Shown: positions 1 through 64,000 of the stretch, one piece after another
How the letters are laid out: each line of letters opens with the position of its first letter
Position numbering within the stretch: position 1 is the stretch's first letter
NCBI GenBank assembly: GCA_964036195.1
Contig: OZ038453.1
Coordinates: forward strand, 20,683,206 to 20,747,205
DNA: 64,000 bases
From: Sphaerolaimus hirsutus
Taxonomy: Eukaryota; Nematoda; Chromadorea; Monhysterida; Sphaerolaimidae
Reading direction: 5' to 3'
Program-made: the position numbers and the translations under genes
The notes under the pieces: generated by a model
What the model was told of the DNA's origin: nothing
The model's database searches: none
The model's input: the letters and a program-made list of their open reading frames with translations, nothing else

Positions 1-219
1 ACATAACTGGTTGGTTCCAATGTTAAAGTTATGTGGGGGGAGTGCTTTTAAAATAAAAGCCAAATCACAATGGCTGCAGTAATTTTTCAATTTATCTAGT
101 TCTGCCATTGAAAAGTTGTTAAGTGCAATCGCACTGGTTGTTAGGAGTTGAAAATTATGAGGGTGTCACATGAAAGTTTCTGTGTCAATCGTTTGAATAA
201 TGTTACTAGGGTGCGCAGT

Positions 220-320
220 TGTTACGTACAATTACTCGAAAAATACGCGTACGCGAGTACGCGGTAAATACATTTACATATACTTTGTAAAAAGTTCAGT
301 AATTCTAACAACTCTGCTAG
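220..320. repeat. K-type repeat with CGCGTACGCGAGTACGCG core, in opsin intron
   Basis: Positions 235-290 match 10415-10470 almost base for base, including the self-complementary CG-rich core and the following TTTACATATACTTT. The right edge carries AACAACTCTG, the terminal motif of several other elements here (TIR CAGAGTTGTTAAAATAC). It lies just downstream of the exon 3 donor of the opsin gene. Confidence 0.6.
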
Positions 321-347
321 GGTGTCAAAAACATCAAAAGCACTCAC

Positions 348-2019
348 TGGCTGTAATGAGCACAAAAGGAATGAAAAATCCCAGCAAATAGAGTGTAGCA
401 ATAAAAAGTGTCGTTTGCAAAGACTTGTTTGCAAAATCGAAACAACAGGAAGTCAGTGTCCCCTCTGGTTTGTACTGCCCAAAACCAAATAGAGGCATGC
501 TCAGACATAACGCTGGCCACACAGCCACACTGAATTTCATAAACCTGCAAAATGATAGTGTGATCTGCATTGTAATTGGCACCGAGCCAAAAACACACCT
601 ATGAATTGCTTTCGACGTGCCACTGACGTATTTCAGACCGGCCGCCCTTTCCACCGCAATTCCAGCCATGCACCAAATTGATATCAGCGCGCAATAGCCT
701 TGCACCATTGCGTAAATGTTGCACACTGAAAAGGGGGCGTTTTTTAGTTTATTTACTGTATTTGTTTGAATGATTCCCATGGGGAATTATTTTTTGATCA
801 GAATTTTCAAGCATATTTGTACCAACTATTCGAAATATGCTTCATTAACAAGTTACTACTTACAGCAACTTAATTGCTCCAGTAACTCTTCTAACAATAT
901 CAGAGCCTTAATTTGAATTTTAATATAAATATTTGAATGATTTGAACTTCCTGACCATCTGTCGTTTATATTTCTGTTTTGGCACTCTTCCAACGTTAGT
1001 TCTATCTGCCGTTCAATTGGAGGCTGCCATTCTATTGTTTTCATGTGTGCAAGATAACCAAAAACCTACCGTCCTACTGGAGATACGCTTCTTTTTTTCC
1101 TCGGAATTTTTTGAGACGGGACGTATTCGATGGGGCGGGGGGGGGGGGGGGGGTTATTCGAGGGGGGACTTATTCGATGATTTACGGTAAATCAGTACTT
1201 TGAAACTGACTCGACTGTGAGAAGTTCCACATTTCTTTGAATCCGCTCACGATGCACATCCAGTAAGTGGTGATCGCGGGCAGCATGTTCACGCACAACT
1301 GGAAAATTATGTACACTCTCAGCGGCGCGTGGATTTCGGGGTTGCTGTGAATTGGGGGGGGGGTATTTTTTAGATTTGACAATGGAGTAAATTTTCTTAA
1401 AGGACAAAACAGATCATCACATTTTTTCAATCATCTGACAACAATTTTCAAAACAATTTCGGCGTGTTACATGGTTTATTTTTCGGCGATTTTTTGAGAC
1501 ACAAATGTATATTCTCCAAATGTTTAAGTTGTGTTTGTTTCCTAACCGTTGTTCATGTTCGTAGTTCACTTATGGTCTAAGCGTGCAATGTATTTACATG
1601 TTTTTTACCATTATTTGTTCGATTATAGTCACTGGCCATTTGCAAGCGTATTTTCCTCCTGGAAAGTGGCCGATAATTATTTTGGTGGAGCTATTTTTTT
1701 GGTGCCAAAAGCGCCGATTTTCAACTATTCCGATACACAAAGTTAGCGACATTTTGGAGACGGATTTGTCCAATTATTGGAAAAATACGGTATTTGTTAA
1801 TCAATAATAAGTTTTTTTAAAGAAATATTCAAGATTACATAAAAAATAGCCACAAACAACGCACCAGATGTAAACGAAGAGCACCATTACATTGGTGACA
1901 ATAGTCCAAAACGCAATCACTGTTATGATCGAAGATGTAATCAGGTGGATATGGTAGGGCGCCGGCTCGAATTGCAGCCAGTACGGGTCGATATCGATGG
2001 ATATTACACTATTGTTCAT
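348..2019 (-). CDS. Opsin-like class A GPCR, 5' exons only (partial)
   Basis: Three exons are seen: 2019-1865, 1344-1211 and 725-348. Donors are GTGCGT, GTCAGT and GTGAGT, acceptors are CACAG and TTTTCAG, and the reading phases (2, 1, 1) agree across the junctions. The N-terminus is short with one N-glycosylation sequon (NNS), followed by TM1 (about residues 25-50). Exon 2 carries the first cytoplasmic loop and TM2. Exon 3 holds the TM3 start with a conserved Cys (SMCNIYAMVQGY), TM4, an opsin-type second extracellular loop (FGFGQYKPEG, then TSCCFDF) and TM5. The DRY motif at the end of TM3 reads ERA, which is unusual. TM6 and TM7, including the retinal-binding lysine position, lie beyond the left edge, so light sensing cannot be judged. 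The loop motif is the strongest evidence for opsin ancestry. A nematode opsin-like (SRO/nemopsin type) receptor is my best inference. Confidence 0.82.
1129..1195. repeat. Fragment of TACCGTATT-family element with long G-tract
   Basis: A run of about 17 G residues is followed by TTATTCGAGGGGGGACTTATTCGATG and a terminal TTTACGGTA, the right-hand end of the family described at 5323-5586. It lies in opsin intron 2, close to the exon 2 donor. Confidence 0.6.
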
Positions 2020-2290
2020 TACAATTATTAGAAATATTTAGTATCTACCAGAATTGTAAAAGTACTGGTATTTTAGTAAACGTAAACGTAAATGCCTTTT
2101 TGAGAATTTAAGTATTTTTACTAAAAGCGTAGAATACTTTGAAGATACCAGCTAAACGTTAAAAACCAAACATGAAATACATATTTAGAAAATGTTCTGA
2201 AATGTATTTTTGAAATACAGATTGTCCACAATGTCGCTGCGTGTGAAGTACAAGCAATTGCAATTAGGTACAATTATGCAACTAGCTACA

Positions 2291-2959
2291 TACAGTCCCG
2301 GCCGATATAGATGTAACTTGCACGAAAAAATTGCACCTGTCTGTAACTTGGCGCAAATGCAAGGGGCCGGTTGATAACTGGGGTGGGGGTGCGCGCAGGG
2401 GGTGCCTACATGCACCCCAGGGGGGACCCCCCGGCAGCCATCAATGCTGCTGTCTGGCTTTGGGTTGGGGGAACAATGGTTTGAGAATTGTGGTGAGTGG
2501 GTAGCCCAAATTATTGGGCATGTTTCCCACTGCACAATTTGTCCCTTTTGCAGGCCTAAAAGACTGATAAAAAAGTAATAAACTTACTATTGTTGCTTTG
2601 GCCACTAAATTCCACTCAAATTTTCTGATATGAGTGGAATTTTATGATTTTTCACTTTATATATCTCATGTAACCGGAACAGACATGGCTGCGTGTTTAT
2701 AGCACGCATGTAGAACACGCAGCACGCAGCTGTGTTTACGTTCCATCTTTATTCATCAGATGAAAATTGGAAAACAAAATTTGGCGGACTCGCACAGCAG
2801 CATCGATGGCTGCCGGGGGGTCCCCCCTGGGGTACATGTGGGCACCCCCTGCGCGCACCCCCACCTCAGTTATCAACCGCCCCCTGGCATTTGGGCCAAG
2901 TTACAGACAGGTGAAGATTTTTTCTCTCAAAAGTTCAATCTATATCAGCCGGGACTGTA
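2291..2959. mobile_element. 669-bp fold-back element with TIR TACAGTCCCGGC
   Basis: The two ends are inverted copies: TACAGTCCCGGCCGATATAG at the left and its near complement at the right. The arms stay similar for about 200 bases, including a GC-rich block with the GGGGTACATG/CATGTACCCC type sequence and TTATCAACCG. The centre holds ATTCCACTCA/TGAGTGGAAT. It is non-autonomous: the open frames inside are mirror images of the arms. It sits just upstream of the opsin start codon, so it may lie in the promoter. Confidence 0.75.
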
Positions 2960-3243
2960 CACTATGAATGCCTAGACGCTTTAATAATTGTGGCAACAAT
3001 TACGTTTTTGCTTAACAAGTGGCTGTTCACCGGGAAATGGCTGTTTTTCACGATGTTTATCATGTTTACGATATGAAATGAACCTAATGACTTAATGCAG
3101 AACTGTGTAGGGCTAAAGGCGAGTAAATTATGGTGCTATTCTGCTGTAATTATAAATAAATACATATCAGTACTTAGTTGCCTGCTTGATTCATTTCATT
3201 TCTATTTCATTAAAATAAAATACCACGTCTGTGACGTCTGGCG

Positions 3244-3421
3244 CCAGTCGTAGACCCTGTGAAGTGTCAAATGTCATGCAAAGTGTTTAAAAGTCATGTA
3301 TAATGTCGTGGAGAATGGCGAATGTACATTTGCCACTTTACCGGGAATTTTACATGACTTTTCACACTTTGCATGACATTTGATATTATACAGGGCATTT
3401 TACAGGGTCTGGGACTGCCCC
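3244..3421. mobile_element. Family A introner-like TIR element (intergenic copy)
   Basis: The ends are CCAGTCGTAGACCCTG and CAGGGTCTGGGACTGCCCC, with degenerate copies of ATTTTACA and TCATGCAAAGTG in between. Together they make a hairpin over almost the whole length. CTGGCG occurs directly on both sides and may be the target duplication. No exon could be paired across it, so I see no evidence that it is spliced. Confidence 0.7.
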
Positions 3422-5322
3422 CTGGCGTCGAGCAGTTCGTGCAATGGAAATAAATATAACGACTATAACAGAAAAGGGGGTATTAAATTTTAAGCTAAAA
3501 GTGAACATGAAATTAGCCCGGATAAATAATAACCAGCAAAATACCTTGGGCACACGAAGGCACCAAACAGACAAATTTTGATACTTGATATTTGCAACTG
3601 GTGTTACTTCCAAGCTCATTTTGTAGCTTTGGGAATATTTCATCTATTCTTCCATTGCGTTTCAATTTTGGCATGTTTCCAACATCTCTTTGACCTACTA
3701 TTTAAATCAGTGGCTGATTATGAATAACTGTCCAATTTTGCTGATGATGAACAAGATTACGGTAAATCAATTTGTTCAAGTCTATTGCGTATTTTTTATT
3801 TGCATATTGCAAAATCTTTACTTGCAAATTTGCATTGCAAATTTTCAATTTGTAATCAATATTTGAGCCGCCTAGTTTTTAGCCATCGGTGAATGTTGAA
3901 ATTTTGTGAGTTTTCGTATTTTGCGCCACCCCTAGAAAAACCTCTCAACCTATATGTGAAAAATGGGGTGTCCACAAAATTTCATTTGGACTGTGCAGAA
4001 ATGTGAGAAATGGACTTGTCGACTTCTTGCACGAGAGAACATTTTTGTTCCCGGCAATGCCGAGGCTGCTTTATGGGAAATTTATGGACTTGTCGACTTT
4101 TAGAAATCGGTGCCCATAGTGAACTTATCATCACACCGTATTTCTTCGATCATATGGACTGCCAATGTATTGTTTCATAAGCGGTTTTGGGGGGTCAATG
4201 TAAACGAACACGGCAATATATTTTTCAGATCGTATCAGTATATCATTTAAGTGCATTTTGTAAGTAAATATGTATGTGCATTTGATTACGTAAAAACATA
4301 GGTATTTTAACTGTATTTTTTTTAAAGTATGTGCATTCGTCTACGTATAAATACACGGACAGATAGTGTGCATATGGCGGCGAACACCAAGAGATAAATC
4401 GGATCATGCAACGATAATCTTTTTCATACGGCAATGTATTTTTCAGATGCCCCACAGACCCGCCAATGTAATCGAGCAAGCCAATGTGAATGAACACTTC
4501 AATAAGACCGAAGAAATACAGTATACCTACATATAAAGCAATGGCTCTAAAGAGTAGCGTGGTAGTAGCATCACAAAATCGGCTGCAGGGGGGGGGGGGT
4601 TCAGCTCGATTGGCATGCACACCGACATGGCATCAAGACCGCATGGCATGTGCTGGCATGTAGCCCGCTTGGCATATATGGCCAACGATCGGTTCGTTCT
4701 CCAAAAAAAAAACTCTTTCTGTGTTTTGACTTTTTCAAAAATGAATACCTGTGTTTTGAGGGGGAGTTTTATGAAAAAAACTTGAGTAACTCTGTTTTTA
4801 TTTCTGTGTTTTTTTGGTAAAAACTTGAGTTTTTTTCATAAATTGCAAGTTTTTACCAAATGCAGCAGTTCAATGCAAAAACAGTTGTTTTTCTCACTAC
4901 AAATTTGTACATGCATGTCCATGGACCCTGTAAGATGTGCTGAAAAATGTAAACAGTCATGCAAAATGTCAAAATTAAAGCTTTAACATTTGGCATTTTG
5001 ATGACATTTTACTTTACTGGTTTCACTTGACTAACTCATCTTTTGACCCATTAGAGTTGTAAAAAATACCTTACGAGTGACCAGGTTATGCTTTTGGCAG
5101 CTTTGGGGTGACCCTCAACTCTGTGGAATGAGCTGGTGGGTGCAGTCCGTGTCAATCACAATTCCCATCATTGTCAGAATGAGAAGGTGCAAATTTGCTA
5201 TTAGGTTGTATTTTGTTACTTTTTATTAAATTTGGACCCTTCGTTATCTGTTGATATGCACTTGGGCACATTTCTCATGTTGTTCAGTTAAACACAGCAC
5301 AGTATTCCTCAAATCCAATGAA
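3422..5322. other. Gene-poor stretch with repeat debris
   Basis: No coding exon with consistent splice sites was found. The stretch holds a degenerate half of a family A element at about 4922-5010 (ACCCTGTAAGATG, then CATTTTGATGACATTTTAC). It also holds short G or A runs and a duplicated ATGGACTTGTCGACTT motif at 4011 and 4085. Confidence 0.5.
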
Positions 5323-5586
5323 TACCGTATTTCCTCGGAATACCCCCCGGGGGTGATTGTTTCAGAGTGAGAATTTTGAGAGAAAAACGTAAAAAATGCA
5401 ACAATAACCACCATTTATAAGTTTTTACAGCCTTATATAAGGATGTAGATGGTATAAACGATGTTCAAACGTAACACAGTAAGTGTTTGAACATCTGTTA
5501 TGCATTTCCCGGACCACAAATTCATAGTGCCGATTTTGAGGGGGGGTATTTCGAGGGGGGGGGGGGTATTTCGAGGAAATACGGTA
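5323..5586. mobile_element. TACCGTATT-family MITE (subterminal word CTCGAAATACCCC)
   Basis: It begins TACCGTATTTCCTCGGAATA and ends with the inverted TATTTCGAGGAAATACGGTA. The subterminal region repeats the word TATTTCGAGGGGGG with G-tracts of 7-10. There is no coding capacity. This family recurs throughout the window and serves as the reference for the later entries. Confidence 0.8.
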
Positions 5587-6193
5587 AACTCAAAAACTTA
5601 TCTGTGTTTCCGTGTTTCCGTGTTTCTGTGTTTCCGCGTTCTCCAATCAAAAAACTCATTTGAGTTTTGAGTTTTGAAAAATTGTTGAGTTTCCATGTTT
5701 CTGTGTAAAACAAAAACACAGAAACTCTATGAGTTTCTGTGTTCAATTTCTGTGTCTTTTTCATCATTGTATATGGCACGATAGATGCCAAGCGAATAAA
5801 TACATGCCATGCGGGTCCACATGCTATGCGGGTTTAGATGCTGAGAAGCGCAGACCCAATTTTTGCATGGTTGGGTATAAGTTATTGCAGACGCACCAAA
5901 ATGCTATGTAAGCCGTACGAAACAGTGGAAAACAAAAATTGAAAGACTTAACGCTAATGCGCAATGGAATTAGACACCACTAGCTTTGCATTAGGCGAAA
6001 AGCTTTGTTTGGTAGAAACTAACACCGTTATGTATGTTTGACACCATGTCGGAAACAACCCATGCGTGAAGATCAGCTTAACGCATAGCGGAAATTTGCG
6101 CTAAAACGGAAATTGCGAAACGGAAAACTACTTAACGGGAAGTAATTTTACATAAAGATGTAAAAATTGATTAGATACATCAGAATATATGAA

Positions 6194-7823
6194 TACCGTA
6201 TTTCCTCGAAATACCCCCAGGGGGTTTATTTTATCACAGTGGAAATTTTGAGGGGGGTATTTCGAGGGGGGGTTACTATTTCGTCAGAAATTGTCATGAA
6301 ATTGGTACTAAAGATTACGTCAAAACGTGCCCAAAAGGGGTAATACATGTGACGAAATAGCATATATGTGGGCATATAAACGTAATCGCTACTCACACTG
6401 GGTATATGTGTAGCTGCGGTGCGAACCGGCAACAATAAATACATCATGTACGTTGGGCGGGGACCGGGACCCGACAAAAAATAATTTTTTTCAAAAGTGA
6501 ATAATTGGCGTGTATGGGTTATTTGCATGTTAATAAGGTGAATTATCATCACCAAATTAGCATGCACCAAATTTTTGCAAGACAGTTATACCCGCCAATG
6601 CATATGAAGGGTGTGCTTCTAAAAGTACCGATCTACAAAAAATCGATTTTGAGATAATCGCGATTGAAAGTTTGGAGCATGCAATACCCATACATGGGTA
6701 TTGGGTATGGGAATTTTGGGTAAGGGTATTTCAGCCATATTGTTGGGTATCCACATGCATGGGTATAATCATTGATTTTACACATAACACTAGCTATATA
6801 AAATTTAGGGAATTGTATTTTTGTAGTACAGTCCATTTTAAAGGAACAAATTGGTAATAGCGTGTAGATCGGTATTTTTTAAAGCACAAAATCAGAAAGC
6901 TGTAGATCGGTACTTTTACCCATAATAAAAAAGCACAAAATGAGTTTTTGCGCACCCGGACACCGATCTGACATCGGTACTTTTAGAAGCACAAAAAATA
7001 ATGTGCAGATCGGTACATTTAACAGAGCAATTTCGAAAAAAAGTGTGTAGATCGGTACTTTTAAAGACACAAAAGCTGAAAAAGCGTGTAGATCGGTACT
7101 TTTAAAATTTCAAAAACTGTATTTTGCGATTTTTTGCTTTTTTCGACCACCCATATCTCAAAATTGAATTTCGCACCCCCCACATATTATTTATATTTTT
7201 GAAGCACATTTTTATGGGGACCCCAAAAATGGTCCTAACTCAAATTTGAAAAATTTGTAGATCGGTACTTTTAGAAGCACACCCTTCATATTCTTTGGGC
7301 GGGTGTGTAAAATAATTCCGATTAGTTTTCAAATTCGGCATGCATGTACTCCTTCGTTTAGTGAGTATGCATGCCAAATTTTAGCTCCGGGCGGTTACTG
7401 GTTTTTATTTTATTCATATTTTAATTTTTTCGATCACTGTATTTTTGTATAGTGATCGAAATCCTGCCGGGGCCCGGTCCCCAGCAATGTCGAAATGGCC
7501 CCGACCCCGCCGAATATGCATCGGCGGGTGTAACCGTCTTGCAAAAATTTTCTGCATGCTAATTTGGTGATAATTCACCTTATTAACATGCAAATAACCC
7601 ATACACGCCAATTATTCACTTTTGACTGAAAATTATTTTTTGCCGGGTCCCGGTCCCGGGCCGGGACCTGTGTAAATAGCCTGTACGTTGCATACATGAT
7701 GGTCATCATTTCAGGGGGGGTATTTCCAGTGGGGGGTTTATTTTTTCCCCAGCTCGAAAACACCTGGGGGTATTTCGAGGGGGGTTAATTTAAGATGGGG
7801 GGGTATTTCGAGGAAATACGGTA
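6194..7823. mobile_element. Large TACCGTATT-family element (1.63 kb) with a nested element
   Basis: The left end is TACCGTATTTCCTCGAAATA and the right end is its inverse, TTTCGAGGAAATACGGTA at 7823. Echoes of the GGGGTATTTCGAGG word sit next to both ends. A second element (6608-7286) is inserted inside. Inverted internal arms are also seen: ATGCATATTC/GGCGGGTG and CCGGGACCC/GGGTCCCGG around 6460 and 7640. Confidence 0.7.
6608..7286. mobile_element. Nested TIR element with GTAGATCGGTACTTTTA word
   Basis: The terminal inverted repeats are AGGGTGTGCTTCTAAAAGTA and its complement at 7261-7286. The interior repeats the TIR word GTAGATCGGTACTTTTA about ten times in degenerate form, in both orientations. 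Interior made of echoes of the end is the same architecture as in other families here. No protein is encoded. Confidence 0.75.
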
Positions 7824-8102
7824 TATAATATCGTATTTCATATAATATCATACTACATTCCAATTTTTTTAGCGCAACTTTTTTCCAAAATGTAGTCGTC
7901 CTCAAACATTATAAAATCTGCAAAATTTGGCCGACCAGAAAATTATGCACCCGAAACCAAAATAAGAAAAATATTTATGTTTATTTTTTAAAATTACATT
8001 TTAAAAATTGTTTATTTGTGTTTACCTGTCATTAATTCCGAAAATGTTACAAAATGATATCATTTTTCAAAAAACCATTGCCAGAATTTTCAGTTATGCT
8101 AC

Positions 8103-8966
8103 GATTACAGCTCGGGCGTAAAATTCCAGCGTAAAATTCCATCGCAAAATTGATTACATGAAAGTGGATCATGATACAGGTCTGCAATTTTTCATGGACA
8201 ATATGTTAATCAATACCTTCATTGTGACCAAGGGTCGTCGTCCACGGTCACTTCTATTTGATTCTGAAAATGCAAAAATTTCGATTTTATGCTGCAATTT
8301 TACGCCAGCTGAAGAAAAATCAATTCTACGCTATGTCATTGCATGCAATCACCTGGCGTAGAATTGACTTTTCTTCAGCTGGCGTAAAATTCCAACGTAA
8401 AATAGAAATTTTTGAATTTCCACAATCAAATTGCAGTGACTGTGGATGATGGCTCTCGGACACAATGAAGGTATTGATAAACATATTCTCCATGAAAAAT
8501 TGCACACCTGTATCATCATCCACTTTTATGTACCGTATTACCTCGAAATACCCCCAGGGGGTTTATTATTTCGCCAGCAAAATTTTAGGGGGGGATAATT
8601 CGAGGGGGGGGTTTATTCGAGGGGGGGGGTCTATTATTTCGCCAGAAAATTTCTGAAATCCCCCATACTCAGACGTAGAAAAAACAAGCAATTACATGGA
8701 TGTATACGTGTTTATAAGCATTTTAAACTGTATATACACAGTAACCCTACCCTAACGTCACTTTATCATCAGTTTTTAGGTGTGTTCTGCCTTGTACAGA
8801 TCACAAACTGCGGTATTTGTCATGTACGTTCACATTACACTCAATTTTAGGGGGGGGGTATTTCGAGGGGGGGGGTTAATTCAAGGGGGGGGATAATTCG
8901 AGGTAATACGGTAATCAATTTTGCGATGGAATTTTACGCTGCAATTTTACGCCCGAGCTGTAATCG
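8103..8966. mobile_element. Palindromic element G1, arms GATTACAGCTCGGGCGTAAA
   Basis: The left arm starts at 8103 and its inverted copy ends at 8966 (CGCCCGAGCTGTAATC). The centre of symmetry is near 8345. Each arm carries a conserved core with GTGGATCATGATACAGGTCT, then CAATTTTTCATGGA, then ATCAATACCTTCATTGTG. A TACCGTATT-family element (8531-8913) has inserted into the right arm. Half of the same family is found at 11003-11220, and a diverged relative with different ends lies at 19696-20254. Confidence 0.8.
8531..8913. mobile_element. TACCGTATT-family MITE nested in G1
   Basis: The left end is TACCGTATTACCTCGAAATA and the right end is TTCGAGGTAATACGGTA. Its interior block (CAGACGTAGAAAAA, GTAACCCTACCCTAACGTCA, TTTATCATCAGTTTT) closely matches copies at 31997-32430 and 36433-36856. 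G-tracts reach nine residues. Confidence 0.8.
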
Positions 8967-10396
8967 CTCCATTACGGGAAAATATCAGTTTACAGATTGA
9001 GTTTTCGCAGGCTCTAACACGCGTTAGATAAAAAGTTTACCCTGTGGAGTAATTACGTAACAGAACATCGCAATGACATTTTGATGACATTGACATTTTC
9101 AGTTTTCATGACATCGAAAACGAAAATGTCATGTAAGAATGTATGATATCATAGAAAAAAATCGTGATCTCGTTCAAAGATGACCTATACCGTATTACCG
9201 TATTTTTTGAGTTAACGAGAAAAACGCACTATCAACTCTGATTTATTCATAGCTTGACAGTGAAATTTTGTTCGTGTTTACACCACAATTGTAGAAAGTA
9301 TTTACGTTTACTGGAAAAATGGGAATACTGGAGTATTGTGTGAATAAATATGTTTACATTACCTATGAAAGAAAGTACGCGTACATACATACTCACTCAC
9401 TTTTATGCGTCCTGGTCCTTGTATTTATGCGTCATTTATGCGTGCTAGTCGAGTACAGAAAACGTATTTCGGATAGGTTTTATATCAGCTTGTTCATGGC
9501 ATAGAATGAAAAAGAGGAAGAAAAAGGCTGAAAATATTGAAAAATAGTCAAAATCGGGGTAGATAGTCAGTGATAATGAGTGAAAATTGGGTCAAAATTT
9601 CTCAAAAATACTTATGTTTATGTTTTCTGGGGACAAAAGTGTTTTACTCATATTTACTCATGAGTAAAAGTAACAAATTTCTATATGTTTTCTGGCAGGG
9701 CTAATAACAAATCAATACTTTATGTTGGTGTAGACTTTGAAAAAAGTTTGTTATTATACTTTTGACAACTCTGACCTGGATATGCAGCCCAGCTCATAAT
9801 CCATTCCATACATCACACATGAGTTTTACACAAGACCAGTTTTTTAGTTAAGTTGTTCACTTTCAGAAAACGTTCAGTACATTTTTAAACAACTCTGGTT
9901 TACAAAACTTTAGGTACACTGGAGAATTATCCAAAGAGAGGTGTTTTCGAGGCAACTTTTTCTTAAATATATGGTATTTTGAACATCATTATTAAAGCAA
10001 ATGACTTCAGAAGGCACCAATTAGCTTTAACATGGGGGCAAATATGTCAATTAGTTACGCTTCACATCACCCTAAACGTGACACTACACAGGTGTGTGTC
10101 ATTTGTGATGGCTAGAGCTCTGAAATAAGTATGCCAGGTCAATTCAACTATTTAAAAAAGTTATAGATGGAAAAGGCTTCAAATATGTATTTACATGTTC
10201 AAGTATGTATTTACATAACAATTTCAAATAAGTGTATTCAGTGAAAAATTTGTAATTTTTGAAATGCCAAAAGTATTTCTGTTGGCAGAAAAATTTGAAA
10301 ACAGCCAAAGAAAATTAAAATTAGAAAATTTAAAAACTAACTTCGAAATTCAAAACGTACTTTGGGGAAAAAAATTTATATAAATACATACCAAAG
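8967..10396. other. Gene-poor stretch, K-type repeat remnants
   Basis: No exon is supported. From about 9190 to 9690 the sequence resembles the TTTACTCATGAGTAAAAGT repeats also seen at 17260-17550 and 33610-33915. The rest is AT-rich single-copy-looking DNA. Confidence 0.4.
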
Positions 10397-10935
10397 TTGT
10401 TAAAAGGTACGTACGTTTACTCGAAAAATACGCGTACGCGAGTACGCGGTAAATACATTTACATATACTTTTTTTAAATACCGTATGCACTTGTACGCGT
10501 ACATTTTCAAAGCGTACGGAAAATGTATTTCAGAAAAGTCAATTTGGGACATATTTTTACCTATAAAGTGACTACACAGCTGGGTATTTACAGAGTGGTT
10601 CCGTTGAATATTAAAGACACGCGTGCCTTTAAAAAAAATCGCAAACAAATCGAAATGGTTGTGGAGACAATAGAAGTGGAAACGAGTCGGGAGAGCGACT
10701 ATTTTTATCTCCTAGAATAAAGATACCTTGAAAACTATTTTATACGTCGTTTGCTTACAGAAATCATATGTTGTGCTGTACACATGAAAAAGTGCTCACT
10801 TTTATATATTCTATGATGAAAATAAGTCGTTTCTACACTCGCACGAAAAGTACCTACATTTACGCGTACGTACGAGTAAAAAAGTATTTTACGTTTTCTA
10901 TACTTTGTGGTGAGTACGTTCAGTAATTCTAACAA
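10397..10935. repeat. K-type fold-back repeat with CG-rich core
   Basis: It begins TTGTTAAAAGGTACGTACG and ends AATTCTAACAACTCTG. Near the left end is the same CGCGTACGCGAGTACGCG core as at 240-265. Related GTACGCGTAC and CGCGTACGTACGAG motifs recur in inverted form. The open frames here (10400-10648, 10523-10720) come from the repeat. Confidence 0.55.
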
Positions 10936-11002
10936 CTCTGATACATACATACTGCAATGAATGCAAGCGAAAAAAATTACTATGGCTTGGTCGATAATGG
11001 AG

Positions 11003-11220
11003 CGATTACAGCTCGGGCGTAAAATTCCAGCGTAAAATTCCATCGCAAAATTGATTACATAAAAGTGGATGATGATACAGGTCTGCAATTTTTCATGGAG
11101 AATATGTTTATCAATACCTTCATTGTAACCGAGAGTCATCATCCACAGTCACTGCAATTTGATTGTGGAAATTCAAAAATTTCTATTTTACGCTGGAATT
11201 TTACGCCCGAGCTGTAATCG
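11003..11220. mobile_element. Element G2, short version of the GTAAAATTCC family
   Basis: The ends are CGATTACAGCTCGGGCGTAAA and the inverted TTTTACGCCCGAGCTGTAATCG. The core (GTGGATGATGATACAGGTCT, CAATTTTTCATGGAGAATAT) matches both arms of G1. This 218-bp copy shows that the unit can exist as a compact element. Confidence 0.75.
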
Positions 11221-12972
11221 TAGCATTAGGACCAGGTCCAGGATACTAATGTATTCAATTTTTTTATTTTATTAAATGGTGACGTCATGATTGAGTGTTT
11301 CCTTCGGAATGGCATACCAGCATGATAAAATTTGGAGAAGTCAATGCTGACACGCTGGCATTGATAAACAATGCTCAAATTGATTTCTGAAGTAAATGTG
11401 GTATACTCGGCGGACATCACACTCAGTATGGAAACTGACCATAACCCATCTGAATAATGAACTAAACGTTTTACAGTTTTTCACCACAATATTTCGTATT
11501 TACTATGAAAAAATCATTACGAAATTTATCACGGGATTTTTTTCATTAAATTATGGTAAAAAATCACCACATACTTTGCGGTCTGTCGAGTATACAGATG
11601 AACACTGGGTATAGGGGAAATAAATGCTTCACAATAAAGTTGCCTTAACATTGTATTAAAATACTTAAAATACTACTGTATTACAATGCTTCAATATTTA
11701 AAAAATTACACTTTCTTTCCAATAAAACAAAATTCTTGTTCATGCACACAGTTTCACAAACACTTTTTCAAAGAATATAAGCGTATATAAAGTTATTCAA
11801 AGCTAATTGCTGATTCACTTATATAAAATATATTCTGAAAATAACGTAATGAATAAATAAATAGTTTTTGGCATATTAAATGTTTATATTGATTATGTAC
11901 TTTCCTTAATGCTTATCAACATAAAATAAACTAAGATAATTTTTGTAATGTCTACTTACCATTTTTCCTGTATCAAAAGTGATTTAAGTTAACATATACT
12001 TTTTAAAAGCATTGTACTTATTTTAGTAACTCTGACCTGGCATTTTAATTGACCGGAAATTAACTGTGTCAGTTTCTTTATCAAGAAGTTACAATTACAT
12101 ATCTGTAAGTCTGTGAATCAGCATGCCAGCATCATAAGTGCATGCTTTTAGGTCTCATAAGTCTTGATGATTAAAAATACTTCAAACCAATTTTAGATGC
12201 GATGCATATAATTGTGGAAAAATTATTTCACTAGGAGAAACAGTCTTAAAAATCGTTTTTTTTCTCGGTATTTTTCATTGAAAATGCATGTCAAATGCAA
12301 GAGCATGATATAAAACTTCAATTTAAAACTTATCTATAAATTGCGGAGGAACACAAAACTGTGTCTGCAACAACAGTTTGGAAGCCCACAAAACATAAAG
12401 ATAAAAGGACTTTTCTCAACACTTTTTCAAGTGTCCTCCAGTGCACTTGAGCAGTATGTGTATTTTTCGAGTATAATAAGCGTTTTTACGTTTTCTCATC
12501 TGTGGTCGAAAACTGATTACTGGCGCGTGGGTCGCCGTGCAGTGCAGATTAATTAACTAGGCACCTATTTATGCATGTGCAACAGGTGATTAGGTACTCT
12601 GAACTGAAGTTAGGAAGAGGCTATTTTGGTCGTAGGATTAGATGTGGGCGAAAGTTGAAAATAGCCAACGCACTTACCGTACTTCCACTACCTAATTGCC
12701 ACACCCACCTCAAATATCCAACGACCTCGCAATGAACCTTCACTCGAAATAGACCCAGTTCTGAGTTAGCTGGGGGGAGGATCACCCCCCCCCCTCCAAA
12801 TAGGTAACCCCCTTCGAAATAAATGTTGAATGGAAGAACAACTCACATGGGTCTGAGAAATATGTGGAACCTAGCACAGAGAAGCAGTGCGCGCATTCAT
12901 GGGGATGCGGGGGCAGTAGAGGGTATCCAAAAACACCCCCTCAAACCCCCAAACACCCCAACCCCCACCCAG
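11221..12972. other. Gene-poor stretch
   Basis: Half of a J-type MITE is visible around 11275-11420 (GACGTCATGATTGAGTG ... ACTCGGCGGAC). A C-rich tract lies at 12770-12790 (family B fragment). No exon could be supported between these points; short open frames such as 12341-12556 have no other evidence. Confidence 0.4.
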
Positions 12973-13911
12973 ACCCAACAACCAAGGCAACAAAGGCAAC
13001 AAAGCCCGACCCCGGCGCCAGTACACCACCAACAATCGCAACCGTCGATCACCGGCTGCGTGCGCTACGGCGTGGGCAAATACACCAGCGATATGCAGCA
13101 AAGGTTTGTGTGGTTGGGGGGGGTGTGGATTGAGCGAGTAGGACTCATTATGCATCTAAACCGATTATGCATCTAGGCCCATCATGCACCTAATTCTACC
13201 CTTTATGCATCCAGACAGATTATGCATCTAACCAGAGTTTAAAAATGTGTATTGTTTCTCACAGAAAACGTAAAAGTAGGTATTTTTCTCACAAAAATAA
13301 CGTAAAAATAGGTATTTTTGCGATATTTACCCTGAAATACATTGAGTTGTAGTGTGCGATTTTGTTCCACATCAAATTGGTGATGGTAAAGGCACCGGGA
13401 AATGTGGCACCGCACCGGCACCGGCACCGGCAGGGCCCTATGCAAATGGCAAAGGCACCGCACCAGCACCGGCGCTGCTGGTGCCCTTCCGTACCCAGCA
13501 CCGGAACATCGGTGCCATCGTGCCTTTGCATCACTACATAAAAGCTAAATCTAAACAGAGTAAAAACTAAAACACGACCACTTGAAAGATAATAAAATTT
13601 CCGGTGCCATTCCCAGACCGTGTAAAATTTCCTGTTAAATGTCAAATGTCATCCAAAGTGTGTAAAATCATGAAAAATGTCAAATGACCAGTAAACAATA
13701 TAGAAAATTTGACCTTTTACACGACTTTCAACACTTTACATGCATTACTTGACATTTGACACAATCTGGAATTGCCTCCAGCCCCAGATCCTAAAAACCC
13801 AAAATTACCCCCCCCCCCCCCCCCAGGTCAGCCACCAAAGAAGATTCTGCATCAGTAGCTGAAAGGAGTCCAATAGTTTCCAGGAGGTCCGGTGAGGCTC
13901 ACGACAGACTG
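12973..13911 (+). CDS. Two exons of an unidentified Gln/Ser-rich protein (partial)
   Basis: Exon 12973-13103 has acceptor CACCCAG and donor GTTTGTG. It encodes a Gln/Pro-rich run (TQQPRQQRQQSPTPAPVHHQ), then CVRYGVGKYTSDMQQR. Exon 13827-13911 has acceptor CCCCCCCAG and donor GTGAGC. The split Arg codon (AG+G) keeps the frame, giving SATKEDSASVAERSPIVSRR and then SGEAHDRL. Both exons are far more GC-rich than the flanks, which supports them. The intron between them holds a GGCACC-type element and a family A element. Flanking exons were not found and the family was not recognised. Read as a piece of a larger gene. Confidence 0.45.
13380..13535. mobile_element. hAT-like MITE with GGCACC interior
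   Basis: The ends are TGATGGTAAAGGCACCG and the inverted GTGCCTTTGCATCAC. The interior consists of degenerate GGCACC/GGTGCC repeats. The same ends and interior occur at 21665-22602, where an 8-bp target duplication is clear. It lies in the intron of the 12973-13911 gene, in the first half. Confidence 0.7.
13603..13781 (+). mobile_element. Family A introner-like element inside a host intron
   Basis: The donor-type end is GGTGCCATTCCCAGACC and the acceptor-type end is GGAATTGCCTCCAG, in the sense direction of the surrounding gene. The next exon begins 46 bases further on after a poly-C acceptor, so this copy appears embedded in, not equal to, the intron. Confidence 0.65.
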
Positions 13912-13989
13912 GTGAGCAGTTTTGCACACCAGCAAATTTGGTGATTAGGATGTGATATTAAGGTGTGGTGGGTTTTTATTGAATTTTTT

Positions 13990-14320
13990 TTTTAAATCCT
14001 GTGAAGTGTAAAATACCCTGTAAAATGTTATGTGTCACGTAAAAGATTCTGTAATGTGTCATGTGTATCCAAATCGTATTGAATTGTACCCTTATCTTAT
14101 GTTTTGTATCCAAATCTAACGTAAGGAAGATTTCGACACCATAAAGATACGGATATGAAACAATAAGATGTGGATACACATAACACTCTGCAGAGTCTCT
14201 GACATGACATTTGCCATTTTACGGGGCCTTATTCATGACAACTGACACTTTACAGGGTCTTTTACATGACACCCACCTTTTTACACTTTACATGGTTTTT
14301 TACATGGGACTGCCCCCTGG
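13990..14320. mobile_element. Family A element, long variant with TATCCAAATCTTATG interior
   Basis: From ATCCTGTGAAGTGTAAAAT to CATGGGACTGCCCCCTGG. The middle carries TATCCAAATCTTATG-like repeats in both orientations, as also seen in the family A copies at 29985-30436, 37311-37640 and 57258-58170. These four copies define a subfamily with a shared central insert. Confidence 0.6.
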
Positions 14321-14876
14321 TTTAATCACTGTGAATTATGATTGCATTTATTAAATGGGCAAGCTACCTAAGTGTGTAAATACTAAAGATGACAAACCCT
14401 TTTTAAACAGTTTTTGAATTTTCAAATTTGGTTTTCTTGAAAAAAATATTTTGTTGTGTTTTTATTTTTCATGCATTTTCAACCGAAAATGCTTAAAAAA
14501 TTTTAAAACATTTTCGAATTGCTTAACTTTCAAATTTCTCAAAAAGTTTTTCTCTCAAGCTGTAAACTCCAACAAATTCTAAAATATAAAAACTGTTTTT
14601 AATTTTTGAATTTTTGTTTGCCATCATTAGTTGCGTGTATTTGCACATGCAAAAGCTAAGACACAAGTTCCCACTGGAGAACACCTGAGTGAAATTTGAA
14701 GATTGACAGGAAATCTGCTTCAAAAGTGCAAATGTTTCAGTCACTCTACGATTTTCACTCTACTAAGAATGTTTTCTGATCTGATCTGATCAATTGAACG
14801 ATTGCTGACAATTTGCAAATGCAAACAATCATGATTATGTAAAAAAAAATTAAATTCATTATTTTGTAATATTTAG

Positions 14877-15299
14877 TACCGTCAATCCTCAAATAAGTTC
14901 CCCCTCGAATAACTCCCCCCTCGAATAACTCCCCCCTGTAAGCTGACTGAGGAAAAAATAACTCCCCCCTTGAATAACAACCCCCTCTTTTATGGGTGAA
15001 AAATAAGTCCATGTATAAAAAAGGTATTTATGTATACATTCATTCAAATTATGCATTATTTTGCATTGATGCACACTAACATCGATTTCATTGCATGAAT
15101 TACGGGATTTCTATACTGGCTTACACGTTTATGCAACCTACTTAACCCCATTTAGATGATATATTGATCATGCTTTTTACTCAATATTCCGACGAAAAAA
15201 TAACTACCCCCTCGAAACCCCCCCCCCTCGAATAAGTCCCCCTCAAAAAATTCTGAGAAAAAATAAGTCCCCCGGGGACTTATTCGAGGATTTACGGTA
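14877..15299. mobile_element. TACCGT-family MITE, CTCGAATAAC/ATAAGTCCCC word
   Basis: The left end is TACCGTCAATCCTCAAATAA and the right end is ACTTATTCGAGGATTTACGG. Repeats of CCCCTCGAATAACT fill both subterminal regions. No coding capacity. Confidence 0.75.
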
Positions 15300-15338
15300 T
15301 CTAAATTTGCATCTGCTCAGCACTCTGAACTAGTTAGG

Positions 15339-16032
15339 TACCATATTTCTTCTAATAGAACGGTAGGTTTTGGTAGGTTTTTGCGCTCATGAAAATAATA
15401 GAACGGCATCCTCCAATAGAAGGGCAGTTTCCAATAGAACGGCAGGTTTACGCAGGAAGGGTGCTAATAACTAAATGGCGGGAAGATTCAAATTACCGTA
15501 TTTGCTTGAATAATCCCCCTGGGGGATTATTATTTCGTCAGACTATTTTGAGGGGGAACTAATCGAGGGGGGAATTATTCGAGGGGGGGGGAATTATTAT
15601 TTCGTCAACATTTTCAACCATGTTTCTATCAACTCAATTGATGAAATCTGCTTTATTCACACAAACGTGCCATTTTTGTTTAAATTGGGCACAATAAATT
15701 GAGCAAATTCTTTAAGGGGGGATTATTCGAGGGGGAGGGGGAATTATTCAAGGGGGGTACTATTCAAGCAAATACGGTATTCAAATGAATATAAAAATTT
15801 CAGCTTGATGCTCAATTAAAATATTGTTCAACTTTCATAAAATAATAATGAAATAATAATAATAATAATGAAACCACGTTCAAATTAAAATGTGTGAAAA
15901 AATTAGAATTCGAAAAATTCGAAAAACAATAGAACGGCACCTCAAATAGAGCGCCACCTCTGATAGAACAGCAGGTTAAAAGTTTACGACAAAAAAATAG
16001 AACGGCACTCTTCTATTAGAAGAAATACAGTA
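15339..16032. mobile_element. TACCGTATT-family MITE with AATAGAACGGCA word, carrying a nested copy
   Basis: The left end is TACCATATTTCTTCTAATAG and the right end is CTATTAGAAGAAATACAGTA. The word CAATAGAACGGCAG is echoed near both ends. A second family member with the word GCTTGAATAATCCCC (15494-15779) is inserted inside, so at least one subfamily was active after the other. Confidence 0.75.
15494..15779. mobile_element. Nested TACCGTATT MITE, GCTTGAATAATCCCC word
   Basis: The ends are TACCGTATTTGCTTGAATAA and TATTCAAGCAAATACGGTA. The interior is ATTATTCGAGGGGG repeats. Relatives lie at 58438-58751 and 60660-60765. Confidence 0.75.
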
Positions 16033-16513
16033 ATTGAATTTGATAAAAAAATTGTGTACCTTAAATTGTATAAAATTAGGTTAACAACAGCTAATTAAAA
16101 TAGGTAGGTACGAACAAAAATGTAAAATAATTTGCACATTGAAAGTGCGCAGGGCTTGCCACCATAACCCCAAAGTGATTCATTGTTGACATAAATTGAG
16201 TTGACATTGACAATTTTATCACGTGAGTGAAGAAACGTTTAAGTTCAAGCATGTTGTCGTTTATATCAATATTTAATTTCGATTTGACATATTTTGATCA
16301 AAGTACAAGCTGTTTTTAATGATCTCTACCGCTGTTGATTTCATGTTCAAGTGCATTGTTGATTTAATCGTAGTTATTCATAGGGTTTTATTGGGTATCT
16401 AACAGTTATATACCTTGCAGAATAATTTTTTTATTAGTCTTTTCCGAGGTGATAAAATCGAAAGCTTATAAAATATTGAAAATCCTAAAAAAATATTTAC
16501 TAACTTTTTGCCA

Positions 16514-16777
16514 ACTCGGCTGACCGCAAAGTATGCACCCAAAAATACTTGTGTCGATAACGTGCGAGCAGGATACTTATGTAGATGTACGCACCTTCAC
16601 AAAAACAAAGATAGTATTTAAAACAGAAAAAAGGCGGAGTAGCGTACAAGCGGCCAACGTTTTTCCGGATTTTTTTTGCCTTTTTTGGAACAATTTATCT
16701 TTTTTTATAAATGATAATGTCATGAAATGATGCAGTGGTTCCTTCCGAAAAATGCATAGCATCCGGTCAGCCGAGTA
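16514..16777. mobile_element. J-type MITE, TIR ACTCGGCTGACCGCAAAGTATGC
   Basis: The ends read ACTCGGCTGACCGCAAAGTA and the inverted GCATAGCATCCGGTCAGCCGAG. The interior carries the GTCGATAACGTGCGAGCAGG block and ATGATAATGTCATGA. Other copies or halves lie at 28434-28662, 38931-39175, 53563-53791 and 59331-59582. Flanking TA suggests a TA target. Confidence 0.7.
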
Positions 16778-17811
16778 TATCATTACTACAGTGCAGTCTG
16801 CTGTACGGTGCCCTACACAATTAATGTTTTTGAGGTATTTCTTCAACCAAAGAAATGCTTTCGCGCTTGCTTTATTTTGCAACTTTTTACGCATTAGTTT
16901 GTGGGTACTTAAGTGTGACATAATATTAGTATTTACACTTATTCATGTTCCATTCAACTAATCCTTTGCTCTACTAATTAATATGTGCTGTACTGTGATT
17001 TATTATATTGATTTATTATATACATGCATTGAGCGGAATGAACGAATAACAATCAACTCTTTTTAACATTAACAATTACTCATCATAACAATCACTTCTG
17101 ACATTTGGGGGGGGGATTATTCAAGTGGGGGACAATTTTTTCCTTACTCGTCTAACAGGTGGGATTGCATTGTGTCTATAGCATATGACACTACAGTCAT
17201 ACCCAGCTCATATACCTACTCATATACTTTTATGCCCCATATCACACACCATAGTTGTTAAAACATATTTACTTTTACCCAATAAATATGTTACCATACA
17301 AGGCATGGAAGGTAGAAAAGGGTGAAAAGAGGCTAAAATAATGAAATACATATAACCAAAAATTGGGTATATAATACCAGATATGGCCTAAAAAAGCAAA
17401 TTTGGAGGTGAAAATAAGCAAAAATATTTGAAAATTTGTGATTTTGAGTGAAAGTTGGGGCAAAAAACACTCACTTTTACGTTTTCTGGGGAAAGGTATT
17501 TTACTAACATTTACTCACGAGTAAAAGTGAAAAAATACGTTACATTTTCTGTACTGGAAGCCTGAGGGTGAGTAAAAATGAAATACTTTATGTTTATGTA
17601 TAGGTTGAAATTTTTTCGTTACTTTGAACAACTATTTTACACACATTGCAATGTGAACTACTGCAAATCAACCAATAAGACACCCTCGAATAACTCCCCC
17701 TCTTGAATGACAATCCCTCTGGATGATAACGATACAATACAACAATACAAAATAATATTAGCCTACCTAGAGCAGCGACAGCAGATACATTATGTGTATG
17801 CATGTATAAAC

Positions 17812-18547
17812 CAGAGTTGTTAAAATACTGTTATTTTTGGAAAGTGTAAGTGTAAGTGTAAATACACTTTCCAAATTTTGAGTATGGATACCAAAAGTGT
17901 AAGGTATTTTGAAAATACCTAGGAAAGTGTAAAAAAAATTTAGAAAGAGCTCTCACTGTTGAACATTAGAAAACACCGCTGTTCCCACCTTTAGATCAAT
18001 TTATAATTTTATGCATTATTTCACATTTTACGGCCTTTTATGAAACATTTCAGACTGTAACAAATACTGTAGTGGTATGAAGTTCCCTAATATTGGCACT
18101 TTTTCAGTGTTGATATTTTACTGACTAAGCAATGCGATACACACTGTTTAAATGCAAGAATGGACATGCAATAAATGTCAATGCAAAAGTTGACTTCGTG
18201 TCCAGCTGGTTAATTTCCATTGATCTTGTCTTTTTTACAAAAGTATGATGAAACTGTAGAATACCATGAGTATTTACTGATCAAAAGTTGTAGATCAAAG
18301 GCTAGTTTGTACGTTTGCCATATTTTCTACATTCAATGCATTTTTTGTACATGACCCTATTTTATGCTTTCTCAAAAGCATAAAACAGGTCTATCTGAAA
18401 GAACAAAATACACTTTCTGTACCCGGGTATTTTGCCCAGGAAAGTGTAAAAAAGTGTATGAGTTTTTTTTTGAAAGTGTAAGTGTAAATATAAATACCCA
18501 TTTACCCGGGTATTTCGGGTAAGTGTAAATACACTTTTGCAACTCTG
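17812..18547. mobile_element. TIR element with AAGTGTAAGTGTAAATAC interior
   Basis: The left end is CAGAGTTGTTAAAATACTG and the right end is ACACTTTTGCAACTCTG. Degenerate AAGTGTAAGTGTAAAT and GGTATTT words fill the subterminal zones. The middle 300 bases are unrelated sequence. Confidence 0.65.
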
Positions 18548-19618
18548 TCTGGTATAAAGATAAACATATTTTTATTGTTGTTGGACAATTAAATACCTGA
18601 ATTACATGAGTTTACAGACTGCACCCATACAATGAATTAAGTCCAAGTTTTACGGAAAAAAACTCCCTCCTCGAATACCTCCCCCTTGAATAACGTCTGA
18701 GGAAAAAATAACTCCAATGGGGTCTTATTTGAGGATTTAAAGTATATAATACACAGGCAATTTAAGTTACTGTTGAACGTCACTGATTAGTTGGGTAATA
18801 ATGGAAAAACTACCATCATAATATCTGTATAACTGCAAAAAATATGGAATTGTAAAAATATATATAAAAATTACTTTCACCCTTTAAATCTATGTATGGC
18901 ATCCTATTTATTGACCTGACCTAGTTTCCAAAACATGTAAAACTGATGAAATTGTGTTGTTTCACTGAATCTCAACATTTCAGAAAAAAAATTAGATTTT
19001 TTTTTACATTTTTGTTTTATTTTTATGTATACCCTAGGATTTTACTCTTTTAGTATAAATACCCAAATTGGAGTTTCGTTTATGTTAACATTTTCTAAAA
19101 ATACCAGTATTTTAACAACTCTGTATACAACATACCGATATTATATGACTACATTTATCAGTTGTTAATGGTACTGAAACTGCAGGAGTGTACCCGCAAA
19201 ATACGCTAAATTGGCTTTCCCTGAAAGGCTTGTCTACAGTTGGGCATTGTTTTTGTTCACAGCAATGCTTTTTGTGAAGGAAATGAATACATGAACATGT
19301 TGATAATGAAAAAAATGAAATTATTCTTGAATTTGCTTTGTTTTTTCTTGTTTCAGCCACGTTCAGACATGTACTTAGAATGCACATTTATTTTGATGAA
19401 TATGCCTTCACATTAGATTATTTTATCTTTTCCTTGTGATAAACTTAACCCCAGCAACAACTGTATCTACGATAACAAATGTCTTTTTGGGTCTACATAA
19501 TAATATTCACAAGCACATGCATTTTAAATTATGTAGCCGAGTTGAGAGAATACTGTTTTTGAGCGTGTATCACCCAGGAAACAACTATATAGCTGTTGTG
19601 AGTGGTCTTTTTTGGTTA
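18548..19618. other. Gene-poor stretch
   Basis: A small TACCGTATT-family remnant lies at 18655-18743 (CTCCTCGAATACCTCCCCC ... GAGGATTTAAAGTA). An AACTCTG end occurs near 19118. No supported exon. Confidence 0.4.
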
Positions 19619-20409
19619 GGCGCTCCACACGGTAGTTGACATTCTAATGTCAACTGGTTGATGTCAACTCATACTTTAGTTCACGTGTTAAGCGGGAATT
19701 AGAGCTCAGCGTCGATTCGACGTGAAATGATGACGTGAAATGTTGTCGTGAAATTAATTACACGAGTGTGGATCATGCTACGGGTCTACAATTTTCTAAG
19801 GATAATATATAAATCAATACCTTAATCGTGTCCAATACTGAGTGTTATCAGCCACAACTAGAGCGAATTGAAAAATTCAATTTTTATCATTTCACGTCAT
19901 CATCATTTCACGTCATCATCATTTCACGTCATCATCATTTCACGTCACAGTGTCAGGGAACAACTTGACATTTCACGTCAGACTGCTGCTTGCAATAGTC
20001 TGACGTGAAATGTCAAGTTGTTCCCTGACACTGTGACGTGAAATGATGATGACGTGAAATGATAAAAATTGAATTTTTCAATTCGCTCTAGTTGTGGCTG
20101 ATAACACTCAGTATTGGACACGATTAAGGTATTGATTCATATATTATCCTTAGAAAATTGTAGACCTGTAGCATGATCCACACTCGTGTAATTAATTTCA
20201 CGACAACATTTCACGTCATCATTTCACGTCGAATCGACGCTGAGCTCTAATTCCGGCCTTACAGAGCGATCTTCAATTGCAAATGTTGCTAGATTTATTG
20301 TTCGTCGTTGCAGCACCGGCAATTGAAGATCGCTCTGTGACACGTGAACTAAAATCTGAGTTGACATCAACCAGTTGACATTCGAATGTCAACTACCGTG
20401 TGGAGCGCC
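19619..20409. mobile_element. Fold-back element with GTTGACATT ends and a nested palindrome
   Basis: The left end is GGCGCTCCACACGGTAGTTG and the right end is its exact inverse, ending GTGTGGAGCGCC at 20409. TTGATGTCAACTCA and TTCACGTGTTA continue the arms. A second palindrome (19696-20254) is inserted in the left arm. The remaining middle, CAATTGAAGATCGCTCTGT and its inverse, is also symmetric. A diverged relative lies at 44003-44222. Confidence 0.8.
19696..20254. mobile_element. Near-perfect palindrome with GACGTGAAATGATG arms
   Basis: The arms are about 270 bases each and look nearly identical, with the centre near 19985 (CAGACTGCTGCTTGCAATAGTCTG). Repeats of TTTCACGTCATCA flank the centre. 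The arm core (GTGGATCATGCTACGGGTCT, CAATTTTCTAAGGATAATAT, ATCAATACCTTAATCGTG) is recognisably that of elements G1 and G2, but the outer words differ completely. Confidence 0.85.
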
Positions 20410-20611
20410 TTAGTGACTCTTTGAGTCGTTTCTATTTGCAATTGCTTATATGTAATGGTGCAACCAGGCAATTCTAAGTGTTTCTTTTCCATTTATTTCA
20501 GCTCACTTCAAAGTCCCATTTCACACATCAGGTTCGAAATTCAAAATTACACATAAATCAAAAATCTCCACATTCTATTAACAATAACAATAAAAACAAA
20601 AAACTATACCA

Positions 20612-21392
20612 ATGGAAGCATCAAAAGGTAATCTACTCATTATTACATTTCTCCTAATGACATTTTACGAAAACATTGCGGCAACAAGGGCATACATGGA
20701 AGGGTCAAATAGCAGGTGCCAGTTCCGAAAGTGGAGAAGTCTTTAGCCATTTGAGAAGTGAGAAGTAAAATGAGAAGTGTCAAGTGATATGGCAAGTAAA
20801 ATGGCAAAAGCAAAGTAAAATGAGATGTGTCGACTGAAATGGCAAGTAAAATGGCAAAAGCGAAGTCAAATGAGAAGTGATTTGTGAAATAAATAGAGAA
20901 ATGAAATGACAAGTGAAAAGTTACAACGATAAACATTGATAAAAGGATACTGATTATTGGCACAAAATTTCCACAAAAAATAACAGTCCAAACAGTCAAA
21001 AAAACAAGTAAACAACGATCCACATTCCACATTTCACTTACGACGTGCCAATTGTTTTTTAACTTTTTACTTGCCATTTAACTTCTCACAATTCACATCT
21101 AATTTTACTTCGTTTTCTGCTTTTTACTTGTCATTTTACTTCTCACTTCAAAAAAATTTTTAGACTTCTCCACTTGCGTAACTGTCCCAGAGCAAAAAGA
21201 TTGCCAATGGGTCAAAAACATGCATTTGGAAAAAAATCTATCATTGATAATCAGGCATTTAATGAACCGAATTTCGATGATTTTAATTATTATTATGATC
21301 GCAGCAGCCCATATTATAATTACGACAATCGTGATGATTTCGAAAATGATTACCACGGACAGTTTAACAGGATGCCGAACGTTTTGTACTGA
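20612..21392 (+). CDS. Small secreted peptide precursor, candidate amidated neuropeptide
   Basis: Two exons, 20612-20715 and 21191-21392, give 101 residues. Donor GTGCCAG and acceptor CTGTCCCAG split an Arg codon (AG+A). Residues 1-25 form a likely signal peptide (NLLIITFLLMTFYENIAA). Next comes SRAKR, a dibasic processing site, then LPMGQKHAF followed by GKK. This layout predicts release of LPMGQKHAF-amide. The remainder is Tyr/Asp/Asn-rich (FNYYYDRSSPYYNYDNRD) and ends MPNVLY. The intron is exactly one family T TIR element, inserted just before the processing site. Only one candidate peptide is present, and I did not recognise its family. A non-neuropeptide secreted protein is an alternative. 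Confidence 0.6.
20716..21190 (+). mobile_element. Family T introner-like element forming the whole peptide-gene intron
   Basis: The left end is GTGCCAGTTCCGAAAGTGGA and the right end is GACTTCTCCACTTGCGTAAC followed by TGTCCCAG. The GT donor and AG acceptor are the outermost bases of the element. The subterminal regions repeat AAATGAGAAGTG and TTTACTTGCCATTT. Length 475 bases. The 144-codon reverse-strand frame inside it comes from these repeats. Confidence 0.85.
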
Positions 21393-21460
21393 TGACTTTT
21401 TTTCCATTTGGAAGCGATTTTGTTTAAAAAGTTTAGACTGGAAAACGGGTGAAATTGGCC

Positions 21461-21653
21461 CTGCGCACACTAGTTTTCACACGAAATTTCAAAAACTCAT
21501 AAATGAGCTTTGAACGTGTCTGAGTTTTCCACAATGAGTCATTTTTTATCTCCGTCAACTGTAGTTAACGGCCACCTCATTGTAGAGAACTCAAATGCGT
21601 TCTAAGCTGATTTGTGAGTTTTCGAAATTTCGTGTGAAAACTAGTGTGCGCAG
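21461..21653. mobile_element. Family E palindromic MITE, ends CTGCGCACACTAGT
   Basis: The ends are CTGCGCACACTAGTTTTCAC and the inverted AAAACTAGTGTGCGCAG. The arms carry CGAAATTTCAAAAACTCAT and the centre is TCCGTCAACTGTAGTTAACGG. Copies lie at 45427-45625, 49570-49745 and 56058-56250. It starts about 70 bases after the stop codon of the peptide precursor. Confidence 0.75.
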
Positions 21654-21664
21654 GCACATTGTGA

Positions 21665-22602
21665 CTAGTGATGTTAAAGGCACCGGGAAAAATGGCACCG
21701 CACCGCACCGGCACCTTTGCCAACACATGAAAAGGGCACCTGGCACCCTGGGGCACCGGCCAGAAAATGGCACCGCACCGCACCGGCACCGGTGCCTTTT
21801 GGAAAAAATGGCACCGGCACCGAAGGGCACCGGCGGGTTGCCGGTGCTAGCACCGAAAGGCACCGCACCGGGCTGGAATTTCTGAAGTGAATATCGGGCA
21901 GTTTCTCAGTGGTCTCACTTTTGGAAGCGCATATTTCTATGAATTTTCAACCGATTTTGATGGTTGAGCACTTAAAATGATAAGAATGATGTGGCAATCA
22001 CTTTTATGAAGAAATTACAATGATTACAAATGAAAGATAAAATATTTAATTCACTGCAATGTCCATAGCCACTATTGTCTACTGATCGGAATCGTTGCTG
22101 TACAGAGAATGGAACTATCTCTGTCATAAACTGACAACAAATTTTGAACAAACAAGTAAGATAAATATAAAATATAAAAATGATTTAAAATTCAACAAAA
22201 TTTTAGATTCGTTCATCAGATCACGTATCGGGTATAATGGATTTCACAGTAGGTATATTTATTTGATGGGAGGTTTACAAAAAAGGCAAAAACGGTTGGG
22301 TAAATATATCGCTGTTTTTTGAAATATGAATACGCACATACTATGGACAAAATTGCACAGCACATGAAGCCTTGGCCGGTGCCTTTCCCGGTGCCTTTTA
22401 CTTTGGCCCGGTGCTAGCACCTTTGGCACCGGCAAAAAAATGGCACCGCACCGCACCGGCACCGGTGCTATTCTGAAAAAAATGGCACCGGCACCGGCAT
22501 GGCACCCCTGAAGATTGCGAGGGCACCGCACCAGCACCGGTGCTGGTGCCCTTCGGTGCCCAGCACCGGGGCACCGGTGCCCTGGTGCCTTTACATCACT
22601 AA
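21665..22602. mobile_element. hAT-like MITE with GGCACC interior and 8-bp target duplication
   Basis: The TIRs are TAGTGATGTTAAAGGCACCG and the inverted GGTGCCTTTACATCACTA. ATTGTGAC is repeated on both sides as an 8-bp target duplication, the hallmark of hAT elements. Both ends are filled with degenerate GGCACC/GGTGCC words; the centre (21890-22360) is unrelated AT-rich DNA. All open frames here are reading of the repeats. Confidence 0.8.
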
Positions 22603-22970
22603 TTGTGACGCGAAGCGACACTCGTTGGCGGTACTGAAAAACTGGCGCTGCCCAAATTCACCGTTTCCAGACCATCGATGAGTTGGTGAAACGCCTGGAA
22701 GTGTTGGCTTGGCGTGAAGTCATTTCATGACTCTTCACCGCGGTGATACTGCTACTTCTATTATACCGTATTTCCTCGAAATACCCCCCTCGAAATACAC
22801 CCCAGCACTCGAAATACTCCCCCTCAAAATCAGCACTATGAATTAATAAACCCCCTTTCGAAATACCACCCCCCCCAATGTAAAGAGAACGTCAATGACA
22901 AAAGCTGCGGTTTATGACCCGGGCATAACACACGTTAAAAACAATGATTGTGTTACGTGAGAACATGGTT

Positions 22971-23385
22971 TACCGTATTACCTCGAAATACCCCCATGGG
23001 GGTTTATTATTTCGCCAGCAAAATTTGAGGGGGGTTAATTCGAGGGGGGTTTATTCGAGGGGTGGTTTTATTATGTCGCCAGAAATTTTCGTGAAATTCA
23101 TAGTAAAGTACATGCTTGTTCTCACATAACTTTTTCTCGCAATAAATGTGAGAAAATGGGTAATATTGGGGCCTTAGATGTAAATCTGTACACAAATGAG
23201 CGTTTAAGTGTAGCTACGATGCAAATAAGTAGTAAAAAATACATCATGTACATTGCATACATGATGTACATTATTCCGGAGGGGGGTATTTCGAGGGGGG
23301 TTATTATTTCCCCAGCCTATTTTGAGGGGGGGTTTCTTCGAGGGGGGGTTAATTCAAGGGGGGGATAATTCGAGGTAATACGGTA
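22971..23385. mobile_element. TACCGTATT MITE, ACCTCGAAATACCCCC word
   Basis: The left end is TACCGTATTACCTCGAAATA and the right end is TTCGAGGTAATACGGTA. GGGGTTTATTATTTCGCCAG and GGGGGTTAATTCGAGG words are present. Same subfamily as 8531-8913. Confidence 0.8.
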
Positions 23386-23582
23386 TACCATCTACATACT
23401 TATATTTATAAGGCTGTAGGCTCTTGTACATGATGGTTTGTGTTGCATTTTTCTACGTCTGCGTACGTTATTAGTACTGGGAGTTCAAAAAAATTCTGGT
23501 GAAATAATAAACCCCCTCGAATTACCCCCCCCCCCATTGAAATACCCCCCTCAAAATTCACACTATGAAAAACTAAATCCCC

Positions 23583-24955
23583 TGGGGGCAGTCCCAAGCC
23601 CTGTAAAGTGTAAAGTAAAGTGTCAAATGTAAAGTCAAATGCAAAGTCAAATGTCAAAAGTAAAGTCAAATGTCAAGTAAAGTGTCAAATGTAAAGTCAA
23701 ATGCAAAGTAAAGTGTCAAATGTAAAGTAAAGTGTAAAGTAAAGTGTCAATTGTCATGACAAACGATAAATAAACACGAAAAAATAAAAGAAAAAGAAAG
23801 TCACGAAATCCGTGTGAAATGGATTCCGACAGGGATAGTATCGTGCCGGATGGCGATCGCGAACCAAGAATTTCAACTTATCGGCTGCAGCAGAATTTTG
23901 GAGCAGAAAACGTAGAATCTTTCAAACAACACGATTTACGATTTTTTGTAACAGCGCAATGCGTTGATCCTCATTCATTTAGGTCTGAAGCGACATTTTG
24001 AAACACCACGATTTTAAACATTTAAACTGTTGATTTGGATCGCAGACCTTATATAAAGTTGGCACGCTTCCAATTCACCATTGTATATGGTGGAGTAATG
24101 TACGAATAAGAATTAAAGGCACAGCATTTGCGTTTGCGTCACCGATAATGACCGCGGAATGTGATAAAGCGAGCAAAAATGGTCGCTAATGGTGGCGGAC
24201 ACACTAGTTGACACACGTATGTAAACTGATTTCTGAACGGTATACAAATAGGTGTATACAAAAAGCTTTATGGGAAGCTGCCAAGTTTAAATACAGGTTA
24301 TCCCAGAAAATTATCTGTATGGGAACTTGGCAGCTCGCCGAAGCAGCCATTTAGATACACCGCTTTGTACACATACATCCCATACATGTGTCAACTAGTG
24401 TGTCGGCCGGCATGAGCGACCATCTCCAGTCACTTAATCATATTCTGCGGCCATTATCAGTGACACGGACTGAAATCCCGCATCTTTTACTCTCATTCGT
24501 ACAATATCCAATTGTATCCACCAATATCCAATACAAACTTTGAGTTGGGTTAAGTTCCCATATTTACGTCACCCGATCTGTTATCCCCCATTGATTTAGG
24601 ATACATACCACATTTATGATCTGGAACATGCCAATATACGATATTGTGGATTCACGATACCGCCAACATACACTATCCATGTCAGAATACATTTCACGCG
24701 GATCTTGTGAATTTCCTTTTTATATTTTTATTTTTTCTTCAATATTTTATGTTTTTCATCACAATTGACATTTGACTTTACATTTGACTTTACATTCGAC
24801 ACTTTACTTGACATTTGACACTTTACTTGACATTTGACTTTACATTTGACAATTGACTTTAGATTTGACACTTTACTTTACACTTTACTTTACATTTGAC
24901 ACTTTACATTTGACACTTTACTTTACACTTTACAGGGCTTGGGATTGGCACCTGG
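23583..24955. mobile_element. Giant family A fold-back (about 1.37 kb)
   Basis: The left end is GGGGCAGTCCCAAGCCCTG and the right end is CAGGGCTTGGGATTGGCACC; CCTGGGG flanks both sides. The arms carry runs of AAAGTCAAATGTCAAG and the inverse TTGACATTTGACTTT. They continue through GTCACGAAATCCGTGTGAAA and its inverse near 24680, then to ACACACTAGTTGACACA near 24210 and its inverse near 24390. It is therefore one palindrome. The 60-codon frame at 23819-24001 starts in an arm and is not taken as a gene. Confidence 0.7.
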
Positions 24956-24972
24956 GGATATTTCGAGGAAAT

Positions 24973-25172
24973 NNNNNNNNNNNNNNNNNNNNNNNNNNNN
25001 NNNNNNNNNNNNNNNNNNNNNNNNNNNNNNNNNNNNNNNNNNNNNNNNNNNNNNNNNNNNNNNNNNNNNNNNNNNNNNNNNNNNNNNNNNNNNNNNNNNN
25101 NNNNNNNNNNNNNNNNNNNNNNNNNNNNNNNNNNNNNNNNNNNNNNNNNNNNNNNNNNNNNNNNNNNNNNNN
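24973..25172. other. Assembly gap (run of N)
   Basis: Two hundred N bases. The left flank is the end of a TACCGTATT-family element. The right flank continues into the 3' neighbourhood of the DB-module gene. Long frames reported through this gap have no meaning. Confidence 0.99.
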
Positions 25173-25513
25173 TTCAAATGGGATTGACTTTTCAGGACCG
25201 GGATAGGGATCAGGGTTTTTTTTCTCTTTTTAATTTTGCAGCGGCGTGCCAAAATGCGTGTGCGCGCGCCACTAATCCACTTACCGATACGGAAATCGGC
25301 AGACGCTTGCGTATTTAATAGGTTGTAAAGCAAGGTGGTCCTCAAGTGACGATTATTGATGTTTGCTTGAATAACTCTTGAACCAGTAAAGCAATCACAG
25401 CCATATTTGATGGACATCTTCATTAATCCATTCAATCCGGTTCTGGTTACAACACAATTTCCTGCAAAAATCACCCTGAATGTCAAGGTCAATCCATCAC
25501 AATCGTTTCACAC

Positions 25514-27555
25514 TCAACTATCCTTAAAACAAGTCATAATCGTCTCAAACTTCTTCAAACAGGGCAAAAACGAATTATCCACAACCGGGAAAGGTTCACA
25601 AATGGTCAAACATTTGGCAACTGGAGGCAGTCCCAGACCCTGTAAAATGCCCTGTAAAATATCAAATGTCATGCAAAGTGTCAAAAGTCATGTAAAATGC
25701 CCGGTAAAATGGCCATTTTAAATGTACAATTGCCATTTTACCGGCCATTTTCCGTGACTTTTGACACTTTGCATGACATTTGACATTTTACAGGCCATTT
25801 TACAGGGTCTGGGACTGGCACCGGGGGTGTGCACGTTTCTGTTTCTGCAACACGCGGTGTGATCTTGTTTTCTGTTCGCGCAATTGAATAGGGGGTCGGC
25901 GGCGTTTTTGGGGCACGCGTCCGTGCCCGCGCCGATCGCTAGGATCTGAGGAAGTGTTGGGAATTACCGTATTTCCTGGAAATACCCCCACCTCGAAATA
26001 ACCCCCTCGAAATACCCCACTCGAACCCCGCCCTCCCCTCGAAATACCCCCTAGGAAAACTCATTCGAAATACCTAACTGGAAATATCGCCCTCAAAATA
26101 ACCCCCTCGAAATAACCCCTAGAAATACCCCCAGGTGTGAGCGAGCTTATGAAAAATAACCCCGCTCGAAATACCTCACCGGAAATGAGTGTAAAGATAA
26201 TGTAATTGCCAAAAACTGTCCCTAGGGGAGATCTTTTTTTCATCAGGCTTTTTTCACTGGGGAGTTATTTGAGAGGGGACAGTTTTTAAGGGTACTTAAT
26301 CGAGGATATAAACACCTTCCCGGACAAGTTCACCACCCATTTTTTTATTTCACTTCGAATGCAATATCTCCGTTCATGGGGATGTTATAAAGCTGAAACT
26401 TTGTATAGGTATATAAAGTTGTGAGACCCCTCTACTCCCCAACAATGGGGGAGGTGCAGCGACTCACTACAGGGTGGGTCGCCGCACCTCCCCTATTGTT
26501 GGGGAGTAGAGGGGTCTTACAACGTATTATATACAAAGTTTCAGCTTTATAACACCCTCATGGATGGAGATATTGCATTCAAAGTGAAATAAAAAAATGG
26601 GTGGTGAACTTGTCCGGGAATGTGTTTACATCACTGCTGCAGGAAATCTGGTAATTTAAGAAATTGAAATTTCCAGTTTGGCAGCTTGACAGAAATACTG
26701 GAAGTTGATAAAAAAAACTTAAGACAGCGTTTACACTGTGACGACTGTGACGACAAAAATGCGATTTTTCAGCTGAAAAATCGCATTTTGTCGTCACAGT
26801 GGTCACAGTGTAAAAGGCGCCTAACTCACCACATTTCTGTTCAACTTGTCATAGTCGCAATGTCTGTAACACGTGCTGGGAACTTCCGGCGTATTTTCAC
26901 AGCAGTCTTTAAAGCGTTCATTCGGATCTTGGTTCACATTTGACTGAAAATGATAATTATTGTGATTGTGTACTTTGAAATGTTTCTTCATGTTGATGAA
27001 GCGAGGTGAAGCTACGTGAAGCTAAATGTGTGAAGAGGTATACTCTGCGGAGTGCATCGTGCCTAGCGCCAAAGCAAACAGCGCCATGGCGCTTTTGGCG
27101 CTTGGCGCCATTTGGCTGTGGCGTCATTGGCGTTTGGCGCTAAGGGTTAGAGAAGCGTCATGGCGCTTTTGGCGCTTGGCGCCAAAGTGTAGCCGCTTTT
27201 TACATCACTAATCGTGCCCTTTAGTGGCGCCAAAAGGCGTCAGCGCCACGGCACCACTGGCACCTGCCGCCATTTTTTGCTGCTTTTCCATCACTATTCC
27301 CAACTACCTAACCATATTTCAAACAATAGAACTCACTGTAGATCCGGAATTGCTACCGGTATTAGTGGGTCTGGGCGCCGACGGTCTCACATTATTATTA
27401 TTATTGCCAAAATTTGAAGATCTGCCATTATTATTGATGGTGTCCAGATACTTTTTGAACTTACCCCAATCCACTTGGGTTGAAAATGCACTGGAGCCTA
27501 GTTGAAATGTAGCTAATAATAGTAGAAAGTGCAACGATTTGCGGGAGTAATTCAT
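25514..27555 (-). CDS. Secreted DB-module protein (paralog 2)
   Basis: Four exons, 27555-27337, 26943-26830, 25945-25822 and 25620-25514, give 187 residues; phases 0, 0, 1 all agree. Residues 1-23 are a signal peptide (LHFLLLLATFQLGSSA). An Asn-rich linker follows (SSNFGNNNNN). Exons 2-4 encode a module with 12 cysteines: CC at 87-88 in NERFKDCCENTPEVPSTC, then HC, DACP, FNC, DHTACC, KCLTIC, LPC and MTC. That count and the CC-x(7)-C-x(3)-C and DHxxCC patterns fit the nematode DB module, an extracellular domain of unknown function. The gene lies 5.5 kb downstream of its paralog on the same strand. Intron 3 is a family A introner-like element; intron 2 holds unrelated palindromes. Confidence 0.9.
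25621..25821 (-). mobile_element. Family A introner-like element = intron 3 of DB paralog 2
   Basis: Reading with the gene, the intron starts GTGCCAGTCCCAGACCCTG and ends CAGGGTCTGGGACTGCCTCCAG. It is 201 bases, and the whole intron is the element with no extra intron sequence. It is close to a perfect hairpin: TGTAAAATG, TCATGCAAAGTG and GTCATGTAAAATG blocks mirror each other around ATTTTAAATGTACAAT. It splits a Val codon in HTP-V-AKC (phase 1). The paralog has no intron at that place. Confidence 0.92.
25965..26307. mobile_element. Degenerate TACCGTATT MITE in DB paralog 2 intron 2
   Basis: The left end is TACCGTATTTCCTGGAAATA. The interior is CCCCCTCGAAATA repeats and the right end is eroded (ACTTAATCGAGGATATA). 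It lies 20 bases upstream of the exon 3 acceptor. Confidence 0.6.
26318..26620. mobile_element. 303-bp palindrome in DB paralog 2 intron 2
   Basis: The outer ends are TTCCCGGACAAGTTCACCAC and the exact inverse GTGGTGAACTTGTCCGGGAA. The arms stay paired through GAAACTTTGTATA and CTACTCCCCAACAAT, up to a centre near 26470 (CGACTCACTACAGGGTGGGTCG). No coding capacity. Only one copy was noticed. Confidence 0.8.
26728..26817. repeat. Short palindrome centred on CAGCTG
   Basis: GCGTTTACACTGTGACGACTG pairs with CAGTGGTCACAGTGTAAA; the core is AAAATGCGATTTTTCAGCTG followed by its complement. It lies about 15 bases downstream of the DB exon 2 donor, so the transcript could form a strong hairpin there. 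Confidence 0.7.
27058..27217. mobile_element. hAT-like MITE with GGCGCC interior
   Basis: ATCGTGCC is repeated on both sides as an 8-bp target duplication. The interior is degenerate GGCGCTTTTGGCGCC words. The right end, TTTTTACATCACTA, is intact while the left end is eroded. It lies in intron 1 of DB paralog 2. A related fragment follows at 27230-27297. Confidence 0.65.
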
Positions 27556-27741
27556 TTTTGTGACTGAAAATAAAATTTGTAATGTCGTATTTATAGTAAA
27601 TAAAAATATTTTTATATTTTATCAAATGCGAAACCTCATATCGATTGATTGATCGCAAACAATAATTTCGTATGTCTTATGATGTCAGAAGGAAATTTGT
27701 TCACGCGTCGTGTGAAAATTTGTCACACTGCTCGTCAGAAC

Positions 27742-28304
27742 CAGGGTTGGCAAAATCTCAGAAAAAATAAAAATAAAATAAAAATAAAATGGAAAATTCA
27801 AGAATAAAATAAAATAAAATAAAATGGAAAATTTCAAAATAAAAATAAAAATTGTATGAAAATTCGAATTTTTGTAAAAATTTTGTAAAATTGTATACAA
27901 ATTCATATTTTTGTAAAAAATGTATAAAAATTCATATTTTTTGTAAAATTTTCAATAATCCTTCTACTGAAAATGCAAACCATTATTATCAACAAAAAAA
28001 TTGTAACTTAACACTTTGAACTAAGTAAAAATACCTACTGCATGCAATTTTTGCAAAGTAATGAAAAAATTTGTCACCCGTTTTTCTTGTTTAGGTCTAA
28101 TTATCACATTTTTCTGGCCTTGCATGCAAGATTTAGATTTTTTGTAAAATTTCTGTAAAATTTTTGTAAAATGGTTCCATTTTATTATTTTATTAACATT
28201 TTGGTATAAAATAAAATGGAACAACAATAAAATTAAAATAAAATACATTTTTATAAAATTTTTATACAATTTGTATACAAATGATTTTTATAAAACCAAC
28301 TCTG
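27742..28304. mobile_element. hAT-like MITE with AAAATAAAATAA interior
   Basis: The TIRs are CAGGGTTGGCAAAATCTC and the inverted AAAACCAACTCTG. GTCAGAAC is duplicated exactly on both sides (27734-27741 and 28305-28312). The interior is AAAATAAAATAAAATGG at one end and TTTTGTAAAATTTT-type words throughout. A second copy is at 29734-30802. Confidence 0.85.
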
Positions 28305-28433
28305 GTCAGAACTACGCGCGTTTCGTTGTTTTGTTTGTGAAAAACACATGGCAGGAAACATGCATCCAAACTACCGTATTTTCCACGAATAAAACAACCA
28401 CGAAAAGTATGCCTGATAAATGCGAGCTAGTGG

Positions 28434-28662
28434 AGGAAAATTATACCTAACCGACCGCAATGTATTCGTCCAAAATTACGTATGTCTTAGTCGACAACGC
28501 GCGAGCAGAATACTTACGCCCGCACTTTCACATAAAAAAAAATAAAAAAGTTGGACAAAACGTTTTCCGCTTTTTTGAAAGAATTTTGATTTTATGAACG
28601 ATGACGTCATGATGGAGTGTTTTCATTCGGAAAAATGCATAGCATAGTCCGCAGAGTATACA
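28434..28662. mobile_element. J-type MITE
   Basis: It shows the CCGACCGCAATGTAT ... GTCGACAACGCGCGAGCAGA block at the left and ATGACGTCATGATGGAGTG, then GCATAGCATAGTCCGC at the right. This matches 53563-53791 and 16514-16777 in layout. Confidence 0.6.
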
Positions 28663-28695
28663 GCATTAACAGCGTCAAGTCAATCACCATATATG

Positions 28696-29210
28696 TAGGG
28701 TGTCAAAAAAAAATTTTTACGGAAAACGGAAACGGAAAGGGAAAAAAATTTCAGCAGCTGGAAAACGGAACGGAAAACGGAATAAAATTTGCACTTGGCG
28801 GAAAACGGAAACGGAAACGGAAAAAAATTTTCAGTGGCCGAAAAACGGAAAAAGGGGCCGGAAAAACGGAAACGGAAAAATTAAATTAGCATGGAAATGG
28901 AAAAATTTGCTGAAATTTTGCCAGAAAACAGATAAAATTTGCTGAACTTTTGCTGGAAGTGGAAAAAAATTGCTGAAATTTTGCTGGAAACAGAAAAAAT
29001 TTACATAATTGACAATCTGCGTGAATGTTTACCAGTTCGGCTGGAACAGAAAACAGAAAGTTGAGCCAGAAAAAAGTAAAATGTGGCGGAAAAAGAGAAA
29101 ATTGAGGCGGAAAACGGAAAAAAAATTTCAGCAGCCAGAAAACGGAATGGAAAACGGAAAAAATTTGCCTGCGGATAACGGAAAACGGAAAACAGAAATT
29201 TGACACCCTA
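28696..29210. mobile_element. hAT-like MITE with GGAAAACGGAAA interior
   Basis: The TIRs are TAGGGTGTCAAA and the inverted TTTGACACCCTA, with CATATATG duplicated exactly on both sides. The whole interior is degenerate GGAAAACGGAAACGG or TTGCTGAAATTTTGCCGG words. The 219-codon reverse frame across it is an artefact of the repeat. A second copy is at 43437-43984. Confidence 0.85.
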
Positions 29211-29733
29211 CATATATGACACTTTTTTAGCCCAGTAGCTAACATCAAATTCCAGTGTGAGTGTTTTTGTCCGGGGCGCCGCGCCACACATTTGAATGGC
29301 GCTTTTGGTAGGCATGGGCCAATGTTAAAACCCATCGAAAATAACTCGCTTTGAAAAACTGCCCATGTATAATTAGAACCAAAAAATGTCTCGCGAGGGT
29401 ACCTATACAGAAATATATGGTACACGCGTATTTTATGAGATTGGGCTGGATAATGCAGTGAAAAAGGCACCATCAAATTTCCAAATTGCTCTGGTGAAAA
29501 TTCACGAATGTTACCGAATTTTGTCTTATACTCGGCCAACAACAAAGTGTGGGCCCAAAATTACTTATGTTTCAGTCAATTACGTCCGGGCAGGATAGTT
29601 ATGTATGCCCCTTCTGCAAAAAGATTTTTTTAAGGGGAAAAAGGCGGAGCTGAGTAAATATGTTTAACATACCTTCCGTGCTTGAAATATTTTATTCTGG
29701 AACCATTTATTTTATTAATCACGACGTCATGAT

Positions 29734-30802
29734 CAGGGTTGGCAAAATCTCAGAAAAAAATAAAAATATAATAAAAATAAAATGGAATATTCAAGAATAA
29801 AATAAAATAAAATTAAATGGAAAATTTCAAAATAAAAATAAAAATTGTATAAAAAGTCGAATTTTTGTAAAATTTTTGTAAAATTGTATAAAAATTCATA
29901 TTTTTGTAAAATTGTATAAAAATTCATATTTTTTGTAAAATTTTGTCTCATTGCTTGAGTCTCTACCTGTTTTTTCATGGATCTGGGGGCAGTCCCAAGC
30001 ATTGTAAAGTGTCAAATGTCATGTAAAATGTCATGCAAAGTGTCAATTGTCATGACAAATGTAAAGTAAAGTGTAAATTGTCATGACATGTACAAATTAA
30101 AGTATCAATTGTCAAGCAAATTGTGTTCAAATCTCATGTTTTATTTCAAAATCTTATGTTTTGTATCCAAATTATGTTGTTGTTGACTCCAAATCTTATG
30201 TGAACATTTGGATACAAAAACATAAGATTTGGATATAAAACATACTATGGATACAAAACCACAAGATTTCGATACACAATTTACACTTTGCATGACATTT
30301 GTCATGACAATTGCCACTGTGTTTAAAATTTTACATGACACTTGACATTTTGCATGACAATTGATACTTTACTTTACATTTGTCATGACAATTGACACTT
30401 TGCATGACATTTTACAAATGTGCCAAGCACACTCCAGTAGTCCTTCTACTGAAAATGCAAACCATTCTTATCAATAATTGTAACTTTACACTTGCAGCTA
30501 GCTAACAATACATACTGCATGCAACTTTTGAAAAGAAAGGAAAAAATTTGTCACAGGTTTTTCATGTATAGGTCTAATTATAACATTTTTCTGGCCTTGC
30601 ATGCATGTTTCTGATTTTTTGTAAAATTTTTGTAAAATTTGTGTACAATTTTTGTAAAATGTGTCATTTTATTTTATTAATGACTTTTGGGAATAAAATA
30701 AAATAAAATAAAATGAAACAAGAATAAAATTAAAATAAAATAAAATTTTTATACAATTTTTATACAATTTTACTAAAATGAATTTTTATAAAACCAACCC
30801 TG
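29734..30802. mobile_element. hAT-like MITE (AAAATAA type) with a family A insertion
   Basis: The TIRs are CAGGGTTGGCAAAATCTC and AAAACCAACCCTG; GTCATGAT is the exact 8-bp duplication. It interrupts a J-type MITE at its GACGTCATGATGGAG motif. A family A element (29985-30436) lies within. Order of insertion: J first, then this hAT-like element, then family A. Confidence 0.85.
29985..30436 (-). mobile_element. Family A introner-like element nested in a MITE
   Basis: The left end is CTGGGGGCAGTCCCAAGC (acceptor type, reverse strand). The right end, ATGTGCCAAGCACACTCCAG, is eroded donor type. The centre carries the TATCCAAATCTTATG repeats of the long subfamily. No exon is adjacent. Confidence 0.65.
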
Positions 30803-31536
30803 GTCATGATGGAGTGTCTCGTTCAGCGAAATGCATGGCATGCGGTCCGAGTATATACAAAAACCAAGACTATACACACATTTTTTCATCGGTTATAATA
30901 TGGAAGTAAATATCTCCTCGATCAACCCCCCCCCCTCTCGAACAACCCCCCCCCCCCTCGCGAAAAGGCTACATACATAATATTGAGTGAAGCCTGTCAA
31001 AAACCTATACCAATCAGATTATCTCTGGTTTCGGTTTCTCAAAGGAACCCTCGCGGCCATAAAAATATTTTTTGCATGTGTAAATTAATTTACGCATTGA
31101 AATTACGCATGTGTGGAGTTGTGGACTGTGTGTGTAGCGCCTTGTCAATAAACAAAAATCGAGTTTTTCCTCCCCTAATACTCAAGGAAAAAAACGACAA
31201 ATTTTCAAGTGAATACATAGGTATGTGCCATTGTGTTAACAACTTTTAATGTACCTAGGTAGATTCTTTCTATACTGAAGAGTGCATAAGTTTGAGTTCA
31301 TGTACATAAGAGTTTTTGCATGAATTGCTATTTTTGCCTCACACGAAAATTTCAAACGTGCAGTGTGTGGGTGGGTGGATGATGTAATAATTGTTATGTT
31401 TTTCTGATAGAAAATCAGTGATAGGTGACGTTGGATAGGGAAATTTCGAAATTAAAGTGAAATGTGTTAAATGATTCGAGACATCATTATTCAGTTCACA
31501 ACCTCCGACTCTGAGTAACAGACGCACATTTTAAGC
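30803..31536. other. Gene-poor stretch
   Basis: The remaining half of the interrupted J-type MITE (30811-30855) is followed by C-tract remnants of the TACCGTATT family at 30905-30965. No exon is supported in the rest. Confidence 0.4.
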
Positions 31537-31969
31537 TACCATATATCCTCGAATAAGTCCCCAGGGAAGTTATTTCTGATCAGGCCCTTATCAGATCTGA
31601 TCACTGGGGAGCTATTCGAATGGGGGGGGGGGTGGTATTCGAGGGGATATTAAGCAAAATACATAAATAAATTGTTTTATGTGGTTAAATTTCTATTAAG
31701 CCCCAAAGTCAAAACACATAACTATTCCAAAATTCATGCAATATGAATTCAAAGTGCACATCAGCACTGCTGTCAGCAGTGAAAGAATACATGATCTTGA
31801 AGAACACATATAAATACATAACATGTTCTTTTATATTTTTAAATGGTTGTCTATCCACATATCAAAGAGAGGGAGTTTGTCGAGGGGGAGTTTTTTTCTC
31901 AGACCGCTAGCAGTGGGGATTTATTCGGGGGTGCGGGGTTCGGGGGGATTTAATCGATGATGTATTGTA
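31537..31969. mobile_element. TACCATAT-family MITE, ATAAGTCCCC word
   Basis: The left end is TACCATATATCCTCGAATAA and the right end is TTAATCGATGATGTATTGTA. The subterminal words match 14877-15299. Confidence 0.6.
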
Positions 31970-31996
31970 AACAAAGGTTTATCAGTTTCAAACAAC

Positions 31997-32430
31997 TACC
32001 GCATTACCTCGAAATACCCCCAGGGGGTTTATTATTTCGCCAGCAAAATTTGAGGGGGAGATAATTCGAGGGGAGGTTTATTCGAGGGGGGTCTATTATT
32101 TCGCCAGAAATTATCGGAAATTCCCCATACGCAGACGTAGAAAAATCGAACAATCACATACCTACATTCATATGTGTTTATAGGCATATATTACTGTATA
32201 TACACAAAAACCCTTCCCTAACGTCACTTAATCATCAGTTTTAACGTGTGTTCTGCATATTACAGATCACAAACTGTGGTATTTGTCATGTACGTTCACG
32301 TTACACTCAATTTTAGGGGGGGGGGGTATTTCGAGGGGGGGTTATTATTTCCTCAGCCGAAATTTAGGGGGGGGGGGTAATTCGAGGGGGGGTTAATTCA
32401 AGGGGGGGGGTAATTCGATGTAATACGGTA
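31997..32430. mobile_element. TACCGTATT MITE, young copy
   Basis: The ends are TACCGCATTACCTCGAAATA and GATGTAATACGGTA. Its interior is almost identical, in inverse orientation, to 36433-36856: GCAGACGTAGAAAAATCGAA, ATTACTGTATATACACAAA, CCTTCCCTAACGTCACTTAA. High identity implies recent movement. The two copies bracket the DB paralog 1 gene. Confidence 0.85.
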
Positions 32431-33005
32431 GATAAATATGAGTTGCAGCATTATGTTTATCATAAATCATTTCATTTATATTATATAAAACATAAGAACA
32501 AATTAGACAGCGCCTGCGTAGGTGCCCTTTCAAACAATTCGCACCTTGTTAAAACACGTCAGTCTACCTGAAAACAAATGATTTACGAACATGCATAAAT
32601 ATTTATATACACTCCCTCTACGCCCGCACATATTTAATTTATCTAGTCTATATATCAGAGCCAAATAAATAAAAACACGATCGTAAGAAGCCCGCTGACA
32701 GTGTTTTTGATAAATGGCTGAAGCCTGAAAGGCAAATTTTGGCGGAGTATTTTTTTTGCGCTGTCCCTCGCGATAAAAAATCATGCATTTTGAAATGATA
32801 TTTGGCATGCAATAGACACGCTCTGAGAACATCTAAATATCAATTAATTAAAAACGTTGGAAAAGTGAACGTTTCCAGAGTATATACATCTAACATTTCT
32901 GTTGCAATCCAGTGAATTTATCCAGCCACACAAAAACCATAGATGCAGAACCATCAAAACCCACAAAAATCCACTCAAAAAATACACAACAACCAAAAAA
33001 AATCA

Positions 33006-34954
33006 TCAAATCTTATTATCAATATAATGCTCCAAAAAGCAATCATTAACAGTCTTCAAAATCTTCAAACACGGCTGCAACTTTGCTCCATGATGCACGG
33101 GAATCGGTGTAGAAGCGTCGCACATTTCCAGGCACAATTTCGAGGGACCCCCGACCCCCCTGCCGTTGCAACAGTCATAATGGTCTCTGTTGTCGCCCTG
33201 GGGGCAGTCCCGGACCCTGTAAAATGCCATATAAAATGTCAAATGTCACGCAAAGTGTCTAAAGTCACGCAAAATGCCCTGCGAAATGGCAACCGAGTTG
33301 CCATTTTGCAGGGCATTTTACGTGACTTTTGACACTTTGCGTGACATTTTACATTTTACAGGGCATTTTACAGGGTCTGGGATTGGCACCTGGCAGTAGT
33401 ATACTTGTTGGTATTCGGCGCCCGGGCACGCGTGCTTGTCTAGCGCGATGTCTATTATCTGAGGGGGGTTGTTTTAGGGGGCTGTTTAAGGGCGTTGGGA
33501 TCGGTAATAGGGTGTCAGCTTTCCGTTTGCTGCGGACAAACTTTTTTCGTTTCCTTTTTTCTGGCCGATATATTTTTTCCATTTCCGTTTCCATTTTTCA
33601 CTTTTGGAAAGTACTCGGGTACAGAAAACGTATTTTAGATAGGCTTTTTCAAGCCAAGGAGAGGAAACTGGTGTGAAAAAGGAAAAATATCCAAAAATGT
33701 ATGTACAAGCATATTTTGAGCAAATTTCAAGCAAAATTTCTTTAAAAGACTCACTTTTACATTTTCTATGGACAAAAGTATTTTATTCACATTTACTCAT
33801 GAGCCATGAGTAAAATTAAAAAAAATCGTTTTCTGTACTCAGTGGGTCAGTATAAAAGAAGTACTCTACATATTCGTAAAGCAGTGTTAAAACATTCGGA
33901 GCTTTAACAACTCTACTTAATACCTGATGATCATAGACAATTCAGTAAACCCTACAAGTTGTAATTAACTCACAGTTTTTCTATCCAACGGTTTGAATTT
34001 GCACAGAGACACACAGGGTCTGGAAATTATACCGCGGTCTAACAAATCGTTGCAGCATTTTTTCAATTCTCTATTTGCCTCTTTCTCTTTTTCAGCCGAC
34101 GTCATCTCAGATTTTTGCTCTTCTTCAGAATCCATTTCTTCAGATTTTTGTTCTTCTGATTTTGATTTCTGTTTTTCTTCGGATTTTTTCTCTTTTGAAC
34201 TTTCCTTTGATTTGCTCTTTTTTCCTTCGTTCGATTGTTCCTTAGGCTTGGATTTCGCTGGTTTACTGTGAATTTATGTTAAATAATAAGCTTAAGAAAC
34301 TGACAGAAATGTGGGGGCTAAATTTTGTGAAAAAATTTAACTAAATTTTAGGGGAGCATATTTTGACTACCTTTACCTACGTCCTTTTCATATTCTTTAG
34401 TATTTCTAGCATAGTGTTACTAAAGTACTTCAATAGAATACCGCATTTCCTCGAATCATCCCCCTTGAATCGACCCCCCCCCCCCCACGAAAATACACCC
34501 AGCCAGTTCTGAGCGAGGTAATACGGTGGTACTCCTATGATGTAGAAGTACCACCAAAAATTTCATCGCTATACGTCCATCGCAAATTCAATTCGTGAAA
34601 ACCACCTCTAAATCCAGCAAAAAAAAAAAAGACAAACCTCGATTTCTGCACTTCAATCAACGGTTTCCTGGGTCCACTTCTACTCCCCCCACCCGACGAC
34701 GCCTCACTCCCCCCACTCGGAGCTCCCCCTCCATCCGCACCCCCTACATTTGGCCCAGTGCCAACTTCTGCTGGGGGACCCCCCTTACCGACTTGCTCAA
34801 GGAATTTCACGAAGGCTGCCGGGTCCCATTGGGATAGGAAATCGGGTTTTTGCGCCTCGGGGGTGCTGGGGAAATTGAGTAGGATTACACATAGGGTTGG
34901 TAGGGTTAGGGTGCATAGGTTGAGTAGGGCGCGTAGGGTTGTAGGATGCGACAT
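33006..34954 (-). CDS. Secreted DB-module protein with Lys/Glu/Ser linker (paralog 1)
   Basis: Four exons, 34954-34638, 34265-33974, 33458-33390 and 33197-33006, give 289 residues; phases 2, 0, 0 all agree. I chose the second ATG (MSHPTTLRALLNL) because a signal peptide follows it directly. A Gly/Pro-rich stretch follows, then a highly charged Lys/Ser/Glu linker (about residues 106-165), absent from paralog 2. Cysteines 1-12 of the DB module run from CC at 176-177 (RELKKCCNDLLDRGIISRPC) through SLC, KHACPG, VYYC, DHYDCC, KLCLEMC, QPC and NDC. Intron 2 is at the same place and phase as in paralog 2. Intron 3 is a family A element at a place where paralog 2 has no intron. Function of the module is unknown. 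Confidence 0.9.
33198..33389 (-). mobile_element. Family A introner-like element = intron 3 of DB paralog 1
   Basis: In gene direction it starts GTGCCAATCCCAGACCCTG and ends GGTCCGGGACTGCCCCCAG. It is 192 bases with nothing else in the intron. The inverted arms meet at TTGCCATTTCGCAGGGCATT and are paired nearly throughout. It separates VYYCQ from GDNRDHYDCC in phase 0. CCAGG is present at both junctions and may be a short target duplication. Confidence 0.93.
33608..33915. repeat. K-type repeat, TTTACTCATGAGTAAAA
   Basis: It starts AGTACTCGGGTACAGAAAAC and ends AACAACTCTA, with the TTTACTCATGAGCCATGAGTAAAA palindrome inside. It lies in intron 2 of DB paralog 1, close to a GGAAAACGG-type remnant at 33500-33600. 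Confidence 0.5.
34439..34527. mobile_element. Short TACCGTATT-family copy in DB paralog 1 intron 1
   Basis: TACCGCATTTCCTCGAATCA to AGCGAGGTAATACGGTG, only 89 bases, with a C-tract. An internally deleted member of the family. Confidence 0.6.
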
Positions 34955-35089
34955 GGTTGCGGGGTGGCTGTGATGAGGTTTTTGTGTGGGTTTTGTTGTG
35001 TTTATAGCAGAGATCGAAATTGTGACTGCAAATGTAAATACATCAAAAAATGAAAAATGGAAGTGATTTGAGAATACTAATTGGCCCAT

Positions 35090-36120
35090 GCAATGTGCCC
35101 CATGAAATGGGCATAGCGTGATTGTAAATATTGCGGATGTGGATTCTTGAGCGTAATTTTTGAAATTCTGTTGTGCTGAATTTACTTAATTAGTTCTGTA
35201 TATCCGCGTAAATTACCGGGTGGAACATCGTTTGCATGAATAGGAATTCTTTGTTGATGAATGTAACAAAGAAAGGTGTTGAACCACCGTGTAAAAATAG
35301 ATAATTGGGCACATAAATTCAATAAATAATAGTGTTGCAAGAACCTAATAACAGTGTTCGTACAGAAGTAAAATATACAGATTAGGAATCCTTCCAACAG
35401 TATATCTTGAGTTTCACACATCGAAATGTCATTGTGAATAGAAACTCGTTTTTATGCAATCGCTGGAAAAAACATCAGTCAGGGTGTGGCCCAGAATTTA
35501 CAAGTAAATACATACATTTATTTACAATACAAACTGTTCAAAGGTGATATTTCAAGTAAGGATGTGATTGTGAAAGTGTGAACAAAACAACTTTACACAC
35601 GGCTGTTTAGTGTTTAGTTAATGTTTTGGAAGATGTAATGCACATGCAATGGAATAAAAATTAACGTGACATCACAAATTGGATGACGAAATTTGAACTT
35701 GAGTATTAAGTGACTGTAAAAAAACATTTACAGTTTTTGTAGAGTACATGTATATACTTATAAATATGATGTATAGAATGGAGATTGTGAGTTTGGGAAA
35801 AATAGGTATATGATCCTGATTTTTACTTTCAAGGGTGGAAGAAATAGTGATGCATGCAGCCAATCAATTTTAATCCCGGGAACGCACGTTTTAGCAAATA
35901 TTCTCATGCTGGCACCTTGCCAACACGTCAATTTTACTGATTTTGCACTACTGATATTACAACCAAATAATATCTGTCTGGTCAATTCATAAAGTTACTA
36001 TGCTCAATAAAATCTCAGAAAATAGGGGAAATTTCAAAGCTCAGACGGTCCATCAAAAGCAACACACAATTTCACAATTTCACACCAAAATGCTAATTGA
36101 AACTGAAGAAAAGCACTGTA
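35090..36120. other. Intergenic stretch upstream of DB paralog 1
   Basis: No exon with supporting splice sites or family similarity was found on either strand, and no large repeat was noticed. It probably includes the promoter region of DB paralog 1. Confidence 0.4.
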
Positions 36121-36130
36121 GGCGATCAAA

Positions 36131-36313
36131 ATGAAACAATTATTAAGGTTCTTCATATTTATCTTTGTGCTAGACATCAACATTCTAAAAGGTCTAGAAA
36201 ATCTATCATCAATAAAATGTGTTCAACAAAAACCACAGATACCCTTTGATGGAAAGGTCCAGGATTTGAGGAAAATTGGCATGTTATTGGCAGACTCTAC
36301 ATCAATCATTTAG
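36131..36313 (+). CDS. Possible small secreted peptide or first exon
   Basis: A 60-codon frame begins with a strong signal-peptide-like segment (MKQLLRFFIFIFVLDINIL). Then come LENLSSIKCVQQKPQIPFDG and a short tail. There is a single Cys and no dibasic-amidation motif. A GGAAAG-GTCC junction could be a phase-0 donor, so it might be exon 1 of a larger gene, but no partner exon was found. It is outside recognised repeats. No family was recognised, and chance occurrence is quite possible. Confidence 0.25.
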   Translation: MKQLLRFFIFIFVLDINILKGLENLSSIKCVQQKPQIPFDGKVQDLRKIGMLLADSTSII

Positions 36314-36432
36314 AAGTGCTTGTAACTGATTCTTTCTGAAACTGGTATTTTCGAAAAGTATTTTTGGATGACGTTATGTGATTTTTAACTAAAATTTTCA
36401 GTACTCTGAAATTGGGTGTATAATAATGAATG

Positions 36433-36856
36433 TACCGTATTACCTCGAATTATCCCCCCCCTTGAATTGACCCCCCCTCGAAATACCCCCCCTAAATTTC
36501 GGCTGAGGAAATAATAAACCCCCCCTCGAAATACCCCCCCTAAAATTGGGTGTAACGTGAACGTACATGACAAATACCACAGTTTGTGATCTGTACTATG
36601 CAGAACACACGTTAAAACTGATGATTAAGTGACGTTAGGGAAGGGTTTTTGTGTATATACAGTAATATATGCCTATAAACACATATAAATCTATGTGATT
36701 GTTCGATTTTTCTACGTCTGCGTATGGGGAATTTCCGAAAATTTCTGGCGAAATAATAGACCCCCATCTCGAATAAACCCCCCCTCGAATTATCCCCCCC
36801 TCAAATTTTGCTGGCGAAATAATAAACCCCCTGGGGGTATTTCGAGGTAATACGGT
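36433..36856. mobile_element. TACCGTATT MITE, young inverted copy
   Basis: TACCGTATTACCTCGAATTA at the left and TTCGAGGTAATACGGTA at the right. It matches 31997-32430 closely in inverse orientation over the full length, including the non-repetitive middle. It lies about 200 bases beyond the BPI gene stop codon. Confidence 0.85.
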
Positions 36857-37058
36857 AATAAACTTTAAGGTGCCTGTAGGTTTTGACTATGAAGGGGCTT
36901 TTATTGAGACTTATGGTGCATGCCAAGTTTGTAACTTAGCTGTGGGCGGTTTACCAAGTTAACAACATGCTAGTGTGAATTTACACCAGTATTCCACCTG
37001 TATTTATGCTCTCAAAATCCGGTATACACACTGAACCACATAAATAACATCAATAAAC

Positions 37059-40000
37059 TCAATTCAAATCACCCAGCAAACTAAAGGGATTCCTAGGCTT
37101 CCCATCACCCTTATCTGTATCATTCCCAGTGACCGTCGCAAAAGCCTTCTCAGCCAATTTCTCTATATTCTCCTGCTGCACCTCTAAATCGGCTGCCAAA
37201 ATTACAGCCCTGTCAATTATGTACAGCTTAGGCATGTCCATTCTAACACCTGAAGGCTCGGGGAGGGGCAGGCCTCCTGGAACGGGAGGGGGGTATACAG
37301 GGGGGGTGGTGCCAGTCCCAGACCCTGTAAAAGATCCTGTAAATATAAAAGATCCTGTAAAATGTAAAAGACACTGTAAAATGTCATGGGAAATGCAAAA
37401 GACCATGTATCCAAATTTTATTCGATCATATCCAAATCTTATGGCTCTGTATCCAAATCTTATGGTAACATAAGATAACAGATACAAAAACACAAGATTT
37501 GGACACTGTCTGGGATCTTTTACATTACATTTGACACTTAACATGGCTTTTTACATGAAACATGTCATTTTACTGGGTGTTTTACATTTTTCACGGGTTT
37601 TTTTTTACATTTTACAGGGCATTTTACCGGTCTGAGACTGCCTCAGGTGGTTTTGTTGGTGATATTTACATTGGGGCCACACACCAAACACACAGATCTA
37701 CTGATAAATCAGCTTTGGGTCCAATTGAATTTGCCTGAATCAAAAATAGTTATTTCCAGTTGAGTTTCAGAAGGTTAGGTGTAAACTAGTGTGTGTAGCC
37801 ATATCTTGAAATTTTTCTGACAATTGGAATTCGATTTTGCAGTGGAAACTCATTTTATAAGTGGAAATGACACTGAAAATGGCACTGAACATAAAACTGG
37901 AAATTTGCCAAAAAAAATCCCTCAAAAAATCTGCTCATACAAGTAAATCCACCAACCAGCCACCAAATCACTCAGCAACTGTTCCACCATGGGCCAGGAC
38001 CAATTCTCAAGCGTTTTCTGCCTGGAGCCAACTTTAATCCCCGGCACCAAACTCTTCGTAGCCACCATCCGCAATTCGTCAACTACAATTCTGGCATCTA
38101 AACTGGGTTTCGCTTGGCGAATGATTACTAGTGGGACGCGCGCGTCGATTGTGACCAGGTTTGTGAGAACTGCGGATTTGAATGTTGGGAAATTATGTGA
38201 TGTTGAAGGTTGATTTTGAATCTCTTTTCACAGGAAAAAATGGATGCAGGTGAAGCGTCGGTCACTTCCACACACATCACGGAAATCTGGGTGAAGGCTA
38301 GTGGTGGAAAATGGGCCAACACTTTGGCGCCAAGCGCCAAAAACGCCACAGGGCATTTCCGAACCCCAGCGTCAAGCGCCACTGGCGCCGAGCGAGGCGT
38401 ATTTTTTAGCTTTGGCGCTAGCGCCAGCGCCAGCGCCCCTGTGTTTTTTGTTCCTAGCGCCATTGCACCATTCTTAGGTGTGGCACAAAGTACCAATGGC
38501 GCCACAGCAAAATAGCGCCAAGCGCCAGGCGCCAGCGCCATGGCGCTTTTCCATCACTAGTGAAGACACTTCATGCATGCATGATTAGTGAATTAGTGTG
38601 GAAGATAGTGAAAAAACCTTCTCGTGAAGTTTGTATGATAAGTGTCTTCATGCATTTATCTCATTTATGCCTTTTTCACTCAAATCCACACTTGAATATT
38701 TTTGTATAGATAACTGACCGTGTTGAATTCTGTTGCTGTTTTTGTCCATTACATAAACGAGCATATCGCCTTGGAGATCGACCTTTGCCGCTTTTTCTGC
38801 AGCTGAAAATCGCACGTAAGGGGACCTGCGTTTTGTAGATTTTCTTGGAACTTGTTGTTTTATATTCATTGGGGCAGCTGCACACTGTGCCAAAAATAAT
38901 TTCATGTGCGAACTTTTTGGTAAATATATTCTGCGGACTGCATGCTATGTCATTTATTTAAAAAAACACTTCATCATGACGTCACCACAAATGATACATG
39001 ATAAAAATTCCTAAAAAAGATTTGAGGAACGAAACATGCGTTGGTTGGACTCGACTCTGGCTTTTTTTTAAACTTTTATTTTTGTGAAATGTATGGGTAC
39101 AGAAGTATGCTGCTCATGCGTTTTCTACTAAGACATAATTAATTTTGAGTGCATACATTGCAATCCACCGACTATAGTTGTTCTCAAAAGTACTTGACAA
39201 GTTGACAGGACACTCAAGCTAGGTATTTGATAACACTTCTCACTTGACATGCTGTTTGAATGGAATACCATCTTACCCAAGTTACAATTCACATTTTTCA
39301 GATCTGTATGCAGTTAAGCTCACCTTGTCACAAATAATCTGACATCCAAATACCTGTCAGGATATTCTGCAGCCACATATGGCATCAAATCACCTAGACA
39401 AATGTCAAAACCTTCATTGCAACTGGTTCTCATGAAGTTTCTCACCTAAAATTGACTGAGAATGAATCTTGGACACTTGCCAAAAAAAATAAAGTTGACC
39501 AAACTGATGGCTCTTCATGGTCTTTATTCAATGTCAACTGCATGACATCTGCAGCAAAAGCTTGAAAAAGCAATGTGTTTATAACATAATCAGACAGGGT
39601 GACATAAAGCATGTTTGAATCGGGATCCAATAGTTGATCATCAAACACTTTTGGAGCGTTGAATGGGGTCTGTGTAATGAATGAATAATGTTTTTTATTG
39701 TTGGCAAGGTGGTGTGAAGAGTATAATCCTAGGAGAAATTTTCTGGTGTGCAGTGCAGCTAACTATATATGAGTTGTTTCTCTTCTTGTAGTAAGAATCA
39801 CATCGCAAGTTTCAAACGGTTGGATAAAAAGTCCTCACCTTTAAAACTCCTCAGTATATGATCAATTTTTTTTATCAAACTTGAACAAAAATAGCATGTT
39901 ATTGTGTAAATAATGCATATTTTGTGGAATGAGTTGATAGAAGCAAGGATGCTTGAAAATCCTGACAAAAAAAAAATTCCCCCTTGAATAAATCCCCCCT

Positions 40001-43000
40001 TTTAATAACCTCCCCCCTTAAAAATGTTCGATGAAAAAATAATGCCCCATGGGAGATATTTGAGCAAATACTGTATTTATCCAATCACACAATACACGCA
40101 CAAAGTCTACCTGCACTCACTGGTCAACCGAACTGAACGCCAAAGCGAGACAACTAGCCAATACGTTTACATAATCGACATTATCGACTTACAAATCGAC
40201 ATTATCAACTTACATAATCCACTCCATATACTTCACCTCTGCTCGCTAAAAAAACACCCTGCGGACTCAGTTCTGGCTTGTTTACAAGACCGTAGTCGAT
40301 AAAAAGCAGCTTTGTTGTCTGAAATTCAAAATGATACAGAGAGGTCGAGATAATATACAAGTCCAATGATATGGTTTCATATGGTTCAGCGACATCGGAA
40401 ACACAAAATGATACCGTATTTCTTCTAATAGTAGGGTGGTTCTTCAATAGAAGGGCACTTCCAATAGAAGATACAATTTGCGACTTTATTTGGGCCACGA
40501 AATAAATAGAAGGGCGTTTCCAATAGAAGGGCAATTAAAAACGTTGTTGAAAAATAGAAGGGCGCCCTTTTATTAGAAGAAATACGGTAGAAAAAGAAAA
40601 ACGATACAATAAAAACTATTTAACCTCGGACAGTTTTTTAAACGGTTCCGATCGTTTAGTGCCTTCGCCTTCAACAACAGCATTGTCCCAAGCTTCAATT
40701 ACGCTATCCTCTTTAAGACCGAATAAATTTTCCGTCACTGTTTTTAATGGCACTCTGGTTGGCATCGAGCCAATTTGTTCGTTGAGCTGATTTGAAACTG
40801 AAGCGATCGCGGTGTCGCAAAGTTGGGAGCGCAGTGTTTCTTTCCCGAATTTCTCCATCGATTTCTGCAATGGTTTTTGAAAACTTTCTTGAATTGGCGA
40901 AATATGGTTAAAGGTGGAGTTACAGCATAACGACAAATAAAGGGTGAAACGACAAATAAAAGATGAAATGACAAATAAAAGATGAAATGACAAATAAAAG
41001 ATGAAATGACAAATAAAAGGTGAAACGACGAATAAAATGTGAAACGACAGATAAAACCCAACTGAAAAATTCATTATTTTCATGTTTTCATTCAAATCAA
41101 TGGAAGGTGGCCGTAGGTGGCCTTACGGTAATACGGAGGTTAGCAATACAGTTAGCATTGAAAAAATCATCAATTTTTAGAAAATATAATTAAATCTATC
41201 TCAAAAAATCTTATATTTTCTGAGATTTTTTAAATATAAATCTCCCAGAGATTTTTCAATGCTAAATACAGTACACCTATACTCATTATCATGTTGACCC
41301 ATTTTACACTTAGACAACATTTTTTGTCATGAAGCACTTATGACTTTGCAGACTCAGTTTTGCACACGCAAACAGATGTAAAGAGTGTAAATAAATCCAT
41401 AACTTACCTTGGAATTTGGGACAACTTTCGACAGCCCGCTGAGTATAGCATCACTCAAAGTCACTGAAAATTGGTCTATATTGACTTCACATTGATCGAT
41501 TTCTATCTGAGCACTATCTTCCCTTCTCCTGATTCTGCTTGTCAAGCTGACATTCATTCCCTGAATGTCAAGGCTGTCAATTTTTTGGTATTTTTTGATA
41601 TGTTGAAATTTAAAATGTGGTGGTCTGTAAATTTAGAAACTGAAATGATTACCTACGTGAGGGCTTATAAGATTTGGATTACATAATACAAGGCTGAATG
41701 AAGTGTGCAAAATTTAGGCTGAGCTAATGGGAACCTATTGATTTTTTGAAATCCTTCTAAAATCCTCCAAAATCCGGCTGTCATAGACAAATTTGCTTTT
41801 CACTTATAAGTTTACTTGTTCAATGTATCTTAGAACTTGTGACTTTGTTAATCATGTTTCTTGTCACTTAGCTTAGCACTTAACTCACTGAACTGACATC
41901 AGATTTTGTAAAAAAAATTTAACTCTTTGGAATATGAGTGTTATCCATTCCAAACTTTACAAATAAAAAATCACTCACAGTAGCAGTGAATATCATTTTG
42001 CCTGTCATATCAACTGGAATTATGTAGATCACTTGACCACTAAGGTCACTTTCAATGCTGCAAACATTTAAAATTTATGTAAATATTTACACAACTTTTC
42101 ACACCACAAAAAAACTTGGAACTCTGCCAAAATTCACCTCAAATCCACACCTTCCACAATCCACTGTATCAGATCTGGAGAATGCAGGGCCACTGAAAAC
42201 TTATTTGCAGGTTTGTACTTTGTGATGTGCAGATTAGACAAAGTTAGGCTGCCACTAGCTGGGGGACCAACTTCTTGTACAATATCTTTTATTGGAATCT
42301 GGACTATTAAAATAAATATTGAGGACAAATGAATTGAAGGGTGTTTTGTGCTAAAACATAAAACACCGACGTGCCATTACACTTGAGATGTGATGTGTTT
42401 CACTGACCAGTCACTTCAGTATAAGTTGCTTCATGGGCACATGGAGGAACTTATCATAAATGTTTTACTGGATAAATCGCAGGTTTTACTTAGAATGTTA
42501 TCATATTTTGATGAATGAAGTAATTTTGTATCTGAATTGTGAGCAATGCTTCAGTGGTTGCTTTGGCACCAATGCCAGGGGGCATGTTAGATGATATCAT
42601 TGCATATCCCACTCATGTACCATTGCACATCCACAATGTTAGCTGCTTTTTCAATTTACAAATTTTGCAAATATTCAATATAGCATTGTTTACACAATTG
42701 TGATAGTGTAAAATTAAAATATTTGCTCTGATCAAAACGTCTTGTAGCTGGTGAGTGTCAGCAAATTTTCGCAATCCCACTGAGATACGCAATGATACAG
42801 ATACACAATGACACAGATTCGCACTGATATAGATACGCAGCAGGGATCGCTGGGCAAAACACAAAAAAAATCACACACCTTTTTGATATTATCCTGCAAA
42901 ACTCTGGACGCTGCCGCAGTTAAGTAATTCATTCCCCTTCTTGACAGGAAAAGCTTGACACCCGGCTGAAGATCAGAAAAAAATGACCCCTGTCTATCGA

Positions 43001-43130
43001 TTTCCTCTTGCAATTCCGGGTGCAATTCATGTTTATTCAGACCGCATTCGATTTTTTGCACGAAAAATGTCAGTGAAATAATGATTGTTGAAGAAATAAG
43101 ACAGCAATAGTTTCTCACTAATGTTTTCAT
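37059..43130 (-). CDS. BPI/LBP-family secreted lipid-binding protein
   Basis: Eleven exons give 610 residues: 43130-42879, 42298-42138, 42057-41979, 41560-41408, 40864-40625, 40318-40214, 39669-39505, 39445-39324, 38843-38719, 38169-37957 and 37276-37059. Every phase closes and the total is a whole number of codons. The signal peptide is residues 1-30, followed by a first BPI barrel. Its conserved cysteine pair is in IDQCEVNI (exon 4) and SQLCDTAI (exon 5). The second barrel shows LLFIDYGLVNKPE, NMLYVTLSDYVINT, MPYVAAEYPDRYLDVRLFV and the C-terminal GGLPLPEPSGVRM, then IIDRAVILAADLEV. The family binds lipids or lipopolysaccharide outside cells. The 5' ends of exons 4 and 9 and the 59-base intron 7 are the weakest choices. 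Introns hold several mobile elements. Confidence 0.92.
37311..37640 (+). mobile_element. Family A introner-like element, antisense in BPI intron 10
   Basis: On the plus strand it starts GGTGCCAGTCCCAGACCCTG and ends GTCTGAGACTGCCTCAG. The BPI gene is on the minus strand, so this copy is antisense within a larger intron. Its centre holds TATCCAAATCTTATG repeats in both directions. Confidence 0.75.
38299..38559. mobile_element. hAT-like MITE with GGCGCC interior, BPI intron 9
   Basis: The TIRs are TAGTGGTGGAAAATGG and the inverted CGCTTTTCCATCACTA. GTGAAGGC and GTGAAGAC flank it as an 8-bp duplication with one mismatch. The interior is AGCGCCAGCGCC-type words. Confidence 0.75.
38931..39175. 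mobile_element. J-type MITE, BPI intron 8
   Basis: CTGCGGACTGCATGCTATG at the left, ACTTCATCATGACGTCA next, and AGTGCATACATTGCAATCCACCGAC at the right. Layout as in 53563-53791. Confidence 0.55.
40412..40589. mobile_element. TACCGTATT MITE, AATAGAAGGGC word, BPI intron 5
   Basis: TACCGTATTTCTTCTAATAG at the left and CTATTAGAAGAAATACGGTA style inverse at the right. CAATAGAAGGGCA is echoed four times. Only 178 bases. Confidence 0.75.
40921..41058. repeat. Minisatellite AAAAGATGAAATGACAAAT, BPI intron 4
   Basis: About seven head-to-tail copies of a roughly 19-base unit (GATGAAATGACAAATAAAA). It is placed just upstream of BPI exon 5. Translation of this tract gives the repeated Cys/Phe-rich artefact frames seen on the reverse strand. 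Confidence 0.8.
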
Positions 43131-43436
43131 GTTTCATTAATTGACAGTTCACATGCCCATTTTGACGGAAAAATATGTCCAAACATTTTACGCACTCCCT
43201 CAAAAAATATGTCATAATAGGTACATAATTGTCCTTTGTGTCAAACTTTATTTATTTACTCAATTCAAAGATTTAGCAGCACATCCTTTTCCATACCTTT
43301 TTGCGCACAACGTGAATCCATTAGCGTTTTGTGCAAATTTCATGCTTTCCGTATGTCGGTTTTTACCGCCGCAAATGGTGATGCGATGGCGCCATTTCAC
43401 TGGTGGAAAAACAACGGGAAAGCCCGCTGGAAATTA

Positions 43437-43984
43437 GCGTGTCAACAAAAACTTTTTATGGAAAACGGAAACGGAAATTTTTTTTGCTCTTGCCGGAAAA
43501 CGGAAACGGAAATTTTTTTGCTCTTGCCGGAAAACGGAAAACGGAAAAATGGTAGGCCAGAAAACGGAAACGTAAAAATTCTGCTACAATTCTGCCGGAA
43601 ACTGAAAAAAAATTGCTGAAATTTAGCCAGGAAACGGAAAACATTTGCTGAAATTTTGCCAGTAACTGGAAAAAAATGCACATAATTGAGAACCTACATG
43701 AATGTTGACCAGTTTGGTTGGAAAAGAAAACAGAAAATTCATCTGTAAGGGAAAATGAGGTGGAAAAACAGAAAATTTAGCTGGAAAATGAAAAAAGTCA
43801 GAAAAACAGACAATTTAGCTGGAAAATGGAAAAAAGCTGGAAAAACTGAAAATTTAGCCAGAAAACGCAAAATGAGCCGGAAAAACGGAAACGGAAATGG
43901 GAAAAATTTGAGCAGCTGTGAAACGGAAACGGAAAAAATTTGCCTCTGGAAAGCGGAAATGGAAAACGGAAAGTTGACACCCTA
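43437..43984. mobile_element. hAT-like MITE with GGAAAACGG interior (second copy)
   Basis: The right end is AAGTTGACACCCTA; the left end, GTGTCAACAAAAACTTTTTA, is slightly diverged from TAGGGTGTCAAA. The interior is GGAAAACGGAAACGG words as in 28696-29210. It lies 300 bases upstream of the BPI start codon. Confidence 0.7.
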
Positions 43985-44002
43985 CTGGACATCACTGATT
44001 GG

Positions 44003-44222
44003 CCGCCCACACACGTGTGTCAACTGGTGTGTGTCAACTCGGATTTCAGCTTCACGTGTCGCACAGTGATCTTCCAATGCATTGCCGTAAGATGTTTTTA
44101 TTTTTGCAACATTGCCGCGTGTGCATTTGCACATCGCTCTGCGAAACGTGAAGCCGAAATCTGAGTTGACACAGACCAGTTGACACACGACACACGTGTC
44201 AACTGGTGTGTGCGTCAATTGG
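44003..44222. mobile_element. Palindromic element with CACACGTGTGTCAACTGGTG ends
   Basis: CACACGTGTGTCAACTGGTGT at the left, inverse at the right; TTTCAGCTTCACGTGTCGCA pairs with GCGAAACGTGAAGCCGAAA. It is a diverged relative of 19619-20409 (shared TTCACGTG, CGATCTTC and TTGACA blocks). Confidence 0.7.
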
Positions 44223-44230
44223 TACTTTTT

Positions 44231-45345
44231 CATTTTTGTGGTGGCTTTCCATTACTAGTGCAAAGTTTTCACGGGATATTCCCGCAAATTTTGAACACAA
44301 ACATGTAGCAAAAACAGTCGTTTTTGATTTCTCATATAATGTTTGGATCAGGCGTAGAAACTGGGAATTTATTTGAGAATTTAAGTTATTGTATTTATTG
44401 CAGTTATGGGATGACTGCGTAGAATGATGTCAAAAATAGGTAAATATAAATAGAGAACCAAGAGTTTCCTGAATAAAAGTGTTTTTTCTATTATTTCTAA
44501 TGTCAAACACGTGCCGGCCACCCACTGAGGGAAACTATGTGGGGGTTTCAATTCTTCAGCACCCTGGATGTTCTCAACGCCATTTTTTCAAATATTTTTG
44601 CGTTTTGGCACTCTTCCAACATAATTTTAACCTTTCGGTCTATTGGAGATGCCGTTCTGATTTTTTCGTGTGTGAAAAAAGTGCCAAAACCTGCCGTTCT
44701 ATTTGATGTGCCCTTCTATTGGAGGGTATGCTGTTCTGTTACAAGAACTATGATTAGTGACGGAAAGTGCGACGTGAATTCATTAGCAGTGGCGAGAATT
44801 TGTTGCTCATCACTTAGAATCACTTTACGTATCAGATAAAATACAACTTATCGCTTAACAGTTAACACACTTACTTACCACTTACTTGCATTCACTCCTT
44901 GTCACTTTGCAAAGTGCTGCAATGGTTTCAGCAAGAGTGCCTCGTCGGTAGCAGTTTGTACACATTGTTGCTTAGATTATTTTTCGGGTACTTTAAGCAA
45001 TTAATGTTTTAGGATTTAAAAATCATCGATTCCATTTGAATAAGTTGATTTGATTCGTAGTTAAAGTTTAAAATACCGCTCAATTTTTACAAAAACCACC
45101 CGAAAAACCTAAAGTTTCTCATACTGTTTAATCGAGTGTTTAATGTGTTTACAAATCGCACAAATTGTATCTGTTACTCCAACACCGTTGGTATCCAAAT
45201 AAAATAAAACAAAATAAAAATAAAAATTGAAGAAAAATTCATTTTGCCGTTTGTTTTTACTTTTCAACAGAACGTTAAAACTCGTTAAAACGCGCAGGAG
45301 AGTTATTTACATTTACTGTTGATTTAAAACGCATTTTATATCGAA
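44231..45345. other. Gene-poor stretch upstream of the ribosomal protein gene
   Basis: It contains a decayed AATAGAACGGC-type MITE around 44590-44740 and a D-type fragment at 44870-44935 (TTGTCACTTTGCAAAGTG). Nothing coding is supported. The proximal part probably holds the eL33 promoter. Confidence 0.4.
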
Positions 45346-47508
45346 ATGGGCGTGAACGATCCGAAACGTGGCCGGTTAGCCGGTTTTCATATTTTAATTA
45401 GATGATTTTTAAATACGATAAATCGTGCCAGCGCACAGTTGTTTCCAACCGAAATTTCGAAAACTCATAGATCATCTTTGAACGCTTTTGAGTTTTCGAG
45501 AATGAGTCATTTTTTATCTCCGTCAACTGTAGTGAGTTGACTGACAGCTCGTTGTAGGAAACTCACTCAAGTCTTGATTTATGAGTTTTCGAAATTTCGG
45601 TTGAAATCTGGTGTGTGTAGGCACATTGGCTGTTTAGCGGCATCACATTCGCTATTGTAAATGTGCAAAAATACACGAAAAGTTCACTAAGGTTCCAAAT
45701 AAAGTTCATTCTTTCCTTCAGGGGTATTGTGGGGGGTTCGATATATAGGCTTTTTCAAGGTGTATAAGAAAGAAAAGGGAGAAAAATCGCTAAAAAGTAG
45801 GTGAAAAATGGCTTAAAATGGGTATATACGTACATTAGTACTAAAAACCGATTAGTGGATAGTAGCCAAAAATGTTGCCTCCGGAAGTATAGATATTTAG
45901 CTGAGCGGCCTCCGGGATAGATAGATAGCTGGGCGGTTTGGGGGGTTGTAACCCCCCTTTTCCTACCCCCTGCTGTCCTTCCCCAACCACCCTTTGAAAA
46001 CCACTTAAATTTTTGCATTTTTCAGCCTCTACGTCCGCGGAGTTTTCACCGGCTACAAAAGGGCGCTGCGTAATCAAAGGGAGCACACTGCGCTGATAAA
46101 ATTGGAAAATGTGCACGATATAAATGCGGCCAGGTTTTATGTCGGCAAAAAGTGCGTGTACATGTACAAGGCGAAACAGTGCGTTTAGGGTGGGGTTAAA
46201 AGATTTTTTTCCGGTCGTTTTTGGGCGGCAGGTGGGAAGTGAGGTTTTAAGTGCGACGTTGGGATCGGGGTTAAGAGTGGAGAACAGGGGTTTTATAGAT
46301 TGTGACCCTTGTTGCGGTCAGATAGATAGTAAAGCGCTCCTCCAGATAGGTAGATCGATAGACAGATAGCTGGTCGATTTGGGGGTGGGGGTTCGTATGG
46401 TAGTAGCCAAAATTGTTGCCTCGGGAAAGATTGATCCAAATAGCTGAGTGGTCTGGGGCTTTGATAGATGGCACCCACCCCCCATGTAAGATCAGGATCA
46501 CAAGTGAAAATTGGGGTAAAATTTGTTCAAAGACACGCGATTTTTCGATTTGGGGGAGGGGTCAGGGATTGTAGCCAAAAATTTCTACCAAAAAACAGCG
46601 TCTGTGATAATAGATAGCTGTAGCATGGGTGGGGTAACTCTCACGCCCACCCCACAAAATCACAACCCCACTTTTCCCCCCAGACTCACCAAGTGCCCTG
46701 GCCGGGACAAGAAAACGCGCGTGCGTGCCATTTGGGGCAAAATCACCAGGCCCCATGGAAATGTCGGTTCCGTGAGGGCTAAGTTCCGCAGGAATTTGCC
46801 CCCAAAGGCTATGGGAAATAGAATTAGGGTGGTGAGTACTTTTTGGATTCAATTTGGTTGTTGGGGGGTGGTCAGGGTGGGATGTTTATTCATCTTAAAT
46901 TTTTCCATAGCTTTGATTAAACCGTTCGCGCGCGGAAAAAATTTCGGTTTCATCTATGGTCTATTTCGACACACCAAATTGACGGTCAACTGAATGTCAT
47001 CTAATCACCACAATTAAAAATCACACTTGACAAAAACAATGAAAATAAAGTGTCACGATATAAAATTAACTAAAATCTATCACATATGAAAGTTTAAATC
47101 ACATGATTAACCAAAAATTTGGTTGAATTTAGTAGACACGGATTTTTATATCAACTATTGTGTGTGAGGGCCGTTTATAACGCTGCACCCGCTGGCGATT
47201 CTGGTTCTACCGGTCCGGAAATGATGTTATCAAAACATTTGTTTGTTTTTCTTCAAAAATTCCAAAATATTTTTTGAAAGAAAGTCATTTTTCGATAGTT
47301 CCTTCTTGGTAGTCTTCATTTTTTGATGTTTATAATACCACATCTAAAATTGTTCACGCGCAAACAAATTTTCCAGTGTCCGTAGCGCCGATACCATTAC
47401 ATGTCCCGGATAAGAACTTAGGCTTAACTGGCGTTTTTTAAATAATTTTACGCACATTCAATTTTCAAGTTTTCTTTTTTTCAGATGCTCTACCCATCAA
47501 ACATCTGA
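45346..47508 (+). CDS. RPL35A: 60S ribosomal protein eL33 (RPL35A)
   Basis: Four exons, 45346-45374, 46026-46178, 46684-46831 and 47485-47508, give 117 residues, the usual length. Exon 2 encodes [20 protein letters not shown] and [12 protein letters not shown]. Exon 3 encodes [20 protein letters not shown], then [19 protein letters not shown]. Exon 4 is only 24 bases and encodes MLYPSNI and the stop. These are signature stretches of eL33, a cytosolic large-subunit protein. Exon 1 (MGVNDPKRG, donor GTTAGC) is inferred from frame, phase and position and is the least certain part. Introns 1 and 2 carry G- and GATA-rich repeats (L-type). The coding exons are GC-rich against AT-rich flanks. Confidence 0.95.
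45427..45625. mobile_element. Family E palindromic MITE in eL33 intron 1
   Basis: CGAAATTTCGAAAACTCAT at the left and ATGAGTTTTCGAAATTTCGG at the right, around TCCGTCAACTGTAGTGAGTTG. The outer ends (GCGCACAGTTG/CTGGTGTGTGTAGG) are eroded. Confidence 0.65.
45727..46680. repeat. L-type repeats with AGATAGATAGCTG tracts in eL33 introns
   Basis: The first block (45727-46010) begins with GATATATAGGCTTTTTCAAG, which also occurs in inverse orientation at 50510-50530. It contains GATAGATAGATAGCTGGGCGG. A second block (46270-46660) has the same GATAGATAGCTG, GTAGCCAAAA and CGGTTTGGGGG words. Coding exon 2 of eL33 lies between the two blocks and is not part of the repeat. Confidence 0.6.
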
Positions 47509-47933
47509 TCGAATTGGGTGAAATCGTGAGAAATATGAGTTAAAAAGTGAACTCGTTCGTTGTTTTGTTGTTTCCATGCAGTTTTGCTTTCTGTTGAATT
47601 TTGGGTGTAAATGAACCATGTGTTTTGTCATTGATCGACAAGTGATTTGAATTTCCATGGTTCACTTAAAGGTGTAAGTCATTCGGCAATATATGGCATT
47701 GGGGTTCAATTCAAACGGCACCAGTTTTCTCTTGGGCGATACATATGTTACTTTTATAACTAAGCGCTTGTCACTCGAGTTAGCTTTGACACTTGCCACT
47801 TGATATAACTTGTCAATTGGGTAGACAATTGTCACAACTTTATACGCTGCAACCTCTTCTCAAACGCATCTATCAATCAATCTATTTAATGTCCCAAAAG
47901 TACGTATCAATCACCAATCACTCATCAACGCAA
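47509..47933. other. Short intergenic region between convergent genes
   Basis: It lies between the 3' ends of eL33 (plus) and the PAN-like gene (minus). A D-type remnant (TTTGACACTTGCCACTTG) is visible at 47787-47804. Nothing else seen. Confidence 0.4.
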
Positions 47934-50900
47934 TCAAACATTCCTCCTGCGTCTCTTCACTTGGCTCGCTGCCAATTTAGTTATGCCGTTCCCATTGCAC
48001 ATTGTGTGAGTGTAGAGTCTGTAGCCGTATTCGATTAGCACAATCCCGGTTCCCGGTCCATCTGGGGGCAATTCCAAACTTTGTCAAGTGACGTGAAAGT
48101 GTCAAGTGTGGTGGGAAGTGTCAAGTTTGGTGCCGAGTTTCAACCAGTGAATCAATCGTCTATTTGCTTTTTCTGTGGCACGTCAAGTAGGGTTGGGACG
48201 ATATATCGTATCGAATATCGGATATCGGCCACTTTTTCATATCGAATATCGATATCGAAAATTTTGAAAAAATATCGAATATCGACCATTTTGCCGATAT
48301 TTTTCGATCTTCTTGTTTTCTTTTTGAGGTATTTTTGATCGTTAAAAAATGGCTGTAGCCAACAAAAAGTGGACGCTGCAGCCAAACACATGTATGCTTA
48401 TAAATGCACAAAGAAATATATCATATAAATGCCATAAATGTCATTTTCACATTGAGCTATCAAAAGTAGGATATCAAGGGATGTATACACATCTTAACAA
48501 AATATAGGATCTTAACACAGCAAACTGCATCACAAGGAAACTGTTTCACCAAACCTTTGCATGGCAGTGTGGCTAAAAAATTTGGCTGTTTTTTTAAAAA
48601 TACCAACCTAAAATAAAAAAGCCAGCCACCCCTAGTCACAGGCAGGGACGTAGCCAGGATTTTTGAGCGGGGGGGGCGGATTGTATACAGAGCCCGGTGA
48701 ACGGGGGGGGCGGCGCCCCCCCCCCCCTAAAATTTTACCCCCGTAGTAAGGGAATGGCGCCATGGCGCTGGCGCCATTCGTAGGCCCCACGCCATGGCGC
48801 CACTGGCGTTGGCATTGGCGCCAAAACAGCAGTATACGTCTGTATTTTACAGGCATATACAGCGACATGGACAGAAATAGGGTCCATTTTCACTGGCTTT
48901 TAGGCCGCGGAGACTGGTCAGCCAAAAAGATATGTTGTGAAGGGAATGCGCGCTTGCGCGCAAAAATTTTTCAAACTGTCGACAAAATCGTCGTCTGAAA
49001 GTGCCATTTCTGGCACATTTTTTGGTCCGGCCCGGGAAGAGGGGGGGGGCGGCCGCCCCCCCCGCCCCCCCCTGGCTACGTCCTTGGTCACAGGTATGAC
49101 CTGTAAGTGTTTGCTTAATAATTTTTATCTGATATTATTTTATTCATCCTGTTTTTATTTCATTATCTCATTTTAACTGTTGTGCGCCTCATTTAAAAAG
49201 ATGATTAACCATGTTTGTGTCCAAATGGAAGTACAATATGCCCCGCTGTACTAAAATATCGAAAATATCGAAATATTGATATTGAATATCGAGCATATTT
49301 TCATATCGAATATCGATATCGAATATCCAGAGTCCATGTCGTATCGATATCGAATATCGAGTTTCAGAAAGAAATATCGAATATCGATATCGAAAAGTCA
49401 TATCGTCCCAACCCTAACGTCAAGTCGGACGAAAAATCACGAGTAAATGTGTGAAAAGTTTAAGGGATGGCCTGAATTTGTGACCTTTTCTGTAGGCGAT
49501 TTTTGAAAAACAGCAGCTGAAATTTTCAGTGCATATTCACTAGGAAATATTGAAATTTGGAAAAAAATGGAATAGTGTATTTTGAAATTTCATCGTAAGC
49601 GTTTCTCGTTTTTAGAGTGGGTGATTTTTAATCTCCGTCAACTGTAGTTGACGGATCCTTCATTCGAGAAAACTCAATTGCGTCCAGAGTCGATTTGCGA
49701 GTTTTCGAATTTTAGGCCGAAAACTACTGTGCACATTATGCCCAAATACGCTTTAATTGGGTGTTTACAATCGCTCTCTGATGTCAATTCCGACACTCCC
49801 TAGTCTGGACACTTACCACTTACACTTTACCCACTTGACACTTGCCTTGTCACTTTACAAAGTGTCAGAATTGCGACCGGGGCAGCTGCGCGGGTCGGGG
49901 GTGGTGGGGTAGTCCACTCGGGGGTCCCGGGGCCACGGCCAGGGCTGGGGCGTGATGAATCTGTGAGATTAAGTTTGGGTTTGAGAAGTTGTTGTTTGGG
50001 GTTTTGATTGAGGGTTGTGTGGGTGTCTAGGGTTGGCAAGCGATTTTTTAATCGATTTTTTCTTCCAAAAATGTGTGGCTGGGCCTTGGATTTTGCTGCG
50101 GTTTAATTTCGTATAGCTTATTTCTCGGAAACTTTACAAGTCCATGCACTTTGTGTCAGGGGTGTCCTAGGGGGGGGGCTGCCCCCCCAAATCCGCCAGC
50201 TATCTATCTATCCCCGAGGCCGCTCAGCTATCTATCTATCCCGAGGCAAAATTTTTTGGCTAGTACCCCCAAAGACCCCCCCCCCCCAAATCGCTCAGCT
50301 ATCTATCTATCTGGAGTGGTTTTTGAGAAATTTTGCCCCAATTTTCGCTAAAAATCACCAGTTTTCGCACCTTTTTATAGTTTTTCACCTTCAAGATCGT
50401 GTTCTCCGGCTATATGCATGGTTATATGCCTGTTTTTAGCCATTTTAAACCTACTTTTGGCCACTTTTAACCGATTATCAGCGATTTTTCCCCTTTCCGC
50501 CTTCTATGCATTGAAAAAGCCTATATATTTTGCCCCCGCGAGCCCCCCCCCCAAGCCCCCCTCCAGCCCCCCCCCAGAAATTTTTCCAGCTATCTATCCC
50601 TCCGGAGGAGCGATTTGCTATCTATCCAGCCCCCGCGAGGGCCAAAATCTTGGAGACCCCTGCTTTGTGTCCTATGATCTAAGTGCTCATTTACGCGAAT
50701 TACCACCGAAATACTTTTGCCATCGACCAGGTGCCAATTCCGCAAAGTCGAGAAGTGAACAAATAACTTGAGAAGTGAACTGATAGGTAAATAGTAAGAT
50801 CTAGATAAACTTCGTGTTTTTATACCTTTTTACTTGACATTTCACTGCTACAATGATCATTTACGTCTCCACTTGTGAAACTGAATTGACCCCCGTTCAA

Positions 50901-52064
50901 AAAACCTTGTTCGTGAACTCTACTACTCACCGGCGATTATCCCAGTTTCCCCCAAAACTGCACCCCCCCATTAAACCGTCACCCCATCTAAACCGTCACC
51001 CCCCTCTAAACCGTCACCCCTGTCCAACCTGGGGTCCCACTTCGAGTGCGGCACCACGTAGTACCTATCAAACAAATCGCACTTCATTTCCACGTAATCG
51101 TACTGCACCATGCGGCACTCTGGGAGAAGACACGCTGCTAAACAGTCCAATTCTAGGATGTTGTCGGCTAGGGACTGTGATGGGGGGGGGGGGTTGAGTT
51201 TGGGTTTTTTTGGGAAATTGAGTTGAGTACCGTGTGGAAAATGTGGAATTAGTGATAATTTTGTGGTACCAAAATATGGTGACGAGTTATGGCTTGGTTG
51301 ACAACTACCGTATTTCTTCTAATAGAGCGCCGTTCTATTTTTCTCGTCAACTTTTTTTTAAACGGCCGTTCTATTGGAGGTTCATTTCTATTGGCCTATT
51401 CTGTTGCATTTCTATTTGCCTTTCTATTGTTCTAAAGAGCACAAATACACAAAAGGAAACGCACCCTTTATTGGAGGTATTCCCTTCTATTACATAGAAA
51501 AAATACGGTAGTCAGTCGCTTTTAGACATTACTCATATTTATGTGGAATATTAGTTTTATAATTTCATATTTTTCATAGTTTTGGTTTTCATACTTGTAT
51601 TTTAGCAACGGTTGGGTCAATTCAGCAAGTGGAAAAGTAAAAGAAAATGTGAGACGTGAAAAGTTAAAAGCTAAGTAAAGTGAGAAGTGGTATTATAAGT
51701 AAAAATTTGAAGAGAAGTACCTAGATTTAAAAGTGGGAACTTGAAAGTTCACATTGTTTTATTATTTCATTGGCGCCTGCCTTCCTGATAAAATCTGGGC
51801 CCTGGTTTTACAGTTGAAAATCTCCATAATTTTGGCACCAAGCGCCACTGCTTTCACATAACTCTATATGTTTAACTACTATCATTAAAACACTGTTTAT
51901 CAACATCTAACCTGCATCGGTTCCACACAATAGACATGTCTGTCATCGAATCTCTGGTAGCATTCATCTGGTGTCAAAAATCCAGTCAAATTTGGCTCCT
52001 GGCCAAGAACTATGCCAATCAATTGGGCCACCATGTAAAGTAGAAGTATAAATAAAGAATGCAT
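47934..52064 (-). CDS. Secreted PAN/apple-like cysteine-rich protein
   Basis: Four exons, 52064-51912, 51174-51029, 49960-49878 and 48061-47934, give 169 residues; phases 0, 2, 1 close exactly. The signal peptide is residues 1-22 (FILLLYMVAQLIGIVLGQ). A six-cysteine block follows: DECYQRF, VYCVEP, LDCLAACLLPEC and MKCDLF. The C-x(3)-C-x(4)-C spacing followed by a later CxL fits a PAN/apple-type fold, used for protein or carbohydrate binding outside cells. A Pro/Trp-rich link (FITPQPWPWPRDPRVDYP) leads to SCPDGPGTGIVLIEYGYRLY and HTMCNGNG. The tail is basic (QVKRRRRNV). Exon 3 uses an internal acceptor (TCTCACAG), because only this frame stays open and keeps phase. Intron 3 is a D-type introner-like element. 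The PAN call is tentative. Confidence 0.78.
48188..49416. mobile_element. hAT-like MITE with ATATCGAATATCG interior
   Basis: The TIRs are TAGGGTTGGGACGATAT and the inverted ATATCGTCCCAACCCTA; ACGTCAAG is duplicated on both sides (48180-48187 and 49417-49424). Both subterminal zones consist of ATATCGAATATCGATATCG words. The middle carries another insertion at 48643-49086. Confidence 0.85.
48643..49086. mobile_element. hAT-like MITE, TIR CAGGGACGTAGCCAGG, nested
   Basis: The TIRs are CAGGGACGTAGCCAGGA and the inverted CCTGGCTACGTCCTTG. GTCACAGG is duplicated exactly on both sides. The subterminal sequence is G/C-tract rich; the interior contains GGCGCCATGGCGCTGG words related to the GGCGCC-type MITEs. 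Confidence 0.85.
50155..50660. repeat. L-type repeat, inverse orientation, PAN intron 2
   Basis: CAGCTATCTATCTATCC tracts with CGAGGCCGCTCAG occur here. AGCGATTTTTCCCCTTTC and TTGAAAAAGCCTATATAT are the inverse of 45740-45790. It lies wholly in intron 2 of the PAN-like gene. Confidence 0.6.
50731..50894 (+). mobile_element. Family T introner-like element, antisense in PAN intron 2
   Basis: The left end is GTGCCAATTCCGCAAAGTCG and the right end is CTCCACTTGTGAAACTGAATTG. Subterminal AGAAGTGAAC words are present. It is opposite in direction to the host gene and lies inside a longer intron, so it does not define the splice sites. Confidence 0.7.
51306..51510. mobile_element. TACCGTATT MITE, AATAGAGCGCCG word, PAN intron 1
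   Basis: TACCGTATTTCTTCTAATAG at the left and CTATTACATAGAAAAAATACGGTA at the right, with GTTCTATTGGAGG words inside. Confidence 0.75.
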
Positions 52065-53562
52065 TTTTAATCACTATTTACATTGACACAGATGTGTTCA
52101 AAAATACTGTCACATGGTTTTTAATGTTTTTCCAATTTAGGTTCAGATAGACAAATTCAATTGAGCTGCACCTTCAGAGATTAGATTAAATAGTTTAAAT
52201 GGCTGGATATATGGGTGCCACCTAAATGTTTGCTGTAAATAAGGTTTTTTATGCCTGTGTAAAAATCGTGTTTTTGTGTCACATACAAATATTCATTTCA
52301 CTGTAAATAAACTACATTTCAATATGTTTCTGTGAACATGAGTTTTCTATTAACACTCGATACCCAATGACTTAGGGAACATGGAATTTTACACAATCTT
52401 GCAGCTGTGTGGCATAAATATGTACATGTGCATAAATACTATTGTAAACAGTGAATTTTCACTTCTCAAAAGTTATGTAATGCATGCATTTCATGCTGTA
52501 TGCTGCAGCATGTGCTACTATAAATATCAATCAACAGTTTTGAGTTGATTTCAGGGAAATGTCATGTCAAGTTTCATGAAATGCATCTGCATGTTTGGTC
52601 ACATGCAATTTTGTACAGTTTTCATCTAGCAGTGACCTTTGATGTAGTGGGTCTATTGTCAAGAATTTTTTAGTTTGGGGTCTTGAAGTTTATAATGTGG
52701 GCTGGAAGTGTTTTCGTTTGAGCTGTGCAAATGGATGTTCAAATTGGGTGTTTTTAAATGGCAAGCCAAATTCTTGTGCACTGATTATTTTTCACATGGG
52801 AAATTCGGGGCAAAGTCAATCAAAACTGATATGACACAACAACAACACAACTCAACACAAAACCCCTCCCCGAAAACTGCAGTATTTGTGGAGTGATATC
52901 GTTGCATGTTAAATGGACATGTTAAATTAATATCATGTTGTCACTAATTTCCAGGATTTCACATGGAATTACCGCAAAACCCTTCATACACACAGTTTGA
53001 GCAGGTAATTATCTAAATTAGACAGATTTAATATCTAAAGGTGCAGTGTATTTAAACAAATCCCTTTCACCATTGACATGGTTTAGTGTTTCAATCAAAC
53101 ATTCAATTTCTCAACTTTGTTCAGCTGTGTTCACACAAAAATACAAAAACACCATCAGTTCACTATTTATGTGGATGCATTTCCATATTTTTCACTTTGT
53201 TTATAAAAATGAAAATAACCATTTCTTTTATTTCATTTGCCCAAATGCAAAAGTGTCATTCTCAGAAATGAAATGAATTCAATTGTTGCCGGCTGTAAGA
53301 GGGAATTTCTGAGTTTCCTAAATTGGACATGAACCGTGTGGATACTGTAGTAATACAGTAATCTTCGGAATAAGACTTTTTTCTTTATGTCTAAGTAGTT
53401 GTATGTAAATAAGAGTCGATTATTCAGCATTTTTGAACCTTGTAAATAATGGTTTAGCTTACATATTTATTATGTTCCTTCCAAGAGGACGTTCAAAATA
53501 AGTCTGGATGGATGGATATAATGGATGGGTACAGAAAAAAACTTTTTGTATTTATGTGTTTA
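52065..53562. other. Intergenic stretch upstream of the PAN-like gene
   Basis: No exon with supporting evidence and no large repeat was seen. AT-rich. It probably carries the promoter of the PAN-like gene at its left end. Confidence 0.4.
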
Positions 53563-53791
53563 GTATACTCGACGGACCGCAAAGTGTGCGCCTAAAATTA
53601 CTTATGTCAGTCGATAACGCGCGATCAGAATACTTATGTACCCACTTTCACAAAAATAAAAATATGAAAAGATAAAAAAAGGCGGAGCCACGTAGAAACG
53701 ACAAATGCCTTTTTGCTGGAACAATTTTTACTTTTTTTAACGATGGAGTGTTTCCTTCAGAAAAACGCATAGCATGTGGTCCGCCGAGTAT
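53563..53791. mobile_element. J-type MITE (best copy)
   Basis: The TIRs are TATACTCGACGGACCGCAAA and the inverted GTGGTCCGCCGAGTATA. The interior has TTACTTATGTCAGTCGATAA, CGCGCGATCAGAATACTTAT and CGATGGAGTGTTTCCTTCAG. Bounding TA suggests a TA target site. Confidence 0.75.
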
Positions 53792-54846
53792 AATAGGGTA
53801 GTATTTCTGTATCCATTTTCACATGCCCTTTGTGTCAATTGTTTTCAAAATTGAATAAAAAATCCCCCATGCCTCAAACCATTTATTATCGCCCACTGGG
53901 TCCTTATTCAATAAATTACGGTAGTTACTTAGATTTCCCTCCCCGGGGAACCCGCGAGAAAGCATTTTTGTTCCTCGCGCGTGTGCAAAATGGTCTGACC
54001 GCGCGCGCGTGCGGAAATGAATGACCAAACGTGCATTCGGCATGTCGCTGCGGGCGTCTGTAGCTACTGTCAAAAGTCTTGTTACAGATTCAGGTTGTTG
54101 AGCTCGATTGGATGTGACAATACTTTTGTCACGATCTGTATGAATAGTTTCGTTGGAATTGAATTGCATTGCACATTTTAGATGGTGTATGTGGCAGCCC
54201 GGTGACATTGGATTGATTGCATTTTTACTATAAGCGGTCACTTTGTCACATGAATGTTGCTATTATAACTTTGAAGTTTGCACACTTCATTGAAGTGCGC
54301 AACTTTTTTGTCAAAAGGCATCGGAAGTTCCATTGTAATATTTTCTTTTTAATCAGCCATTACCTACAAAAAATCAAAGGCAAAATCAAAAATTGTAAAT
54401 GCATTGAAATGTTTTGACAGACTTTCCCATGACGAATCAATTGAAATGTCCAGATGGAATCTTTTTGCAGTGCTTGAGCTTACCAAATTTTTTACACAAT
54501 TTACAAGTTCACTAACCAATTTAGACTCTCTCAAAATTTACAAAAATGACTGAGAATTCAAAACTCTCTGTTCGCATCATCTGTCACCATCGCTCAGCAA
54601 GGAACAACTCGTCTAGAAAGTGGAATAAATTGAACATTTTAACCCCCGCAGTGGCAATTCAATGCATTTGTTATGCTTATCAGGGTCTCGGTTCCATGCA
54701 TTTTATGACCCATTTTCAAATGCTATGCAACTTCACTTTTGTGCAAACACGTGTAATCGAGACTTCTCCATTGCAGATAACATTTTCACATTGATTTAAC
54801 ACTGAAAGTTGGGCAGAATTTACTGAAAATTCAGACGAAAAAACCT
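53792..54846. other. Stretch with an unsupported 140-codon reverse frame
   Basis: A minus-strand frame at 54241-53819 is one of the longest here outside obvious repeats. It encodes a hydrophilic sequence without signal peptide, Cys pattern or recognised family, and crosses a CG-rich zone (CGCGCGCGTGCGG). It may be chance or a decayed element. Nothing else was recognised. Confidence 0.3.
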
Positions 54847-55046
54847 GGTGCCACTTCCAGTCTTTGTAAAATGACCTGGAAATGTTAAATTTCATCCAAA
54901 GTGTCAAAAGTAACGTAAAGTGGCCTGAAAAATGACAAACGTATTTTACCTTCGCCATTTTCCACGGCATTTTACATGACTTTTGACACTTTGCATGGCA
55001 TGTGGCATTTTACAGGACATTTTACAGGCTCTGGAAGTCCCCCCTG
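54847..55046 (+). mobile_element. Family A introner-like element upstream of the Ser-rich gene
   Basis: The left end is GGTGCCACTTCCAGTCTTTG and the right end is GCTCTGGAAGTCCCCCCTG, with the standard TGTAAAATG and AAAGTGTCAAAAGT blocks mirrored between them. It ends about 48 bases before the proposed start codon at 55094, so it may lie in the 5' UTR or promoter. Confidence 0.7.
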
Positions 55047-55093
55047 TTCATTACTACTCCAAAACCTAAAAACCTCCCAAAACTTCCCTAAAA

Positions 55094-58000
55094 ATGAAAA
55101 AGCGACAGCGCGGCACAAACTTAGGCATGATCAAAAAGATCAACGTTCTAGAAGCGGCTGGCAGGGCGGAGGCTTTATTAGGTTTGAGAACCATGCCCCA
55201 AATCGCTTTAGTCGGTGGCGGAGATGACGCCGGACCCAGTCATGGACAACACGATGAACATGAATGTGGTATTGTGGATCATGATGGAATGGTGCAGCAT
55301 GGGAGTTGGTTTGGGGGGGGGGGGTGTTTGAGGGAGATGTTTGTTTTTGAGGTTATTTTCGACTTTTTTTCGTCTTTATTCCATTCATTTGTGACTTATT
55401 TTGCTTGCTTATTGTTTATGTGCAAAATTACCCACTTTATCAATTGACAGTTTAGTATTTGATTAAATATATCTATCCCACACCAATTATTTTTTTCACT
55501 AATAATTCACACATTAAACGACATATTTATGTAAATAAATGCCGAAATTTACCTTTTTCCCAATTCACTCTTCTCACTTAAGTAACTGAGTAAATAATTC
55601 ACATAATAAAAAGTATGTTTTCCGACTGCATGAAGTTCCATCAATTGTTGTCATACTACTGGGAGTAAAAATAATCCAGTTGTGTCAATGTTTGACTTGT
55701 ATTTTTCTTTTTGATTGTACTCCACAAACTTTCCAGTGATATCAAGCACTACAAATTGACATTTTCTTTCATTTGTTCTTTTCAGTCTTTCAGTTTGTTC
55801 CTGGCACATTGGGGTATAATTTAAGTGGAACTTCATAACTACATTCAATTTTATACGGTACTTATACGGTAATGTTGTAACAAAAAGCTTAGAGACAACA
55901 AAATTTCAAATATGAACGCAGCACTGCATCGAATAGTTAACTTAATCGAATGATTACATTATTTAGTGCATGGTTTCTAAAAATATTCCACCATAATGTA
56001 AATATTTATCTATGTGTATGTGCAGTAATTGTTCATGACATAAGTGATGTATAGGCGCTGCGCACACTAGTATACTGACTGTAAACTCATAAATCGGTTT
56101 TGAACGCATTTGAGTTTACCGAAATGAGGTGTGTGTCAACTGCTAGTTGACGAAGGTTGAAAATAACTCATTCTGATAAACTCAAGTAGGTTCAAAGCTA
56201 ATTTATGAGCACAGAAATTGAGTTTACTTCTACTAGTAAACTAGTGTGCGTGGCAACATAGCTAACGTAATGTAAACGTAAGTAGTTTTCTTGCAATATT
56301 GCCATTTAGCCACTTTAACCATTTTCTGTTGACAATTCATATCTACCTATGCTAATATCCCATTTTGCTAAAATCTATTCACTCTTTCTGCTGTCGTTTA
56401 ACGCAATGCGGAACAGATGTGAAAAAATAATTATTTATTTTAATGCTTTGAATTAATCGGCTTTTTACCTTAAGCAAAACATCCAGCTAGAGCTTAATCT
56501 CAATGGCATAATTTATCACCTTTTATCCCATAAATTTCATGGAAATTTAGCACTTTTCACACCGTGGGTATATTCGTGTAGTTCCGTAGCACTTTGAAAT
56601 ATTTCCCATTCTTTCAAAACAGCATTGTATTTCTAACTGTACCGTAATCCATCAATTATAAATATCTTCAATTTGCAAAGCGGCCACAACTAATAGGTGA
56701 TAATGCCCATACACGTGAGGAGGCCGCACAATACACATGTGCGCTATTTTCCGGAGTTGCAAAAGTACTGTACTTTTGGATGCTGTATTCATAACTGTAT
56801 TTGAGTACCCAGCTATAACAATGCAAACCTCTGGATAAAAAACATTAACGTGTTTATCATTTTAAGTGTTAAAAAATGACTTTTCGAATATCGAATGAGG
56901 TGAAGCTAATAAAACAGACTCACAGACAGGTGAAGTGGGTAAAAACCGCAAACTTCAGAAAACCAATTCACTTCCAATTACACTCCAAATCAATCTGACA
57001 TCTTCACGCTACACATTTCATCACATCTCTATATTCCAGCTAGCTAGTGTATTCAATAGAATAAGGTAACGTTGACATTCTACCCATCTAAACGCTGTAG
57101 CCACAAACACATCAACGTAACTCCACAACCTTATCCGCCCATCCCATTCACTCTCTTTGTTGGCCGGTGCGGGTGGCGGCGCGGCCGCTGCCCACCTCCA
57201 CGTACACGTGCACGGCCATAAACATCTGGTGGCACTCGCAGAGTCTGGAGAACGAACTGGGAAATGTAAAAGACACTGTAATGTCAGGTGTCATGTGAAA
57301 AACCTTGTAAACTGTCATGTGTCAGGTGAAAGGAGGGTGCACTGTTACTCACATAAACCCGACACACGGCCGTTACGCACATGATGAAACCCGGCACGCA
57401 CATAGGCCCGGTACGGACATAACCGGTGCTATCTGCGAGCCGGGTCTATGTGCGTGCCGGTTTATGTGCGTAATGGGCATATGTGCGTGTCGATTTTTTT
57501 CGAATCGAAATTTTGATCGAAATTTCGATCGAATTTTTGATTTTTTGCAGTTGACCAGCAGTCAAATGACAATACATTTTCATAAATTGAAAATGCCATA
57601 TAAAATTCAATGTATTGTCTCATTGACTGCTACGTCAACTGCAAAAAGTTAAAAACCAATACAAAAGGCTAGACATGTTTTCTGTTATCACTACACGTTC
57701 TCAGCCCTTTGTGTTTGAGGCAGCCAGCCCCATCACACACACAGCCAGTCACACACCCCAAATCCCCCACCTGTCGCGTACGTACGCCCGTTATACACAC
57801 ATAAACCCGGCATGCACATAGGCCCGGCTCGCACATAGTGCGAGTTATGTGCGTACCGGGCCTATGTAAGTGCTGGGGTTTCACTATGTGCGTAATGGGC
57901 GTATGTGCGTGCCGGGTTTATGTGCGTAATAGGCTGACCCATGTAAAGTGTCCAAAAGTTAATATTTGGTAAATATTATGTTTTTGTATCCAAATCTTAT

Positions 58001-61000
58001 GTTAACGTCAACCTGTACTCGTGTACTTTAGAATAAGATTTGTATATTTTACAAAGTTTTTACATGACATTTGACACTTTACAGTGTCGTTATACACTTT
58101 ACACATGACATTTTGCAAGTTCTTCTACATTTTCCAGGGCTTTTTACAGGGTCTGGGAGTGCCGCTGGACATACCACACTATGCCCATGGGGAAGGTGGC
58201 GGTGTTAGGAGAAGGTCTGGTGTACAGGTTAGGTTGCACTTGTATTTACTTGTACAAAAGTAAAAGTAGTAAAAAGTACTTGTACTCGCTTTAATGTATA
58301 CTTTTTGAAATTACTTGAGTAAGAAAATGTATTTCTGATAGGCGTTTATGTAGTTTTTCATGGCATAGAAGTGAGAAACGGGTGAAAAAAAGCCAAAAAT
58401 ACGGAAAAAAGCCCAAAAATGTCCTTTTGAGTTCATGTACCGTATTTGTTTGAATAATCCCCATGGGGAACTATTATTTCCTCAGACTATTAGAGGGTGG
58501 AACTATTCGAGGGGGTATTATCATTTCATCAAAATTTTCGAGCATGTTTCGATCAAGTCAGTTCATGAAATGTGCATCATTAACACAATAACGTGCCATT
58601 TTTGTTAAAATTAGGCACAACCAATTGATCATATCTCTTAAGGGGGAATTATTCAAGGGGGAATAATTTTTTTCTCACATGTCTTACAGGAGGGGGGTTA
58701 TTCGAGGGGGGGGGGTTATTCAAGAGGGGAACTATTCAAGCAAATACGGTATTTTCTTTGTGCCTTTCCTAGCAGGGCGACACGAACACGATGGACCACA
58801 CGCACCAGCAGCCATTGCTGGGCAAAATCAGCGGCGCTCTGTCCCAGTCGATTGTGTACAAGGAACAGCACGGTTTGCCTTTCTTCTGTTTGTATTCACC
58901 TACCGTATTCCCTCGAAATACCCCCAGGGGGTTTATTTTTCAGTGTGAAAATTTTGAGGGGGTATTTCGAGGGGGGTATTAATTCGCCAAAAATTTTCGG
59001 TAAGGATCATAGTAAGCAGTGTCCTTTGAACTTTACTTGAAGTAACGTTGAACTTTACTTATCTGCTTCAAATTTACTTGTCGCTTTCTACTAAACATAT
59101 CACTATTTATCCCATTTATTTCATCCTATCTTATATCTATGGCTCATTTCCTTGTTATTGATAACTTTTGTAACATGACATAACGTCATAACACAACTGC
59201 GGTATCACGTAACACGCACGCAGACAACACACTTCACAATATGCCACTTTTTCATCAATCACTATTCATTACAATTGCGTTAATCCAATTATTATTATCA
59301 GCGTGTAAATCCATGGTTATTTTTAGAAGCACTAGATTGCATGCTATGCATTTTTATGAATGAAACACTCCATCATGACGTCATCATTTATAAAATAAAA
59401 ATTGTTGAAAAATTAATTTCAGGCACGAAATATACGTTTGTTATACTCGACTCCGCCTTTTTTTCTGTTTCAACTTTAAAACTTTTTTTTGCAAAAGTCA
59501 TACATAAGTACCCTGCTCGCGCGTTATCGACCAAGACATAAGTAATTTTGGGCGCATACTTTGTGGTCCGCCGCCCAGTATACCAATAAAAGCAACTTTG
59601 CATAAAAGCGAATACAGATACTTTTGTGCGACAAAAGTTGATTTACCCAGGTTTTTGTACACCCGTGTATCCAAGTAAAAGTAAATAGGTACCTTCTTAC
59701 CCACCTTGCAAAAAAAGAGCAAAAAAGTGGCCGGCAAAAAACAACAGTGGACTACAAATATGAGAAAATCTGCATCAGCCACTGATGGCTATCCAATTTC
59801 AATGCAGAGAATTGGTGCTTTATTGCAAGTGCCAAATACCGTGGATGAAATTAATGACTCCGAATATCAAGACAAAAATAAGTTGAGATTGAGGAAGTGT
59901 TCTGGTGGAAGTGCTGGCAGTGTGCCAACTGATGAAAGGTGGGTCCGGTCGCTGAAAGTTTACTTTTTTGTTCAGCGTGAACGTTTTTAAACCGGACTTG
60001 AAGAAGTTTGAAGTTGAAAGAAGTTTGAAAATTTGTTAAATAGGTAGGTTCGGAACGTTTCTCAAAAATTATTTGAAGGGAATAGAAAATACCAAAATTA
60101 GCTCTCAAATACAGTGTTTGCTCGAATAATTCCTCCTGTAACGTGAGCGAGGAAAAAATATTCCCTCTCCAATAATTCCCCCCAATAATAAAGTTTCACG
60201 AAAAATAATTTCCATGGGAATTATTCCAGCAAATACGGTAAGTACTAAAAACGGGGTAAAATCTTCTACCTACCATAAAACCCCCGAAAATTCCCTCAGA
60301 CGCCTCTCAAACCGTTCAATGAGTCGTCTAACCTTCGACGAAGCTGCTAGAAAACTGAGCACCGGTCAAATAAAAAGCCCGCGGCAGAAAAACCAGACCG
60401 CAAACGTGACTACCATATCCAGTCTAATAGTGGCGCCCACGTACAACTACCATAATGTGTATTACGGTAGCGGTGGGGGAATGACGTCATCGCAGAGCGT
60501 TTCCTCCAAATTGGATGTCGGCTCATTGGCTAGTACTACTTTGATCGGGAAACGTGTGGGGTTGGTGCTTTTTGGGTGGGTTTTTTTTGCGTTTTGGGGT
60601 TTGCAAATTTTCTGCAAATTACTTGTGTAGTTTCAGCTGTTTTGATATTGTACAGTAAGTACCGTATTTGCTCGAATAATTCCCCTGGGGAATTATTTTT
60701 TCCCCTGGCTTTTTCGAGGGGGGAACGACTTGAGGGGGAATTATTCAAGGTGTGGAATTATTATTGTTAATCTTATTTTCCATTAGATTTCTTTTTGACA
60801 CCCCAATCTAAAATACGCAATGACAACTTCAAATGTTGTACATGAATTTTTTTTGAGTGTGACACCGACCAAAGACATGTTAAATTCCGATTTACAGTAA
60901 ATTTGTTTAGGTCTTTTGCATAGGTATGTATTTACAAGCAGAAATCTGTTCAAAACTGGACAAAACATAGGTTCCCTTGGAAATAAAATAATGAAAGGTG

Positions 61001-63215
61001 AAAAGCCAATTGGTGCATGCAATGGGTTAAATTGTACATCGGCAGAAAATTGTTATATTCCCAGGATCTAACACGAACAGCGGAAATATGAGTTCTTTAT
61101 GACACCCATTAAAAAATACGTTTCCATCAAACCGCAATTTCACACGCGATCCACTGCACTTTGCACCAATGCATTTTGGAGTAGGATTGGAGTAGAAGGT
61201 GAAAACACGTGCCAGGTGCATGCGGAAATATTTACCTACCGTATTTTTTTCTAATAGAACGGCGCCGTCAACTTTTTACCTGCCGTTCTAATGGAGGTGC
61301 CGTTGTATTGGAGGCTGCCATTGTATTTTTGCACCAAATGTTGTCACACATTTTTCATTTGAACACACCTAGTATGTTTAATGAAACATGAGCTTCAATT
61401 CAGGGCATCAATTCAAGCAAAACAAAATGTGCAAAACAAAAACAAAAAGCACCACCAATTTTTAATTTTTTTGTATGTTAGATCTCCTACAACGTAGTTT
61501 CTACCTGTCGTTATATTGGAGGTGGCGTTCTATTGAAGGTATGTCGTTCTATTAGAGGAACTACGGTATTATGAAATTTGAAAGCAAAGAAGTTTGCCTG
61601 GCTCAAAATGTAGCCCATTAAAGAACAAACTGCGATTCAGCGAGTGCAGTCTGAGTGTGTGTTCATTTAGTTCAGCAACAAAAAAACTATGTAAAAACAC
61701 TTTTTAATGGTGTAGTTAAGCCATGTATCGGATATTAGAATAGGGAGGTACACTTCACTGATGAAAAGTTGTTGTTTTTGTATAATCTTCGTAGGGTTAT
61801 AATTGTTGGAGTTCAAGTTTCAAAGTAATGTTCTCATCTCACGCTAATCCCTATCTCGTTTTATAAAACTTCTTAAGATTCAAATTTCCAACGAAAAAAT
61901 GATGCTAAAAGTTTGAACCTTATCATGATATTTTCAGTTTTTTTCTCTCAGCCTCAAATTGAACGGCAGGTAAAAAAATAGAACGGCACCTTTCCATTAC
62001 AATAAATACATCGGTAGACAATTAATCACAGCCAAACCCTTCAACATCTACCACAAACAAAAATCGAACCCCCCAACCCCCCGACCCCCCAGCTCAAGCG
62101 GCTTGGCGACAACAACCACCCCTAGTACCACCGAGCCCATTCCAATGGAGACTGTGGGCGGGGCCAACGATGAAATTCGGTCAGTGCAAATCGACCCGAA
62201 AGCGGTGGCGAGGAGCAGGCGAAGGTTGAGCTCGGGCACCAGGTGCCAGTTCTGGACCTTGTAAAAGACTCTGTGAAATGTAAAATGTCATGTAAAACGC
62301 CCTGTAAAATGTAAAATGTCCTGCAAAGTGTAAAAAGTCATGTAAAATGCCCTACAAAATGGCAAACGCGTTTGTCGTTTTGCAGGGCATTTTACATGAC
62401 TGTTGACATTTTACGTTTTTACAGGGTTCTTTACATGACATTTCACATTTCACAGGGCATTTTACAGGGTCTGGGACTGCTCCCAGGGCCTTGTTGCAGA
62501 GGCAGATCAGCTTGGCCAAGATCGTGCAGCAGGTGAGCTGCAGCAGAGAGATGCGTCTGAAGTTTTGCTTGTGAATAGCACAATGGGCCCACGCACACTA
62601 GTTGACATTGTAAATTCGTGTCAACTGAATATTCACTAAGTAACACAAAAACATTGTTGTAATGCATCACACTTAAACAGTTCGAGTCAAAACTCCCCCT
62701 CACTCAATCATATAGGTATACTAAAATACCCCCCCCCCCCCAGATCGGTGGCGGGATGGCTGGCGCTGGGGGTGCCAACAAGGGGAGGCGGGGCAGAAAG
62801 GGTGCAGCCATGCCCGGACAGGGGTCACTCCCAGACATTGTAAAATGCCTTGGAAAATGTCAAAATTCATGCAAAGTGTCAAGCTTCATGAAAAATGTCC
62901 AAAAATGTCAAATGTCATGCAAGTTGTCAAATGTCATGAAAATGTCCCGTAAAACGGCAAAAATTATCTTTTATTTCATTTACCAGTCGCTTGCCATTTT
63001 ACATGGTATTTTACATGACTTTCGACACTTTGCATGACATTGACATTTTACAATGCATATTCCAGTTCATTTTACATGCCTTTTCCACTTTACACGACAT
63101 TTTACATTTCACATGACATTTTACAGTGTCTGAGAGTGGCACCAGGTCATACTCAGTACTGCCGCGGTCAGGACGCACCGCCACGATGCTGTCAATGGTA
63201 ACCTGTTCGAATTTG
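55094..63215 (+). CDS. Ser-rich protein of unknown function, multi-exon, 3' end outside window
   Basis: Proposed exons: 55094-55291, 58776 to about 58904, 59718 (or 59748)-59938, 60300-60560, 62093-62242, 62487-62532, 62744-62823 and 63146-63215. From exon 3 on, every junction keeps phase (2, 2, 2, 0, 2) and the last exon ends at a GTGAGT donor. The N-terminus is basic (MKKRQRGTNLGMIKK), then His/Asp-rich. Later parts contain MDHTHQQPLLGKISGALSQ, ISMQRIGALLQVPNTVDEIN, RSMSRLTFDEAARKLSTGQ and VQIDPKAVARSRRRLSSGT. RRLS, RKSAS and RRRLSS look like basophilic kinase sites. No membrane segment is visible. A cytoplasmic scaffold or channel tail is a guess; I did not recognise a family. Joining exon 1 and the exon 2 end are the weak points. 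Introns 5 and 7 are family A elements. Confidence 0.62.
56058..56250. mobile_element. Family E palindromic MITE
   Basis: CTGCGCACACTAGTATACTG at the left and GTAAACTAGTGTGCG at the right. TAAACTCATAAATCGGTTTTG pairs with its inverse and the centre is GTCAACTGCTAGTTGAC. In intron 1 of the proposed Ser-rich gene. Confidence 0.7.
57258..58170 (-). mobile_element. Family A element, long variant with CACATAGGCCCGG repeats
   Basis: The left end is CTGGGAAATGTAAAAGACACTG and the right end is CAGGGTCTGGGAGTGCCGCTGG. It contains degenerate CGCACATAAACCCGGCACG words near 57350-57480 and 57780-57930 and TATCCAAATCTTATG in the right half. GC-rich, possibly coding stretches flank both sides, but no exon pair could be fixed. 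Confidence 0.55.
58438..58751. mobile_element. TACCGTATT MITE, TTTGAATAATCCCC word
   Basis: TACCGTATTTGTTTGAATAA at the left and ATTCAAGCAAATACGGTA at the right. It ends 25 bases before the acceptor of the 58776 exon. Confidence 0.75.
59331..59582. mobile_element. J-type MITE
   Basis: GATTGCATGCTATGCATTTTT and CACTCCATCATGACGTCATC at the left; TCGCGCGTTATCGACCAAGA and ACTTTGTGGTCCGCCGCCCAG at the right. In intron 2 of the Ser-rich gene. Confidence 0.6.
60660..60765. mobile_element. Short TACCGTATT MITE, GCTCGAATAATTCCCC word
   Basis: TACCGTATTTGCTCGAATAA at the left, with the right end eroded (TTATTCAAGGTGTGGAATTA). It lies 100 bases after the donor of exon 60300-60560. A similar copy with both ends is at 60112-60240. 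Confidence 0.6.
61237..61568. mobile_element. TACCGTATT MITE, AATAGAACGGC word
   Basis: TACCGTATTTTTTTCTAATAG at the left and TTCTATTAGAGGAACTACGGTA at the right, with GCCGTTCTAATGGAGG echoes. Further GAACGGCA words up to 62010 suggest a second, decayed copy. Confidence 0.7.
62243..62486 (+). mobile_element. Family A introner-like element = intron of the Ser-rich gene
   Basis: The intron starts GTGCCAGTTCTGGACCTTG and ends CAGGGTCTGGGACTGCTCCCAG; 244 bases, all element. It splits an Arg codon (AG+G) between RRRLSSGT and ALLQRQISLAKIVQQ. CCAGG is present at both junctions. The hairpin centre is GGCAAACGCGTTTGTCGTTTTG. Confidence 0.92.
62824..63145 (+). mobile_element. Family A introner-like element = next-but-one intron of the same gene
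   Basis: It starts GTCACTCCCAGACATTG and ends CAGTGTCTGAGAGTGGCACCAG; 322 bases. CAGG is present at both junctions. Here the acceptor end carries the GGCACCAG form and the donor end is GTCACTCCC. It joins AAMPGQ to SYSVLPRSGR through a split Gly codon (GG+G). Confidence 0.85.
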
Positions 63216-64000
63216 GTGAGTGGATGCGTGCAGAAGTTTGAAGTGTCGGGGGTTTTATTTGGACTGAACAAGGTGACATGACACCTGAGGCTAGTAACGG
63301 ACCCTGTAAAATTTCAAAAGTCATGTAAAATACCATGTAGCATGTCAAATGTAATGCAAAGGGTTAAAAGTCATGTAAAAAGGCCTGGAAAATGAAAACG
63401 TATGTTTACATGACTTTTGACACTTTGCATGACATTTAACATTTTACAGAGCCTTTTAGATGACTACTGACATTTTACAGGGTATTTTACAAGGTCTGGG
63501 ACTGGCACTGCGCCGAGAAGTGAGATGTGCAAAGTGTCGTTCACGATATTTTATCATTACAATAACTCATGAGCATTTATAATCATTTATTACTGCTCAA
63601 ATGGTAATGCCAAGAAAATTTGCATCATGCCCACATCGAAACTGTTTAGTCATAAACAAATATTATAGCAATCTTTATCTCTATGTCAAAAAAATGACAC
63701 CATTGTTATTTTCACCAAAATGACACCATTGTATTTTCAAAATTTGATCCATTTATATATATCAAGTTCTTATATTCGCTAGTTCAGACATTTTACGCTT
63801 GAATGTTTGTCAGCTTATACTTGACGGGATGTGCAATTTCCCGAAAAATTCAAAGTGTGTCCGAAACATTGTGCAACTTTTTTGTAACTTTGTATAACTT
63901 TGACTCGGCTCTAAATCCTATTTCAATGCAATTCACGCTATTTCAATGTTTACTTCCAAAATCCAAGATTAAATCAGATTATTTTCATGCACATCACATT
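63216..64000. other. Right-edge intron or intergenic sequence
   Basis: It contains another family A element at about 63290-63510 (GGACCCTGTAAAATTTC ... GGTCTGGGACTGGCAC). The rest is AT-rich with a duplicated AAAATGACACCATTG motif near 63690 and 63718. No further exon was found before the edge. Confidence 0.5.

Follow-up and report, generated by a model that had tools for sequence, protein, structure and literature searches.

Inverted-repeat transposons as probable introners at CAG and CTG sites in the nematode Sphaerolaimus hirsutus, with candidate GT-TG introns

The origin of introns is an old question, and the survey of Gozashti et al. 2022 (PMC9860276) reports mass gain of introns from transposons, or introners, in only two groups of animals; the main text of that survey contains no word starting with "nematod". 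A sequence-only reading of the window, a stretch of 64,000 nucleotides, proposed that six introns in five genes are each an entire inverted-repeat element. The question raised by this locus is whether transposons have created introns in a further animal setting, probably within a phylum well known for its genetics, and the analysis below brings to it empty sites in paralogues, target duplications and thousands of copies. An inverted-repeat element is present in all six claimed intervals, and the window holds further copies. The elements of the window, with bounds quoted without the 3-bp duplications, are as follows.

20716-21187, forward strand: element, candidate intron of a putative secreted-protein gene; open joined frame; duplicated CAG at 20713-20715 and 21188-21190; start at 20716 placed by eye; joined protein without a Pfam match
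25624-25821, reverse strand: element as intron of a DB-module gene; CCG on the exon side, CAG acceptor (25621-25623); joined protein matches PF01682 across the junction (E 8.6e-12)
33201-33389, reverse strand: element as intron of a second DB-module gene, at another position in the domain; CAG/CAG; PF01682 across the junction (E 4.2e-10)
48065-49877, reverse strand: long divergent element, candidate intron; CCG/CAG; open joined frame; far end placed by eye; no homology support
62243-62483, forward strand: element, candidate intron; CAG/CAG; open joined frame; no homology support; codon model favours the opposite strand
62822-63142, reverse strand: element in the opposite orientation to the proposed gene; CTG/CTG when read along the element; the proposed intron 62824-63145 begins 2 bp inside the element
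3241-3421, forward strand: further copy, not evidently an intron; CTG/CTG
13604-13778, forward strand: further copy; CCG/CAG
23585-24951, reverse strand: long copy of 1367 bp; CAG/CAG
From 29986: copy or copy end of the family
From 37309: copy or copy end of the family
54848-55043, forward strand: degenerate copy; CTG/CTG
57229-58165, forward strand: long degenerate copy
63288-63508, reverse strand: degenerate copy

The proposal that intron ends and element ends coincide stands for the predicted donor, with GT at the first base of the element in sites one to five; the predicted acceptor CAG is the duplicated triplet and lies outside the element. The sixth site (62824-63145) is not a clean whole-element intron, as only its acceptor falls at an element edge, the element is antisense, and the proposed donor GTCACT, 2 bp inside the element, would leave a surplus of two bases. 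Frames consistent with splicing were found at all six sites, yet G+C-rich coding DNA often has open frames on both of its strands. Pfam searches of the four sites other than 25621 and 33198 (20716, 48062, 62243 and 62824), run as three joined proteins, gave no match. The six proposed element introns comprise two proven by homology (25621 and 33198), three that are consistent and one that is not clean. At least eight additional copies or copy ends in the window had not been called as introns, so that the six sites are 6 of about 14. A scan of the 64-kb window against Rfam at gathering scores gave 0 matches, and a search for SL2 RNA (RF00199) matched none, with the search's own controls unmatched too.

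The sequences GTGCCAGTCCC...GGGACTGCCCC are the ends of non-autonomous, MITE-like inverted-repeat transposons with a median length of 181 bp that are flanked by a 3-bp CWG (CAG or CTG) target duplication. The elements have terminal inverted repeats (TIRs), a target site duplication (TSD) of fixed length and no coding capacity, as MITEs do; the absence of a transposase was judged from length and by eye (two unpaired 3-kb ends). A genome-wide search with the 22-bp end core, allowing at most one mismatch, gave 7,720 matches, which correspond to at least 3,860 elements, and 0 matches with the reversed control; the core observation extends to the whole genome. The ends are exact in hundreds of cases, which suggests that these copies are recent. 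Forty C1 loci (one batch) gave 30 elements, 40 C2 loci gave 31 and 20 C3/C4 loci gave 15, the C2 and C3/C4 loci having been selected for an exact 5' end next to a specified triplet; elements were dropped if the second end was out of range, if they lay too close to the locus edge or if their flanks were repeated. The triplet pairs among 131 non-redundant elements are CAG/CAG in 38, CTG/CTG in 35, CTG/CAG in 15, CAG/CTG in 2 and other in 41. The GT donor is the element's own, and the last intron bases are those of the duplicated triplet. The claim that the element carries a CCCCAG acceptor end is set aside, since the final bases of the intron belong to the triplet duplicated from the target, which is CTG nearly as often as CAG and leaves many copies with no AG.

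The location of the elements in coding sequence is more frequent than chance. In the non-random sample of 131 elements 34 are confidently coding, versus 18 of 1352 random CWG sites in the window and 65 of 1004 in the distal flanks of C1 loci under the same scoring. The confident coding junctions are 32 sense and 2 antisense, and all 13 CTG/CTG coding junctions are sense. By set, the C1 loci together with the window and L002-L008 contain 18 sense, 1 antisense and 66 unclassed copies, the C2 loci 7, 1 and 23, and the C3/C4 loci 7, 0 and 8; the ratio in sets outside training is 14:1 (p 0.001). Frame-phase agreement by codon score alone at untrained loci, a weak test, ranges with the threshold from 6/10 (p 0.08) to 11/17 (p 0.008).

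Homology provides evidence at the protein level. Forty-five junction peptides and three single-exon frames were sent to Pfam; the junctions were chosen by eye among open frames, and they serve as existence proofs, not rates. A Pfam or PDB-sequence match spans 17 of the 45 junctions, of which 16 are sense and 1 is antisense (L071). The 16 sense junctions fall in 13 protein families, and copies that are whole introns in unrelated genes are what defines an introner. A weak coiled-coil match over L111 was left uncounted, and the remaining 27 peptides have no match or a match off the junction (e.g. RsmB/F-type methyltransferase, PITP, GDT1, LRR, cadherin and kelch). Joined proteins are exact at AG boundaries in DB (four genes), RPE65-like, KCC and Mon2 proteins, where the edges of the element match the ends of the predicted intron exactly at the protein level. 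DB and Srx domains are typical of nematodes. The four DB genes carry the element at four different positions, every joined protein scores above the Pfam cut-off, and the DB genes L009, L011, L013 and L015 are uninterrupted at all four positions. These empty sites and that of AMPK-gamma, all judged in paralogues only, identify the insertions as gains. Two antisense copies count against the introner reading. The one in a C2H2 finger gene (L071) also leaves an intact-looking frame on precise removal, and the zinc-finger match spans the junction below the cut-off; the second, in a GDT1-family gene (L094), lies 26 residues ahead of the Pfam match. Introner-like intron creation in this genome, as the sequence-only reading proposed, is well supported by the target duplications, the four positions in four DB genes and the sense orientation of 32 of 34 exonic copies, and these introns very probably originated from introners.

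The AG at the end of an intron is a near-universal rule of splicing, and the precise intron of a CTG copy would read GT...TG. About half of the checked element introns seem to end in TG rather than AG. CTG copies are about as common as CAG copies in coding exons, with 7 CTG/CTG versus 8 CAG/CAG sense junctions at loci not picked by triplet. Nine TG junctions are spanned by homology, in CNOT9, IFT70, SLC23, AMPK-gamma, OSCP1, Srx, calpain III, C2H2 and DOMON (the last below the Pfam cut-off). The joined CNOT9 protein aligns without gaps over 120/120 residues with solved CNOT9 (E 3.1e-65). CNOT9 (C1:10595698-10596232) and IFT70 (C2:9515897-9516323) each have one matching locus, split at the element (three candidates scored for each), and a search of the genome for a second locus of either gene found none. 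AMPK-gamma has an uninterrupted paralogue, so its element-bearing copy need not work; a 1-bp deletion in that copy would allow GT-AG splicing with 6 residues added, and the calpain gene at L114 has an in-frame GT-AG option that adds 3 residues. Among 50 copies whose exon-side triplet is CTG, 15 have an intronic triplet that has moved towards AG, versus 2 of 40 for the opposite change (Fisher p 0.0026). A CAG bias on the 3' side in genome-wide counts of exact ends (412:246 versus 334:231 on the 5' side) was not significant (p 0.23). CTG copies either make mass use of TG acceptors or take another route, such as GC-AG splicing that adds 7 residues; GT-TG is cautiously favoured as the usual outcome.

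The other route, considered unlikely, would keep the introner origin and have CTG copies spliced at ordinary acceptors within the element, so that additional codons remain. It pairs the donor GT|GCCAGT at +2, a GC donor, with TTTTACAG, 19 nt short of the boundary, and would add 21 nt, or 7 residues, in frame. This option exists in at least five of the seven CTG genes listed (L110, L129, L084, L042 and L083, not L056), and codon-adding introners are known in Aureococcus (PMC9860276). However, it requires a GC donor, which is poor by consensus, the inner site is predicted to be paired, 7 residues would enter a CNOT9 stretch that is otherwise gapless over 120 residues, and, up to 12 and 24 nt from the edges, 9 of 13 CTG/CTG coding copies offer no GT-AG pair in frame. 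It is much less probable that CTG copies are recent unspliced insertions that break genes, or that they lie in pseudogenes or on one haplotype. The uninterrupted AMPK-gamma paralogue favours this reading, but CNOT9 and IFT70 show no second locus, harmful insertions would not all be sense, and the codons flanking CTG copies are intact. Precise removal of DNA from the soma through the 3-bp repeats, like that of ciliate internal eliminated sequences, is very improbable: a single remaining repeat would restore the gene whatever W is, and programmed DNA elimination exists in nematodes, but excision needs no transcript-sense orientation, it leaves the change towards AG unexplained, and the elements are plentiful in the assembly. 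The DNA-level and unspliced readings were rejected on orientation and on CNOT9 and IFT70. That ordinary MITEs lie within older introns, with edges coinciding by chance, is as improbable as somatic removal even with 97 of 131 copies not classed as coding, as protein matches cross 17 junctions at exact edges, the target duplication consists of coding bases, and the DB paralogues are uninterrupted.

The reading in which the MITE family acts as an introner at CWG sites, with CTG copies most likely giving GT-TG introns, is held with good confidence as a whole. The transposon would insert at CAG or CTG and duplicate 3 bp, a duplication seen in many copies. Insertion into an exon with the GTGCC end upstream would yield a pre-mRNA of the form exon..CWG|GTGCC....CCCC-CWG|exon, and removal from GTGCC through the second CWG would restore the original frame exactly, as the joined proteins show at the protein level. 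The element would supply the 5' donor as well as a 3' region in which TTTTACAG lies 19 nt ahead of the boundary, and the duplicated triplet the final AG or TG. In 30 of 35 CTG/CTG copies the last AG lies at this distance of 19 nt, out of frame. The two arms are predicted to pair as one long stem that brings the ends together and buries the inner sites; predicted folds pair the element ends in 119 of 126 cases. CAG copies would then become GT-AG introns, and CTG copies most likely GT-TG introns, perhaps with the AG recognised at the upstream site and the cut made at the TG 19 nt downstream. A point change to CAG at the intronic triplet would give a conventional intron. The chances are judged to be about even that GT-TG introns arise in bulk in this way, about half being born with TG, spliced exactly by recognition of an AG and a cut 19 nt further on, at the TG that follows the hairpin, and later drifting to AG by single changes.

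Such a choice of CAG or CTG at insertion resembles a coin toss and puts the rule for 3' splice sites to a test set by nature, in which the same element at the same kind of site is followed by AG or TG. The strictness of the spliceosome about AG and the path of a new intron to a conventional one become directly testable. The GT-TG reading, if true, would make this genome as a whole an exception to the AG rule, with evolutionary repair in progress, and TG ends, if confirmed by RNA data, would break a basic rule of splicing.

PIF/Harbinger MITEs have a 3-bp TSD, and CWG is targeted by one fish family. The elements resemble them in the 3-bp CWG duplication and the G-rich start of the TIR, and the Harbinger-type transposase PF13359 is abundant in this genome (163 matches). 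However, the autonomous partner with matching TIRs that had been looked for was not found in six fetched PF13359 loci of the 163: no element TIRs lie within 1.5 kb of them, and their alignment gave no clean element boundary. Inspection by eye behind the unpaired 3-kb ends L028 and L055 revealed no transposase-like frame.

Several known systems are comparable. The introner families of PMC9860276 range from 5 to >2,000 introns per family. The Chrysochromulina-type introners described there are likewise non-autonomous whole introns that take the 5' site from the element and the 3' site from the TSD, and some families have TIRs; however, the Chrysochromulina example has 4-bp TSDs without TIRs, whereas the present elements have 3-bp CWG duplications and long TIRs. 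The parts of PMC9860276 consulted here describe no TG acceptor class for introners, and the present one is a candidate class. The introner elements of the dinoflagellate Amoebophrya (PMC7789003) share hairpin inverted repeats, direct repeats of 3-5 nt at exon edges and non-canonical dinucleotides; their introns are supported by RNA-seq and their splice motifs are broadly variable, whereas here the introns are predicted, GT is kept and the last dinucleotide is AG or TG. Human TG 3' splice sites (PMC2374985) are used with an AG within 28 nt. They were reported in 36 genes and always as alternatives to a nearby AG, whereas here the TG would keep the frame and be made by transposition. The larvacean Fritillaria (PMC13326754) is also an animal with many non-GT-AG introns; among the sources that the authors of that study consider possible are introner transposons with weak sites. 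In Fritillaria 95% of introns escape GT/AG, whereas here, as seen by eye, ordinary-looking AG introns flank the element intron in the L042 gene.

Each of the six intron intervals proposed by the sequence-only reading contains an inverted-repeat element, a short non-autonomous transposon with terminal inverted repeats (TIRs). The further proposal that intron ends are element ends holds for five of the six, which on the gene strand feature GT at the first element base and AG last. It fails for 62824-63145, which is not a clean element-intron: the element (62822-63142) is oriented opposite to the proposed gene, only the acceptor falls at its edge, and the donor suggested is 2 bp within it. The introns at 25621 and 33198 were borne out by a DB module match across the junction of the joined proteins (E 8.6e-12 and 4.2e-10, both above the Pfam cut-off), and the other four sites, submitted as three joined proteins, gave no Pfam match. 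The window holds at least eight additional copies or copy ends of the element family besides the six.

The elements have a median length of 181 bp and the ends GTGCCAGTCCCAGACCCTGTAAAATG...CATTTTACAGGGTCTGGGACTGCCCC. Read inward, the ends differ (GTGC vs GGGG), so every copy has an orientation, termed sense when the GT-bearing end is upstream on the gene strand. Most copies have a 3-bp repeat, CAG or CTG (CWG), on either side. In 131 non-redundant copies from the window, contigs C1, C2, C3 and C4 and a few others, the exon-side/intronic triplet pairs are CAG/CAG in 38, CTG/CTG in 35, CTG/CAG in 15, CAG/CTG in 2 and other in 41. A 22-bp end core has 7,720 matches at ≤1 mismatch in the 348 Mb genome (reversed control, 0), which at two ends per element corresponds to at least 3,860 elements. 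Exact 29-bp 5' ends are flanked by CAG 334 times and by CTG 231 times, and exact 29-bp 3' ends 412 and 246 times, respectively.

Conserved proteins are restored by deleting the element and one repeat copy. Among 45 junction peptides, chosen by eye, 17 junctions are crossed by a Pfam or PDB-sequence match, 16 of them sense and one antisense.

Genes with a match across the element junction (L, loci taken from the genome)
Window 25621, window 33198, L014 and L021, sense, DB module (four genes)
L006, sense, RPE65-like
L061, sense, KCC
L172, sense, Mon2
L110, sense, CNOT9
L129, sense, IFT70
L084, sense, SLC23
L056, sense, AMPK-gamma
L042, sense, OSCP1
L083, sense, Srx chemoreceptor
L114, sense, calpain III
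L164, sense, C2H2 finger
L165, sense, DOMON, below the Pfam cut-off
L071 347-523, antisense, zinc finger of a C2H2 gene, below the cut-off

DB and Srx domains are typical of nematodes and are the basis for placing the genome in that group. Within one domain, the DB genes have the element at four separate positions, none of which is interrupted in the DB paralogues L009, L011, L013 and L015. An AMPK-gamma paralogue (G000:C2:25184455-25184661, 83% identical) is likewise uninterrupted where the C1 copy has the element. Intron gain is the simplest reading of these sequences. In the 3' flanks of L129 and L165 another family element apparently begins further on, with CAG before GTGCCAGTCACG and CTG before GTGGCACTTCCG, respectively, and one gene may carry several elements.

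With a codon model built from 13 verified peptides, 34 of 131 elements score as confidently coding, compared with 18/1352 CWG sites picked at random across the window and 65/1004 in the distal flanks of C1 loci. If the insertions merely broke genes, no strand bias would be expected, yet 32 of the 34 are sense and two antisense. The C2 and C3/C4 sets, which contributed no training data, gave 14 sense vs 1 antisense (p 0.001). Excision of the elements as DNA predicts no such bias either, and we therefore infer that they are removed at the transcript level. Antisense L071 is left unexplained by transcript-level removal; its C2H2 gene appears intact once the copy is precisely removed, and the coding strand would read a GG...AG intron.

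The case for introners is strong, and use of a TG acceptor is a candidate reading. The target repeat supplies the acceptor AG, so copies at CTG are without one. Confident sense-coding junctions number 13 CTG/CTG and 13 CAG/CAG in a sample partly selected by triplet, and 7 and 8 among loci not so selected; all 13 confident coding CTG/CTG copies are sense. TG lies at the boundary in nine homology-spanned junctions. CNOT9 and IFT70 have one matching locus each, split at the element, and CNOT9 aligns without gaps to solved CNOT9 over 120/120 residues. For seven CTG genes, GT/GC donors were enumerated close to the edges together with AG acceptors, and all of the five nearest in-frame options printed per gene alter the protein, by a net 3 to 63 nt. 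In 9 of the 13 CTG/CTG coding copies, the stretches up to 12 and 24 nt from the edges contain no in-frame GT-AG pair. One alternative recurs among the options printed for five of the seven genes: a GC donor lying 2 nt within the element, paired with TTTTACAG 19 nt short of the boundary, which would add 7 residues. The CTG copies would thus either be GT-TG introns or reflect small insertions tolerated at these sites.

For 30 of the 35 CTG/CTG copies, the AG nearest to the boundary on its upstream side is 19 nt away and not in frame with the GT of the element edge. Human TG acceptors are described in PMC2374985 only where an AG lies within 28 nt, and are read there as AG recognised early and TG chosen late. 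Both element ends are paired in 119 of 126 predicted folds, and the ACAG further in is paired at a mean 0.97 of its bases (108 copies). During the second step such a stem may conceal the inner AG site and present the element boundary. Among 50 copies whose exon-side triplet is CTG, 15 show a CTG-to-CAG change of the intronic triplet, and the opposite change occurs in 2 of 40 (p 0.0026), a sign of selection for AG. Whole-genome exact-end counts gave no significant CAG excess (p 0.23).

The element works like a DNA-transposon-type introner, with its own 5' site and a 3' site from the duplication, the same mode as described for Chrysochromulina introners in PMC9860276. In that survey of 3,325 genomes just two groups of animals have introners, and words starting with 'nematod' are absent from the main text. 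The titles and abstract openings searched gave no account of introners in nematodes, and a paper on nematode introns (PMC9169325) treats introners in general terms. For non-canonical ends, the nearest counterpart is Amoebophrya: its hairpin introners feature 3-5 nt repeats, variable splice motifs and RNA-seq support (PMC7789003); the closest animal parallel is the larvacean introns (PMC13326754). A search for SL2 RNA, run without a positive control, did not find it.

The 3-bp CWG duplication is reminiscent of Harbinger. Harbinger-type transposases (PF13359) are abundant, with 163 matches on many contigs (e.g. L116-L121), but element TIRs are absent within 1.5 kb of all six such loci examined. 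Many of the matches have almost equal scores and contain four in-frame TGA, a pattern expected of a single amplified family that has an intron or is decaying. The window also features a second repeat family of many copies, whose ends resemble TACCGTATTNCCTCGAA and CGAGGNAATACGGTA and whose interior is C- or G-rich.

Second repeat family in the window, these and others
5318-5595
8531-8915
15489-15788
22966-23394
31992-32439
58438-58983

Additionally, arrays of short repeats like GGAAAACGGAAACGGAAAAAAATTT lie at 28697-29166 and 43545-43947 of the window.
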